Below, in pieces: positions 1-64,000 of a stretch of 64,000 nt of DNA; the stretch's first letter is position 1; each line of letters starts with the position of its first letter. Source of the stretch: Cliona cf. orientalis (taxonomy: Eukaryota; Porifera; Demospongiae; Clionaida; Clionaidae); contig OZ005699.1 in assembly GCA_963930775.1 (NCBI GenBank), positions 5,601,501-5,665,500 of the forward strand, in the 5' to 3' direction. Below the pieces are notes generated by a model. The model searched no databases. It was not told the origin of the DNA and worked only from the letters and a program-made list of their open reading frames with translations. Position numbers and translations under genes: made by a program.

Positions 1-772
1 AATTATTATCTGTATAAGGTGGAGGTCTGTATGGATCACTGATGGAAGAGCAAGGGCAGTTTGATCTTCTGTGCAAGCTACTGTTTTCCGTCAAACCGCC
101 GACAAAACTCCAAATATGGTAATATGGTATACCAAATTGAGTTATGTTAATACCATCCATATCAATATGATTCAGGAATCGATGCTTATTGAAGGCATCT
201 GGACTTCCGACTTGATAGCCAATAATTTGGCCACACACCCTGCTGTATGGTACGCTGTCTGCTGTATAAGTTAAACTTGAGCAGCTTCCTTCAGTTGAAT
301 ATTTCCTCCCACAAGCTCTCACTCCGCTGGTGTTGTATTCCCTCCAGGCAGATGGACACTGCTGTGAAGGGTCAGTCATATTCAGGAAAGCTATGCGATG
401 CCACTGCCCTGCTCCACAGTACAATTGAATTTGCAAGCTAGTTAATTTTTTCTGTATGCTCTCATCAACCTGAAACCCTGTGAAAGGTTCTTTATTTGCT
501 TGACTTAGTCTGTAACTTAGAGCGGAAAATATTATTGCTGTGAGTGTAATTGCTGCTAGTACTACGACCAACAGTATCATAGCAATCAGAAGCTTCTTTA
601 TCCTGAAAAGTTCAGTGTTCGTTTTTAACCCATTCACGGTTTTGTTATTTTTACTATAGTTTCCAGCTTCAGTTGGCACCATCTCTCTATTGCAATCCTT
701 GTACTGGGTGAATTCTTTGTGTGTCTGATATGCTACGTTACTTTTGTAGACAACTACATCCTCAAGCTCCAT
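1..772 (-). CDS. R1: type II membrane receptor-like protein, partial (3' end beyond window)
   Basis: The frame is open from an ATG at 772 (protein begins MELED) to the left window edge, about 257 codons, so the C-terminal part is missing only because the window ends. A charged cytoplasmic tail of about 55 residues precedes one transmembrane helix (LLIAMILLVVVLAA region). A short stalk and the first half of the family ectodomain follow, with CGAGQW, LNMTDPSQQCPSAWREY, ACGR, GSC, VCGQ and CPC. Seven of the 12 family cysteines are visible. There is no N-terminal signal peptide, so the topology is type II. The closest paralogue is R3, and the upstream flank is also shared with R3. Ligand and function are unknown. 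The family assignment is strong; the sequence resembles no named domain I can recall with confidence. Confidence 0.8.
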   Translation of the reverse strand, partial: MELEDVVVYKSNVAYQTHKEFTQYKDCNREMVPTEAGNYSKNNKTVNGLKTNTELFRIKKLLIAMILLVVVLAAITLTAIIFSALSYRLSQANKEPFTGFQVDESIQKKLTSLQIQLYCGAGQWHRIAFLNMTDPSQQCPSAWREYNTSGVRACGRKYSTEGSCSSLTYTADSVPYSRVCGQIIGYQVGSPDAFNKHRFLNHIDMDGINITQFGIPYYHIWSFVGGLTENSSLHRRSNCPCSSISDPYRPPPYTDNN

Positions 773-1319
773 GATTATACATGTAATTATTTTTGATATC
801 TTTTTTGTATCTATCTGAGTTTACCTTGTGCTGGGATGCTTTTATTTACAATTGTCTAGTTGTTTATTTCACACCTATACCCTTCTGTCCACTATTTGGG
901 GTGTAGTCATAGGGATGAGCTTGTTTTGCTGTATCATAGGCTGAAGAGTGGTAATTACTAACAACCTTATCTCTGTTGTGACGATCGAATCTGATAAAGT
1001 GTTGTTTATAGTTTATCACTTTAGTCTGTTATCGTTACTGTAATACTATTATGCTGTAAATTTTGTGATTGGAGTATGAATGACCTTTTATGGCAGTTTC
1101 GTGCATGGTAGTATTAACGCATATGTATATATGTAGTAGCCCAATGATCTTTTACCATGATATAGTGATAGTTTATGGTAACCTTATCTCTGTTGTAGTG
1201 GTTGATAAAATTATGTTGTTCACTCATCTTATTCTCTACCTAAAACATGCATTGCACACAGAATTTCCTTAAGTCTTAGGATGTGGTGAGACTGGTTTAC
1301 ATGCACTACAATAATATGC
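773..1319. repeat. Spacer duplicated upstream of R3
   Basis: There is no convincing coding. From about 830 to 1,220 it matches 5,170-5,560 (shared landmark gtagtcatagggatga at 902 and 5,253), the region upstream of R3. R1 plus its flank and R3 plus its flank are therefore copies of one duplicated module. Confidence 0.7.
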
Positions 1320-2170
1320 AAATTACACTGCAGCACAGTGGTTTTACATCATCCAGTAGTGGATCATTGGAAGTAGTATCACCTGAATCACAGTAATAGT
1401 TATCACCAATGGACTGTGGAGGACTTAGTCTGGCTGCTGTTAGAAGCACAAGGACAATTTGCATAGTGTATGACCATCAACATAGCTCCAAATATGATAG
1501 TGCATGTTGAGCTCCTGTAGCGATATTGATGCCATCGAATTCTATTTGTGTGTTACTAAAGTGGTGAAAAGCGTCCAGATTTTGAATTTGATAGCCAATA
1601 ACCTTTCCACACACTCGGCTATATTGATGGCTTATGAAGTATTATTTCATTGCGCAGCTTCTAATCGAGGTAGTTGGTCTTCCACAGGCCCTTATTCCAC
1701 CACTCCCTCCAGGCTGATGGACACTGCTGTAAAGGGTCACTCATGCATGTTGAGATGAGTCATTTAATTGATACCACAATCCTAGTCCACAGTTTGACTG
1801 GGGCTCCATGTCAGTATTCTGTAATAAATATATGATCATTAACTTTAGTATCAATTGAAAGAGTTTCTGGGATGCATTGTTGCGAATCATAGCAAGCTGT
1901 GTTACCACTGCTACTATATCATCATTAGATTTATTTATTTGGCTTGAAAGTGTTGATTGTTTCGAGTTTAGTGGACTGATTGTGAATACAGAGAGCACCG
2001 TCAATATAATTGTGATTAGTATCACAATCATAATGATCCAAATGTTATTTTGTTTAGTATACTGTTTGAATTACTGGCCTTAATTGGTGTCTTCACTTCA
2101 TTAAGATCACGTACTATGTGATGCAACGTTGCTATTGTAGACAACCCGATCCTTAAGCTCTATAATTTTC
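1320..2170 (-). pseudogene. psi-R2: degenerate receptor copy
   Basis: Minus-strand homology to R5 covers almost the whole gene. The tail resembles MELED but its ATG has become ATA near 2,160. The transmembrane/stalk segment (MIVILITIILTVLSVFTIS, then NNASQK) is readable at 1,741-2,031, followed by CGLGLWYQ, and then the frame is lost through indels around 1,740-1,760. The ectodomain continues in other frames to about 1,320, where the CEGTCC region is scrambled and the C-terminus missing. It is a clear pseudogene; upstream and downstream flanks match those of psi-R4 and R5. Confidence 0.8.
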
Positions 2171-2968
2171 CACTTGATGTATTTTACACTGCACTATTTT
2201 GTAGAAGGATCTAAATATTCAGTAAGTCCACAATAAGAGAGGCATGTATGTTTAGTAGCTTAATCTTTGATCTTCATTGTATAGTGATCATATATGAGCA
2301 ATGTTTTATGTGCACTTACTAACAGGCTTAATAATTGAAAGTGTATGATGAGATATTGTAATGATTTTCTATATGTAGTTGTAGGTTGTGAGTCACGGCA
2401 TGGAGTAAAAAATTGGTAGGATAAAAGAAACGGGCTTGCCAAGCAGTATGCACTTAGAAGAGAGTAATAAAATCAGCATGCTGTCGTGCTGCGCTTCATA
2501 AGTATAGACATCTATGACTTAAGAGCATAATATTATAATTAGGCATATATTTCTTGACTCCATGTGCACTCATCTAAGATTTAAGCGTGTAATTCAATTT
2601 CTGGTTTTCGATAAGTATGTGTGCTAAAAAATCTGCATCTATATGGTATATGTGCAGTTACGTAGCTCAAAATATATTTCTTCTATTTCCCTTTGATGTA
2701 GCTATGTGATCATAATGCTTTTTACTTTTGACTTACATCAGTGATTTCAGTAAGCATGGATAGGGATTTCTCATATTATGTGAACAAAGTGCTTCATGTG
2801 TGAAATGTTTCCATTGCCATGTCGAATGTGATCTATCCATGTTAGTAAGTGGATTCAGTAGTGGAAGTGTAGTTATAGTGTCTACGTTATGGTCATTACA
2901 TATTATTCGGGGTGAGCCTGAGCGAGCCCCGAATACACGAGAGACAGGAAGCAGTTTTATATGTATAA
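2171..2968. repeat. Spacer shared with regions upstream of psi-R4 and R5
   Basis: It matches 6,962-7,760 and about 9,560-10,300 (common blocks include ttgatcttcattgta and the later gtagggatttctcat). No gene is visible. At 2,896-2,945 there is a short hairpin with gtgagcctgagcgagccccg. Confidence 0.6.
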
Positions 2969-2970
2969 TA

Positions 2971-3354
2971 CCGTAGAATCCCGCGATTACGCCCCCGCTT
3001 TGTGCATGCTAGGATTGGGCAAAAGTGGGGAGGGGGCTTATACGCGGGATCCTAACATTTCCGTGTGACGACCATTACCGACCGACGAATGCCACGTGGG
3101 CGCGCGATCTCTGTACTTTCTCTGGCTGTTTGGTGGGCAAAACTCGAGAAAAACGACAAAGTAAGGCATATGATGACACAAATAGCTAGTTTGCTAGCTG
3201 TAGCTACTGTTTTTATTGACTTATGGACTCCATTTTACAGTCAGGGAGGGGGGGCTTATACGCGAGACCAAACTACCTATGCAGGAACTTGAGCTAAAAA
3301 TGCAGGGGGGCTTATGCGCGAGGGGGGGGGGGGCGTAATCGCGGGATTCTACGG
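2971..3354. mobile_element. TA-flanked foldback MITE, family CCGTAGAATC, copy 1
   Basis: Terminal inverted repeats of about 26 bp begin CCGTAGAATCCCGCG and end CGCGGGATTCTACGG, with TA on each side (2,969-2,970 and 3,355-3,356). The interior is GC-rich with G runs and no transposase. A second copy, closely related, is at 45,111-45,470. The TA target duplication suggests non-autonomous Tc1/mariner or a similar TA-targeting group. Confidence 0.85.
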
Positions 3355-4143
3355 TATATAATTTTATGTATGTTTGTGGGGTGATCATTTTAGTGAGGAG
3401 AGAGTTAAATTTTGAACGCGTAAGGTAATGGTCGTCATGCGCATGCGCATACGCCCGCACTGCTCCATCAATCTGAGAGATATGTAACTCGAGTGTTGGA
3501 AAGGTGAGTGCTGTACCACTCTGGCAAGGCCGCTCAGGTCCACGATTAACACCACTGGTAGACTCCACTCTCCTGAGCATGAAGATGCATGACTTCATGG
3601 AGGCTTATCCTCTCAGGGCCTGGCTACAGGTACTTGGACTCATGGTCATGGCATGTAGACTACCAAATATAGTATAGGTGATCAAAATTATTGGACTTTA
3701 GCTATTATACTAGCAATCTGTGATACCTTCACTGTTGTGGTAGCTTCTCAGGCCTAGCTATTAGGCCTAGCTATTGGGTTACCAACCCCATGTGTGCATG
3801 CATACCTGTGTGCTTTCCGAAAGAAATCTTGTGACATTTGCGAAGGCTCGCCCCGCACAGATGATTTTCATCACCACTAGTAGTTTATATGTGTATATTT
3901 GGTATAGTTTGTGGTTGATTGATAGTGGCAACACACTCCCTAGCATGTTTGCCTCTGTTTCTGTTATCTGTGAATTCTCTATATTGAAATCACTTTACTT
4001 CATGAGCTCGTATGCATATTTCCCTATAAGTTCATGCCAATATTCCTATATATATTATTCAATTATACTTTTGTGCTTTTCAAAATTATGTGAAATATAT
4101 ATAGCTACACAAATTGTATTTCAAAGTCTCATTAGCCACTACA
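3355..4143. other. Spacer 3' of R3
   Basis: No gene is supported. The part from about 3,850 to 4,140 resembles the 3' flanks of R5 (8,200-8,470) and R6 (10,330-10,620), including the stretch gagctcgtatgcatatttccc, so it belongs to the duplicated module. Confidence 0.5.
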
Positions 4144-5034
4144 CTACTGTACATAAATCTCAAGCAGTTCGATTGGAGTATCTTCATTATCTGTAGATTC
4201 ATCAGCACAAATACTCACTTCAATGGTATCAGTTGTTGGAGCAGGAAGCTGTACACTGAACCATGGGGGAGAGTTGGTACCAATGCAGCAGGTACCTTCA
4301 CACTGCTGGCCATCCCACAGTGGATCGTTTGGAAAGATCTGATTATCTTGGAATCTATTTGTTGGATTGCCAGATTCACAGTAGTGATTTTCACCAATAG
4401 ATAATGGGGGATCAGGGCTATCAGTTGTAGAACAAGGGCAGTTATAGTCTGTAGCTGACTCACTGAAGCCAGCAACGTAGCTCCAAACATGATTACGTTT
4501 TGCTCCTCTTGTTATGTTAACACCATCAAAATCTATTTTCTCAGTATAGGGGCGGGCAAAAGCATCTGGACTTGCAACTTGATAGCCAATAACCCTTCCA
4601 CACACTTGGCTGTATTGATGGCTTGCGAAATAATACTTAGTTGCACAGCTTCCAATCGAGGTAGTTGGTCTTCCACAAGCCCTTATTCTATCATTGTTGT
4701 ACTCCCTCCAGGCAGATGGGCACTGCTGTGATGGGTCAGTCATGTTCAGGAAAGCTATGCGATGCCACTGTCCAGCTCCACAATATAATTGAATTTGCAA
4801 GCTGATTAATTTTTTCTGTATGCTCTCATCAAGCTGAAACCCTATGAGAGATTCCTTATTTGCTTGACTTTGTCCATAACTTAGAGCGGAAAGTATTATT
4901 GCTGTGAGTGTAGTTGCTGCTAATACTACTACCAACAGTATCATAGCAATCAGTAGCTTCTTTATCCTGAGAAGTTTAGTAAATCCATTCAAGGTTTTGT
5001 TATTTTTGCTATAGTTAGCTTCAGTTGGCACCAT
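4144..5034 (-). CDS. R3: type II membrane receptor-like protein (N-terminally shortened)
   Basis: The open frame of 296 residues starts MVPTEANYSK, an internal methionine in R1. The transmembrane helix is at about residues 27-51 with a short stalk at 52-84. The complete ectodomain (85-296) has CGAGQW, WREY, RACGRP, GSC, VCGRVIGYQ, GINIT-type sequon, WSYVAG, CPC, PLWDGQQCEGTCC, PPWFSVQLPAP and the family C-terminus ELLEIYVQ. All 12 cysteines are present. The ancestral start (MELED, ATG at 5,126) is still visible upstream but is cut off by a 2-bp TA insertion that creates a stop. Translation would therefore have to begin at 5,034, leaving a tail of about 26 residues. It may be functional with a shortened tail or an early pseudogene. 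Confidence 0.75.
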   Translation of the reverse strand: MVPTEANYSKNNKTLNGFTKLLRIKKLLIAMILLVVVLAATTLTAIILSALSYGQSQANKESLIGFQLDESIQKKLISLQIQLYCGAGQWHRIAFLNMTDPSQQCPSAWREYNNDRIRACGRPTTSIGSCATKYYFASHQYSQVCGRVIGYQVASPDAFARPYTEKIDFDGVNITRGAKRNHVWSYVAGFSESATDYNCPCSTTDSPDPPLSIGENHYCESGNPTNRFQDNQIFPNDPLWDGQQCEGTCCIGTNSPPWFSVQLPAPTTDTIEVSICADESTDNEDTPIELLEIYVQ

Positions 5035-5126
5035 CTCTCTATTGCAATCCTTGTACTGGGTGAATTCTTTGTGTGTCTGATATGCTATACGTTACTTTTA
5101 TAGACAACTTCATCCTCAAGCTCCAT
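5035..5126 (-). other. Disconnected ancestral N-terminus of R3
   Basis: An ATG at 5,126 opens MELEDEVVYKSNV in frame with R1, but TA at about 5,086 is doubled to TATA relative to R1 and the frame stops at once. Downstream bases again match the R1 tail codons up to the present R3 start. Confidence 0.7.
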
Positions 5127-5826
5127 GATTACTATTTCTGATCTCTTTTTGGTATCTACATGTACCTGAGTTTACCTTGTGCTGGGATGCTTTTATTTAC
5201 AATTGTCTAGTTGTTTATTTCACACCTATACGCTACTGTCAACTATTTGGGGTGTAGTCATAGGGATGAATTTGTTTTGCTGTATCATAGGCTGAAGAGT
5301 GGTAATTACTAACAACCTTATCTCTGTTGTGACGATCGAATCTGATATAGAGATATCTATGTATAGTTTGTCACTTTTGTCTGTTACCGTTACTGTAATA
5401 CTATTATGGCGTAAATTTTGTGATTGGAGTATGAATGACCTTTTATGGCAGTTGCATGTATACTCATAATTATAGTAGTGTTGACGCGTACTATGTAGTA
5501 GCCCAATGGTCGTTTATCATGATATAGTAATAATTTTTATCTCTGTTGTAGTGGTTGATGTAGTAGCACTGCTCTGCACTTAGTAGTATCCAATATTGAT
5601 AGCTGGAATGTCGACCAATCCCTCATTTTCAACTCAAGATAAATATACACTGCATAGAGAAGCTCTCATGAAATGAAATAATCTTTAATTCACTAGAAGT
5701 ACTAGCTCTCAAGGATGTACTCCAATCTACTATTTTGTTGTACATGTAAAATTATAAACTGCCATGCAGTCAACTCAACTGGACATCAAGGCAAAACTGG
5801 GGGAAGGGTGGACAATCCATATAGTT
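5127..5826. repeat. Spacer upstream of R3, duplicated upstream of R1
   Basis: The first 430 bp match 773-1,220. The remainder, from about 5,560, holds no recognisable gene. Confidence 0.55.
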
Positions 5827-6035
5827 CCGTAAAATTCGGCATGAATATAATAATATTGCTTTAGCTTCGCCGAATTTTTAGAGGTTAATATTCAACATTC
5901 TGTCCGCGTGTGCATTCTATTCCCTTTTATAGCATATATACATGATGACCTTTGCCGAAAATTAGAAACTATTTTCAATCATTTGGTAAAGGGTGCAGAA
6001 TAATTAGAAGGGCCGAATTTTTAGAAGAAATATGG
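5827..6035. mobile_element. TA-flanked foldback MITE, family CCGTATTTCTTC, copy 1
   Basis: The right end GAATTTTTAGAAGAAATATGG followed by TA is the mirror of the left end CCGTAAAATTCGGC, which has lost about 9 bp of the terminal repeat. The same sequence in opposite orientation is at 56,521-56,739, where both ends are complete. There is no coding capacity. Confidence 0.75.
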
Positions 6036-6134
6036 TAGGTCTTCTTTCCCGAGACTATGCATGGTATTATAAAGAAAACTCACTCTGACTGCTATTGTAC
6101 TAGTTGAATACGTATTACGAATAAATCTCATTGG

Positions 6135-6961
6135 CCACTGTACTATTGTATATAAATTTCAAGTAGATTTGTGGGAGTATCTTCGTCATTCAAAACAAAT
6201 GTTCACTTCAATCATGTCAGTTGTAGGAGCTGGAAGCTGTACACTGAACCATGGGCGAGAAAATCTGTACCAGGAGGTCTAGTGCAGTAGTTGTTTTCAC
6301 ACTGCTGGCCATGGCATCCCATAGTGGATCATTGGAAACAGTATCGCCTGAATCATAATAGTAATTGTCACCAATGGACTGTGGAGGCCAATAACCCTTC
6401 CACACACTCGGCTGTATTGATGGCTTGTGGGGTATTATTTCGTTGCACAGCTTCCAATCGAGGTAATTGGTCTTCACAAGCCCTTATTCTATCAATTTTG
6501 TACTCCCTCCAGACTGAAGGGTCACTCATGTTGAGGTGGGTCATTTGATACCACAGTCCTGATCCACAGTTTGACTGGGCTCCATGTCAGTATTCTGTAG
6601 TAAAAATGATATAAGGTCGTTAATTTTAGTGTCAAATTGAAAGAATATCTGGGATGCATTGTTGCGAATCATAGCAAGCTGTGCTACTACACGTAGTTGT
6701 AGTTGAGTTGGTTTGAAAGTGTTGACTGTTTTGAGTTTAGTTGACTGATTGTGAACAAAATTAAAGACCACCGTCATGCAATACAATAGTGATTAGATGA
6801 AATATCACAATCATGATGATCAAAATGTTGGTTTTATTTAGTATACTGTTTGAATTTAATTTGCGTCTTCACTTCATTATGATTGATGGCTGTGTTTACA
6901 TGCTGTTGCTGAATGCCCTCTGTGTTTTGCTGTTGTAGACAACTGGATCCTCAAGCTCCAT
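6135..6961 (-). pseudogene. psi-R4: degenerate receptor copy
   Basis: An ATG at 6,961 still reads MELEDPVVYNSK, but the transmembrane segment is frame-shifted. The stalk (readable at 6,541-6,786), the WREY region and the middle ectodomain are in different frames. About 180 bp around GINIT/WSYVAG are missing, so the text jumps from VIGYW to PPQSIGDNYYYDSG. The C-terminus EIYIQ is recognisable near 6,150. It is most like psi-R2 and R5. Confidence 0.8.
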
Positions 6962-8471
6962 GATTTTACACTGCGCTGTGTCGTAGAAGGATTAAATAGT
7001 CAGTGAGCTATTTCACTATAAGAGTGGTATGATTGTGTATTTAGCTTAATCTTTGATCTTCATTGTAGTGATCATCTATGAACAATGTTTTTGTGTGCTT
7101 CATAACAATTAACAGAATTGAAAGTGTATAATGATAAGATATTGTAGTGACATGTAGTTGTAAGTTGTGAGTAAAATAAAAAAGAAAAGAATTAGTATAG
7201 GATAAAAGAAGTGATAATAGGCGGCTTGCCAGACAGTATACATCAGCGTGCTGCGTTTAACAATCCGTATCTATATAGTACAGTACCATTAGTGTGGACA
7301 TCTATGACTTATGACTTCGATTAGGCATATATTTTCAAGGTCTTGCTACTTGGTAATAAGTACATGCTCTAGCTACATGTATCTACACGGCCTAGATGTA
7401 CATGTTGACTACTGTATGCATACCGGAGGTATTATAGCTTATCTGTGAAAAACAGAAGTCCTTTCGTCTTATTCTAGATGGCTCCTACTGTAGTGAGTCT
7501 TATTGATTATGACTCCATGTGTATGTGCACTCATCTAAGATTTGAATGTGTAATTTAGTTACTGATTTTTGATTGGTACATGCACTTAAAAAACCCACAT
7601 CCATGGTACATGTGCTACCATGGCAGTTAGTTACATAGCTCAAAATACATTCCTTCTACTTCCTTTTGATGCAGCCATGTAATCGTAATGCTTCACCTAC
7701 ATGCATGACTTACATCAGTAACTTCAGTAAGCATGCATGGGTAGGGATTTCTTATGCGTGAACTAGGTGCTTCATATTACCACGAAATCTGTTGCCTACC
7801 TCATTTTATGTCGAAAACGAAGTTTTATAGGATTCTCAACGATGTTTTTTAGGATTTTGTTATGTGGCTTTCGCTGAAAATGCTTCGTTCTTGGTTATCT
7901 GTGCATGCTATAAACTACTGACAAAGCACTGCTATCTGGCAATGCATTCAATACCTGCTGGACATTATATATATGCAATTGTGTGCAATGTGGCATTCTT
8001 ATGGTTTACTCCTAGATCCTTTGACTCTGCCTCAGCTTGTGTATGTAAATTACTTGGCTATAATGTATATACGTGCTTGGAGCAACTGGCATTAAATTAT
8101 TGGACATGCAATACTGTGCTCAGTGCACTGCTTGCACCGAGGGTTTTGTATGGTAATGCTTCATTGATATTAGGGATTCATGTGGCATAGATTAGTTCTA
8201 TTTTGTGGTTGGTTGCATGATAATGGTAGGAGAGCAAGTTAACATGCTAACTCAATATATTCCTTAGCAGCATAACCGTTTGCCTCCATTTCTGTTATCA
8301 TCACATGATTTCTCTATATTGAAATCACTATAGCTTCACGAACTCGTATATGTATACTTCTCTACAATTTTTACCAATATTCCTATGTACACTATTTTCA
8401 ATGTTATGTGAAATACATGTACAGCTGCACACGTTACAAGTATGTAGTTCAAAACCTTATTAGCCACTACA
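6962..8471. other. Long spacer between psi-R4 and R5
   Basis: The first 800 bp match 2,171-2,960, the duplicated flank upstream of psi-R2. The part 8,200-8,470 matches the 3' flank of R3. A 108-codon open frame at 7,864-8,190 (+) has no recognisable domain and is not supported as a gene. Confidence 0.5.
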
Positions 8472-9521
8472 CTACTGTACATAAATCTCAAGCAATTCAA
8501 TTGGAGTATCTTCATTATCCGTGGATTCATCAGCACAGATACTCACTTCAATTAGATCAATTGTTGGAGCAGGAAGCTGTACACTGAACCATGGAGGAGA
8601 GTTGGTACCATTACAGCAGGTACCTTCACACTGCTGGCCATCCCACAGTGGATCGTTTGGAAAGATCTGATTGTCTTGGAATCTATTTGTTGGATTACCA
8701 GATTCACAATAGTGATTTTCACCAATAGATGAAGGAGGACTAGGGCTATTAGTGGTAGAACAAGGGCAGTTAGAGTCTGTAGCTGACTCACTGAAGCCAG
8801 CAACGTAGCTCCAAACATGATCACGTTTTGCTCCTCTTGTGATACTAACGCCATCAAAATTTATTTGCTCACTGTGAAGGTGGGCAAAAGCATCTGGACT
8901 TGCAACTTGATAGCCAATAACCCTTCCACATACTCGGCTGTATTGATGGCTTGCGAAATACTGTTTTATTGCGCAGCTTCCAGTTGAGGTAGTTGGTCTT
9001 CCACAAGCCCTTATTCCATGAGTGCTGTACTCCCTCCAGGCAGATGGACACTGCTGTGAAGGGTCACTCATGTTGAGGTGGGTCACTTGATACCACAGTC
9101 CTGGTCCACAGTTTGACTGGGGCTCCATTTCAGTATTCTGTAGTAAAATTGATATAAGGTCGTTAATTTTAGTGTCAAATTGAAAGAATTTCTGAGATAC
9201 ATTGTTGCGAATCATAGCAAGTTGTCTTAGCACTGCTACTATGTCGTTATTTGCTTTATTTAGTTGACGTGAAAGTGTTGACTGTTTCGAATTTAATTGA
9301 CTGATTGTGACTACAGAGAGCACCGTCAATATAATTGTGAGTATCACAATCATAATGATCCAAATGTTCTTTCTGTTTAGTACTCTGTTTGAATTGCTGG
9401 CCTTAATCAATGTCTTCACTTTATTATGATTAAGGATCACATTTGCATGTTGTTGCTGAATGTCCTCTGTACGTAGATATGCAACGTTGCTGTTGTAGAT
9501 AATCGGATCTTCAAGCTCCAT
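8472..9521 (-). CDS. R5: type II membrane receptor-like protein, full length
   Basis: The protein has 349 residues when begun at MELED. This start was chosen by homology to R1; an in-frame ATG nine codons upstream at 9,548 is possible. The cytoplasmic tail (1-52) contains YNSN and YLRT tyrosines but not the paired ITAM-like pattern of other subclasses. The transmembrane helix is at about 53-74 (IWIIMIVILTIILTVLSVV). The stalk (75-135) has NNVS and heptad-like LNSKQSTLSRQLNKANND. The ectodomain (138-349) has all 12 cysteines, the LNMSDPS sequon, WREY, VCGRVIGYQ, WSYVAG, LWDGQQCEGTCC and PPWFSVQLPAP, and ends LLEIYVQ. No defect is seen. Role: probable cell-surface receptor or adhesion molecule (inference from topology). 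Confidence 0.85.
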   Translation of the reverse strand: MELEDPIIYNSNVAYLRTEDIQQQHANVILNHNKVKTLIKASNSNRVLNRKNIWIIMIVILTIILTVLSVVTISQLNSKQSTLSRQLNKANNDIVAVLRQLAMIRNNVSQKFFQFDTKINDLISILLQNTEMEPQSNCGPGLWYQVTHLNMSDPSQQCPSAWREYSTHGIRACGRPTTSTGSCAIKQYFASHQYSRVCGRVIGYQVASPDAFAHLHSEQINFDGVSITRGAKRDHVWSYVAGFSESATDSNCPCSTTNSPSPPSSIGENHYCESGNPTNRFQDNQIFPNDPLWDGQQCEGTCCNGTNSPPWFSVQLPAPTIDLIEVSICADESTDNEDTPIELLEIYVQ

Positions 9522-10541
9522 TTTTTTCCCGCTCGATATATTTTTCATAGTGAGCTATGTTGTAGGATTTAAATATTAAGTGAGTCCACAACGGGAGTGG
9601 TATATATGTTAATCTTTGATCTTCATTGTAGTGATAATAATATGTGAACAATGTTTTTTATGCACTTCATAACAGACTTAATAATTGACATAATTGAAAG
9701 TGTATATGATAATAATAAAGATAAGATATTGTAGTGATTTTGTACAATGCATATCATGTAGTTGTAGGATGTGAGTAGAGTGAAAACATTTTGGTAGGAT
9801 AAGGAAGTAATAATATATTATATAGGTGGCTTACCAGGCAGTATGCACTTGAGTGAAAAGTCTTAAAGTCTTACTACTTGGTAATACATGCTCTAGTTGC
9901 ATATACAGCCCAGATCTACATGTATTATTTGTGAAGAGCAAAAGTGCTTACTCCATGCAGTGGTCCCTACTATAGCGAGTGTTATTGATTGTGACTTCAT
10001 GTGCACTCATCTAAGATTTACGTGTAATTTAATTATTAATTTTTGCCAGATGCATGCGCTTAAAAACCTGCATCCATAGTACATGATTGTGCTGCCATGA
10101 CAGCTACTTCCTTTTGACGCAGCCATGTGATCATGTATATGCATGACTTATATTAGTTACTTCAGTAAGCATGGGTAGGGATTTCTCATGCGTGATCTAA
10201 GTACTTTATGTGTGAAATGTTTCCGTTATCATGTCAAGCATGATCTATTCATGTTAGTAAGTGGATTCAGTAGCGGAGTTGCAGTTATAGTGTCTGCATT
10301 GTGGTCGTTTATTGATTATGTGTGTTTTAGGGATTCATGTAACATACTGGGTAGTTTTAGTTTGTGGTTGGTTACTTGATAGTGGTAGGAGAGGAAGTTA
10401 GCATGCTAAGTAAAGGCATTCTGTAGTAGCGTAACCATTTGCCTCCACATTTGCTATCATCTCGTGATTTCTCTATAATTATTGAGATTACCTTGTTTCG
10501 TGAACTCGTATGCATACTTTGCTATATTTCATGTATGTATA
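9522..10541. other. Spacer between R6 and R5
   Basis: There is no gene. The segment 9,560-10,300 is the third copy of the flank seen at 2,171 and 6,962; 10,330-10,620 matches the 3' flank of R3 and R5. Confidence 0.5.
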
Positions 10542-11720
10542 CTACTCAATCATGCTTTTGTAATTTATGTGAAAATTAATACAGCTGCACACATGTTTAC
10601 AAATATTGTAGCTCAAAGTCTCATTAGCCACTACACTACTGTACATAAATCTCAAGCAGTTCAATTGGAGTATCTTCATTATCTGTGGCTTCATCAGCAC
10701 AAATATACTCACTTCAATTAGATCAGTTGTTGGGGCAGGAAGCTGTACACTGAACCATGGGGGAGAGTTGATACCAGTGCAGCAGGTACCTTCACATTCT
10801 TTGCCATCCCACAGTGGATCATCAGAGTACAGCTTATTCATAAAACTGTTGTCTGGATTGCCAGATTCACAGTAATAATTGTCACCAATAGATGATGGAG
10901 GATCAGGGCTATTAGTGGTAGAACAGGGACACTTTAAAGCTGCCATCAATACAGCCGAGTATGTGGAAGGCTTATTGGCTATCAAGTTGCAAGTCCAGAT
11001 GCTTTTGCCCAGCTTCATAGTGAACAAATAAATTTTGACGGTGTTAACATCACAAGTGGAGCAAAACGTGATCACGTTTGGAGCTATGTTGCAGGCCTGA
11101 ATGAGATGCAGCAGCAGTTGACTTGTCGAATAGTATCTTGTTGCACAGCTTCCAGTCGAGGTAATTGGTCTTCCACAAGCCCGTACTCCATCAATGTTGT
11201 ACTCCCTCCAGACTGATGGACACTGCTGTGAAGGATCACTCATGTTGAGATGGGTAACTTGTTGCCACAGTCCTGGTCCACAGTTTGACTGGGGCTCCAT
11301 GTCAGTATTCTGTTGTATCAGTGATCGTAGGTCATTTATTTTAGTGTCTACTTGGAGCAATATTTGTGATATGTTATTGCAAGTTGCAGTAGGTAGTGTT
11401 TGTGTTGCTGTTGCGTCACTGTCAGGTTCACTCTGTTGGCTTTGAACTGTTGACTGTTCAGCTCTCGGTTGATTATAGGCGGCCACAGACAATGCTAGTG
11501 ATGCAATAGCGATTATGAGAAGTATTACCATCATAATAATTATCACCATAAGAAGTATTTTGCTTGGTGCTCCATTTGAATAACCTTGTTTATGAACCTC
11601 TTCATTTCTCTTGGTCTCATGGTTGTTATTAATCCTAGTTGAGATCGTTGCGAGTGTTGAGTATGTCACATTGCTATTGCCCTGTGAGTGGTTTAGGGCA
11701 TCGTATGTAGCATTATCCAT
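10542..11720 (-). CDS. R6: rearranged, chimeric receptor copy with internal inversion and shifted C-terminus
   Basis: Open for 392 residues from MDNATYDAL (the start matched to other MDN members; an alternative ATG lies 21 bp upstream). The tail carries YDAL and YSTL with tyrosines at 6 and 20, a canonical YxxL-x10-YxxL spacing. The transmembrane helix is at about 55-80. The stalk end and the start of the ectodomain (QNTDMEPQSNCGPGLW) are R5-like, so the gene is a mosaic. Residues about 201-261 are read from a segment inverted relative to all paralogues, replacing the VCGRVIGYQ to WSYVAG part with unrelated sequence. After IEVSI a TA duplication near 10,704 shifts the frame, so the family C-terminus (ELLEIYVQ, whose stop would lie near 10,640) is replaced by an unrelated tail. 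Probably non-functional as a classical family member, although the reading frame is uninterrupted. Confidence 0.7.
   Translation of the reverse strand: MDNATYDALNHSQGNSNVTYSTLATISTRINNNHETKRNEEVHKQGYSNGAPSKILLMVIIIMMVILLIIAIASLALSVAAYNQPRAEQSTVQSQQSEPDSDATATQTLPTATCNNISQILLQVDTKINDLRSLIQQNTDMEPQSNCGPGLWQQVTHLNMSDPSQQCPSVWREYNIDGVRACGRPITSTGSCATRYYSTSQLLLHLIQACNIAPNVITFCSTCDVNTVKIYLFTMKLGKSIWTCNLIANKPSTYSAVLMAALKCPCSTTNSPDPPSSIGDNYYCESGNPDNSFMNKLYSDDPLWDGKECEGTCCTGINSPPWFSVQLPAPTTDLIEVSIFVLMKPQIMKILQLNCLRFMYSSVVANETLSYNICKHVCSCINFHINYKSMIE
10938..11120 (+). other. Inverted ectodomain segment inside R6
   Basis: On the plus strand this stretch reads QYSRVCGRLIGYQVASPDAF, then INFDGVNITSGAKRDHVWSY, then VAGLNE. 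This is the central part of the family ectodomain, while the surrounding gene is on the minus strand. The ends carry short complementary runs (agctgc near 10,938; gcagca near 11,110). Confidence 0.9.
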
Positions 11721-12106
11721 GGCTGCGTTATCTCCACTCACTTGAATTGTCCAATGGTTCCTTTGATCTATGAGTTATATGTAACTAAATCTACTGGTCC
11801 AGCCTTAAGCATATCCTGATAATACTATTGTTATCATTATTGTGATTTCTAATGCATCTACGAAGTTATTGTGCTGTTATCATTATCATTGATTTGTGGA
11901 CGTCATGTGATATTCACGTGACAAATGACATGCCACGCTTCTCAGTGTTTGATGAATTACAGTGAGCGTTGAGAGTGTTGTATCTGGTTGAATTGGGTGT
12001 GTAGCGACTATCTAGTGTGCCAATAGACTAAGGGGTATTGATTGGAACGAATTCTGAATTATTTACACACACACACACACACACACACAAACAAACCGAC
12101 TACTGT
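11721..12106. other. Upstream region of R6 with (CA)n microsatellite
   Basis: Non-coding; a CA microsatellite runs from about 12,064 to 12,089. No clear TATA element was identified. Confidence 0.5.
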
Positions 12107-12420
12107 AACCCTCGTGCGCATGCGCCAAGCGTTAATAAAGCTAGCCTTGTACTATATATAGTATGCACACTGCGTGCCATGCCGCAACCAGCCTGACGCT
12201 TGGAAGCTGTATGGCACTATCGAGTTCATCTCCTGTGATTAAAGCATTGAAACTTGTCACTATCGAGATCGAGAGTCAATCTCAGACTCCATCTGAGGCG
12301 CCGGCATCAATGTTGGCTTGTAGACTGTGCACGCACTATATTGACGACCATTACCATAATATTATACACCATGAGCTACTGGGGATGTGGTCAAGTTTTC
12401 ATCACTAATGTTAGATCATC
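12107..12420. repeat. Interspersed repeat, copy 1 of 3 (with 46.5 and 47.0 kb)
   Basis: This region contains ctatatatagtatgcacac, gccatgccgc, gagactcagactccatct-type and cactatattgacgacc blocks, in the same order as at 46,500-46,800 and 46,990-47,290. The left edge has accctcgtgcgcatgcgcc, a motif shared with the GCGCATGCGC repeat family. No protein is recognisable. Confidence 0.6.
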
Positions 12421-12626
12421 CCCTGCAAGTTGAGCAATGTGGTATGACCCATGAGCCCGTTCTCTAAGACTGTAGTATACAAATACAACAATAATAGTGG
12501 TATATACCCTAGTTGATTGAATACAATGCATGATCCAATTTAATGTAAGAAATTAGTATTTCAAGAATTATTTTTTCCATGCATTTATTAGATTAATATG
12601 GTATATTGAAATACAAGCAGGGGGGC

Positions 12627-12884
12627 TCACTTCGCTTGCCCCCTGCTGCATTGTGATTGTTGTATGCATTTAGGACACACAAAAGTAGGGGATAGCAAGT
12701 ATAACTGCACGTGTATAGCTATAGAGTGGAATTGCTTGTAATGAGGCCCACAGTTGCATACATACATGTACTTGTGCTCTTTGCTGTACTCATTTCTCTG
12801 AAAATTTGTTGAAATTGTTGTTGAGTATGTTTCATTGCTATTGCTTAGTGAGTGGTTTAAGACATCATATGATGCATTGTCCAT
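12627..12884 (-). pseudogene. psi-R7: isolated N-terminal fragment of a receptor
   Basis: An 85-codon frame begins MDNASYDVLNHSLSNSNETY, almost the same as the R6 tail, with YDVL and a second tyrosine 14 residues later (YSTT). Homology ends after about 35 codons; no transmembrane helix or ectodomain follows. It is a truncated duplicate. A short hairpin with gcaggggg/ccccctgc lies at 12,617-12,652. Confidence 0.7.
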
Positions 12885-14439
12885 GGCTCCACTGCTGCAG
12901 CTGACTATTATAAGAACTATTAGTTTGGATATTTCTAAAAATTAATACCCTTTGTTGATGCGGCCTGAATCCATGGTGTAATAGAATTTAAGCGGATTAT
13001 TAAGTATTTTATGTAATGTTATGTATTGTGGTATAATGATGCTTTCTCCATGCATATTATTTTGTATGATATTTGGCTACTATATGAGTACGGTAGTTCA
13101 GTAGCCCATCCGGCTTGGAAGAACCTATAAGGGTTTCGGGGCAACTACTATATATAGCCAGAAATTTATCTTCACAATATTTCTTTACAATAAGCATAAT
13201 ATTATGTACAAAATTGGTTGAGCTACGCCCATCAAATAATCGCACACGCACATAGCATGAGAACTATTCGGCGATAGCATGTTTACTTCATTAAGCCAGA
13301 GCTAGATACTCTGTGCTGGGAGAAATTGAAGGGCAGAGAAATTCAAGGAAAGTAGCAGCAATACTTGCAGTGCGCCCAGTAAATATAAATGCCACTACGG
13401 TGTTAAAATTTAAATTTTTGATCAATTTTTAGTATTCTATTTTTAATATTTTACCATACAGAAGCTGGAGAAAATAATTAATTGCTAAACATTTTTATCA
13501 AAACAAAGATCCTTAGTGGAGTGCTTTACGTAGTATACTTTGCCTTTGACTGGTAGGTATGCCTTTAGCAAGATATTTGTACTACAATGATCAGTTCAGT
13601 TCCTGAAGTGTTTGTAATTGATTCAGTGCAACCTTGTATTGTTCCGGTAAGCTACATGTTTACCACATATCCCTAGCTTGTGTTATGGATGATGTCTTGA
13701 TTTTGCAATTATAATGTATAGATGATGTGTCTCAAGTAACCTAGATTTTTCTTGTTGTAACTATAATATTTTTCAGTAACTTTGCACACTTTTGATATTC
13801 TCACCTGACAGAATTCTTTGTGAGCATGCCACAGAATAGATAGATTATAGTTACTTCCTGCTATGTAAGTACCCAAGAGCACTTGTGTTGATGGATAGGA
13901 ATATGGTGTAAGTAGCTTCTGTGCTTAAAACAACTATCTTGTGTTGAAATGCGCTAGCTAGCAGCAATTGAGATCGAATTGCTATCACGATCACGATTGT
14001 ACTCTACCCAATAATATTTGCGGCACAGTTTGGCACGTGGTAAGCGTTCGGTACACTGGATCTGGCAGGCGCTCAGGCAGTGAAACACTGGAAAATATGA
14101 TCGTGCCCATGCATGATTCTTACTTGGGACACTAAATACGGTAGTATACATTAAAACTGCATGGACCTAGGTGTTGTTTGATCTGAATATCCTCTATAGC
14201 AAAAATGGAAGCATAACTAAAATATAAACAGTTATAGCCTACTTTTGTGCATGTGGATGGCTTTAATCTGGGGTGGCAGTTTTTGATATACCAGTGTAAT
14301 CTAATTAGCTCATGAAAACCCATATTCTCAATACAATGTTGTCAATGAGTATATTAATTGTCAGTAAGTCGTTATTCGCTGGATATGATATTATTAGCTT
14401 TCATTATGAGTGTGAGATATTGAGTGAGATATTTAGTTA
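12885..14439. other. Spacer without recognisable genes
   Basis: AT-rich, with no coding similarity seen on either strand; short open frames in it show no domain or codon regularity. Confidence 0.4.
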
Positions 14440-14641
14440 CCGTATAGTGCCTTAATTTCGCAGAACTTAAATTTCGCGGATAGCTCTCTACGAAGTTTTT
14501 GTTGAATAAATCTCGCGGTTCCGGCCTGGCGCGCGTTCGTGGGCATTGGAAATTTTCGTTGAATAATTTTCGCGGAAGCCGTTGTATCTGCGAAAACAGC
14601 AAAAAATTAATTAAGTCCCACGAAATTTAAGTGCTATACGG
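14440..14641. mobile_element. TA-flanked foldback MITE, family CCGTATAGTG
   Basis: The ends CCGTATAGTGCCTTAATTTCG and CGAAATTTAAGTGCTATACGG are imperfect inverted repeats flanked by TA (14,438-14,439 and 14,642-14,643). Internal TTTCGCGG/CCGCGAAA-like repeats are present. It is non-coding and seen once here. Confidence 0.8.
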
Positions 14642-14990
14642 TATGCACAAATGCCGATGAAGGCATACGAATTGAAATGTTCTACATTGTTACATGCAAT
14701 TATTGTTTATTCACTCTCTATACATTTAGATGCTTGCATCAAGCAAGTAGAAATTGCATGCATTTTATGTTTGCCAGCCAGTAGGAACCATGTATACAAA
14801 CAACATATAATACTTAATCTTCATCTACGTGTTCAACCATAATTGTGCATGATCAAAATGTTTTCCCAGTATCTAACTACTAAGCTTTGAATAATCTGAA
14901 GTGTCAAACAAACTTAGTCTAAAATCTAAGTATATTCTATGAATGTCTCGAATCCATTTCAATATAAACTCTCATAATATTATAGGAAAG
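14642..14990. other. 3' flank of the histidine-rich repeat gene
   Basis: A minus-strand AATAAA (14,706-14,711) lies about 280 bp past the stop and could be the polyadenylation signal. Nothing else was recognised. Confidence 0.3.
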
Positions 14991-16061
14991 TTAGATACCA
15001 TCATCGTTATCTTCATTTTGAGCTGCGGCTTTGAGCTGATTAAGCAACGATTCGACTTTGGCTACAGCTTTCTTCCAGTGAAAATGAATGTGGAAATGAT
15101 GCTGTGCCTTTGCTCCATTATCACCTTCATCATTATCATCTTGAGCTGCAGCTTTGAGCTGATTGAGCCCATCATTGTCATTATCACCTTCTTCTTGAGC
15201 TGCGGCTTTGAGCTGATTAAGCAACGATTCGACTTTGGCTACAGCTTTCTTCCAGTGAAAATGAATGTGGAAATGATGCTGTGCCTTTGCTCCATTATCA
15301 CCTTCATCATTATCATCTTGAGCTGCAGCTTTGAGCTGATTGAGCCCATCATTGTCATTATCACCTTCTTCTTGAGCTGCGGCTTTGAGCTGACTAAGCA
15401 AAGATTCAACTTTGGCTACAGCTTTCTTCCAGTGAAAGTGAAAGTGGAAATGGTGCTGTGCCTTTGCTCCATTATCATCTTCGTCTCCATCTTGAGCTGC
15501 GGCTTTAAGCTGATTGAGGACGGATTCGACTTTGGCTATGGCTTTTTTCCAGTGAAAGTGAATGTGGAAATGGTGCTGTGCCTTTGCTCCCTCGCTATCT
15601 TCTTCATCATCTTGAGCTGCGGCTTTGAGCTGATTGAGCAAAGATTCAAGCTGGGCTTCGGCTTTCTTCCAGTGAAAGTGAAAGTGGAAATGGTGCTGTG
15701 CCTTTGCTCCCTCGCTATCTTCTTCTTCATCATCTTGAGCTGCGGCTTTGAGCTGATTGAGCAAAGATTCAAGCTGGGCTTCGGCTTTCTTCCAGTGAAA
15801 GTGAAAGTGGAAATGGTGCTGTGCCTTTGCTCCGTCGCTTTCTTCATCTTCCTCTTGAGCTGCAGCTTTGAGCAGATTGACCAGGTCATTGTCATTGTCA
15901 TAATCTTCATCCTGCATTTCAGCTTCTAGAAAGTTGAGCAACGATTGATCTTTGTCACCACCCTGATCATCATCCTGCTGCACTGCTGCTCTTTCAATAG
16001 CTGCTGCATGTGTGGTGCAGAAAAGTGTACAAGCCATAAACACAAGGATGAGAAGCTTCAT
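14991..16061 (-). CDS. Secreted histidine/aromatic repeat protein with acidic linkers
   Basis: 356 residues. Residues 1-19 form a strong signal peptide (MKLLILVFMACTLFCTTHA), then an acidic N-terminal region. Six repeats follow, with His units at 82-89, 123-130, 163-170, 203-210, 262-269 and 321-328. Each unit is HHFHFHFHWKK or HHFHIHFHWKK (five His alternating with Phe/Ile, then Trp-Lys-Lys). After it comes an amphipathic helix (A-AKVESLLNQLKAAAQ type) and an acidic linker (DDEEEDSEGA type). Spacing is 40-41 residues for the first units and 59 for the last two, which have an extra LNQLKAAAQ block and are near-identical in DNA (177-bp period). There are no cysteines after the signal peptide. 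I do not recognise a family. Plausible roles are metal (Zn/Cu/Ni) binding, a structural or adhesive protein, or a polypeptide precursor; none is shown. The long open frame antisense to it is a by-product of the repeat. Confidence 0.85.
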   Translation of the reverse strand: MKLLILVFMACTLFCTTHAAAIERAAVQQDDDQGGDKDQSLLNFLEAEMQDEDYDNDNDLVNLLKAAAQEEDEESDGAKAQHHFHFHFHWKKAEAQLESLLNQLKAAAQDDEEEDSEGAKAQHHFHFHFHWKKAEAQLESLLNQLKAAAQDDEEDSEGAKAQHHFHIHFHWKKAIAKVESVLNQLKAAAQDGDEDDNGAKAQHHFHFHFHWKKAVAKVESLLSQLKAAAQEEGDNDNDGLNQLKAAAQDDNDEGDNGAKAQHHFHIHFHWKKAVAKVESLLNQLKAAAQEEGDNDNDGLNQLKAAAQDDNDEGDNGAKAQHHFHIHFHWKKAVAKVESLLNQLKAAAQNEDNDDGI

Positions 16062-16151
16062 CTTTTTGATGTAGCGTGCTTTTAGTCGTTTCTTGGATGC
16101 TTGTGGACGAAGTGAAGTCAGGATAAAATCACCAACTATCTAGCTGTTCCT

Positions 16152-16161
16152 CCTTTTATAA
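16152..16161 (-). promoter_or_regulatory. TATA box of the histidine-rich repeat gene
   Basis: On the minus strand this reads TTATAAAAGG, about 91 bp upstream of the ATG at 16,061. The spacing would give a 5' UTR of roughly 60 bases. Confidence 0.6.
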
Positions 16162-16794
16162 AGAATTCAGTTTGCCACATTGCCGAAAGCCCACATAATT
16201 TTTCCACCATAGCATCTAGGGTGCAGTAGTAGTATAGAATAAGGTATCAAACAAGACAGTGACCTGCAGTGATTCTTGAAGAACTCATGAAACATGTACC
16301 TGACCTTGTACAAAGGTTCAGTTCCTGATGTAGTAAGAAATGCCTTAGGCTATTGATTTTATAGTACCATACTGTAAAGCTTGAACTTGGTGTAGGGGTT
16401 AAGGATAAGTGGATTCAGTTGTCATGATCATTATACTTTCACGCTCATATTTAATATATATCGCTGCATTATGAATGAACATGATATTACTTTATTATTA
16501 TCAAGCAACCATTGCAATAATGGGCGATTTCATTGTAATAATAATTATCATTGCATACTGAGGAATTACTCAAATGTTTGAGTTGTTGAATGTTAGCCAC
16601 ATCCACCAATAAAACACATGCGTGTAGTGCGTGAAGTAGTTGAGGGTGTGATTAATTTCATTTAATACGCTTGGGCCGGATAATTAGTACAGGACCAATT
16701 AAAATGACTAAGAACTGTTGGATTGGATATTTCTTAAATATCCTTTGCTAGTGGATCATTTGAGTATAGAGTAGTTTACGTATATATCCTTTAT
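16162..16794. other. Spacer upstream of the histidine-rich gene
   Basis: No gene or repeat was recognised beyond the TATA element at its left edge. Confidence 0.35.
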
Positions 16795-17095
16795 TTAAAT
16801 TACCAGATTCACAATAGTAGTGGTTTGCTGATGTATGGTGGAGGTTGCATCTGGGCTCCCAAGCTGACACACTCTGCTGTATTGGCAACCAGTAGAGGAT
16901 ATCGTAGCTAAGCAATTCTCAGCAGGGGAGGTCTAGTCTCGAGTCATAACTGTCATAGATATTCTATTCTTTAAATTTTGACTTAGTGGTAACTCAGCAT
17001 GGAAAATATGATAGCTGTGAGAACAATCGCCACTAGTATAACGCATAGCAATATCAGATGTTTTTCATCTTGGTGAGGTCTCCTCTTAGGTTGTC
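16795..17095 (-). pseudogene. psi-R8: highly decayed receptor remnant
   Basis: Short minus-strand matches to the family remain: the CESGN region (taccagattcacaatagtag, 16,800-16,819), the VCGR/YQY region near 16,865-16,890, and a transmembrane-like block near 17,000-17,075. Large parts are missing and no frame is open. Confidence 0.5.
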
Positions 17096-17109
17096 CTGTC
17101 ATTAACCCT

Positions 17110-17330
17110 CGCTGGAAAGTGTAGGCGGAAGGTTACTGCAATTGTTTAACGATTTTTGTCCGTCCGTCCGTCCTCCTGTGCTAAATGGTAAGGGTCATCT
17201 GAGAGAAAGTACGCATTTGAGGTATATGTGGTATAAACGAATAGTGATGATGTTAAGTCCTACCCAGTGGCATAGTATAGTGTACAGCTGTTGCTACAGT
17301 GGCCAAGAGAACACCCCATACATTTACAAC
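17110..17330. repeat. Interspersed repeat copy matching both flanks of the BEL element
   Basis: The segment 17,120-17,190 (ggttactgcaattg, tgtccgtccgtc) matches 56,808-56,884, and 17,189-17,290 (gtaagggtcatctgagag) matches 63,699-63,790. It is therefore an uninterrupted relative of the site where the retrotransposon landed. Confidence 0.75.
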
Positions 17331-17338
17331 TGTATCAC

Positions 17339-17540
17339 TGTAAGCGATTTGAATCCGTAAGCGATTCAACCCTAAGCGATTTGATCTCAACAGTACGTGA
17401 TTCGACCCCCAATCGTAAGCAATTCGATCTCAACTGTATGCGATTCCACCTCAACCGTAAGCAATTCGATCTTAACTATATGCTATTTGATCTCACCAGC
17501 TGTAAGCGATTCAACAGTAAGTGATTTGATCTCACTGAAC
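17339..17540. repeat. Minisatellite of gtaagcgattcgatctcaa-like units
   Basis: About nine degenerate units of roughly 20 bp (gtaagcgatttgaatcc, gtaagcaattcgatctcaac, gtaagtgatttgatctcac). Short open frames across it merely reflect the repeat. Confidence 0.75.
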
Positions 17541-17995
17541 TGCATTAGGAATTATTCTTGGATGCAATCAGTCTTTGATCTATCGTCCTGGTGTGACTTG
17601 ATGTGTGGAAGGAAGCCAAGAGTAGCTAAACCAGGCTATACTCTACGATTCTCTCTCATTTATATAAGTGCATATGACTTGTGACCAACCTCATGGACCT
17701 AATGTTGTATGTGTAGTCCGCTCTATGTATGCTTGTATTTATACACTATTATAAGTATAGTCACTGCTACATTTGTATAAAGCAAGTTGGATGTCGTCAT
17801 ATTCATAATGGTCCTTCTTATATATTAGGTCAGATATAGCCATGGATTAGGCTCATGGCTATACACCCTGTTTTACCTTACATCCTGGCTTAGGCTAAGG
17901 TGCTTAGGGAATGGATCATGTTTACACATAGTGTCATTAATCCAGCTTATGTAAGTGCCTAATACCAGCTAGCTTGAAGCATATGATATTGCATA
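17541..17995. other. Spacer, nothing recognised
   Basis: No supported gene, repeat or regulatory element. Confidence 0.3.
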
Positions 17996-18213
17996 CCGTA
18001 TAGCCGGAAATATTGGCAGGCATTAAATTTGGCGGTTGAGCCCAAAATCGCTATTGAAAGAATATTGGCTGATTTAAATTTGGCGGTTCGGTACGGGATC
18101 GCCATACATATATATGTGAGTAGGAAATTTTGGCGGATTTTAATTTGGCGGTTGTAATAATAGACCGCCAAACCGCCAAATTTAATTCCCCGCCAAATTT
18201 CCCGGCTATATGG
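17996..18213. mobile_element. TA-flanked foldback MITE, family CCGTATAGCCGG
   Basis: The ends CCGTATAGCCGGAAATATTGG and CCAAATTTCCCGGCTATATGG are inverted repeats with TA on both sides. The interior repeats the motif AATTTGGCGGTT and its complement several times. There is no coding. Confidence 0.8.
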
Positions 18214-18716
18214 TATATACTGTTTGCATAGCTGCATAACCTAATTTAAAATAATACGTTTGAATGTGATCTTTACTTCTCTATGCAGTTCAATCTTGTA
18301 GAATCCGTACAAGTTGTGAGTTTTAATTAGTGAAAACACAATGTCATGAGTAGAGTATTACTCTGAGGAACTAGAGTAGGATGTACACACATGCATGCAT
18401 GTGCTACTATGAGCTTCCTGTTAAAGGCTTAGCTCATGCATTATAACATAGTCGTGTTGAAGGCCATGTTCTACAAGCTCTTTACTCTATTACTATTTGG
18501 ACTTTGAACCAGTAAGTCTCATGTTAGATAGTTTATTTCTTTTCGTGCAATGTATGTGTTGTACTGGATCCTTGAACAAAGGATATTAACAAACTTTTAA
18601 GTAATGCTGCATGGAAGCTTCTCGTACTAGCTATAATGTCCCATTCCATATAGCTATATACCACTATCAAGGGGTCAATGTAACCGATATCATATCCAAG
18701 TGGTGCCACAATCATG

Positions 18717-19357
18717 AACTAGAGCTCTGTAGAGCACATACCCCGCGCGCACATTGTGCAATCTATAGATTTACTTTTGGTGCATGGCTATAATTTTGTA
18801 AACTTTAGAGAAATAGATATGCTGCTTAGCCTACTGGGGGTTCCGGTGACACTTGAAAAGCGCTCTCTGCACCCAGACCTAGCCCAGACTAGGAAGATAT
18901 AAATTTCTACCTATATTTTTTGTAACAATAGTAGTATAGCTGTCTTACATTATGATTGGTTCCATTATGCTTGGTTCCAGATTTCAGTCCTATAGACATC
19001 ACGAGCATTATTTAGAACATCGACGATCTTTACCAGTCATATACTTGGCCACTTAGTTGTGTGCATGAGCAGAAAGCACAATGGTATGCATATGTATTGA
19101 TGGGCACTGTTGATAGGCGTGGCTACGGTGGCCAACAAAAAGGCACTATTTGTGACGCTCGTGGACCGTATAGCTACATCCCTCGATTTGACGCATACTA
19201 AAGCCAGTTTTTCGCCAAATTCGATTGATTCGTTGTGATTACGAGTTGCTTAGATGCCTATATCTTGAGATATGGCGATTTTTGTGCGAACGACAACGAC
19301 AACGACAACAACGATACGACTGATTACTTTACCCCCTTGCGCATGCATGCGGGGTAA
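18717..19357. repeat. GCGCATGCGC interspersed repeat, forward copy 1
   Basis: It begins aactagagctctgtagagca, then ataccccgcgcgc, and ends cccttgcgcatgcatgcgggg. Internally it has the aacgacaacgacaac tract and caaattcgattgattc block. Further copies are at 36,597-37,203 (forward), 39,936-41,216 (reverse array) and 48,535-49,238 (reverse). No protein-coding potential. Confidence 0.7.
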
Positions 19358-19684
19358 TTAGGTTATCATGCATGCCATGGATGCCTCCCTGGGGTACTAT
19401 TTATAGTATTTCCATCAATCATGACTTTGAGATTACATATTATAAGTGAATGGTACAATACTATGAAATTTTCTCCCCACAAGTTTTATAAATATTATCA
19501 TTGAATACAAAATAATTTGTGCTCCAAATTTAGGGTTGTATGTTATTGTAAATACTTCCTAATTAGTGTTGGCGAAGCGTTTAATTGTAACTATGTACTA
19601 TTACAAACACTGTCTGTCACTTTGCTCACGTATTAATGTATAATAGTTATACATGTAGTATGTATACATGGTGCGCACGAGGCA
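19358..19684. other. 3' flank of psi-R9
   Basis: AT-rich and non-coding; nothing recognised. Confidence 0.3.
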
Positions 19685-20665
19685 TCATTGTACGTATATC
19701 TCAACTAGCTCAACCGGAACATCTTCATCATTGGTGCCCTGGTCACAACAAATGCTCACTTCAATTGCATCAGTTGTTTGGAGGAAGTTGTGCACTGAAC
19801 CATGGGGGAGAGTTGGTGCCATTTCCCACAGTGGATCATTAGAGTACAATTAATTTATGCATGAAACGACTGCCTGGATTACCAGATTCACGGTAGTACC
19901 TATTATTGACTGATAATGGAGGACCAGCTACTTGTTCATTATCAGTAAAGCATGGGCACTTACATAGAAGCTGTGAAGAAGAATTTTGATTAGAATTTCA
20001 GCAACATAACTCCAGATGTGGTTATGATTCGCTCCATGAGTTATGTTGATACCATCTAGATTCATGCGATTACTACTGGGAGGATATGGTTGAAAGACAT
20101 CTGGACTTGATAGCCTATTATTCTTCCACACACTCGACTGTACTGTTGATAGGTATTGTACTGTATAACTGCCTGGTGAGTTCTCTGGTCTTCCACAAGC
20201 TCTCACTCCACTTTCAGTGTACTCCCTCCAGACAGATGGACACTGCTGTGAAGTATCACTCATATTAAGATGGATTAGTCGATGCCACAGTCCTGGTCCA
20301 CAAGCCATCTGTGTATGTACGTTCAGATATTGTTTCAGGAATGAGATAGAGGATCTAGAACTTTCAAATTTAGTGTCAAGCTGGCTGATATTCTTGGATA
20401 TATTGCTGTATGCTGAGTTAAATTGTGTTTTTCCTAAATTTGCTATATTCCTGGATATGTTGAGTTGAGCTGCAGCAAGTTACATTTCCACTAATTTCAT
20501 TACTCTCTGGAATATATTGCTAAAGCTGATTCTGTTGCAGTACTTGTATTTTCCAACTTGCTCACCATTTCAGTTTGTTGAGATGCTCCACGAACGAAGG
20601 TTGTCACAGACAGTGCAATCGACAAGACTGAAATTAGCAAAAGTGTCACCATAGAGATTTCTAAT
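19685..20665 (-). pseudogene. psi-R9: degenerate receptor copy lacking the cytoplasmic tail
   Basis: The C-terminus EIYVQ with a stop at 19,685 and most of the ectodomain are recognisable. A 126-codon frame at 19,928-20,308 holds CGPGLWHR, SDTSQQCPSVWREY, RACGRP, GINIT and WSYVA. The CEGTCC segment is deleted, several indels shift the frame, and the stalk region contains stops. The transmembrane region near 20,580-20,660 remains but no MDN-type tail or ATG is present. It is most like R11. Confidence 0.8.
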
Positions 20666-20729
20666 TAATATATTGTTATCTGGCTACATATGCAACTAAG
20701 ATCAATAGTATGGGGAGAAAGTTTGTTGC

Positions 20730-21857
20730 TTACTGTACGTATAATTCTATCAGTTCAACTAGGATATCTTCATCACTGGTATCCTCATCACAACAAATGT
20801 GTACTTGTAATACATCCATTGTTGGAGCAGGAAGCTGTACACTGAACCATGGGGGAGAGTTGGTACCATTGCAGCAAGTACCTTCACACTGCTGGCCATC
20901 CCAAAGCTTGTCATCTAGGAATAGGTGGCCTGGTGTGAAGCCACTCATTGAATTTCCTGATTCACAGTAATGATTGTTACCAATAGATGGTGGAGGTTCT
21001 TGTCCATTAGTACTTGAACATGGACATGAGTGCATTGAAGTGCCATATTCGTACACACCAGCCACATAGCTCCAAATATGCTGTGTACCATGAGTAATGG
21101 TAACACCATCTACACTTTGATCACTGTCTGATCTAAATGCATCGGGACTGGCAACTTGATAGCCGATAATCCTACCACATACTCTGCTGTACTGATTACA
21201 AGTAGAATATTGTACACCTGGGCAACTCCCCAATGTGGAGACTGGTCTCCCACAGGCTCTGACTCCACTACTGTTGTACTCCCTCCAGGCTGATGGACAC
21301 TGCTCAGCAGGGTTGCTCATATTCAGGTAGGCCACTCTATACCAGGGTCCTGGTCCACAGTACAAATGGGTATGTAGCACTGAAACTATAGAATCCCTGA
21401 ATCTGTCATAAAGCTGAGTGATGGTGCTGGATATGTTGGTTTGAGTGGCAGCAAGTTGTGTTTCCACCAGTTTTATGTCATTATGGGATACGTTATACTG
21501 AATTGTGAAGATTTCCTTTAGCTCAGATATTTTATTGTTGGTGCTGTTTATCTGCTCTAGCACCCTGGACTGCTGAGATGTCAGTTGGCTGTAGGTGGTC
21601 ACCGACAATGCAATTGACATGAATGTAAATAGCACAAGTACTGCTAGCGCAATTATCAGTGCTAAATTAAATTTAGTAATGATTTTTGAATTTTTTATAT
21701 CGATGTGTGTCACTCCTTTTGCTGTACTTTCATCGATGTTTGCTCTACTTTCATAATTTGGCTCATTGTTGGTTTGAGTTGTTCTGGGTCTCGAGTACGT
21801 AGTATTAGTGTTGATTGATGTCAAATCTAATCCTTCATACGTATGATCGTTATCCAT
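20730..21857 (-). CDS. R10: type II membrane receptor-like protein, full length
   Basis: 375 residues from MDNDHTYEGL. The tail (1-63) has tyrosines at 7 (YEGL), 21 (YSRP) and 35 (NYES); the first two keep the family spacing of 14, but the second lacks the +3 aliphatic residue. The transmembrane helix is at about 64-86. The stalk (88-165) has several NxS/T sequons (INST, YNVS, TNIS) and heptad-like hydrophobics. The ectodomain (167-375) has CGPGPWYR, LNMSNPAEQCPSAWREY, RACGRP, VCGRIIGYQ, WSYVAG, CPC, CEGTCC and PPWFSVQLPAP, and ends LIELYVQ. All family cysteines are present, with one more in the ICCDE motif. The ectodomain subtype is shared with psi-R15 and R16. No defect seen. Confidence 0.87.
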   Translation of the reverse strand: MDNDHTYEGLDLTSINTNTTYSRPRTTQTNNEPNYESRANIDESTAKGVTHIDIKNSKIITKFNLALIIALAVLVLFTFMSIALSVTTYSQLTSQQSRVLEQINSTNNKISELKEIFTIQYNVSHNDIKLVETQLAATQTNISSTITQLYDRFRDSIVSVLHTHLYCGPGPWYRVAYLNMSNPAEQCPSAWREYNSSGVRACGRPVSTLGSCPGVQYSTCNQYSRVCGRIIGYQVASPDAFRSDSDQSVDGVTITHGTQHIWSYVAGVYEYGTSMHSCPCSSTNGQEPPPSIGNNHYCESGNSMSGFTPGHLFLDDKLWDGQQCEGTCCNGTNSPPWFSVQLPAPTMDVLQVHICCDEDTSDEDILVELIELYVQ

Positions 21858-22909
21858 GGCTCTATATTGCTCGAATTAAAGCTTGAGTATATAGCTATTA
21901 AGCCTAAATTATTAGCAAACTTGAAGATTTACTGCTTTGTCTGCTATAAATGAACTTCTAGTATGACACGATTACTTTTTATCTAGCCTAGTGTAGTCGC
22001 AACCAAATGTCATACCGGTATATTGAAGTTATAGCCTTTGCTCAGTACCTTATGATGTTATGTCATGTTTGTGGTTAGTGATGCTATATCCTGTTTGCAA
22101 TACTATCATGCTTGTATGCTGGTATTATTTCAAACTGACAAGCTGGTAATTAAGTAAAAATGATATACAGATAATTAAATAGAGTTCTAACAAAGTTCTG
22201 TAGTGCATAATTGCACTCTTTGTAACACGTCAGAGTGCTATTATTAATTTATACAGTGCACATCTAGTCAAAACTGGTGGGTAACTATATGTACTCCAGC
22301 TTGAAATGAACTTGACAATATGCACTGATGCTATAGCACTGTATACTTTTAAATTAAGTTTTTCGAGGTGGCAAAGTGATACCTGGATTTTATGATGTGC
22401 TATGATGCTTTATGTATATCTACTAAAAACGCTGTAATTCATTTGGCTTGCTAATTGATGTACTTACCATAATATATGTTGTGCATTAAATTGCCGTGTC
22501 AGACTAAAGCTAGCACCATGCAGGCATTTATTCGAGATCCATCATTTATTGATTTGATATCCTAGTTTACCAATAGCTTCTAAAAAGACCAGTGTCTATA
22601 TTTGGAGCCGCCTTCTTTTTGAGCAAATATGATAAAGGTTTCTTTTAATTGACTGTCTCACATGTAATCGATTGGCACTATGTTGTGTAGGGATGGCCTG
22701 TATACCTTCTATGCATGTGTGTATAATATAAAGGCCAAAACTATCACGTTATCTAAGCTACGTAAATTAATGTGATTATTGGCTGATTTGCTACTGAGAA
22801 ACTCCATGAACGACTTGAAGGGCTGTCGCAAAATTCTCAACCAAGTGGTACTGATACCAGCTATTCAGACGTCCATGTTCTCGTTTTAGCATACCATATA
22901 TCAGAGAAT
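21858..22909. other. Upstream region of R10
   Basis: About 1 kb of AT-rich non-coding DNA; no TATA-like block of the R11 type and no repeat copy elsewhere in the window was recognised. Confidence 0.4.
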
Positions 22910-23134
22910 TTTTGAGGGAGAACACTTGCGGATCAGTAGAAGTGAGCATTTCATGGAATACAAATCAATCACACAGGTGAGGTGTGTGACTTTCCTAAAA
23001 TTTCATAGAGAAAATTTTGCTTGTGGCTTGCAAACCATGAAATTTATGTAAATTTTTCCCTGGAAAGTTTCCCTCTATATACAGTAATCAGTTCTATTGC
23101 ACAGACATTCAAAAAAAGAAGTGAAAGCCTAATA

Positions 23135-23298
23135 CCGTAGTGGCCCGGCCAAACACCCATGCACCGTATTTCAAGGGGTCAATGTTGTAGTTTCTATACA
23201 AACATATGCAATTTATATCCCAGCTGGGTAAGCGTCCATGTGGGCCACTTAAAATAGTGAGTTTATGCACCCATGGGTACTTACCTGGGACACTGCGG
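23135..23298. mobile_element. TA-flanked foldback MITE, family CCGTAGTGGCCC, copy 1
   Basis: It begins CCGTAGTGGCCCGGCC and ends CCTGGGACACTGCGG, flanked by TA. Imperfect inverted halves contain CACCCATG/CATGGGTAC. Related copies are at 32,824-32,987 and 49,390-49,568. Confidence 0.7.
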
Positions 23299-23979
23299 TA
23301 ACCAAAGCTCTGAGTATAATCCGTAGACACCATAGCACATGCATGAATACTTACAGTGCATATTATAAGTGGAAAAGCAAATTAGGTGATTTAGTTGAAC
23401 AGTGAAACTAATGAAGAGGAATACATGGATTCGAAATGAAACAATACATGTGTGGGAAGGATTCCCAAAGTACAAGAAAATACAAATTCAGTTTGCATAT
23501 AATGTACATTGAAACAATTGTAACTTCCACAAGCAAAACATGTTATTGCTGACTCATGCAGTAGATCCCGTATTGCAGGTGTATAAACACCATTCTATAG
23601 GTACATGATAGTTCAGGCTTAACCTAACATAGATTGATGTCTTCACACTCATTCATGTCTTTCAATTTATTTTTCCGCTTTGCAAAGAGACGTGTATATA
23701 TAATATAGCACTATTTGTTCACTTTTACTCTTATTAATAAATCAATTAAGGTAAAATATGCAATACATGTACAATATAGCTGTATGATGCTGGTGTATAT
23801 TTCTTTTAATTACCTGCATGTATGTACCAGAGCACTGCTGATCCTTCCATGTTGATGGCACCCAAACTGACTAGAGCATGCACCGCAGATCATTTGCCCC
23901 ACTGTGTTGATAGAAGCCAAACTGTGCTACAGCACCACAGGTCGTTCATCTTGTCTGGAAAGGAAAAAAAAAGGTCCAT

Positions 23980-24048
23980 GGCAGTTGCCGGGAATCGAAC
24001 CCATGGCCTCCATGTAAAGGTCATCAATATCCCTATTAGAACTAGCTT
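23980..24048 (-). other. tRNA-like sequence with Pol III box B (possible SINE head), copy A
   Basis: On the minus strand GGTTCGATTCC (23,991-24,001) is a perfect box B, followed by CGGCAACTGCC like a T-arm and acceptor. A box A-like TAGTTCTAATAGG lies about 40 bp upstream. The 5' acceptor strand does not pair and the anticodon stem is poor, so this is not an intact tRNA gene. Copy B at 33,621-33,689 belongs to the segmental duplication. Confidence 0.4.
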
Positions 24049-24314
24049 GCAAGGTATGCAGTAGAATTGTATTAAGTGATATCACATATCAAATTCAACC
24101 ATTCATGGCCTATGTAGTACAAAGAGAACTAGCTGTTCTGCTATTATTAAAATAATAATTTTGGTTGGTAGTCTTCTCGAGGTATTGCTCATCTTGTAAC
24201 TTTACCATCTAGTAATATTCAATTGCTCACCTATCGTGTGAGTCAGACGCCGATTTGATTTAGTTTACCCATGCTATATCCTGCATGTATCTGTGTATAG
24301 TTATCTGGTACATA

Positions 24315-24545
24315 CCGTAAAGGTACATTTTCTGTGCGTGAAAAAATTATGCGAATCGGTCAAAACAGGCCTCTTGATAAATTTACACGATTTTTATTTA
24401 TGCGTTTAAACGTTGCATGCATTACAAACATGCATATGGCGCGATAGTATTTATACGGATACAAATTTATGCAACCGCCGCTTGACTCGCATAATTCGCA
24501 TAAATAAAACTTGCACAGAAATTTAAAATGTCGCTTAATTTACAG
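24315..24545. mobile_element. TA-flanked foldback MITE, family CCGTAAAGGTAC, copy A
   Basis: The left end is CCGTAAAGGTACATTTTCTG and the right end mirrors it (CAGAAATTTAAAATGTCGC, then TTACAG, TA). Inner inverted blocks include TTATGCGAAT/ATTCGCATAA and TTTATTTATGCG. It is an old insertion shared by both duplication copies; copy B is at 34,842-35,068. Confidence 0.75.
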
Positions 24546-24605
24546 TATATTATCACTGACAGTGTATAATTTTCATATTGTTAGAAACTGTGTTGTGATA
24601 ATACG

Positions 24606-25525
24606 GTCAGTGGACCAAAGTGGCCAAGTGTTTTTTTGTTGAAATTTAAGCTAAATCTGCATTTCTGTTAAGAGATTTATAGCAATTTTGTGATTCAGTA
24701 GGTTTAGAAACCAAGAATTGAGAATTTGCATATGTTGGACCAAAGTGGCCAACTGACTTCCCTATCTCACCCAGCAGAATCTCAAAATCCACTAGATTGG
24801 ACCAAATTAAGTGGCCAAATGATATTTCTCCTCACCTAGCTGAATTTCAGATTCGACCAAAGTGGCCAACTGATTTTTGTTATCTGCCTAGCTGAATTTC
24901 AAAATACACTGTGTTGGACCAAAGTGGTCAACTGACTTTGCTTCAAGGTTGGACAAGTTTACCGTGAGTATGTTTTGTGTGAACAAGCATAAGTGGACCT
25001 GTGGCTGGCGCTAGGGTAGGGGGAGGTAAGTTTGGCTATTTTCCTGGTCTGTACGAATATCACCAGCTTAACTAATTAATACACGATAATGTGTGTACAT
25101 AGTATACCGGTAGTAATTTCATGGAATCAATGTGTCAATTATCATGTAGTCAATAAAATATTTTAAATAAATTAGCCAGGTAAAGTTAAAAATGTCAATT
25201 GGCCGTGCACTTTGGTCCAACACAGTACATTTTGAAATTCAGCTAGGCAGACAACAAAAATCAGTTGGCCAACCTGTTGAAATCTGAAATTCAGCTAGGT
25301 GAGGCAGAAATATCATTTGGCCACTTTGGTCCAACTTAGTGGATTTTGAGATTCTGCTGGGTGAGATAGGGAAGTTAGTTGGCCACTTTGGTCCAACATA
25401 AGCAAATTCTCAATTCTTGGTTTCTAAACCTACTGAATCACAAAATTGCTATAAATCTCTTAACAGAAATGCAGATTTTGCTTAAATTTCAGCAAAAAAG
25501 CACTTGGCCACTTTGGTCCACTGAC
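24606..25525. mobile_element. hAT-like non-autonomous foldback element with 8-bp target duplication
   Basis: The ends GTCAGTGGACCAAAGTGGCC and GGCCACTTTGGTCCACTGAC are perfect inverted repeats, flanked by ATAATACG at 24,598-24,605 and 25,526-25,533. Long arms (about 350 bp) each repeat the GGACCAAAGTGGCCAACTGA motif several times. No transposase. The paralogous site in copy B (35,115-35,122) has a single ATAATACG and no insert. Confidence 0.88.
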
Positions 25526-27010
25526 ATAATACGTAATGGTTTCATCCGCCATACGGTATTATGTTTTGAAAATTTTGCCCCATGCGTGTGCACACATGTT
25601 GTTGTGGGGTATTTGTGAATTGATTATTTTCACTTGTTACCAGTGGCTGATCCTTTTAATTGGCTCATGCAGAGTTGTTTGTCCCAGAATACAGCACTAC
25701 ATGTGTTGTATAGCGCACATATATTAAGTATATCATGCAGTATTAAAAATAAACATGGAAGTATATAATACATTATAGTTTGAGTGTTTGGCTGTGAGGT
25801 TGAGGAGTGATATTGTGCATTATGCTCTGAATCAGGTATGGTAATCGGCATGCTCAAGTTATTTTTCACTTCAGAATCTGTCTTTGAATAGTATAGCTAC
25901 ATTCAATGTATATATCTTTGATTGGAATGTAGCCTCGGATACATGCACATATACCAATAGAAAATCGCGTATTAAAATACTATTGGAGGGGAGGATTCTG
26001 CTAATATTCTCTGTGAAATCCTCACTTCTCATTGATGCACAAAAGTTTACTCTCTCCCTCTATTGTTTCCTGCTGTAATATAACATCAACTTAGTACATT
26101 CAACGAGGTATGTATAGGACCTAGTGCAGTAACATGCGAACATATACAGTCACATCATAAAATAACGAACATAATCTTCACACATGCGCTAAACAATGAT
26201 TGAGTATGACAAGAGCTAAACTTTAATTATAGCTACTATCAATATTATACAACTGAGATATCATGTAGTGCATGATAACCAAGAGTTTATTGGTTCCAGC
26301 AGAGCATAAGGACTGACATGAGAGTCTATAGCTATAGAATTGTTAGGTGTACACGATCAGCTCCAGGCCTGTGATTCAAGTCTTGGAGTGGTTCCATATA
26401 TAGAGGCCCTAAATTTTCTTGCCATGACCTCATAGATTACCTAAGCTAATTAGGCACATTATGGCATTTCAAACGTATATGTACTATATGAAATACTTTG
26501 TAGCATCACTTGCTTATGACCACACCCTTTGATACTCTCCAACAAGTATAACAGCTGTGTGCAAGTTCAGTGATATAAAGCTCCTATAGTGAACTACTGA
26601 CAAAATTAATAATTGACAATGTCAGGATTGACAAAGTTCACCCTGCTTGAAAGGGTTACGTCATTGGTCCCATGCACCCTCTTCACTCAGTGCAGATGAC
26701 GGGTCAAAAAGTATACACAAAGAAGATTGTAAGGGATAGGCATCTGCTATGTATCCCTTCACTTGCTTTTCTTGATTATTATGCACCTATTGTTGCTGAC
26801 GTATTGGTCGAGTGCGGCATCTGGGACACATTCAGGTTGTTCCCTATAGAGTATCACGATGGTTCAGGATAGTCAGTTTTGATTCAGTTGCATTATTTTT
26901 ACACCCCTCTAAAGCAAGCATAGGGATGTATTAATTATTAATAGCAGATTCTTAAAGCATGATTTTTGCATCTAACTATTATGATGAAGTATCTATAAAT
27001 ACAATATTAT

Positions 27011-27254
27011 AATAATATTATGAATAAGTGGACATCAATTCAACTATGAAAAACAAGCAACTATAAACAAAGTAACAATCCAGTAGCTAAATAAATTTAA
27101 GTATGTGTTCTTGAAGTCAAAAATTAATATATTATTATATGTGGTGGCATTCAGTAAGTACAGTTAGTCACATGCTATAATTATAATAATATTATTATTA
27201 CAATATAACTATAGTCTAAGAGTGTGTAATTAACTGTGTTGCAAGTGCAAGGGA
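27011..27254. other. 3' flank of R11
   Basis: Non-coding; partly matches 37,204-37,395 downstream of psi-R14 and 30,180-30,399 downstream of R13 (gaataagtggacatca). Confidence 0.5.
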
Positions 27255-28397
27255 TTATTGCACAAATATCTCAATTAGTCCAACTGGAACATCTTCATCA
27301 TCAGTATCCTGATCACAACAAATGCTCACTTCAATTGCATCAGTTGTTGGAGCAGGAAGCTGTACACTGAACCATGGGGGAGAGTTGGTACCAGTGCAGC
27401 AGGTACCTTCACACTGCTGGCCATCCCACAGTGGATCATCAGAGTATAATGTCTTTTCATGGCCACTGCCTGGATTACCAGATTCACAGTAGTACCTGTT
27501 ACCAATTGATGGTGGGGGACCAGCTACTTGTTCATTATCAGTAGAGCACGGACACTTAAATATAGACTGTGACGAAGCATTCTGATTATTTCCAGCAACA
27601 TAGCTCCAGATGTGGCTACGATTCGCTCCACGAGTGATGTTGATACCATCTAGATTTATGCGGGTATTATGAGAAGGATATGGTTGGAAAGCATCTGGAG
27701 TTGCATATTGATAGCCAATGATTCTTCCACACACTTGACTATACTGTTGATAGCTGACAAACTGTACGGATGGACAACTACCTGTTCCACTATCAGGTCT
27801 ACCACAAGCCCTTACTCCACTCTCATTGTACTCCCTCCAGGCAGGTGGACACTGCTGTGATGGGTCACTCATGTTTAGGTAAACTAATCGATGCCAGAGT
27901 CCTGGCCCACAGTGTATTTGTGCAATAAGTCTTAGATGCTGTATTAGCATTTCAATTTTAGTATCCAGCTGATTGATATTCTGTGATATGTTGCTTTGAT
28001 CTATGACTACTTTCTGGGACAAATTCATTTGAATGGTGTCCAGTTGGCTAAATAAAGACGATTTGGTGTCATTACTTAAATATTTCAGCTGACTTAGCAC
28101 TTTTGATTGCTCAGATGCTAAACGATTGAAGGTTGTCACAGACAGTGCAATTGATGCAAGCGTAATCAGCAGAAGTATCACCATCATAGTAATCATCACT
28201 GCATTAAATTTTGCAGTGTTTGGTGATTCTGATACCTTTGTTTTCTTTACTCCTTTTGAAGTATGATGATCAATGTCTTCTGTTTTCTGGAGCTCATAAC
28301 TTGGCTTAATCTTTGTCTCAGTTGCTCGTAGTCTTGAGTATGTTTCATCAGTACTGATTGGAGTCAGACCTACATCATCATACGTAGTGTTATCCAT
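27255..28397 (-). CDS. R11: type II membrane receptor-like protein with ITAM-like tail, full length
   Basis: 380 residues from MDNTTYDDV. This start was chosen by homology; the frame stays open 59 codons further upstream, but that stretch covers the promoter-like block. The tail has TTYDDV (Tyr6) and TYSRL (Tyr20), i.e. YxxV-x10-YxxL, plus PSYEL (Tyr34). The transmembrane helix is at about 66-89 and the stalk at 90-160, with NLS and NIS sequons. The ectodomain (163-380) has CGPGLWHR, LNMSDPSQQCPPAWREY, RACGRP, VCGRIIGYQ, GINITRGA, WSYVAG, CPC, LWDGQQCEGTCC and PPWFSVQLPAP, and ends LIEIFVQ. All 12 family cysteines are present. It is the best-preserved member of the MDN subclass; psi-R14 is its duplicate. 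Confidence 0.88.
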   Translation of the reverse strand: MDNTTYDDVGLTPISTDETYSRLRATETKIKPSYELQKTEDIDHHTSKGVKKTKVSESPNTAKFNAVMITMMVILLLITLASIALSVTTFNRLASEQSKVLSQLKYLSNDTKSSLFSQLDTIQMNLSQKVVIDQSNISQNINQLDTKIEMLIQHLRLIAQIHCGPGLWHRLVYLNMSDPSQQCPPAWREYNESGVRACGRPDSGTGSCPSVQFVSYQQYSQVCGRIIGYQYATPDAFQPYPSHNTRINLDGINITRGANRSHIWSYVAGNNQNASSQSIFKCPCSTDNEQVAGPPPSIGNRYYCESGNPGSGHEKTLYSDDPLWDGQQCEGTCCTGTNSPPWFSVQLPAPTTDAIEVSICCDQDTDDEDVPVGLIEIFVQ

Positions 28398-28491
28398 GAT
28401 CTTATAGTGTTCAAGTATTAAATATCTCTGGAAAGTTATCCTATCAACTTGAACTATATACCTGAACCATAAACGTTTGGAAGGTTTTCTT

Positions 28492-28499
28492 CCTTTTAT
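28492..28499 (-). promoter_or_regulatory. TATA-like element of R11
   Basis: The minus strand reads ATAAAAGG within aagataaaaggaagaaaacc, about 95 bp before the ATG. The same block lies before R13 (31,550), psi-R14 (38,334) and psi-R18 (54,901), and in inverted orientation before R16. Confidence 0.5.
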
Positions 28500-28678
28500 C
28501 TTGTGTGTAGTATGTATTAATATTATGGTAGCTAATAGCCTATGAATTATTATTACCTTAGTGATGTAGTACATGCTGTATGTTCATAATTATAATAGCT
28601 AATATGTTTTATGCATATTGTATGCAATATAGATCATGTTGTTACCAGCTTTACTCACGTACTAAGATATTGTATCTT

Positions 28679-28812
28679 TTTAGTTGTTGGATTTGTAGCA
28701 ACATAAACTACAACATGTTCTGGTGTACTGTTTTGGATATTGATGTCAAAATTGCTTTCACTTCTCAAGTGAATCACCTGACTTTGATATCTTAGTATCA
28801 CGTGTAGTATTG
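28679..28812. repeat. Conserved distal upstream block of R11
   Basis: The stretch gatattgatgtcaaaattgc, then tttcacttctcaagtgaatc, then acctga recurs at 38,535-38,660, 44,700-44,845 and 55,258-55,400, each time 300-550 bp upstream of a receptor start and in the same orientation. A diverged form is near 31,690-31,770. It may be regulatory or simply hitch-hiking in the duplicated segment. Confidence 0.55.
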
Positions 28813-29183
28813 TCGGCATATATATAAAGACATCGTGTGCACATGATTGTATGGTTTCGTCCCCATAGTCCTGAAAACTGATTCAGAAGTGAGGGAGTTT
28901 TGGCCCATTTTGAATGCACCATAATTGGGGCGAGCCCCACACTAATCAGTACTACGAGAAAATCTATGGCACTATGTGTATTATGTAAGCAGCTTGTGTA
29001 GTGATTTATTACTTTGTAATTTTCATGCATATATGAGTTGGTATGAAATAGCTATTAAATTACTATTCTGCAATAATTAAGATTGCACATTAAGGGGGTA
29101 ATTGTTTAGTCCATGGCTATGCAAGTGCTAGCTCTTTGTGTTCCTTACAGCAATAATGGTACTAGCTGTAACATTTTTGTTTC

Positions 29184-29226
29184 TTACTGCACATATAAGT
29201 CAATCAGTTCAACTGTGATGTCTTCA
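29184..29226 (-). pseudogene. psi-R12: last codons of a receptor
   Basis: Only EDITVELIDLYVQ plus the stop remain, matching the C-termini of psi-R15 and R16. The sequence to the left (28,813-29,183, e.g. cagcaataatggtac) matches the same 3' flank at 38,700-38,990. The duplicated unit was cut here. Confidence 0.75.
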
Positions 29227-30399
29227 CACTTTGGGTGTGAGCCTGGATTCGAGGTAATTGTATAGAAGGTGGTGGTGCAGATTCTACGTACAGTGGCAGT
29301 GTCATCAATTTTTGCTCTCTTTGCAAGTTATATGCTTAGAATCAATGGTGACAGGGTGGCTTTGATACTTGAATACTTCAAAGATTAGTCAGTACACACT
29401 ATTTAGCTTTACAATATTTGATATAGGTGCTATAGTCTTGTTGCTCGGTACAGCTTCGGCCATCACCACACCCACTCCTTTTTCTGGTCCCAGCTGCATT
29501 ATGAAAAACATACCCAATTTATGGAAAATGACATGGGTTACATGTATATGATCAATTACCCTCTCATAGCCCTTCACATCCCATCTGGAACTGTAGCCAT
29601 TGCTGACCGTTTTAGGCACTCTATAATTAGATTGTACTTTTGTATTGTAAACAATGATATCTGTTTAAAGGTATTATGTCACTCTATATATATATAAGCG
29701 CTGATTGCCTGCTAATTAAAGTCGCACGTGCCCATTCGGTAATGAGTACTGGGCGTGGCGGATTGCTGATAAGTTTGTGTGTACGTTCAAATTTGCCCGC
29801 TGAGGCTCACTCTGCCAGGTGATCGATTTTCTAGGCATCGTGTAGGCTTTCAATTGTATACTTATCAATCGGTATTATTGCTCCTTAGCTGTCCATAACT
29901 GGAGATTGTTGTCTTCTCAACTTGACCGTCGCGAACGTAGTTTGCACTACATGCGGTCAATCTCTGCATACTTCCGTGGACTATAATGTGATATTGGGCG
30001 TGCCCATACTTCCAGTTCAGAAATTGATTTGTTAAACTAATAAGCTCATTAAGAAGCAATTACACCTTATATATGGACACAGTGCCTTTAATGCATGCAA
30101 CTTCTGTGAGCAATAAAATTCTATATGATAAAGAAAAGAATTTATCCCTTATGCCGGACGTATTTGGCAAAGAGTTGTTTGATAAAAGCATTGTGATGAA
30201 GTATGAATAAGTGGACATCACTTGTGAAAAACAAAGCATCTATAAGCAAAGTAACTTGAGAAATAAACCTGTGGCTAATTTAAGTGTTCTTGAAGCCATA
30301 TGACTTATAATATGTGGTATCATTCAGTTAGCCTGTCACATATTACTACATTATAGAGATAGCTAGAGTGTATTATTAGCTGTGTGCAAGTGCAAGGGA
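29227..30399. other. Spacer between psi-R12 and R13
   Basis: A minus-strand stretch at 29,389-29,619 reads as a plausible protein fragment (WDVKGYERVIDH, then GMFFIMQLGPEKGVGVVMAE), possibly a decayed exon or element remnant, not recognised. The segment 30,180-30,399 matches the 3' flanks of R11 and psi-R14. No other feature. Confidence 0.35.
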
Positions 30400-31479
30400 T
30401 TATTGAACAAATATCTCAATTAGTTCAACTGGAACATCTTCATCATCAGTATCCTCATCACAACAAATACTCACTTCAATTGCTGCATCAGTTGTTAGAG
30501 CAGGAAGCTGTACACTGAACCATGGGGGAGAGTTGGTACCAGTGCAGCAGGTACCTTCACACTGCTGCCCATCCCATAGTGGATCATTGGAAGTAGTATC
30601 ACAATAGTAGTTGTCACCAATGGACTGTGGAGGACTGGCTTCACTGTCAGAAGCACAAGGACAATCTGTGTTTCTATGACCAGTAACATAGCTCCAAATA
30701 TGAATGTGCTGAGCTCCTGTAGTGATATTGATGCCATCGAACTCTATCTGTGTAGGGCGAAAAGCGTCTGGAGCTCTATACTGATAGCCAATAACCCTTC
30801 CACACACTCGACTGTACTGTTGATAGGTAATGTAATTTACAGATGCACAACTGCCACTTGAGGTAGTTGGTCTTCCACAAACTCTTACTCCAAGAGTGTT
30901 GTATTCCCTCCAGGCAGATGGACATTGCTGTGAAGGATCACTCATATTTATGTAGGCTAATCGATGCCACAGTCCTGGTCCACAAAGTACTTGTGTACTA
31001 AGTCTTAGATACTGTGTAAGCAATGCTCCAGGAATAAAATTTTCAAGTTTGCTGTCAAGCTGATTGAGATTCTGTGATATGTTACTTTGAGCTATCACTA
31101 ATTCCAATACTTTCTGTGATAAATTCATTTGAATGGTGTCCAATTGACTAACTAAAGCAGATTTGGTGTCATTATTTGAATTTTCCAGGTGACTTAGGAC
31201 TTTAGACTGCTCAGATGCTAAGCGATTGAAGGTTGTCACAGATAGTGCAATTGATATGAGTGTAATTAGCAGAATTATCATCATCATAATAATCATAACT
31301 ATGTTAAATTTTGTAGTATTTGGTGATTCTGGTACGTTTATTTCCTTTACTTCTTTGAAAGCATGATAACGAATTTCTTCTGTTTCATAACTTGGGTTAG
31401 TCTCTGTCTCAATTACGGAGTATGCTTCATTGATACTGATTTGAGTCAGATCTACTTCATCATGCATAGTGTTCTCCAT
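30400..31479 (-). CDS. R13: type II membrane receptor-like protein, full length (MEN subclass)
   Basis: 359 residues from MENTMHDEV; an in-frame ATG four codons upstream is possible. The first ITAM-like tyrosine is replaced by His6, the second is kept (AYSVI, Tyr20), and NPSYET follows. The transmembrane helix is at about 58-82. The stalk (83-164) has NLS and NIS sequons with leucine heptads. The ectodomain (166-359) has CGPGLWHR, INMSDPSQQCPSAWREY, RVCGRP, VCGRVIGYQ, GINIT, WSYVTG, CPC, LWDGQQCEGTCC and PPWFSVQLPAL, and ends LIEIFVQ. The segment between PPQSIGDNYYC and PLWDG is about 10 residues shorter than in R11. All 12 cysteines present; no defect. Confidence 0.87.
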   Translation of the reverse strand: MENTMHDEVDLTQISINEAYSVIETETNPSYETEEIRYHAFKEVKEINVPESPNTTKFNIVMIIMMMIILLITLISIALSVTTFNRLASEQSKVLSHLENSNNDTKSALVSQLDTIQMNLSQKVLELVIAQSNISQNLNQLDSKLENFIPGALLTQYLRLSTQVLCGPGLWHRLAYINMSDPSQQCPSAWREYNTLGVRVCGRPTTSSGSCASVNYITYQQYSRVCGRVIGYQYRAPDAFRPTQIEFDGINITTGAQHIHIWSYVTGHRNTDCPCASDSEASPPQSIGDNYYCDTTSNDPLWDGQQCEGTCCTGTNSPPWFSVQLPALTTDAAIEVSICCDEDTDDEDVPVELIEIFVQ

Positions 31480-31549
31480 GATTTTAAGCATATCCTAAGT
31501 TAGTCAATATCTCATACAACTCTTCCTATTAACTTACTAGATATTTCTT

Positions 31550-31557
31550 CCTTTTAT
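31550..31557 (-). promoter_or_regulatory. TATA-like element of R13
   Basis: ATAAAAGG on the minus strand in the shared aagataaaaggaagaaat context, about 71 bp upstream of the ATG. Confidence 0.45.
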
Positions 31558-32014
31558 CTTATGCTTTATGTATTGAATTAGTATGGTAGCTAATAGCGTA
31601 CGAGTTATCATGACCTTTATTGATATTCTTTCTTGTATAAACAATATCAATCAGGTTTATATGTCTCAATTTTCTGGCATGTATTGTATACTACGTCGCA
31701 TCAAGTTTCACTTCTTAGCTGAATCACCTGATTGCTATATCCTAGTATCTCATGTAGTATTGTTGGTATGTATACAGATATAATGATGTGCAGTACATCT
31801 TGATTGTGTAATTGGGATATGACCAGCATAGTATACAGCACTGTGTGTGTTGTAGTATAGTGCACATGATGTAATTATATCAGTGTTGACATAAACATGG
31901 AGATAATACACTATAGTTCGAGTGTTCGGCTGTCCTTCACAATATCCTGCATCTGCTCTTGGGTATAGCTGAAGTTTAGCCCTCCTCACACTCAATCATT
32001 AACTTGTTCACCTG
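31558..32014. other. Upstream region of R13
   Basis: Contains a diverged form of the distal upstream block (31,690-31,770: agtttcacttcttagctgaa, then tcacctga). Otherwise non-coding. Confidence 0.45.
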
Positions 32015-32580
32015 ATTTTATTTATTTATTTATTTATTTATAATATTTCTTGCATACATTGCAATGGGTAACACATTTAGCAAAATATAAATGCTAATAA
32101 TAACTGTGAACCCAGAATAAAAGGATAATAGTTACATACACCAATAAATTAAATATATAGGTAACTTTAATTATTATTACAATTATAAAGTAAATTATGT
32201 ACATGGTATAAATGCACAAACATAATATACAAACAAAAGGTTAGTAGCTGCAAGAACAATAAAACAAATAATTAAAATGCAGAAATGAGATGGTCAAAGC
32301 TGTTCATACTGACGTAGTTGTGACTTAAACGATCTGAGTGAAGTACTATGAACAATTTCATCTGTAAGTCTATTCCAGATAGAGACTGAATGGGGTAAAA
32401 AGGAATTGAGATAATTGTTTGTGTGGGCAAACGGTTGGTGAAGAGCGAGGGAATGAGTAGTGCGAATATTGTAGTGACAGCGCTCCCTAATGGTAACCAG
32501 ACCTTCTGGAAAAAAACACAGATTGTGGACAATCTTAAACAAATGACTCAGCTGGAGTTCAGTTCTCCTGATTAACACTC
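32015..32580 (-). mobile_element. 5'-truncated LINE (non-LTR retrotransposon) 3' end
   Basis: A minus-strand frame at 32,294-32,578 reads LFKIVHNLCFFP, then HSLALHQPFAHTNNYLNSF, then SVSIWNRLTDEIV and SLRSFKSQLRQY. This is the C-terminal tail typical of CR1/Jockey/RTE-type reverse transcriptase ORFs. About 280 bp of 3' UTR end in a (TTTA)n tract at about 32,019-32,041 on the plus strand, i.e. (TAAA)n at the element's 3' end. The RT catalytic part is absent. It lies just before duplication copy B and is absent from copy A. Confidence 0.8.
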
Positions 32581-32823
32581 AGTGCATGTATGAGGGAGAA
32601 AACTTTTGCGGATCAGTAGAAGTAACAATTTCATGGAATACAAATCATGGGATCAATCACACAGGTGAGTGTGTGACTTTCCTAAAATTTTATAGAGAAA
32701 AATTTTGCTTGTGGCTTGCAAACCATGAAATTTATATAAGTTTTTCCCTCGAAAGTTTCCCTCTATTATACAGTAATCAGTTCTATTGCACAGACATTCA
32801 AAAAAAGAAGTGAAAGCCTAATA

Positions 32824-32987
32824 CCGTAGTGGCCCGGCCAAGCACCCATGTACCGCATTTCAAGGAGTCAATGTTGCAGCTTCTATACAAACATATGCAA
32901 TTTATATCCCGGCTGGGTAAGTGTCCATGCGGGTCAATTAAAATAGTGAGTTTATGCACCCATGGGTGCTTACCGGGGACACTACGG
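32824..32987. mobile_element. TA-flanked foldback MITE, family CCGTAGTGGCCC, copy 2
   Basis: Begins CCGTAGTGGCCCGGCC and ends CCGGGGACACTACGG with flanking TA. It is the paralogue of 23,135-23,298. Confidence 0.7.
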
Positions 32988-33620
32988 TAACCAATTAAAG
33001 CTCTGAGTATAATCCGTAGACACCGTAGCACATGCATGAATACTTACAGTGCATATTAGCTACAAGTGGAAAAGCAAATTAGGTGATTTAGTTGAACAGT
33101 GAAACTAATGAAGAGGAATACATGGATTCGAAATGAAACAATACATGTGTGGGAAGGATTCCCAAAATACAAGAAAATACAAATTCAGTTTGCATTATGT
33201 ACATTCAAACAATTGTAACTTCCACAAGCAAAACATGTTATTGTTGACTCATGCAGTAGATCCCGTATTGCAGGTGTATAAACGCCATTCTATAGGTACA
33301 TGTCTTTCAATTTATTTTTCCGCTTTGCAAAGGGACGTGTATATATAATATAGCACTGTTTGTCCACTTTTACTCTTATTAATAAATCAATTAAGGTAAA
33401 ATATGCAATACATGTACAATATAGCTGTATGATGCTGGTGTATAGGTATATTTCTTTACCTGTGTGTACCAGAGCACCGCTGACCCTTCCATGTTGATGG
33501 CACCCAAACTGACTTAGAGCATGCACCACAGATCATTTGCCCCACTGTGTTGATAGAAGCCAAACTGTGCTACAGCACCACAGGTCATTCATCTTGTCTA
33601 GAAAGGAAAAAAAAGTCCGT

Positions 33621-33689
33621 GGCAGTTGCCGGGAATCGAACCCATGGCCTCCATGTAAAGGTCATCAATATCCCTATTAGAACTAGCTT
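33621..33689 (-). other. tRNA-like sequence with Pol III box B, copy B
   Basis: Same features as at 23,980-24,048; box B GGTTCGATTCC lies at 33,632-33,642 on the minus strand. Confidence 0.4.
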
Positions 33690-33857
33690 GCAAGGTATAC
33701 AGTAGAATTGTATTAAGTGATATATATCAAATTCAACCATTCACGGCCTATGTAGCAATGCATCTGGCTACACTTAGCAGTTTAGAGAAAGTTCATGCAC
33801 ACTAGAAGCTATCTTTCAATATATCAAGTACAAAGAGAACTAGCTGTTCTGCTATTA

Positions 33858-34668
33858 TTAACCCTCGGCGCATGCGCTGCAGGGTTACTGTAGTCGTTCT
33901 GTGTGTCATTCTGTCTGTTACCACGCTAGCTGCTACATACCTCGTTTGCTAGTCAAATTTGCGGTGTTATAAGGTTCCTTATGACGTTCCAAACGCATGA
34001 TTTGTGTGGATTTCGCCGAAAACTCTTTGTTCACCAGTTTTGGCGTCATTTACTGATTCTAAGCTTCTTGGCTTTTCCAGGCTACCGCTGGTATGCCTCT
34101 ACGTATAAATAGAACATTGTGTGTCATGCGCTATATACGGTAAGTTTTTAATCCTCTGTGCATGCATGCGCAGTAGGATAATCATTGATGCTCAGTCACC
34201 GCCGCCTTCTTCGCTCGCTGGCGGAGCTTTCGATGGATCCGGGATGAAGCTGACGACTAGTCTGTGTGCCAGCCCCTTTCTCTTCTTGTGAAGGGGCTGG
34301 CATCCAGACTAACCGACGACAGTGGCTTCATCCTTTCAACTCAAAGAGTAAGTAGCTATGGTTAGCTATCATGACTTGTAGATCCAACTATAGCTAGATG
34401 ACTAGCTCATCACTGATTGGAGCACTGTGGCAGCGCTGACTTGGCCGGCAAGACAGTCATTTGCTTGCATATGGTCATTGTCCTCAAGGACTCCTGGAGG
34501 CTGGAAGCTGACTTGATGCATGTAGGCACTGCCATGAGTGTGTAGGCGAGACAGGGATGTTTAATAGCTACTTACACAGCAGTGTTATTCCTCGGTGCGT
34601 TGCATGACATTAGCTGCATAAGCAGGCGATGACAATGCCGAGGGTTTTGTGCTCGAGAGAACTCTAGT
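33858..34668. mobile_element. Insertion specific to duplication copy B, with long hairpin
   Basis: Copy A reads straight across this point (near 24,145), so about 810 bp were inserted here or lost there. The left end is accctcggcgcatgcgctgc and the right end gtgctcgagagaactctagtt. These termini resemble the GCGCATGCGC repeat family (ends ctctagtt). No coding. A strong hairpin occupies 34,242-34,328. Confidence 0.65.
34242..34328. other. Long imperfect hairpin
   Basis: The arm ggatgaagc ... agtctgtgtgccagcccctt pairs with aaggggctggcatccagact ... gcttcatcc around a loop of about 11 bases. The inner stem is about 19 bp with few mismatches and the outer stem 9 bp. Confidence 0.7.
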
Positions 34669-34841
34669 TAAAATAGTAATTATGGTTGATAGTCTTCTTG
34701 AGGTATTGCTCATCTTGTAACTTTACCATCTAGTAATATTCAATTGCTCACCTATCGATATCGTGTGAGTCAGACGCCGATTTGATTTAGTTTACCCATG
34801 CTATATCCTGCATGTATCTGTGTATAGTTATCTGGTACATA

Positions 34842-35068
34842 CCGTAAAGGTACATTCTTCTGCGTATGAAAAATTATGCAAATCGGTCAAAACAGGCCTC
34901 TTGAAAAATTTACACGACTTTTATTTATGCGTTTAAATGTTGCCTGTATTATAAACATATAGCGTGATAGTATTTATGCGGATACAAATTTATGCGACCG
35001 CCGCTTGACTTGCATAATTCGCATAAATAAAACTCGCGCAGAAATTTAAAATGTCGCTTAATTTACGG
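34842..35068. mobile_element. TA-flanked foldback MITE, family CCGTAAAGGTAC, copy B
   Basis: The left end is CCGTAAAGGTACATTC and the right end GTCGCTTAATTTACGG, with flanking TA. Paralogue of 24,315-24,545. The third copy of the host region (near 51,080) seems to lack it. Confidence 0.75.
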
Positions 35069-35114
35069 TATATTATCACTGTATAATTTTTATATTGTTA
35101 GAAACTGTTTTGTG

Positions 35115-35122
35115 ATAATACG
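35115..35122. other. Empty site for the hAT-like element
   Basis: A single ATAATACG in the context tgtg-ATAATACG-taatagtttcat; in copy A the same octamer flanks the 920-bp element on both sides. Confidence 0.85.
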
Positions 35123-36596
35123 TAATAGTTTCATTAGCCATAGTTACTGTATTATGTTTTGAAAATTCTGTCCCACACATGTTGTTGTGGGGTATTTGTG
35201 AGTTGATTATTTTCACTTGTTATCAGTGGCTGATCCTTTTAATTGGCTCATGCAGAGTTGTTTGTCCCAGAATACAGCACTACATGTGTTGTATAGCGCA
35301 CAATAATATTAATTATAAAAATAAACATGGAGGTAGATAATATACTATAGTTTGAGTGTTTGGCTGTGAGGTTGAGGAGTGATATTGTACATCATGCTCT
35401 ATGATATGGTAATAATTGGCATGCTCAAGTTGTTTTTCACTTCAGAATCTGTCTTTGAATAGTAGCTACATTCAACGTGTATACTAGCATGTCTTTGATT
35501 GGAATATAGCCTTGGATATACATGCACGTATATCAATAGAAAATCGCGTATTAAAATACCATTAGAGTGGAGTATTCCACTAATATTCTCTGTGAAATCC
35601 TCACTTCTCATTGATGCACAAAAGTTTTCTCCCTCCCTCCAATGTTTCCCACTATGATATGTTGGTTGTATAATATTATTGGTAGTAGCTAATTAAAGTT
35701 CAGCCCTCATCATATATACTTAATCATTGTTTATCGCATGTGTGAAGATTGTGTTCGTTATTTAATGATGTGTCTGTATGTTTGCATGTTACCGCACTAG
35801 GTCCTATACATACCTTGTTGAGTACTAAGTTGATATTATTATACAGTGCATGATAACCAAGAATTTGTTGGTTCTAGCAGAGCATATATATAAAGACTAA
35901 TATGAGAGTAACTAGAATTGTGAGGTGTACACGATCAGCTCCTGTGATTCAAGTCTTGGAATGGCTCCATAGCGGTCCTTAATTTTCTCACCATTACCTC
36001 ATAGATTACCTAAGCTAAGGCACATTATGGCATTTCAAACTTATGTACTATGTGGATGTTTATGAAATGCTTTGTAGCATCACTTGCTTATGACCGCACC
36101 CTTTGATGCTCTCCAACAAGTATAACAGCTGTGTGCATGCAAGCTCACCTATAGTGAACTACTGACAAAAATTTAATTAATAATTGTCGGGATTGACTAA
36201 GTTCACCCTGTTTGAAACGGTTACATTATTGGTCCCACCCTCTTCACTCAGTGCAGCTGGTGCATCATTGGTTGCACTGCTAGCTAGTACTTTGCAATTG
36301 ATGGCAGGATCAAAAAGTATACACAGACAAGATTTGTAAGGGAATCGATAAGCATCTGCTATATACATCCCTTCACTTGCTTTTCTTGGTTATTATGGAT
36401 GTTGACATGTTGGTAAAGTGTGGCATGTGGGAAACATTCAGGTTGTTCCCTAGTTATCACGATGGTTTAGGATAGTCGGTTTTGATTCAATTGTATTATT
36501 TTTACACCCCTTTAAAAGCAAGTGTATGGGATGTATAGCAGATTCTTAAAGCATAATTTTTTCACTTAACTATTGTGATGAAGTATCTATAAATAC

Positions 36597-37203
36597 AACT
36601 AGAGCTCTATAGAGCACATTACCCGCGCGCATATTGCGCAATCTATAGATCTACTTTTGTTGCTGCTTGGTTGTATCAAAGGCTTATAGACCCCGAGAGC
36701 CTTCGGTTTTATTAAATAGCTATAGGGCTCTTGGTGATATCAGTCAAAACATCACTGACTCTCTCTCTCTGCACCAGATGTAGACTAGTTACATACAGGT
36801 AGCTTACATTCTGAATCGATGGGGCTTTGCATTCCAGTCAGTGGATAGCTTATCAGCCAAACGTGTGCCACTAGCATTATTGACGACCTTTACCAGTACA
36901 TAATTATGCGCATGAGCAGAAAGCACAAGGCCTGCATGCATAATGCAATGAGTGGGCACTGTCGATAGGCGTGGTTACGAAGGCTAACAGAAAGGCACCA
37001 TTTGTGACGCTGGTGGACCATATCCCTCGATTCGAAGCACAGTGAAGCCCGTTTTTCGCCAAATTCGACTGATTCATTGTGCTTACTAGTCGCTCAGGTG
37101 CCTAGACCTCCAGATATGGCGATTTTTCTGCTAACAACAACGACAACAACAACGACGACGACACGACCGATTACTTTACCCCTTGCGCATGCGCGCGGGG
37201 TAA
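36597..37203. repeat. GCGCATGCGC interspersed repeat, forward copy 2
   Basis: Begins aactagagctctatagagca and ends cccttgcgcatgcgcgcgggg. It is inserted in duplication copy B near the point matching 27,005 of copy A, where no such repeat exists. Confidence 0.7.
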
Positions 37204-37395
37204 TTATTATATAATAGTTATTATGAATAAGTGGACATCAACTATGAAAACAAGCAATTATAAATTAACAAAGTAATAATCCAGTAGCTAATTTAAGTAT
37301 GTGTTCTTGAAGCTATATGTATATGTTGTGGAATTCAGGGAGTACAGTTATGTTACTATAGAGTGTGTAATTAGCTGCGTTGCAAGTGCAAGGGA
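37204..37395. other. 3' flank of psi-R14
   Basis: Matches the 3' flank of R11 at 27,015-27,254; non-coding. Confidence 0.5.
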
Positions 37396-38246
37396 TTATT
37401 GCACAAATATCTCAATTAGTTTAACTGGAACATCTTCATCAGCAGTACGTTGATCACAACAAATACTCACTTCGATTGCATCAGTTGTTGGAGCAGGAAG
37501 CTGTACACTGAACCATGGTGGAGAGTTGGTACCATTGCAGCAGGTAGTACCTTCACACTGCTGTCCATCCCACAGTGGATCATCAGAGTATAATGTCTTT
37601 TCATAGCCACTGCCTGGATTACCAGATTCACAGTAGTACCTGTTACCAATTGATGGTGGGGGACCAGCTACTTGTTCATTATCAGTAGAGCACGGACACT
37701 TAAATACAGACTGTGACGAAGCATTCTGATTAATTCCAGCAACATAGCTCCAGATGTGGCTACAATTCGCTCCATGAGTGATGTTGATACCATCTAGATT
37801 TGTGCAGATGTTATGAGGAGGATATGGTTGGAAAGCGTCTGGAGTTGCATATTGATAGCCAATGATTCTTTCACACACTCGACTGTACTGTTGATAGCTG
37901 ACAAACTGTACAGATGGACAACTACCTGTTTTGCTATCTGGTCTTCCACAAGCTCTTACTCCACTCTCATTGTACTCCTTCCAGGCAGGTGGACACTGCT
38001 GTGAAGGGTCACTCATGTTTAGGTAAACTAATCGATGCCACAGTCCTGGTCCACAGTGTATTTGTACAATAAGTCCTATAGATGCTGTATTAGCATTTCA
38101 ATTTTAGTATCAATCTGATTGAGATTTTGTGATATGGTGCTTTGATCTATCACTACTTTCTGGGACAAATTCATTTGAATGGTGTCCAGTTGAGTAAATA
38201 AAGCTGATTTGGTGTCATTATTTGAATCATACGTAGCGTTATCCAT
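37396..38246 (-). pseudogene. psi-R14: duplicate of R11 lacking the membrane segment
   Basis: The ATG at 38,246 reads MDNATYD and then jumps directly to the stalk (SNNDTKSAL). The rest of the tail, the transmembrane helix and the first part of the stalk, about 100 codons, are deleted. Near 38,075 a TA doubled to TATA shifts the frame and makes a stop just before the ectodomain. From 38,016 a 206-codon frame covers the ectodomain from MSDPSQQCPPAWKEY to LIEIFVQ, with VCERIIGYQ replacing VCGRIIGYQ and an extra Thr in CEGTTCC. It cannot make a membrane receptor. Confidence 0.85.
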
Positions 38247-38333
38247 GATCTTATAGAAGTTTTAAATATCTCAGGAAAGTAATCCTATCGACTTGAACTA
38301 TACCTGAACCGTAAACTTTTGGAAGGTTTTCTT

Positions 38334-38341
38334 CCTTTTAT
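38334..38341 (-). promoter_or_regulatory. TATA-like element before psi-R14
   Basis: ATAAAAGG on the minus strand in the same block as before R11, about 88 bp upstream of the residual ATG. Confidence 0.4.
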
Positions 38342-38534
38342 CTTATGTGTACTATGTATTAAATATGGTATCTAATAGCTTATGAATTATTGTTACCTTT
38401 CCATGGAGATGTAGATGCATGATATATGCTGTATGTTGTTCATATTATAGCTAATATGTTTTATGCATATTGTATGCAACATAGATCATGTTGTTACCAG
38501 CTTTACTCATTCACGTACCAAGTTATTGTATCTT

Positions 38535-38660
38535 TTTAGTTGTTGGATTTGCAGCAACATAAACTACAACGTGTTCTGGTCTAATGTTTTGGATATTGAT
38601 GTCAAAATTGCTTTCACTTCTCAAGTGAATCACCTGCATGACTTTGATATCTTAGTAGCA
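38535..38660. repeat. Conserved distal upstream block before psi-R14
   Basis: Close match to 28,679-28,812 (ggatattgatgtcaaaattg, ctcaagtgaatcacctg). Confidence 0.55.
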
Positions 38661-38977
38661 CATAATATAAAGACATGATGTGCACATGATTGTATTGTTT
38701 CGCCCCCACAGTCCTGAAAACTGAAGTGAGGGAATTTTTAGCCCATTTTGAATGCACCATAATTGGGGCGAGCCCCACACTAGTCAGTACTACGAGAAAA
38801 TCTATGTCACTATGTGTACTATGTGAACAACTTGTGTAGTGATTTATTATTAAAATTATTGTAGATAATTAAAAAAATAAGATTGCACATTAAAGGGGTA
38901 ATTATTTAGTCCATTGTTTAATGGCTGTACAAGTACTCTTTGTGTTCCTTACAGCAATAATGGTACATTTTTGTTTC

Positions 38978-39331
38978 TTACTGTATATATAAGTCAATCA
39001 GTTCAACTGTGATGTCTTCATTACTAGTACTTTCATCGCAAAAAATGCTCTCTTCAATTGCATCAGTTGTTGGAGCAGGAAGCTGTACACTGAACCATGG
39101 GGGAGAGTTGGTACCAGTGCAGCAGGTACCTTCACACTGCTGCCCATCCCAGAGCTTGTTCTCTAGGTATAGGTGGCCTTGTCTGAAGTCACTCATTGAA
39201 TTTCCTGATTCACAGTAATAATTATTACCAATAGATGGTGGAGGTTCTTGTCCATTAATATTTGAGCGTGGATATGAGTGCATTGAAGTGCTATATTCGG
39301 TCACACCAGCCACATAGCTCCAAGTTTGCAT
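38978..39331 (-). pseudogene. psi-R15: C-terminal receptor fragment
   Basis: A 117-codon frame matches the last half of the R10/R16 ectodomain: WSYVAGVTEYSTSM, PPPSIGNNYYCESG, LWDGQQCEGTCC and PPWFSVQLPAP, ending ELIDLYIQ. The CPC pair is lost (reads YPRS). Homology stops abruptly at about 39,322, so tail, membrane helix, stalk and the N-terminal half of the ectodomain are missing. Confidence 0.8.
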
Positions 39332-39935
39332 GCTGAAGGCTATATAGGCTATGGTAGAAATACTTATTTAGGGCATCAGCTTTGCACTCACTGGTTTCCA
39401 ATTTTGTACCATTATGCCGCAGAGTAGGCATAGAAGTGGATTTTTGATTAAGAGACCTTACCAAAATGTTCTAGCATCTGTATTGTTCAATTTATTGAAG
39501 AATGATATTGCTTGCTCTTCCTTAATAATGCCGTTGTTTGATTTTTCTTAGCAGTATACTTTGCTCGGTCAGCTACTTAAATTTGTGAGCCCTCCAATTG
39601 GCTCATCAACAGTTACGTATTTAATTTACGGTATCAAGGAGTTAGTAGCTATTGGCTACAGTGTGATTCTTTGCAGGGGCTCATGATCTAGGGGGTGGTA
39701 TAATATTGCACTAGTTCTTTTATGCGACATAGTATAGGAGACGTCCACCATGTAGCCATCCCCGCTGCACCAGTATAGTTTACTACGGGTAGCCACCTCA
39801 TCGATCACCCACCTTCCATGCAAAATTTCTGGATCAGTGCCTGCATTGCTTGGTAGTTGACTGCTTTATCCTGTATCTGTATAGGAATTTGCAATCATCT
39901 GGCATATTACCCACTGTGCACAACTTTCATATTGT
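39332..39935. other. Spacer upstream of psi-R15
   Basis: No gene or repeat recognised. Confidence 0.3.
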
Positions 39936-41216
39936 TACCCCGCGCGCATGCGCAAGGGGTAAAGTAATCGGTCGTGTCGTTGTCGTTGTTACCCCGCGCG
40001 CATGCGCAAGGGGTAAAGTGATCGGTTGTGTCTGTTGCTAGCACAAAAATTGCTGGATCTGGAGATCGAGGCATCTGAGCGACTCGTAAGTACAGTATAT
40101 TTGTCGATATCGTCGAAAAACTGGCTTTATTATGCTTCGAATCATTTGGCAAGGTCCACAAGCATCGCAAATACTGCATTTTGTTGGCCACGCCTATGGA
40201 CACTACCCACCATGTGCTCTCTGCTCATGCGCACAACCTGGTACAATATGAAGGTAAAGGTCGTCGACACTGCAGTGCGCGGGGTATGTGCTCTACAGAG
40301 CTCTAGTTGTTGTTACCCCGCGCGCATGCGCAAGGGGTCAAGTAATCGGTTTTGTCTGTTGTTAGCACAAAAATCGCCAGATCTGGAGATCTAGGGATCT
40401 GAGCGACTCGTAAATACAACTTATCCGTCGATATTGTCGAAAACTGGCTTCATTGTGCTTGGAATCGTTTGGCAAGGTCCATGAGCGTCGCAAATACTGC
40501 ATTTTGTTGGCCACGCCTATTGAACACTACCCACCATGTGCTTTCTGCTCATGCGCACAAACTGGCACAATATGTAGGTAAAGGTCGGCAACAGCTTACA
40601 GGTGGCATGCATAGCTAGAGAGTTCGAGATCGACGCTGCAGCGCGCGGGGTATGTGCTCTATAGAGCTCTAGTTGTTGTCGTTGTTGTTAGCACAAAAAT
40701 CGCCATATCTAGAGATATAGACGTCTAAGCGACTCGTAAGGCTGACGAATCAATTGAATTCGGCGAAAAACTGGCTTCAGTGTGTGTTGAATCGAGGGAT
40801 ACGGTCCACGAGCGTCACAAATAGTACTTTTTTGTTGGCACACCGTAGCCACGCCTATCGACAGTGCCCATCAATGCATGAATTGTGCTTTCTGCTCATG
40901 CGCACAACTAACAAGCGTATGACTGGTAAAGATCGTCGATGTTCTAAATAATTGCTCGTGACGTCTATAGTGACTGAAATCTGAAGCCCCATGGAACCAA
41001 TCACTATCACAACAAAATATAGGTACAAGTTCATGTATTCCTAGTCTGGGCTAGGTCTGGGTGCAGAGAGCGCTGTTTCAAGTGTCACAGGGACAACTAA
41101 GCAGCATAATTTTCCATTATTTCTCTCAAGTTCACGAAATTATAGCCATGCACCGAAGTAAATCTATAGATTGCACAATGTGCGCGCTGGGTATGTGCTC
41201 TACAGAGCTCTAGTTA
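39936..41216. repeat. Tandem array of GCGCATGCGC repeats, reverse orientation
   Basis: Units at 39,936-39,988 (short), 39,989-40,309, 40,314-40,673 and 40,675-41,215. Each full unit begins ttaccccgcgcgcatgcgca and ends tgctctacagagctctagtt or tgctctatagagctctagtt. The last unit lacks its beginning. Internal blocks (agcacaaaaatcgcc, ggcgaaaaactggctt) are shared. Short open frames here are not genes. Confidence 0.75.
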
Positions 41217-42620
41217 GTAACTGTGTTGTGATAATAATAGTTTACTTAATAGCCATATGTTTTGAAAATCCTACCCCATGTGTGAATGCATGTTGTTGTC
41301 GGATATCTGCGTGTTTTGATTATTTTCACTTGTTGCCTGTGGCTCATCCTTTTTTCTCAGAGTTGTTTATCCCAGCATACAGCACTGCGTGTATTATATA
41401 TTATAGGATAGTGCGTTAGCGATCACCTGGACAAGGTGGTCACCTCCTTAATACAGCCACATCCTGTAGGTCCCAAACAGCCACAATGCATTTACTATGA
41501 AATGCAGCCTGGATAAGACCGCCACCTGCCTATTGTGTATACCGGCCAGTTAGCCAGGTCCCATGGCATTTACACTAGTACAAATTAGCCTGCCTATAGT
41601 GGCCACTGTAGGACAGCCCCCAGGGAAAGTTGGCTGCCAGGTACAATTCATGGGTTTGTTAGCTGACCACCAGCTAATTGCACTTGCAGGCATTCCCAGC
41701 ACTTTACAGCACCCTACATTGCTCTATTGCAGCCACAGTTACATTTGCAACCTCACTTCTCCTACAAGCCACACCCCCTATGTTTTGCATATTGCAGCCA
41801 CCTCTCTAATGCAGCCACAGATATTTGGCCCAATGGTGGCCGCTTTAGACAGGCTCCACTGTAGTTTGAGTGTTCGGCTATGAGGTGAAGGAATGATATT
41901 GTGTATCATGCTCTGTGGTATATTGACAAATAGCCATTTTTTGAACATTTGGTCCTGGCATGTACAATTGTCGTAATGAATGATCTTAGATAGATAATTG
42001 GTTGGAGATTCTGATTTGACACAATGTCATAGAAATTTCACAAATTTACCTGATAGAGTTTGTAACGTATTATATATATATTGAGTGTTCGTGCCAGCCA
42101 TGTATATATGTCCGGCTGGCGCTGGCCGGCCGCACGCATGTATGCATGCATGCATATATTATATAGAATCTACTGACTCTATGATAAATATGATGTGCAA
42201 TGCTGCATATTATGCTTGATTCCTTATTAGTTTATAGCATAGGATTAGAAACAAGCATGAATATTTCGTCACACTGAAATACTTAACAGTTTAGTGAAAT
42301 TAGTATGGTCAGTATTGTTCTCAAGATATTACTTGTCTTGTCTGTGGCTAGTAGTATGTATTTACTTGTGAAGTACATCTGTAGTGTAATGCAGATTTGT
42401 TTTTGCTCGCTTATCCTTTATCCTGTTACAGTACCTATTTTTGGTATAGGAATTTGTAGCCAATGAATTGTTATAAACAGTGCACAACTGTCACATTTGT
42501 TGGAAACTGTTGTGATAATATTAGCCATCTATTTTGAAAATCCTAAAGATACCCAATGCATGTGCATGCACACATGGTGTTGTGGAATGTCTGTGTTAAA
42601 TTTATAGTCTTGTCCACTTT
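41217..42620. repeat. Fragment of the duplicated unit plus CAGCCAC-rich repeat
   Basis: The segment 41,217-41,420 matches 25,535-25,735 and 35,110-35,300 (tgttgtgataata, ttgattattttcacttgtt). The segment 41,430-41,868 is rich in imperfect acagccac/gtggcc repeats, with taatgcagccac-type motifs, and is probably a short transposon remnant. The segment 42,290-42,610 again resembles the duplicated unit. No gene. Confidence 0.5.
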
Positions 42621-43079
42621 TTGTTCCAAACAATCAGAGGCAACAAAAACTGCCTGGACCTGGACAAACAGATCCAACTACCATACCAGACAGTAATAAT
42701 ATTATGTGTAAAGCTTTTAATGGGGGGGGGGGGGGGGAGATCAGCTTTGATTGCCACATTAGATCTGATTCAATTTTGGCAAACATCAGCGAGTCAGCCA
42801 CTGGGACATCAACGTGCCCAACTTCAGGAACTTCAGGGTGAGGACTTCTGCACTAGCTCAGTGGCCTGTTGTACCTGACTTGGGGCTTGCATGGACCCCC
42901 ACACTATAGTGCTAGCCTATTCTCCAGTTGATATCTACATGGCCTCCAATGGCAGGACTCCCACACTGGTAATCAAGCCTGGTGACTTTGACTATTTTTC
43001 CATGCCTCTAAGTTTTCCAGCTACAGTCAGCAATCCAAGTTGTACCCAACTCCTTGCAACTGTGCATAATAATAGTTAA
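42621..43079 (+). other. Possible decayed coding fragment, unrecognised
   Basis: GC content and codon-like periodicity rise relative to surroundings, and 42,891-43,079 stays open for 62 codons (MDPHTIVLAYSPVDIYMASN start). A run of about 16 G at 42,722 interrupts it. No domain is recognised; it may be a transposon remnant. Low confidence. Confidence 0.2.
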
Positions 43080-43314
43080 ATACTTATCTATGGCACTATG
43101 TGTGCTATGTAAACAACTTGTTTAGTGATTTATATTACTTTGTAAGATTCATGCATATTTGAGTTGCCATGGCATGAAATAGCTACTAATTAAAATTACT
43201 ATTCAGCAATAATTAAGATGGCACACTAAGGGGATAATTGTTTAGTCCATTATTTTGTGGCTATATTTACAAGTACTTTTTGCGTTCCTTACAACAATGA
43301 TGGTACACTTTTTT
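43080..43314. repeat. 3' flank of R16
   Basis: Matches 28,970-29,180 and 38,800-38,990, the 3' flanks of psi-R12 and psi-R15; non-coding. Confidence 0.6.
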
Positions 43315-44436
43315 TTACTGCACATATAAATCAATCAGTTCAACTGTGATGTCTTCATCATTAGTACCTTCATCGCAACAGATGTTCACTTCAATTGCAT
43401 CAGTTATTGGAGCAGGAAGCTGTACACTGAACCATGGGGGAGAGTTGGTACCAGTGCAGCAGGTACCTTCACACTGCTGGCCATCCCAGAGCTTATCCTC
43501 TACGTATAGGTGGCCTAGTGTGAAGCCACTCATTGAATTTCCTGATTCACAGTAGTAATTATTACCAATAGATGATGGAGGAGGTTCTTGTCCATTAGTA
43601 CTTGAGCATGGACATGAGCGCATTGAAGTGCTGTGTTCATTTTCACCAGCCACATAGCTCCAAATATGCTGTGTACCATGAGTAATGGTGATGCCATCTA
43701 CACTTTGGGAACTGTTTGATCTGAATGCATCAGGACCGCCGATTTGATAGCCGATAATCCTACCACACACTCGGCTATATCGATTAAAAGTTGAGTATTG
43801 TACACCTGGACAACTTCCTGAAGCTGAGACTGGTCTCCCACAGCCCCTAACTCCACCACTGCTGTACTCCCTCCAGGCTGATGGACACTGCTCAGCAGGG
43901 TTGCTCATATTCAGGTAGGCTATGTGGTACCATAAACCTGGTCCACAAGACGTCTGGATTTGTAGACTGGTATGTTGTGATTGCGCTAAGAGAAAGGTAT
44001 TTAATGTACCTAGCAGTTCAGTAGAAGATTTTGATATGTTGAGCAGAAGTTCTTTATTATTTTGGCACACACTACACTGAGGTCCAATGATTTCTTGTAA
44101 TGTATCATTGCTGAGTTTATCAATCTTATTCAGAATCTTGGTCTCTGCAGATGATAATCGGGTGTAGATAGCCACAGATAGTCCAATTGTTAGGATATTA
44201 ATTAGCAAGAGTATTACCATCACGATAATCAGAATCATAAAAAATTTTCGTGCTCTTTTTGAATTGTTTCCGTTTGTCTCCTTTTGCTCGCTTTGCTGTA
44301 ATGTCCTGAGTTCATAACTTGGATTTTTCTTTGTTGGGATAGTTGATGTCATTGGATCGTCTGCACTGCTGTATTCTGGTGTCATAACTTCAGTTCTATT
44401 GTCTGTGGCTTTATTATTGAATATAGCTTTACTCAT
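43315..44436 (-). CDS. R16: type II membrane receptor-like protein with divergent tail, full length
   Basis: 373 residues from MSKAIFNNKA. The tail (1-65) lacks the MDN/MEN start and the paired tyrosines; it keeps PEYSS and PSYELRTL. The transmembrane helix is at about 66-90 (FFMILIIVMVILLLINI). The stalk (91-165) contains two extra cysteines (CSVC), which could form disulphides between chains. The ectodomain (167-373) has CGPGLWYH, LNMSNPAEQCPSAWREY, RGCGRP, VCGRIIGYQ, WSYVAG, CPC, LWDGQQCEGTCC and PPWFSVQLPAP, and ends LIDLYVQ. It is closest to R10 and psi-R15 in the ectodomain. No defect in the frame. The promoter-like block just upstream is inverted compared with R11, so expression may be altered. 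Confidence 0.85.
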   Translation of the reverse strand: MSKAIFNNKATDNRTEVMTPEYSSADDPMTSTIPTKKNPSYELRTLQQSEQKETNGNNSKRARKFFMILIIVMVILLLINILTIGLSVAIYTRLSSAETKILNKIDKLSNDTLQEIIGPQCSVCQNNKELLLNISKSSTELLGTLNTFLLAQSQHTSLQIQTSCGPGLWYHIAYLNMSNPAEQCPSAWREYSSGGVRGCGRPVSASGSCPGVQYSTFNRYSRVCGRIIGYQIGGPDAFRSNSSQSVDGITITHGTQHIWSYVAGENEHSTSMRSCPCSSTNGQEPPPSSIGNNYYCESGNSMSGFTLGHLYVEDKLWDGQQCEGTCCTGTNSPPWFSVQLPAPITDAIEVNICCDEGTNDEDITVELIDLYVQ

Positions 44437-44451
44437 TAAAGGTCACGATAT

Positions 44452-44547
44452 CTCATAGACTATTAGCTATCATAGGTGAAAGGAAGAAAACCAATTAAAG
44501 GCTATGATTCAGGCACAGTTCAAGGTTCTTACGTTATGAAATATTTA
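44452..44547 (+). promoter_or_regulatory. Inverted promoter-proximal block upstream of R16
   Basis: The plus strand here (tcatagactattagctatca, gaaaggaagaaaacc, gattcaggcacagttcaagg) aligns with the minus strand upstream of R11 (tcataggctattagctacca, aaaaggaagaaaacc, ggttcaggtatatagttcaag). Sequence further upstream (44,560-44,845) is in the normal orientation. Confidence 0.75.
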
Positions 44548-44699
44548 TACTACTGTTTTGAACACAAACTATATGTTATTGTATTGCTAATGTAGATGCC
44601 TTGTGTATGCTGTAAATGTTGTATGTATGTTATGTATGACACAGATTGTGAAATTTTAAGAACTCTAGCTTTGCATGCACAACTAAATAATTGTATATT

Positions 44700-44845
44700 T
44701 TGGTTGTTGGGTTTTTAGCTGCATAAACTAGGACATGTTTGTACCCTCTTCTGGTCTAATGTTTTGGATATTGATGTCAAAATTACTTTCACTTCTCAAC
44801 TAAATCACCTGACATTGATATCTTAATATCACATGTAGTGTTGTT
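44700..44845. repeat. Conserved distal upstream block before R16
   Basis: Match to 28,679-28,812 in the same orientation relative to the gene (ggatattgatgtcaaaatta, tcacctgacattgatatctt). Confidence 0.55.
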
Positions 44846-45052
44846 TGTGTGCTAGATATGCAGTACTGCATAGTTGTAGGGCTCGGATATAATATTGCTT
44901 TGACCCCATAGTTCTATAAACTGAAGTGAGGGACTTTTTGGCGCATTTTGGATGCCCATAGTAATTATGCATGATTTCTTGTTAATTTAGCAACATTTGG
45001 CCACACTAAAGTACATAGCGTTTTAGTGAAAGGTAACTATTTCAATATTAGA

Positions 45053-45108
45053 GGTCTCTCGAGCACAAAACCCTTGGTGCGCTGCATGGCATTAGCTACG
45101 CGCTTTAG
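45053..45108. repeat. Partial GCGCATGCGC-type repeat end
   Basis: ctctcgagcacaaaaccctt matches, in reverse, the right end of the insertion at 34,640-34,668. A MITE follows directly. Confidence 0.5.
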
Positions 45109-45110
45109 TA

Positions 45111-45470
45111 CCGTAGAATCCCGCGATTACGCCCCCCTTTGTGCATGCTAGGATTGGGCAAAAGTGGGGAGGGGGCTTATACGCGGGATCCTTACATTTC
45201 CGTGTGACGACCATTACCTACCGTCGAATGCCACGTGGGCACGCGATCTCTGTACTGTGTGGTGGGCAAAACTCGAGAAAAACGACAAAGTAAGGCATAA
45301 TATGACACAAATAACTAGTTTGCTAGCTGTAGCTACTGTTTTTGTTGATTTATGGGCTCCATTTTACAGTCAGGGAGGGGGGGGGGGGGCTTATACGCGA
45401 GACAAAAGTACCTATAAAAATGGAGGGGGGGCTTATGCGCGAGGGGGGGCGTAATCGCGGGATTCTACGG
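45111..45470. mobile_element. TA-flanked foldback MITE, family CCGTAGAATC, copy 2
   Basis: The ends CCGTAGAATCCCGCG and CGCGGGATTCTACGG are flanked by TA (45,109-45,110 and 45,471-45,472). Closely similar to 2,971-3,354, with differences mainly in G-run length and a small deletion. Confidence 0.85.
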
Positions 45471-46499
45471 TATTACATCTCAGTTGTATATAGTTGATTG
45501 TACCTATAAGTTTGGCCCTCTTCACACTCACTCTGTTCATTCATCATGAAAGTTTTCTATGATGTGTGTGTATGTTTGTGTTTAAGTTGATGTTGTATGG
45601 CTCTTTAAACATATATAATTATTAAATTTATTCTAATAGAATACAAGTGAAAAAATAACTATGATTTTAACTTTTATGGAGAACCTGTTGGAGTGTGGTC
45701 ATAAGCAAGTGATACCACAAGCCTTTTAGCAAAATCCACATAATATCGTGTTTATGCTTAGCTTTATATAACCGTGGCAATAATATCTATAATTAGTGCA
45801 AGAAATTTGTGATCTGGCATTTTTCATAATGTATCTTAATGTAGACTATGACGAACTTTACCAGAAAATCATGGATAGGATAAATAACAGTGGACTCTTT
45901 TAAGATACATATATACAAAGTATGTTAAAGCTCAGTGATGCCTGGGCTGCTCACTGCGTTACACAAATATTTACCCCACGCGCATGCACAAGGGGGCCAG
46001 TGTAATCAGTTGTGTCATTGTTGTTGTCGTTATGAGCACAAAAATCGCCATATCTCGAGATGTAGGCATCAGTGAGTGACTCATAAGCATAATGAATCAA
46101 TCTAATTTGGCAGCAATAAACTTCAATTAAATAAGCGCCACCTAAAATAATTGATGTCTGGATAGGCACCTTAAATTAGAACTGAAAACAATTGCGTACA
46201 TGTAGTTCTCAAAGCAAGGCTGTCACCTGTATTAAAACATGTAAAGTACATTGTAAAGAAACATGGCTTTTGGTATTGTATGTATGATACCGCAGCACCG
46301 GTAACGCTGATCAGCTAGCAGTTTATATATGTATCTAGGCTAGCTGTCTCTTACATTTATGTAGGCACTTACCTACTACTTTGATATCTTTCTGGATTTA
46401 GAGACAGCCATTTTGAAGAAACATGGTTTTTGGCATGGTTTATATGATTATATATAATAATTACGTGATTTAGAAGATCGAAGGGCTCTTACAACTCAC
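45471..46499. other. Spacer with a duplicated 220-bp block
   Basis: The segment 45,885-46,110 (gatgcctgggctgctcactg, then gagcacaaaaatcgcc) matches 48,455-48,665 and includes the start of a GCGCATGCGC repeat in reverse. The rest is non-coding. Confidence 0.5.
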
Positions 46500-46800
46500 T
46501 TCACGTGTTTTCTAGGCTGACATAATCCCGTGGATATATATAGATAGCCCTGTGCTATGTATAGCACGCACCATGATCAGCGTGCCGCCGGACCAATGTA
46601 GCTGTACTGTGCTATTGAGTTCTTAGCTTTGAAAATTTTCACTGTCGAGGTCCAGAGACACTCTCAGATTCCCGATGATCTGAGGCTAGTCTTCAACCGA
46701 GCCGCCAGCATCGTACTCTACAGTGAAGTGAACCCACTATATTGATGACCTTTACCGCACACACCATTTCAACTATGTAGCTACTGAGGGCATGGTCAAG
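46500..46800. repeat. Interspersed repeat, copy 2 of 3
   Basis: Matches 12,107-12,420 and 46,990-47,290 (gtgctatgtatagcacgcac, actctcagattcc, cactatattgatgacc). Confidence 0.55.
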
Positions 46801-46989
46801 CTTTCATTACTTGCCCAGTAGAAATTTACTTTTCTGCAGTTATTAGGTAATGATGACGTAATCTATGAGGTAATTGCCAGAAAACTTAGGGCCTCCGTGG
46901 AGCCTTTCTGAGACTTGAAAATCAGTATATATGTAGAGTATCTGACGCATGTATCCAGCGAATACATTATAAGCTGAGCGCTACTTTCT

Positions 46990-47290
46990 CCGGCTGCGAA
47001 GCACCGCCGGCCGAACTTCACGCGTTCTCTTGGCTGACGTAAGCCTTGTGCTATATATAGCACGCACGCTGTGTGCCATGCCGCGACTAACCTGATGTTC
47101 AGAAGCTGTCGAGTTCGTCTCCTGTGATTGAAAATTGTCAGTGTCGAGGTCGAGAGTCGGCCGTGGTCGACTCTCAGACTCCATCTCTGCGATTGAGGCG
47201 CCAGTATCAATGTGTGTACGCACTATATTGACGACCTTTTACCATATGAACCATTACATGCAGCTACTGGGCAAGTGGTCAAGTTTTCAT
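46990..47290. repeat. Interspersed repeat, copy 3 of 3
   Basis: Contains gtgctatatatagcacgcac, gccatgccgcgac and gactctcagactccatct in the same order as copies 1 and 2. Copies 2 and 3 lie about 0.5 kb apart in direct orientation. Confidence 0.6.
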
Positions 47291-47340
47291 TATGATACAA
47301 AATAGGGGAAACTTCTCTCCTGTCCCCTGCAAGCATAATA

Positions 47341-47755
47341 CTGTATGGTGGGTAATTTTCGTGGGGTGCTAATTTTTGTTATTTTCGTGGTTGACTTGGC
47401 AGTCACGAAATTTTCCCACCCACGAAAATTAATGCCTACGAGTCCATGATGATGGGCGTGTGCAGCGCGGCCAACACTTTCCAGTGTTAACAAGCAACAG
47501 TAGCCACTGTCATCCAGCATCTTTGACACTAATATTCTTCTATCTCATACCTTTTGTCCAAATCTCTGTAGGTATGACTTAGTAACAAAGAAGATCGCGA
47601 GTGCGTGTATTGATTACATCATCGCTTATGCAGCAGTGCCACGCCCCTAGACTGGTACTTGCTGTCACGAACTTTAAAACCATAAAAATTAATCTTGAGG
47701 GCCTTTTCGGACTTTCCACGAAAATTACACCCCACAAAAATTACCCGCCAGACGG
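47341..47755. mobile_element. TA-flanked foldback MITE, family CTGTATGGTGGGTAA
   Basis: The left end CTGTATGGTGGGTAATTTTC mirrors the right end AAAATTACCCGCCAGACGG, both flanked by TA. The interior repeats CACGAAAATTA and its complement. There is no coding. Confidence 0.75.
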
Positions 47756-48454
47756 TAATTAACTTTTATCACATGCGTGAGGCACATGTGTGAGGGGCTA
47801 CTTGAGAGAGCTTGTCAAGAAGCAAGAAATTAAAGCAATGGTGATCAGTAAATGTTGTTAAAGAAACATGTATATTTCAGGAAGAATAGTGTGTAGGTCT
47901 AGTGATGGTTCTGTAAATTCGATTGACTCATGCATCACTGGTCACAATAGGTTGTCAACTAGCTACACTTTACTTTGTGTGTACTAGATTTGCTGATCTG
48001 GCACACATGTAGTAATAAATTATTACATAATTGCATGCAATTGGCATTAATTTAAAGCATTCTTGTGATTACTCTAGATCTAGGCATGGCATATAACTTT
48101 ACACTTTTGCTATTTTAATTAGCTTAAAATGCAGCTGTAGGTATTACAATGCACCGAGGGTTTTGCATGATAATGCTTCTACTATTAATAAACATGGAGA
48201 TAATATATATTATTGTTGCATGAGTCACAATAATAGCTACACTACTGGAAGCCTTGTTTGATTCCCTAAAATTTTCCCTTTTAATTGTCATACCAGTGTA
48301 CAGGCAGATATGATTTATAAGGATAATTGGCTCTCTCATACTCATGCTTGTGTTTCACTTTGAAAGGGTGCTGATCTTTGATTGGGATATAAGCATTTTA
48401 CCAAGGGCTTATGGCTTGTGGTATCACTTGCTCATGACCACACTCCAAGAAGTT
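47756..48454. other. Spacer, nothing recognised
   Basis: AT-rich, no supported gene or repeat. Confidence 0.3.
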
Positions 48455-49238
48455 CTCAATGGATAACAGTGACTCTTTTAAGATACAAAGTATGTACAAG
48501 TTCAGTGATGCCTGGGCTGCTCACTGCATGACAAAAATATTTATCCTGCACGTGTGTATAAGGGTGGTAATGTAATCAGTTGTGTCATCATTGTCGCTGT
48601 CATTCAATTTGTCGTTGTGAGCACAAAAATCGCATCTCGAAATGTAGGCGTCTAAGTGACTCATAAGTGCAACGTATCAATCAAAGTTGGCGAAAAACTG
48701 GCTTCAGTGGGCTTCAAATCAAGGGACGCAGTCCATGAGCATTGACCACTGTAGCTACGCCTATCGACAGTGCTTACTCAATGCATAATTAATGCATGCA
48801 CATTGTGCTTTCTGCATGCTCATGGGCATGCAAGTATATAAACTGGTGAAGATTGTTGAAGTATTCTGCTATACTGGCTATCCAGATCCAATGACTGAAA
48901 TCTAAAACCCTATTTAAAATCGGAATGTAAGATAGCCATTACAACAAAGAGATTGTCAAAATGTTCTGCTATACTGGCTGCCAGCTATCCAGATCCAATG
49001 ACTGAAATCTAAAGCCCTATGAAACTAATTTAAGATCAGAATGTAAGATAGCCATTGCAACAAAATACAGGTAATAGGAGTTGTAGTTTGATGCAGAGTG
49101 CTTTTTGTGGTTGAATTATTGGAACTAAATAGAAAATCGCTATTCTTAAAAAAGTAATGATTATGACCATGCGCATAAAAGTAGATCTACAGATTACACA
49201 ATGTGTACCTGGGGTACGTACTCTACAGAACTCTAGTT
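48455..49238. repeat. Duplicated block plus reverse GCGCATGCGC repeat with internal tandem
   Basis: The segment 48,455-48,665 matches 45,885-46,110. The repeat runs in reverse to ggtacgtactctacagaactctagtt at 49,238. Inside, about 100 bp are tandemly doubled (tctgctatactggct at about 48,868 and 48,966). Confidence 0.65.
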
Positions 49239-49389
49239 ACATACAAATAATTGTCAGCATGATAACTCCTAATTTTCGTCCAAGGCTAATCTTATAGGGT
49301 GTGCCTTCTCTATGTGTAGCTATGTTTCACATGCATGTTGTTTTTATTAAGCCTTATAAATGGTATTATTATGAAGCATGTACATTATA

Positions 49390-49568
49390 CTGTAGTGTCC
49401 TGGGCAAGCGCCCACTCTTGGGAAAGTGCCCATGTAGCTCGTTTCAAGCGATCAATGTATCAGCTTCTGTACAAATGTGTGGAAGTTGTATCCTGCATAA
49501 GTGCCCATGCAGGCCAAAATTGTGAGTTATGTTTAAGTGCCCACGGGCATTTATCTGGGACACTACGG
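49390..49568. mobile_element. TA-flanked foldback MITE, family CCGTAGTGGCCC, copy 3 (diverged)
   Basis: The left end CTGTAGTGTCCTGGGC mirrors the right end CTGGGACACTACGG, with flanking TA. The interior shares AAGCGCCCA/TGGGCA-like blocks with 23,135-23,298. Confidence 0.65.
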
Positions 49569-49651
49569 TATATACAGTAAGAGGTCATCAACTGTGAAAA
49601 AGTATGTAAGGCCATATAAAATTTCATTCCCGCCCGTCCCAGTTTTTACAG

Positions 49652-50371
49652 GCCATAAGTGATGTTGATACCATCTAGATTTATATGGTTGCCATTGGGA
49701 GAATTTCGTTTAAAAGCATCTGGCGCTTCAAATTGATATCCAATCACTCTTCCACATATCCTGCTGTACTATTGATAGGTTATGTACTGTATAGAAGCAA
49801 AGCCTATTGTTGTGGTTGGTCTTCCAAAAGCCCTTACTCCACTCTCATTGTACTCCCTCCAGGCAGATGGACACTGCTGTGATGGATCACTCATATTGAG
49901 GTATAGACTAATTGATGCCATAGTCCTGGTCCACAGTGCATTACACTAAGTCTTAGGTACCATGTTAGCAATGGAATGTAATTTTTAAAGGTTTGTATCT
50001 TACTTTCTGGGATAAATTAATTTGAGTTGACTAACTAAAGCTGACCTAATGTAATTATTTGAATTTTCCAGCTGACTTAGCACTTTAGACTGCTCAGATG
50101 ATAAGCATTGAAGGTTATCACATACAATGCATTGATATGAGTATAATTAGCAAAAGTATATCACTATCATAATTATAGTCATAACTGTGATATATTTTAT
50201 AGTATTTGGTGATCCTGATACGTTTATTTCCTTTACTCCTTTCAAAGCATAATAATGTCTTCTATTTTTTTTGAGCTCATAACTTGGGTTAGTCTCTGTC
50301 TTAATTGCTGAGTATGCTTCATTGATAGTGATTTGAGTCAAATCTACTTCATCATATGTAGTATTCTCCAT
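49652..50371 (-). pseudogene. psi-R17: receptor copy lacking its C-terminal half
   Basis: The start MENTTYDEV is intact with paired tyrosines (TTYDEV and AYSAI, 14 apart) and NPSYEL. The transmembrane region is shifted by indels near 50,150 and the stalk is in several frames. The first half of the ectodomain (SDPSQQCPSAWREY, then GR, then IGYQF and DGINIT) is readable at 49,652-49,930. Homology ends at 49,652, so WSYVAG to the C-terminus is missing. Closest to R13 in the tail. Confidence 0.8.
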
Positions 50372-51320
50372 AATTTTAAGCATTATCTGTAAACTTCCTA
50401 TTAACTTACTAGATATTTCTTCCTTGTATCTTATGCTTTATGTATTGAATTACCATTGTATGGTAGCTAATAGCGTTGAGTTATCATCACCTTTGTTGAT
50501 TTTCTTTCTGCATGTAATTGGGATATAGGGCTTCGACCAAATAAGAAAAAACTGAAGGGATTATAATTTTGATATTAGCTTGACACAGGATTTCAAACAA
50601 GTGTAAGCCACTGCATGCACAAATATATATAGACAGGGCTCATACCCTGCCCCTAGGTGGGTCAGCTAGATAGTATGCTAGACTAAGACGTGTGTTGAGA
50701 TTAGCTTGTGTTTCTCATGTCAGTAATTAAATTTCTTGTAGAAGGTATTATAGGGCTTATACAATATGACCAGTATAAGCAAGCTAGGAATATTGAAACA
50801 TGGTAACCAGCTGTGTAGCGTTCGATAGAGTTGTACTAAGTGACATCAAAATTATTTCCATATTATAGCAATGCATTTGGCTACACTTAGCAGTTTAGAG
50901 AAAGTCCACACTAGAAGCTATAATATTTCAATATATCAAGCATCAAGAGAACTATTCTGCTATAATTATTATGATTATTATAATGTTAATATGATTGGTA
51001 GTCTTCTCGAGGTATTGGTCATCTTGTAACTTTACCGTCTAGTAATATTCAATTGCTCATCTATCGTGTCCTGATTTGATTTACTGTGTTTGTATAGGAG
51101 ATCATAATCCTCTGGTATTTTATCCGCTGTACATAGCTTTCATAAAACTGTGTTGTGATAATAATAACCATATGTCTGCCCCATGCGTGTGCAAACATGT
51201 TATTTTGGGATATCTGTGTGTTTTGATTATTTTTACTTGTTACCAGTTACTCATCCTTTTGGCTTGAGTTGTTTTTCCCAACATACGGTACTACATATGC
51301 TGTAGTATAGCACGTGGAAA
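50372..51320. repeat. Upstream of psi-R17: third copy of part of the duplicated unit
   Basis: The segment 50,820-51,310 matches 33,730-33,850, 34,680-34,790 and 35,100-35,290 (gcatttggctacacttagca; cttctcgaggtattg; taactttacc). The MITE at 24,315/34,842 and the hAT-like element are not present at the corresponding positions. Confidence 0.65.
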
Positions 51321-53716
51321 ATCGTTTTGCCCCCCTCTTGATCTCATATTAGCTTGCTATGGCTCCCCTTGGGAACTCCCTAGCTTCCCCCCCCCCTAAA
51401 ATTTGTGGGTGTGCATGAATACTAATACATTCCAGAGTGACCTCTATAAATGAATAGATACCGTTACACAGGTCATGAACCATACGAACAGCTATTACAC
51501 ATGACATATACGCAGTTCGATACTCTCCCTCACCCTCTTCATATACTCTTGGTCACATGCATGTATTACTACATTATAATATAACTATAGAGTGTGCATG
51601 CATGCATGCAGTACATGTAATTAACTGTGTGCAAGGGATTATTGCAGTTACAGTATGTGTTTCATAAGGAACCTCTCACATAATATACCATGCCAAAAGC
51701 TATGTTTCTTCACAAGTACCTTATATATTCTAATACAGGTGACACCCTAACTTTGAGATCTACACAATGTTTTCGGTTCTAGTTTGTCTCTATACAAAAG
51801 TCCCATAGACTAAGTGTGCAATTATTTTCTTAATTGCACACTTATTGGCTTAGTAATTGCACACTTACTGACCGGTAGCGGTGCGCGCTGGACCAATCAG
51901 ATCGCACGTACAATCATAGCAACACTCATCAGCCCAGCAACGAACAAGTCCTGACCGATAGCGTCGCGCACTGGACCAATCAGATCACCCATACGATCAT
52001 AGTAACAAGCACTAGCCCAGAAACGAATGAATCCTTGAATAGTGGATAAGCTGGCCACCATGGCATTGTGGAGATCGACAGACTCAGGCTTTGTGTAAGT
52101 CATCGAGCTAGACCGTTCCTCTTCTTCTTCTTCTTGTATCTATGCGTCTGCTCTGCTGTCAGAATGCTGAGCTCTAGAATGAGCGAGCGAAACGGCGACA
52201 GACTCATTATAGTACTATTCCTTATGCATATGATAGTAAGGTATGGTCAGAACTTCAGCTAGCACAATAGCTTCTTATGACTGTTGAACTCATTGACCAC
52301 TTACCAACATTGATCTTACAGCAACATTCTCGTGGTTGGCCTTGTGCCTCAGCTACAACAATGGCTGCCCCGCAGCCCCTTGGCTAACTGTACTATATGA
52401 TTAACTTGTTATGTATCAGAAAATGCACTCGGCTTCGCCTCGTGCAATTACTTTCCTTCTAATACATAACTCATGCAATTATTTCCCAAATTGCACTCGG
52501 ATTCATTTCCTATACTAATTTAACCTTTTCGGACATCAATTATTTTTATTTACCGTACCCTCGTGAAAGAGGGCCCACTACGGAATATCAGCCCACCCTC
52601 CACTTTGAGCTCAATTTTCTGCTAAGGTCTAGTGTTTACTTGAATATGCGCCTATGTGTAGCTGCCCTCGAAAACACAGCTCAAATGGCTGGTTTATGTG
52701 GACTGAACTTCGAATAGTCTATGATTGTTAAGTAATCTGCTAAACAGCCGTAAAACTAAGTCTAGCTAACTTTTTGCATGTTTATGCCATGTTTCAGCAC
52801 AAATAAACTGCTAGCGATCGTAGCCACGCCCACTTAATACGTCTGCATCAACGACGCACGGTAAAGTATTGTGGTCAATGGGCGCCTCCTTAGTTTAGGT
52901 GCCCTTTGACCTGCTCATGAATTTTCTATTCTAACTGAAGGTGCCTGCGTGATGTGATGATCTTGATGTGGGAAGAATTAATGAACAGCATATTAGGTAC
53001 AATCGCTAGAAGAATTACAAGGTGTACATCAATTTTCAAAAATGAAGCATCTTGCAAAACCATTACAGTTTAGTATGGTAGTCAAGTGTGATTAATGCTT
53101 ACAGACACTGATGGCCAGATACCGCATGCCTTGTGTTGACCACATGTCATCTTACATTCACCCAGCCAGTGAGAGCTGCTAGCTAGATCGGGGCTACTAC
53201 TACATCTGGGCTACTCATTGGAATAAACTCATGATCTGCTTCACAGGCACTGGGTCTGGTGTATTTGCTAAAAAAATCAGTATAAAATTTCATAGGTGGA
53301 GTTGTCCTACAGGAATTTTTTAAACACAAACATTTTTGTTACAAAATTGATTACACGAAAATTTCAGGACCTATATATGAGTTTCATAAGGAATCTCTCA
53401 TATATACCATACCGAAAGCCATTGTTTTCACACAGCTTTCCGAAATAATTTATTGGTGTATATAGGAAGATAATGAACCTTGGGAGAGGGAATGATAATA
53501 TTATTATTACGTACAATCACTAGACATATTATTGAGTGGATATCAACTGTGAAAAATGAAGTAATCAAGTGTGTTAAATTACATGTTCCTGGAGCCGTAT
53601 TACAAAATAAATACAATATGTGGAGACATTCAATCAGCCACATGTTACTACAATATTGTCCTTTCATGGTATAGCAATATAGTGTAGTTAGTACCCAATG
53701 TTACAAGTTCAGAGGA
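51321..53716. other. Long spacer with an 82-bp tandem duplication
   Basis: The segments 51,869-51,950 and 51,951-52,032 are diverged direct copies (ctgaccggtagcg / ctgaccgatagcg; ggaccaatcagat). The segment 52,400-52,510 has repeated tgcactcgg/cctcgtgcaatta motifs. No gene is supported. Confidence 0.5.
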
Positions 53717-54810
53717 TTATTGCACAAATATCTCGATTAGTTCAACTGGAACGTCTTCATCCTCAGTATCCTGATCACAACAAATGCTCACTTCAATTGC
53801 TGCATCAGTTGTTGGAGCAGGAAGCTGTACACTGAACCATGGGGGAGAGTTGGTACCAGTGCAGCAGGTACCTTCACACTGCTGGCCGTCCCACAGTGGA
53901 GTAGTATCACCTGAATCACAATAATAGTTGTCACCAATGGACTGTGGAGGACTGGCTGCTCTATCAGAAGCACAAGGACAATCTGTGTTTCTATGACCAA
54001 CAACATAGCTCCAAATATGAATGTGCTGAGCTCCTGTAGTGATATTGATGCCGTCGAATTCTATCTGTATATTAGCAACCTGGCGAAAAGCATCTGGACT
54101 ACTATACTGATAGCCAATAACCCTTCCACACACTCGACTGTACTGTTGATAGGTAATGTAATGTATAGATGTACAACTGCCACTTGAGGTAGTTGGTCTT
54201 CCACAAACCCTTACTCCAAGAGTGTTGTATTCCCTCCAGGCAGATGGACATTGCTGTGAAGGATCACTCATATTTAGGTAGGCTAATCGATGCCACAGTC
54301 CTGGTCCACGGAGTACTTGTGTACTAAGTCTTAGATACTGTGTAAGCAATACTCCAGGAATAAAATTTTCAAGTTTGCTGTGAGATTCTGTGATATGTTA
54401 CTTTGAGCTATCACTAATTCTAATACTTTCTGTGATAAATTCATGTGAATGGTGTCAAATTGACTATCTAAAGCTGACCTGATGTAATTATTTGTGTTTT
54501 CCAACTGACTTAGTATTTTAGACTGCTCAGATGCTAAGCGATTGAAGGTAGTCACAGACAGTCCAATTGATGTGAAAGTAATTAGCAAAAGTATCACCAT
54601 CATAGTAATCATGACTGTGTTGAATTTAGTGTTCGGTGATTCTGATGCATTTATTTGCTTTACTCCTTTCATAGCATGATGATCAATATCTTCTGTTTTC
54701 TGGCTCTCATAAGTTTGCTTAATCTTTGTCTCAGTTGCTCGTAGTCTTGAGTATGTTTCATCAGTACTGATTGGAGTCAGATCTACTTCATCATACGTAG
54801 CGTTATCCAT
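53717..54810 (-). pseudogene. psi-R18: chimeric receptor copy broken by a 10-bp deletion
   Basis: The first part (54,331-54,810, 159 codons) has the MDN-type tail MDNATYDEVDL with Tyr6 (YDEV) and Tyr20 (YSRL), a transmembrane helix and a stalk. The second part (53,717-54,349) carries a complete ectodomain ending LIEIFVQ. Compared with R13, about 10 bp are missing near 54,375 (gctgtgagattctg here, gctgtcaagctgattgagat in R13), which shifts the frame in the stalk. The first ectodomain cysteine is also changed (RGPGLW for CGPGLW). The tail is R11-like but the stalk end and ectodomain are R13-like. It looks recently inactivated, or is polymorphic. Confidence 0.82.
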
Positions 54811-54900
54811 GATTTTAAAGCATCAATATCTCAGAAAGATAATCCTATCAACTTGAAGTATGCCTGAAGCAGTGAACCATAAGTTTTGGAGGACTTTCTT

Positions 54901-54908
54901 CCTTTTAT
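54901..54908 (-). promoter_or_regulatory. TATA-like element before psi-R18
   Basis: ATAAAAGG on the minus strand in the shared aagataaaaggaagaaag context, about 91 bp upstream of the ATG. Confidence 0.45.
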
Positions 54909-55257
54909 CTTGTGATATGGTAGCTGATTACCCACGAGTTATCATAACCTTTAGTGATGTAGATACCTGGTATGTATTGTATGTTATTCGTATTATATGA
55001 TATACAAGCACCGGTATAAAAACAATATTAAAGGATGAAGTGGGAATGGCGATACCAAAAAAGTACACAAACAATATTTCCAGGGATGAGAGATAATCAC
55101 AACCACTATACATCCCTATGCTTGCTTTTATTGATATATTTGTATCATATTATATTAATATAATATTATTATATTGTATATATTATGCGACACAGATTGT
55201 GAGATTGTTATTACTAGCTTTGCTCACATAGTAAATAATATTGTATAAATTATTTTC

Positions 55258-55400
55258 TTTTTTTGATTTGCTGTAACATAAACTACAACATATTTGTATC
55301 CTGTTCTGGTCTAATGTTTTGGATATTGATGTCAAAATTGCTTTCAGTTCTCAATTGAATCACCTGACATTGATATCTTATAGTATCACATGTATAGTAC
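55258..55400. repeat. Conserved distal upstream block before psi-R18
   Basis: Match to 28,679-28,812 (ggatattgatgtcaaaattg, caattgaatcacctgacatt). Confidence 0.55.
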
Positions 55401-55415
55401 TGTTTGTATGTATTA

Positions 55416-55555
55416 ATTATTACACGGGCTCGAGTGCCACATGGCAGATATTGGCACAGTAGTGACGTAAAGCACGAGGGCTACAGGCCTGAGTGCTTTA
55501 CGGAGGTACTGTGCCAATATCTGCTGTGTGGCACGAGAAAAGCCCGCGTAATAAC
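55416..55555. repeat. Long imperfect palindrome
   Basis: The left arm (attattacacgggctcgagt, then gccacatggcagatattggc) pairs with the right arm (gccaatatctgctgtgtggc, then acgagaaaagcccgcgtaat). Arms are about 60 bp with a short centre. Probably a foldback element; no clear target duplication. Confidence 0.75.
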
Positions 55556-55954
55556 TAATTTGTTGCATGAACAACTAGCGAAGGACCTCTTTCCATGCTG
55601 TTTGCCCCAGAGAGAAACTAGACTCCTTGGAAAAGCCTATCGCGCGGCGAGTTTACTCGGCCACGCTCTAAAAAGAACGGGCTGCTCGATTTCAAAACTT
55701 ATTTGGACCTAAGGCAGAGCTGGATTGTTTCCAAGATCAAGACCGAGTTACTACCGATCCATGAACAGGCAGATGGCGAGGTATATATAGTTACGATAGG
55801 CCTCGCTAGGTAGCTTGATTTTACCATGAGTGTGCTTCGTGAACTTTGACCTGTGCCATATTCTGCGTGAACTGTGCCAATATCTGTGACCCGTACCAGT
55901 ATCGCATGCATATATTGGCTTGTATCCCACCTATGACGTAGATCAAAGCTACTG

Positions 55955-56016
55955 CCAGGGCAATATACTGGATATTGCCCTGTGGCTAGGGCAATATCAT
56001 GATATTGCCCTGTGGT
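55955..56016. repeat. Two adjacent small hairpins with AGGGCAATAT arms
   Basis: agggcaatat...atattgccct occurs twice in tandem, each with a stem of about 10 bp. Confidence 0.65.
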
Positions 56017-56103
56017 ACAGCTGACTACTACTGGTACCTGGCCCAGTGGTCAGACTCAGACACCACACTTGTAGTGCTATTACAACAGTGGGGATACAAA
56101 CCA

Positions 56104-56245
56104 GTTAACACACCCCTACTAGTGCTGTATGGAATAATGCACTCGTGCGTAACCACATACAGCCCTCGGGCTTCGCCCTCATGCTGTATGTGGTTACTGC
56201 ACTCGTGCATTATATTCCATACAGCACTAGTAGGGGTGTGTTAAC
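56104..56245. repeat. 142-bp near-perfect palindrome
   Basis: It begins GTTAACACACCCCTACTAGT and ends ACTAGTAGGGGTGTGTTAAC. Arms of about 65 bp include TGCTGTATGGAATAATGCA and the centre is ccctcgggcttcgccct. It is non-coding and compatible with a foldback element or cruciform. Confidence 0.85.
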
Positions 56246-56520
56246 TATAACATAGCAGCGCCTTGGATGTTGTACGGCTTCATGCAACAAGTGTATATAA
56301 AATACATAATGTGCGATACCAGTACTACATGATTGTATAGCTCGGATATGATTATAATTATGATATGGCTTCGACCCATGGCATGCATAGTCCTGAAAAT
56401 TAAAGTGAAGGAGCTTTTGGCCCACTTTAAATGCACCATCATATTATTATTATGCTTAATTCTTTGCTAGCTTAGCAGAAACAAGTGTGAACATTAGGCC
56501 ACACTGAAATACTTCTAATA

Positions 56521-56739
56521 CCGTATTTGTTCTAAAAATTCAGCCCTTCTAATTATTCGGCACCCTCTACCGAATGATTGAATATAGTCTCTAATTTTTC
56601 GGCAAGGGTCGTCATGCATATATGCTATAAACGGGAATGGAATGCGCACGCAGACAGAATGTTGAATATTAACCTCTAAAAATTCGGCGAAGCTAAAGCA
56701 GTATTAATATTTCATGCTGAATTTTTAGAAGAAATACGG
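56521..56739. mobile_element. TA-flanked foldback MITE, family CCGTATTTCTTC, copy 2
   Basis: The ends CCGTATTTGTTCTAAAAATTC and GAATTTTTAGAAGAAATACGG are flanked by TA. It is the inverse-orientation relative of 5,827-6,035. Confidence 0.8.
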
Positions 56740-56807
56740 TAACACTTTAGTGAAAGGTTACTATTTCAATATCAAGCACATAGGCAAGCTCTTCAGGTCT
56801 TAACAAT

Positions 56808-56884
56808 GAAAGCGTTGGCGGAGGATTACTGCAATCGTTTGGCAATATTTGTCCGACTGTCCATTTGTCTGTCCATCCGTTGCA
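56808..56884. repeat. Left flank of the BEL element: interrupted copy of the 17.1-kb repeat
   Basis: ggattactgcaatcg and tgtccgactgtcc match 17,130-17,180. The repeat resumes at 63,699 on the far side of the element. Confidence 0.7.
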
Positions 56885-57079
56885 CTATGTTTATCTTAAA
56901 TTGGTATTGGTCGTTACTCAAACTAGTATTTTGTATTTATCTTAAATTGGTATTGGTCGTTACTCCAACTTGTATTTTGATATTTTGTCTTCAGAACAAG
57001 TCTATGAAAAAGTTGTTAGAATGGCGATCTAAATAGTAGTTTGTATCTAGTTGCATCCAAGGGAGAAATCACGATAACA
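56885..57079 (+). repeat. 5' LTR of the BEL/Pao element
   Basis: From ctatgtttatcttaaattgg to cacgataaca. It contains two direct repeats of about 45 bp (tttatcttaaattggtattg) and matches 63,496-63,698. It is short for an LTR, and the start is uncertain by a few bases. Confidence 0.85.
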
Positions 57080-57097
57080 TTGGTCCTTCGAGCCGGA
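57080..57097 (+). other. Primer-binding site
   Basis: ttggtccttcgagccggat directly follows the 5' LTR, as expected for a tRNA-complementary primer site. The tRNA was not identified. Confidence 0.55.
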
Positions 57098-57219
57098 TAA
57101 CTAGTCGAACTAATTTTGCAACCTATTTCTCCACTTGGAAGACTCACCTTCGTTTTGGATGACATTTCAACCGACCACGTGGTCCGCACTTATCGAAGAA
57201 TCTACAACCATTCGCTGAT

Positions 57220-58136
57220 ATGGGAGACGTCGATTTTCACAAGAAACGAAGAAGGGTGACTAAAGCCTCTCTGACGAAGCTGAGCACCAAGCTCACGGAG
57301 TTGGAATCTGACACCGCTAACCCCGACGCTCTACGTGCAGCACAAGGCCTGGCCTCGAAGCTAAAGACTCTTGACGCCGAATTCAAGACCCATCAGCTGG
57401 CTATTATCGACCTTACCAATGATGATGAAGGCCTAGATGCAGAGCAGCAAGAGCTAGATGATCACGATGAACGTGTCAGTGAACTGACTATCCGCATACA
57501 ACGACTGATATCAACCTTGTCGCCCTCGACGATTGATGGACTAACCAAAACCTTGACCAGACGCCTCACGCGTCTTCAAGAGAAGTCAGCCGTCATCCAA
57601 GGAGCCATTGACGCAATCCCCGATGATGATGGCGATGATGACAGTGTTTGCACACTCGAGCAATACGCTGAGCAACTCGCTGATGTTAAAGCGGAGCTAA
57701 GAGAGATCCAGACCTGCTTACTCAATGTTGACCTGGCAGCTGAAGGTCTCATCATACGCTCTCAGAATGAAATTGAGCGAACCATCTTTCGATGTTCGGT
57801 GGCCATAAAGAAGAAACGTCGTGCTTCGTCTGACACCACTACTCGTGACACGCCCACACCAAGGGCTGCCGGTGCCAAGTTTCCTAGGTTAGAAGTACCA
57901 AGCTTTGACGGAGACATCTTGAAGTGGAAGTCCTTCTGGGAGCAGTTCAGTGCATCTATCCACAAGCGATCTGACCTCACCGCTGCTGAAAAGATGGTCT
58001 ACCTACAGAATGCCCTCAAAGACAAAGCTGCTAAGAGTACCATTGAGGGGCTTACGAAGTCCGGAGAGCATTACGAGGAAGCGATCAAATGTCTTCAGTC
58101 TCGATACGATCGTCCACGTATGGTACATCAAACGTA
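57220..58136 (+). pseudogene. BEL/Pao gag, N-terminal part (DUF1759-type), interrupted
   Basis: The frame starts MGDVDFHKKRRRVTKASLTK. A helical, acidic N-terminal region of about 200 residues is followed by the DUF1759-like capsid segment (PRLEVPSFDGDILKWKSFWE, then LQNALKDKA and IKCLQSRYDRP). Genuine coding stops at the TA of 58,135-58,136, where the nested foldback element begins; the last dozen codons of the open frame belong to that element. The rest of the capsid region resumes at 58,825 in another frame. It is part of a broken retrotransposon, not a host gene. Confidence 0.87.
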
Positions 58137-58822
58137 CAGTGCTACAGAGCAAGAGAGCAAAACTTTTTAATTTTCCTTTGTAAGCAGATTTATTATCACA
58201 AAATTAGTCAAATGTTGCTATTTTAGCTATAAAAAGTCATTTCAGGCCAAAAAATTTTTCATGATTTTCCCCATAGAGTTCAATATAGAAACCATATAAG
58301 TGCAGCTAGCTTTTCAGCAAAAATCTTGCAAATTTTGACTTCAACTGCGAATATCTCGAGAATGCAAGCTCATATAGACTTCTTATTTGGTACCATAGTA
58401 TATCACTACAGTCTCTATATGTACCTAAAATATGGACTCTTAACAGGAAGTGAAAGTAGTGATTCTTATCCCAAACGTTTTTTGACTGTTTTTGCAAGTT
58501 TCTCAGTAATTCCTTGGAGTTCACAGTTCTAGCTCAGGACTAAGTTCTTACCTTGCAGTACCTACGACTGTGTCAAGTCGGCATTCTTAACTCAAAGCGG
58601 TTTGTCTAAACTGATCCCAAACATTTTCTCAGTACCTTGGTACAGAAATATGGCCACGCCTCCTTATTAAAACCACATGGGAACTCCTCCCACTCACTGA
58701 AGCTCAACAAGGACTAACTATTTAAGAATCTGTTGTCAATTAGTATCCAGTTACTATATGTTTTGACTTAGACATAATAAAGTACAAATTGAAAAGTTTT
58801 GCTCTCTTGCTCTGTAGCACTG
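58137..58822. mobile_element. Nested foldback element with CAGTG ends inside gag
   Basis: The left end CAGTGCTACAGAGCAAGAG and right end CTCTTGCTCTGTAGCACTG are inverted repeats of about 32 bp, with TA on both sides (58,135-58,136 and 58,823-58,824). The CAGTG start and TA duplication suit the Tc1/mariner superfamily. The interior of about 620 bp has no transposase. Coding on either side is in register if the element plus one TA is discounted, so it is a simple late insertion. Confidence 0.88.
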
Positions 58823-58824
58823 TA

Positions 58825-60180
58825 CATACGTCGAATCGTGGAAGCCTCTAGCCTCAAAGACGGAACGGGCAAGGAATTGCGAACCCTCCACAACACAGTT
58901 GTCCAACATCTCAGAGCCTTGAAAGCTCTGGGCCACGAACCCTCAAAAGAGTTCATCACATCACTTCTCGAATTAAAATTGGATCCTGTTACCATGTTCG
59001 AATGGCAACGACATAGTCAAGAGCACAACGATGTTCCTGATTGTGAAAAGCTACTGGAGTTCATTGATCTTAGAGCACAGGCCGCTGAAGCCGCTGTCGT
59101 TGAGAAGAAACCCCGAAGCAGCCACCCTCCACCTAGCAACAAGTCCAAGCCTATTCCTGCCCTTGCAGCGAGCACTAAGGAAGCAGAAGGCAAGTGCATT
59201 GCATGCAAAAGTGAGAAACACCCCTTGTATTCATGCTCTAAGTTCAGATCTATGTCGCATGATGAAATGGTTGACTTGTTAAAGCTGCTTGGTCACTGCC
59301 TCAATTGCCTACGTCATGGTCATTTTGTCAGAGATTGTAAATCCCTGCATCGTTGTAGGACTTGTCAAAGGCCTCATCACTCGCTACTACACGTCGATAA
59401 AGCCCCAAGCGCTAACCTCGCGGATGTGCCTGCTAACCATGCTTCAGTTAGAATTCAGTCTAACCTTTTGTTGATGACCTGTCAAGTACTAGTTCGATCT
59501 CCATCTGGAGTAATGCAGGTCCGAGCCTTGCTTGATTCTGGTTCGTCCGTATCATTTGTTTCTGAGAGAGTTGCACAAGCTCTTCGATTTCGTCGCTCTT
59601 CCCAGGTCGTCAGGATCTGCGGTATAACCGGTTTTTCATTGGAAAACAACGACCGCTCTATCACAAGCTTTAAGATTGCTTCGGTCCATGCTCCTCTTCG
59701 ACAACTTGGCGTGAACGCAGTTATCGTTCCGCATGTGACATGTGATTTGCCTACACATCCAGTTCCTCTCAATCCTGAGTGGGAGCACATCAAGGGGCTG
59801 CGATTAGCAGACCCTGAATTTGGTGAGCCCGGAAACATAGACGTCTTGCTTGGAGTGGAGACGTTCGTGGACATAATACGCCATGGCCGGCGGAAGGGAC
59901 GTCAAGGTTCACCCACCGCTATTGAGACGACATTTGGCTGGGTTCTGGCTGGCAACACCAACATCGAAGGCTCCAACACAGTTGCCTCACATCACGTGTC
60001 TGTACTTACGGGAGACGACCTGCGCCAGTTTTGGGACGTGGAAGAGAAATCAGTAGCCAACAGTACCCTCACACCTGAGGAACGAACTGTCCTCCACCAC
60101 TTCGATGCCCACCACTCTCGCGACTCTGAAGGAAGATTCTTAGTTCCCCTTCCCCAAACGATCCACGGCCACAAAGCTGG
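58825..60180 (+). pseudogene. BEL/Pao gag C-terminal part, zinc knuckles and aspartic protease
   Basis: Following the nested element the frame continues the capsid region (IVEASSLKDGTGKELRTLH, then ALKALGHEP). CCHC-like knuckles follow (CIACKSEKHPLYSC, HCLNCLRHGHFVRDC, HRCRTCQRPHH), then the retropepsin-type protease with the catalytic DSG in ALLDSGSSVSFVSE, and the region leading to the reverse transcriptase (TTFGWVLAG). Near 60,170-60,180 the codon register changes by +1 compared with downstream coding; this frame runs to a stop at 60,247. BEL elements usually have a single gag-pol frame, so a 1-bp indel is likelier than programmed shifting. Confidence 0.85.
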
Positions 60181-63100
60181 GAGAGTCGAGAGCACAAGCA
60201 GTGCGGAGGTTCATCTCCTTCGAAAGGGCAATGCACACCAAGGGTGAATTTGAGGAAGTGCACAAGGTCATTGATGAGTACTTTGTGAGCAAACACGCAG
60301 AGCCTGTACCACAAACGGACTTGGAGAAGCCGCCTAGCGAGGTGTTTTATTTGCCTATACACGTAGTCCGTAAAGAGTCGAGTACGACCACCAAAGTTCG
60401 GGCAGTTTTTGACGCTTCAGCTAAAACCTCTACTGGCATCTCACTGAATGACATCTTGCTCGTTGGTCCCACGGTACACTCTCCTTTGGTCGATGTTCTC
60501 ATGCGCTTTCGCACTTACCGTGTCGCTCTCATCGCAGATGTCAGTCGCACGTACAGAGCCGTTCGTTTGACCGACGCTGACAAGGACCTCCATCGTTTTG
60601 TTTGGCGAAGCAGCCCTGCGGCTCCACTTTCAGATTTTCGGATGACGCGAGTCACATTTGGTGTATCCTCCTCGTCTTTCGTAGCCAACATGTGCCTTAA
60701 ACAGAATGCAGTCGACTTCAGTATGGAGCATCCCAACGCTGCCAAGGTCGTGAGTGAATCTTTTTATGTGGACGATTGTCTAACCGGTTCCAAATCACCT
60801 GAAGAAGCTGTTGAGCTACATCGTGAACTCCAAGCATTGTTCGACAAGGGAGGCTTCCAGCTGAAGAAATGGAATGCAAGCGAACCATCCGTATTGCAGC
60901 ACATTGATCCTGACCTACTGGATGCACAGCAAACAATCTCAATCTCTGACCCAGAAAGCTACACCAAGACTTTGGGTATCAATTGGAATTCCTCAACTGA
61001 CCATTTTCGCCTGACGGTAGCCGACCTTCCACAAGTGAATGGTATGACAAAGAGAGCACTCGTGTCCGACATCGCGAAAACATTTGATATTTTAGGTTGG
61101 TACTCGCCCACCATTGTGAAGGCGAAGATTCTACTGCAATTGCTATGGTCTGAGAAGATTCGCTGGGATGATCCGGTGCCCAACACGCTATTGGAAGAAT
61201 GGTTGCAGTGGCGGAGCGAGCTACATCTTCTGTCTAGTCACGACATACCTAGATGCTACTATCCCAAGGAAGCTACCATCACCTCCATGCAACTTCATGG
61301 TTTCTCCGATGCGTCAGAGAGAGCTTATTCTGGTGTAGTTTATCTCAGAATGGAAGACTCAAATGGAACTGTACACACTTCTATGGTGATGGCTAAGACC
61401 CGTGTAGCGCCGATCAAAAGGCAGACAATACCACGACTGGAACTGTGCGGAGCTCTAGTGATGTCACAGATTCTGTCTCAGTGTAAGGACGTACTCAAGA
61501 TTACTATTGATCACATCTACGCGTGGACCGACTCAACCATTGTCCTCAACTGGTTGCAAGGAAGCCCACGTCGCTTCAAGGTGTTTGTCGGAAATCGTGT
61601 GGCTCAAATCATGGAGCTCATCCCTCCTGATCGCTGGGGACATGTGATTAGTGAAGAGAATCCAGCCGACTGCGCTTCTCGTGGAATGTACCCCTCCGAG
61701 ATTCTGACTCACACGCTCTGGTGGAATGGACCCAAGTGGTTGAAGCTCGATCAAGAACAATGGCCAAAACAGTCTGGTGTCAAGTCAGTCTCTTGTTCCG
61801 AAGAAGACAACGAGCTGTGTTCAGCAACCTGCACAACCTTTGTGCAAAGCACACCATTGATGTCGTTCGATCGCTTCTCGACCCTTATTCGTCTTGTCCG
61901 AGTCACTGCCTGGATGATTCGATTCGTCACCAACTGTCGTTCAAGGAAATGCAACACTCAAGTGAACACTAATCCACTATCTATTCAAGAGTTGAATCAT
62001 GCCACTCGCTACTGGATCAAAGTAGCTCAGGAGGAATCCTGGGCCCCAGAGATTGATGCTGTCAAAAAGGGCTCGAAGCTGAAACAGACAAGTCGTATCC
62101 TCTCCCTGAAACCCTTTATTGACGAGTTTGGGATCCTACGTGTGGGTGGACGTCAAGAAAGTGCAAAAATCTCATTCGATAATCAACACCCCATCATACT
62201 ACTATCTACACACCCTCTGGTGAAGCTCCTCATCCGATCGGAACACCTTCGACTGCTCCACACTGGTCACTTATTGACATCAGCTTCTCTCTCAAGGCGA
62301 TATCACATCGTTGGTGGTCACAAGGCGATCAGGTCGATCACACGTAATTGTGTCGTATGCCGGAAACAATCAGCTAGACCAAGCCCACAACTAATGGGAC
62401 AACTACCCAACGAGCGAGTCACACCTGATGCAGTCTTCAATAACGTTGGCCTAGACTATGCCGGTCCGGTCTACTTGAAGCATGGTTCAGTGCGTAAGCC
62501 TGTTGTCGTAAAGACCTATGTGTGTGTGTTTGTGTCCTTGTCTACGAAGGCTGTACATATCGAAGCCGTATCTGATCTAACTTCAGAAGCCTTTATTGCC
62601 TGCTTAAAGAGATTCATCTCCAGAAGAGGGAAGCCGACTCTACTGTGGAGTGACCACGGTACGAATTTCGTTGGAGCAAAGCGTATACTCAAGGAGCTGT
62701 ACGAGTTTTTGAAGGAGAGCCAGACTAACCAAACCATAGCCGACTTCTGCAGCACTCAAGGGATCCAGTGGGACTTCATACCCGAGCGTGCACCACACTT
62801 TGGCGGACTGTGGGAGTCAGCGGTAAAGAGTCTCAAAACTCATCTCCACCGAATCGTTGGCAATTCTCGCTTGAATTTTGAAGAGCTCACAACCGTCCTC
62901 TCTCAAATAGAGGCTTGCTTGAACAGCAGACCTCTAGGCGTTGTTCCACACTACAACGATGAAGGAGTGCAGGTACTCACACCAGGACACTTTCTGATTG
63001 GCCGCCCCCTCGAAGCCATCCCGGATCATGATCTCACTTATCGTCCGATCTCCACACTGCGTCGTTGGCACCTGTGTGAAGCGCTAGTGCGGCACTTTTG

Positions 63101-63356
63101 GAAGAGATGGCAGTCGGAATACCTCATCAGTCTACGAAAGAGTTCCAAGTGGCGCAAACCAGTCAAGAATTTGGAGGTTGGAGACATAGTTGTCCTAAGA
63201 GAAGACAACACCATGCCTACTCAGTGGCCTATTGCACGAATCGTCGAAGCTCATCAAGGCCGAGACGGACTTGTCCGGGTCGTCAAGCTCCGTACCAAGA
63301 GTGGAGTCTATACAAGGCCTGTGACCAAAGTGGCACTGCTTCTACCCTGTGAGTAA
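60181..63356 (+). pseudogene. BEL/Pao reverse transcriptase, RNase H and integrase
   Basis: Open to a stop at 63,356; the first Met is at 60,201 but homology begins upstream. Domains in order: RT with VRAVFDASAKT, LIADVSRTYRAV and the YVDD box; RNase H with HGFSDASERAYSG, PRLELCGALV and WTDSTIVLNWL (D-E-D); HHCC zinc module (HTGH ... CVVCRKQ); integrase core with GLDYAGP, WSDHGTNFVGA and GLWESAVK (D-D-E); then the DUF5641-like tail (RWHLCEALVRHFWKRW). Catalytic residues appear intact and the 1,050-codon frame is open, in contrast to the broken gag. It has no separate start in the living element, hence classed as part of a defective copy. Confidence 0.88.
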
Positions 63357-63495
63357 TCGATTTATTGCAAGCTGAAAAACAATGTGACTTAACTGCTAAC
63401 TCTTATTGTATCTTAATATGTAATTAGTTTTTAAGTGACTTGTTCATTGATTTGTAGTTGAAGACATAATTTGTATGTCTTGGCCGGCGGAATGT

Positions 63496-63698
63496 CTATG
63501 TTTATCTTAAATTGGTATTGGTCGTTACTCAAACTAGTATTTTGTGTTTATCTTAAATTGGTATTGGTCGTTACTCCAACTTGTATTTTGATATTTTGTC
63601 TTCGTATAATTAGAACAAGTCTATGAAAAAGTTGTTAAAATGGCGATCTAAATAGTAGTTTGTATCTAGTTGCATCCAAGGGAGAAATCACGATAACA
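63496..63698 (+). repeat. 3' LTR of the BEL/Pao element
   Basis: Matches 56,885-57,079 apart from two substitutions and an 8-bp insertion (near 63,604). Preceded by a purine-rich ggccggcggaatg likely to be the polypurine tract. Confidence 0.85.
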
Positions 63699-63860
63699 GT
63701 AAGGGTCGTCTGAGAGAGAAAGTATGTATTTGAAGTATACGTGGCGTAAAGGAACAGTGATCGAGTTAAGTCCTGCCCAGTACATGGTGTAGTTAGGTCT
63801 GTCTGTGTTCACAAGGTACCTTCCTCAGCTACATGTCTGCATGAGCTCTGTTGGTCAGTT
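63699..63860. repeat. Right flank of the BEL element: remainder of the interrupted repeat
   Basis: gtaagggtcgtctgagag matches gtaagggtcatctgagag at 17,189 and continues in parallel for about 100 bp. Confidence 0.7.
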
Positions 63861-63958
63861 GTCAATGCAGTGACAGTGTAAACAGGCAGTGGCTCTCAAG
63901 TGCAAATTCAGTTTAAGTATGTCACAGCGGTTTTCAGTTTATATAGTGAGATAGCCAG

Positions 63959-63961
<3 letters not shown>

Positions 63962-63989
<28 letters not shown>
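63962..63989. repeat. Homopolymer of 28 C
   Basis: Uninterrupted C run near the right window edge; its length is prone to sequencing or assembly error. Confidence 0.9.
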
Positions 63990-64000
63990 ACTCCTAGATC

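Follow-up and report, generated by a model that had tools for sequence, protein, structure and literature searches.

A tandem cluster of candidate recognition receptors with ITAM-like tails and re-paired ectodomains in the demosponge Cliona cf. orientalis

Results

A single-orientation cluster of intact and decaying receptor copies

The 64,000-nucleotide stretch analyzed here (the window, on contig C11), from the genome of the siliceous demosponge Cliona cf. orientalis, contains 16 receptor copies, spanning positions 2 to about 54984. A full copy is a single open frame encoding a tail, a membrane helix, a stalk and a 12-cysteine ectodomain. When ten ORFs of the window were used as tblastn queries against it, every copy proved to lie on the minus strand, in agreement with the original prediction of a single orientation; the plus-strand matches all trace to an inverted segment of copy 6 (ORF g), on either the query or the target side. 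That prediction counted about 18 copies (R1 to R18), and the difference from our count of 16 probably reflects a different splitting of fragments. The cluster extends beyond both window ends, with at least 29 copies across 117 kb of C11.

Four of the 16 copies are intact from Met to stop. These are copy 5 (a; 8472-9521), which has a non-ITAM tail with YNSNVAY; copy 9 (b; 20730-21857), whose tail, YEGL-x10-YSRP, has lost the second half of the motif described below; copy 10 (c; 27255-28397), with a relaxed ITAM-like tail (the stretch YDDVGLTPISTDETYSRL, 28329-28382); and copy 11 (d; 30400-31479), in which the first tyrosine is lost (MHDEV...YSVI). Two others are open and damaged at the 5' end. 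Copy 14 (e; 43315-44442) has an NPSYEL tail and no ITAM, and lacks the Met used by its relatives P0087 and P0099, an in-frame Met being present upstream; in copy 3 (f; 4144-5091), a frameshift interrupts the tail after its initial 13 codons, and the greater part of the tail, the helix and the ectodomain are open. Copy 1 (1-772), with a MELED-type tail, is open and has its 3' end beyond the window at C11:5601262. Copy 6 (10639-11720) has the strict ITAM-like tail YDAL-x10-YSTL, followed by an ectodomain with a late frameshift and a 164-bp micro-inversion (10942-11105, plus strand), which matches 8787-8950 of copy 5 in opposite orientation with 91% identity.

The remaining eight copies are truncated, stopped or frameshifted. 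Copies 2 (1327-2163; eight stops within the aligned stretch), 4 (6146-6961; several frames and stops) and 8 (19688-20652) are broken, copy 7 (12771-12884) is a tail fragment and nothing else, and copy 13 (38981-39364) retains only the C-terminal half of the ectodomain. Copy 12 (37399-38252) has an open ectodomain, its tail and helix being mostly absent and out of frame. Copies 15 (49649-50371; five stops) and 16 (53720-54810) bear the tails YDEV-x10-YSAI and YDEV-x10-YSRL, respectively; in copy 16 a frameshift separates tail from ectodomain, and the first ectodomain cysteine is replaced by arginine. With the intact copies, copy 1, the two 5'-damaged copies and the inverted and frameshifted copy 6 taken together, the eight usable or open members originally described are borne out, and the broken members number eight rather than ten. 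The occurrence of intact, open and broken copies side by side supports the proposed birth-and-death pattern.

The family also exists beyond C11: in a genome-wide scoring that covered 108 of 709 candidates, copies with tail, helix and stalk were found to fill clusters on C11 and C6. The ITAM-like tails, the re-pairing of tails with ectodomains, the full extent of the cluster and the genome-wide family had all gone unremarked in the first reading of this DNA.

Predicted type II architecture and an apparently unnamed ectodomain modeled as all-beta

Across 57 aligned rows, each of the 12 ectodomain cysteines is kept in 55-57, and a 13th in 45. The tail, hydrophobic segment and stalk sequons are present, as are the motifs CGPGLW, WREY, WSYVAG, CEGTCC and PPWFSVQLPAP. 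The hydropathy maximum falls between a tail of ~50-70 residues and the stalk; this single N-terminal anchor, with the ectodomain at the C terminus, supports the type II receptor design that had been proposed, the orientation in the membrane being putative.

No Pfam model scored above its cut-off for four receptor proteins, whose weak rows all precede the ectodomain (tail, helix and stalk), and no PDB sequence matched the receptor. Both Pfam and the all-beta models described below agree that the ectodomain bears neither a C-type-lectin nor a fibrinogen signature, as originally reported. For the four proteins and the isolated ectodomain, Pfam returned no C-type-lectin row at E up to 1 and no fibrinogen row, and of the 131 Pfam families that gave weak rows in 57 members, the 25 seen most often include neither. 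The most frequent weak row was DUF6377 (17 of 57 members, best E 0.00047); CPW_WPC appeared in 12 of 57 (best E 0.0038). A confident housekeeping-family match, which the original prediction had named as counting against it, was likewise absent from Pfam (the four proteins and the 25 most frequent weak families) and from PDB sequences. The ectodomain apparently represents a large, unnamed family, with 2381 homologs at an E-value of 1e-3 or better.

Two predicted ectodomain models, one of them of copy 10 (27258-27917, including two preceding residues), are all-beta sandwiches except for one three-residue helix. A galactose-binding-like or carbohydrate-binding-module sandwich is a tentative assignment, the fold neighbors including carbohydrate-binding modules, Eph ligand-binding domains and MAM domains. 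The latter two bind cell-surface proteins, and their presence among the neighbors, along with the large, fast-turnover tandem family and its broken copies, would suit allorecognition or cell-adhesion proteins that discriminate self from non-self between sponge tissues, a role we consider improbable for this cluster.

Membrane anchoring may not be universal in the family. Two relatives, P0110 and P0115, each carry a pair of ectodomains and begin with a short hydrophobic stretch in place of the receptor tail. Of the 112 genome matches, 90 stop short of the tail of the query, and many of these lie in open frames of about 290-310 codons. These observations could point to a structural or secreted matrix or lectin family, in which membrane-bound members are an offshoot and the tail motif plays no part in signaling. 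We judge this very improbable: it would leave unexplained why the tail tyrosines are under stronger constraint than the rest of the tail, and why it is copies equipped with a tail, a helix and a stalk that populate the C11 and C6 clusters.

Ectodomain dN/dS between copies is 0.19-0.44 and below 1 in all 28 pairs (eight sequences, two being ectodomains of broken copies), indicating purifying selection overall and speaking against diversifying selection across the whole ectodomain. Nominal values above 1 were confined to three comparisons of short stretches of tail or stalk. The earlier interpretation is supported in its receptor design, birth-and-death dynamics and lack of a C-type-lectin or fibrinogen signature; a simple arms-race reading is weakened by the purifying selection.

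Re-pairing of tails with ectodomains at the border between them

At the DNA level, copies 5 and 3 align from CDS base 412, where the first codon of the ectodomain lies, to ~195 bp beyond the stop codon, and no on-diagonal alignment covers the 411 coding bases that precede it. Their ectodomain dS is 0.26, and their N-terminal parts are saturated. Copy 6 shares ectodomain DNA with both: its homology to copy 5 sets in 98 bases ahead of the border, and that to copy 3 at the border itself. Within the window, closely similar ectodomains are found on different tails in the pairs 5/3, 5/6, 3/6 and 9/14.

The same pattern holds across the family. Among 119 proteins, with window copies added, 42 of the 205 pairs with ectodomain identity of at least 80% have N-modules no more than 45% identical. 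When N-module type was mapped onto a tree built from the ectodomains of 109 proteins, 12 changes were required; scoring the main type against the rest requires 11, at least seven of which are forced by starred branches. The N-module clusters in this mapping depend on one single-linkage threshold, and 42 of the 106 inner branches are open. New combinations of tail and ectodomain have arisen at the boundary between the two, a feature also of paired receptors.

A conserved ITAM-like motif in the tail

The best 120 of the 2381 homologs yielded 112 usable tails, of which 78 contain Yxx[LIV]-x(6-12)-Yxx[LIV], the gap being exactly 10 in 68 of the 78. The strict form, with L or I at both +3 positions (Yxx[LI]-x(6-12)-Yxx[LI]), occurs in 59 of the 112, and 19 of the 78 need V at a +3 position. 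Within the same 120 homologs, the motif is found in 48 of 77 non-redundant tails, compared with a mean of 1.0 and a maximum of 4 in 200 shuffles, a test whose sole correction for relatedness among the homologs is an 80% filter. These 120 are the closest homologs and hence biased toward the query's tail type, and conservation of the motif owes something to common descent. They provided 113 tails for an entropy analysis (99 in the main class, 68 non-redundant), in which the two tyrosines, Y1 (58/64) and Y2 (60/65), and the start residues have the lowest entropy of 65 columns. An inhibitory (ITIM) reading fits 12 of the 77 non-redundant tails, within the range of shuffles (mean 6.8, maximum 16). 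One search pattern drawn from the tail proved too loose, giving 2653 matches versus 4020 for its control.

Counting against a signaling role, only six of the 26 copies in the 124 kb that we scanned retain the motif. Just two of these are intact, one of them relaxed (V at +3); among copies without the motif, some lack Y1, Y2 or the +3 residue of the second half. The strict motif is confined within the window to the damaged copy 6, the intact copy 10 being relaxed. The cluster also contains, at C11:5684535, an intact gene with the strict motif YEGL-x10-YSRL.

YxxL and NPxY motifs double as endocytosis signals, which raises the possibility that these proteins are endocytic or phagocytic receptors through which filter-feeding cells capture bacteria or macromolecules. 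The tail tyrosines would then belong to YxxPhi or NPxY clathrin-adaptor signals. YxxL/I/V suits YxxPhi no less than half an ITAM; NPxY occurs in 23 and [NKS]PxY in 44 of the 112 tails from the best 120 homologs, and several ITAM-less tails retain NPxYEL. Carbohydrate-binding modules among the best fold neighbors would also be in keeping with uptake. However, independent sorting signals require no fixed spacing, in contrast to the near-constant gap of 10, and apart from the start no part of the tail is as constrained as the two tyrosines. We regard a purely endocytic role as somewhat unlikely. Phagocytic receptors can use ITAMs, so uptake and ITAM signaling are compatible readings.

A SHARK-type kinase gene in the same genome

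On contig C18 (99501-107500), we identified a SHARK-type kinase gene, L056, in which Pfam recognizes SH2 plus ankyrin, ankyrin, SH2 and tyrosine kinase (PK_Tyr) domains in order on one strand. Four of the five scanned frames match Pfam, and the joining of these exons into one gene is putative. A search for Syk with one narrow pattern, DFGLSKAL, which we take to be characteristic of Syk, found no gene, a result that does not imply absence. Two SH2 exons on C8, considered as a Syk candidate and set aside, presumably derive from an SHP-2-type phosphatase, and three exons on C14 from a RasGAP; Pfam confirms SH2 in one of the exons examined.

Draper is a type I EGF-repeat receptor and in this differs from the sponge proteins. 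In the Drosophila Draper-Shark system, as summarized in PMC5978004, a SHARK-type SH2-ankyrin-SH2 kinase mediates ITAM-dependent signals; a SHARK-type kinase is also encoded in the sponge genome, where its link to the receptors is putative. Syk-family kinases are reported from sponges in PMC9601881 and PMC2820527. From the distribution of Syk, ancient ITAM-containing upstream receptors were inferred for cnidarians and bilaterians in PMC5978004; extending this idea to sponges is our own inference and goes beyond that report. The titles and abstract beginnings in the literature we searched name no sponge ITAM receptor, although one may still be in print. The family described here provides concrete candidate receptors, making Shark/Syk inputs near the base of animals testable.

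Discussion

Taken together, the architecture, the conserved tail motif, the module swaps and the SHARK-type kinase gene lead us to read the cluster, with about even confidence, as demosponge cell-surface recognition receptors read by Shark- or Syk-type kinases. The stalked jelly-roll ectodomain would bind an external ligand, most likely a glycan or protein on microbes or neighboring cells, with a possible role in immunity. In signaling members, clustering would lead to Src-type phosphorylation of both tyrosines of the tail, which are separated by 14 residues in YxxL-x10-YxxL, and the doubly phosphorylated tail could then dock the paired SH2 domains of the kinase. ITAM-less members, with similar ectodomains, might transmit a different signal or none. 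In this reading, the genes expand by tandem duplication and decay, and they exchange tails and ectodomains through recombination where the stalk meets the ectodomain.

More tentatively, we propose a modular, paired-receptor-like sponge system, in which 12-cysteine jelly-roll ectodomains are recombined with ITAM and ITAM-less modules and the ITAM forms act upstream of Shark/Syk. If this is correct, ITAM-coupled recognition with interchangeable tails predates, or arose independently of, vertebrate immunoglobulin and C-type-lectin receptors.

Among vertebrate receptors, FcgammaRIIA carries an ITAM in its own tail, and CLEC-2 and Dectin-1 are hemITAM-bearing C-type-lectin-like type II receptors. 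They share with the sponge proteins paired (or single) YxxL/I half-motifs in the tail of a single-pass recognition receptor, and the hemITAM lectins also share the type II topology predicted for the sponge receptors. In contrast, the sponge ectodomain is all-beta in models and has no Pfam match above cut-off. ITAM spacing is commonly 6-8, unlike the spacing of 10 in the sponge motif, which also has V at +3 in 19 of 78 motif-bearing tails.

An organizational parallel can be drawn to vertebrate paired receptors (KIR, Ly49, PIR and FcR-like; compare PMC2413239 and PMC12447643), which are likewise clustered, place similar ectodomains on different signaling modules and undergo birth and death. Unlike these, the sponge family shows no clear inhibitory tail among the 77 non-redundant tails from the best 120 of 2381 homologs. 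Within sponges, the SRCR and NLR families are built from other domains, whereas the cluster family has no Pfam domain above cut-off; all are large expansions of putative immune receptors, as described for SRCR and NLR in PMC10855680 and PMC12909245.

A conserved paired-tyrosine motif in the receptor tails

The main new point, beyond the original prediction, lies in the tails. The consensus of the aligned relatives, MDNxTYDxxxLTPxxxDETYSRL, contains two YxxL/I/V-type half-motifs. Among 112 usable tails from the closest 120 of 2381 protein homologs, 78 match Yxx[LIV]-x(6-12)-Yxx[LIV], with a gap of exactly 10 in 68 of these, and 59 match the strict L/I form. The motif is present in 48 of 77 non-redundant tails; 200 shuffles average 1.0 and never exceed 4. 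Across 68 non-redundant main-class tails, column entropy at the two tyrosines is 0.63 and 0.54 bits, and only the start residues M and D are lower.

The cluster's own tails count against this reading: the motif is kept in 6 of 26 copies across 124 kb, three of them strict (10639-11720, C11:5680810 and C11:5684535; C numbers denote contigs, C11 containing the window) and two in intact copies (copy 10, 27255-28397, relaxed; C11:5684535, strict). The second +3 hydrophobic residue is lost in copy 9 (20730-21857), the first tyrosine in copy 11 (30400-31479), and the second tyrosine at C11:5672652; copies 5 (8472-9521) and 14 (43315-44442) have other tail types. A repeated Y-x-x-N-x-A-Y, with no ITAM, occurs in copy 5 and homologs P0090, P0103, P0106, P0108 and P0112, whose ectodomains closely resemble those of ITAM-bearing members.

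In the most likely route, whose steps beyond the tail motif we infer, the jelly-roll head would bind ligand, ligand-bound receptors would cluster, and the two tail tyrosines would become phosphorylated; the tandem SH2 domains of Shark/Syk would then dock on the phosphorylated tail, activating a programme of defence, uptake or recognition. The strongest competing explanation is endocytic sorting, with the tyrosines acting as YxxPhi and NPxY signals; NPxY occurs in 23 of the 112 usable tails. The fixed spacing of the half-motifs favors paired docking over sorting, but this spacing is also inherited.

Tails and ectodomains are re-paired

Copies 5 and 3 (4144-5091) share 84.5% DNA identity from the first ectodomain codon to ~195 bp past the stop, whereas the 411 coding bases before the ectodomain give no on-diagonal alignment; dS is 0.26 in the ectodomain and saturated in tail and stalk. 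Copies 9 and 14 behave similarly (dS 0.41 in the ectodomain, 2.3 in the tail, 0.96 in helix plus stalk), with homology beginning ~8 codons ahead of the ectodomain. Copy 6 (10639-11720) has an ITAM-like tail of the strict form, yet its ectodomain DNA is shared with copies 5 and 3, homology beginning 98 bases before the border in one pairing and at the border in the other; ITAM and non-ITAM tails thus sit on similar ectodomains within the window. The remaining pairs run (copy 10 with copy 11 and with family sequences h and i; copy 11 with i) align across the border. Selection by itself cannot account for so abrupt a rise in synonymous divergence; the re-pairing is better explained by recombination or gene conversion.

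In the set of relatives, 205 pairs have ectodomains that reach 80% identity or more, and in 42 of these pairs the tail-plus-helix modules are no more than 45% identical. Mapped onto a tree built from the ectodomains of 109 proteins, the type of this N-terminal module changes 12 times (minimum 8; 18.9 with shuffled labels), which means that the label also clusters on the tree; scoring the main type against the rest gives 11 changes, of which starred branches force at least 7. Motif-bearing and motif-free tails occur on ectodomains 85-89% identical, for example in P0080 with copy 5, and in P0095 with P0090, P0106 and P0108. Paired receptors likewise carry similar ectodomains on different tails, though no inhibitory motif stood out among the relatives' tails here.

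Ectodomain dN/dS of 0.19-0.44 in 28 pairs indicates purifying selection, which argues against a straightforward arms race among the copies compared. Values above 1 arise in three comparisons too short to weigh (tail, copies 10/11, 1.93; helix plus stalk, copy 10/i, 2.72, and copy 11/h, 1.82).

Candidate kinases

The genome has 103 SH2 matches. Along one strand of C18, an SH2 exon that also encodes ankyrin repeats is followed by more ankyrin sequence, another SH2 and a tyrosine kinase, in that order; this predicted order is that of SHARK, described as a relative of Syk whose SH2 domains are separated by ankyrin repeats (PMC4090447) and as mediating ITAM-dependent signals in invertebrates (PMC5978004). 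Syk-family kinases are reported from sponges (PMC9601881, PMC2820527); in this assembly, a search with one narrow pattern located no Syk gene. One worm is described as having Syk without the ITAM-binding residues (PMC2820527), so finding a Syk-type kinase does not by itself point to ITAM receptors. The ancient ITAM receptors inferred in PMC5978004 are proposed solely for cnidarians and bilaterians. Tails, module swaps and kinase together lend mechanistic support to the originally predicted recognition-receptor role.

C7:1.89-2.14 Mb holds an array of single-frame SH2-tyrosine-kinase genes (loci L028, L030, L033-L035, L038-L040, L045, L049 and L052). In several of them the HRD/DFG motifs are altered, for instance to VANFELARV in the DFG position; the array therefore probably represents an expanded set of kinases and pseudokinases.

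Extent of the cluster and family

Using ten window ORFs as tblastn queries, we counted 16 copies of a single gene family in the window, all on the minus strand as predicted. Four are intact from Met to stop, one more is open but continues beyond the left edge, two have open frames and damaged 5' ends, another has an inversion and a late frameshift, and eight are broken or fragments. The cluster originally predicted stands with a corrected count: the 16 copies found here, 8 open and 8 broken, are close to the predicted 18, of which 8 were open and 10 broken. Plus-strand matches trace to copy 6, where direct comparison places a 164-bp micro-inversion (10942-11105) inside the ectodomain, 91% identical to the opposite strand of the adjoining copy; the frame stays open through it. 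Across C11:5571501-5695500, 26 copies (25 merged groups, one comprising two copies) are all minus, and three additional minus-strand matches at C11 5698689-5707331 extend the one-orientation cluster to ~5.590-5.707 Mb.

The window corresponds to C11:5601501-5665500 in an assembly of 216.8 Mb and 149 contigs. In a genome-wide search, copy 10 as query matched at least 112 stretches, some of them pieces of a single gene; with 108 of the 709 candidates scored, this figure is a minimum. Twenty-two start inside the first 52 query residues, mostly in this cluster and a second at C6:5.46-5.52 Mb. The remaining 90 begin past residue 60, leaving the tail uncovered, and form large groups at C11:6.2-6.9, C4:2.49-2.65 and C9:1.43-1.61 Mb. 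DNA patterns for CEGTCC and PPWFSV gave 42 exact and 149 genome matches, versus 2 and 9 for reversed controls. P0110 and P0115 each contain two copies of the ectodomain, and more relatives lie at C16:2.28, C15:0.80, C14:6.15 and C3:9.50 Mb; in all of these, where visible, a short hydrophobic start replaces the receptor tail, and they are perhaps secreted forms.

Other elements and source genome

Between cluster copies, plus-strand 57163-63356 contains long open frames that read like what we take to be a BEL/Pao-type LTR retroelement polyprotein. A secreted-looking, histidine-rich frame of 382 codons (14991-16139, minus) bears several AQHHFH[FI]HFHWKKA repeats; its Pfam matches (best F_actin_bind, E 5.7e-17) look repeat-driven, and its product possibly binds metal.

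CGASYAFS, presumably the silicatein motif, is encoded at two adjacent genome sites, a third pattern match having Cys for Ser. Translated, the exon has silicatein alpha (6zq3) as its best match, at 93.9 bits, followed among the best 60 matches listed by 2vhs (CATHSILICATEIN) at 73.7 and the next at 72.8; the source genome thus most likely belongs to a siliceous demosponge.
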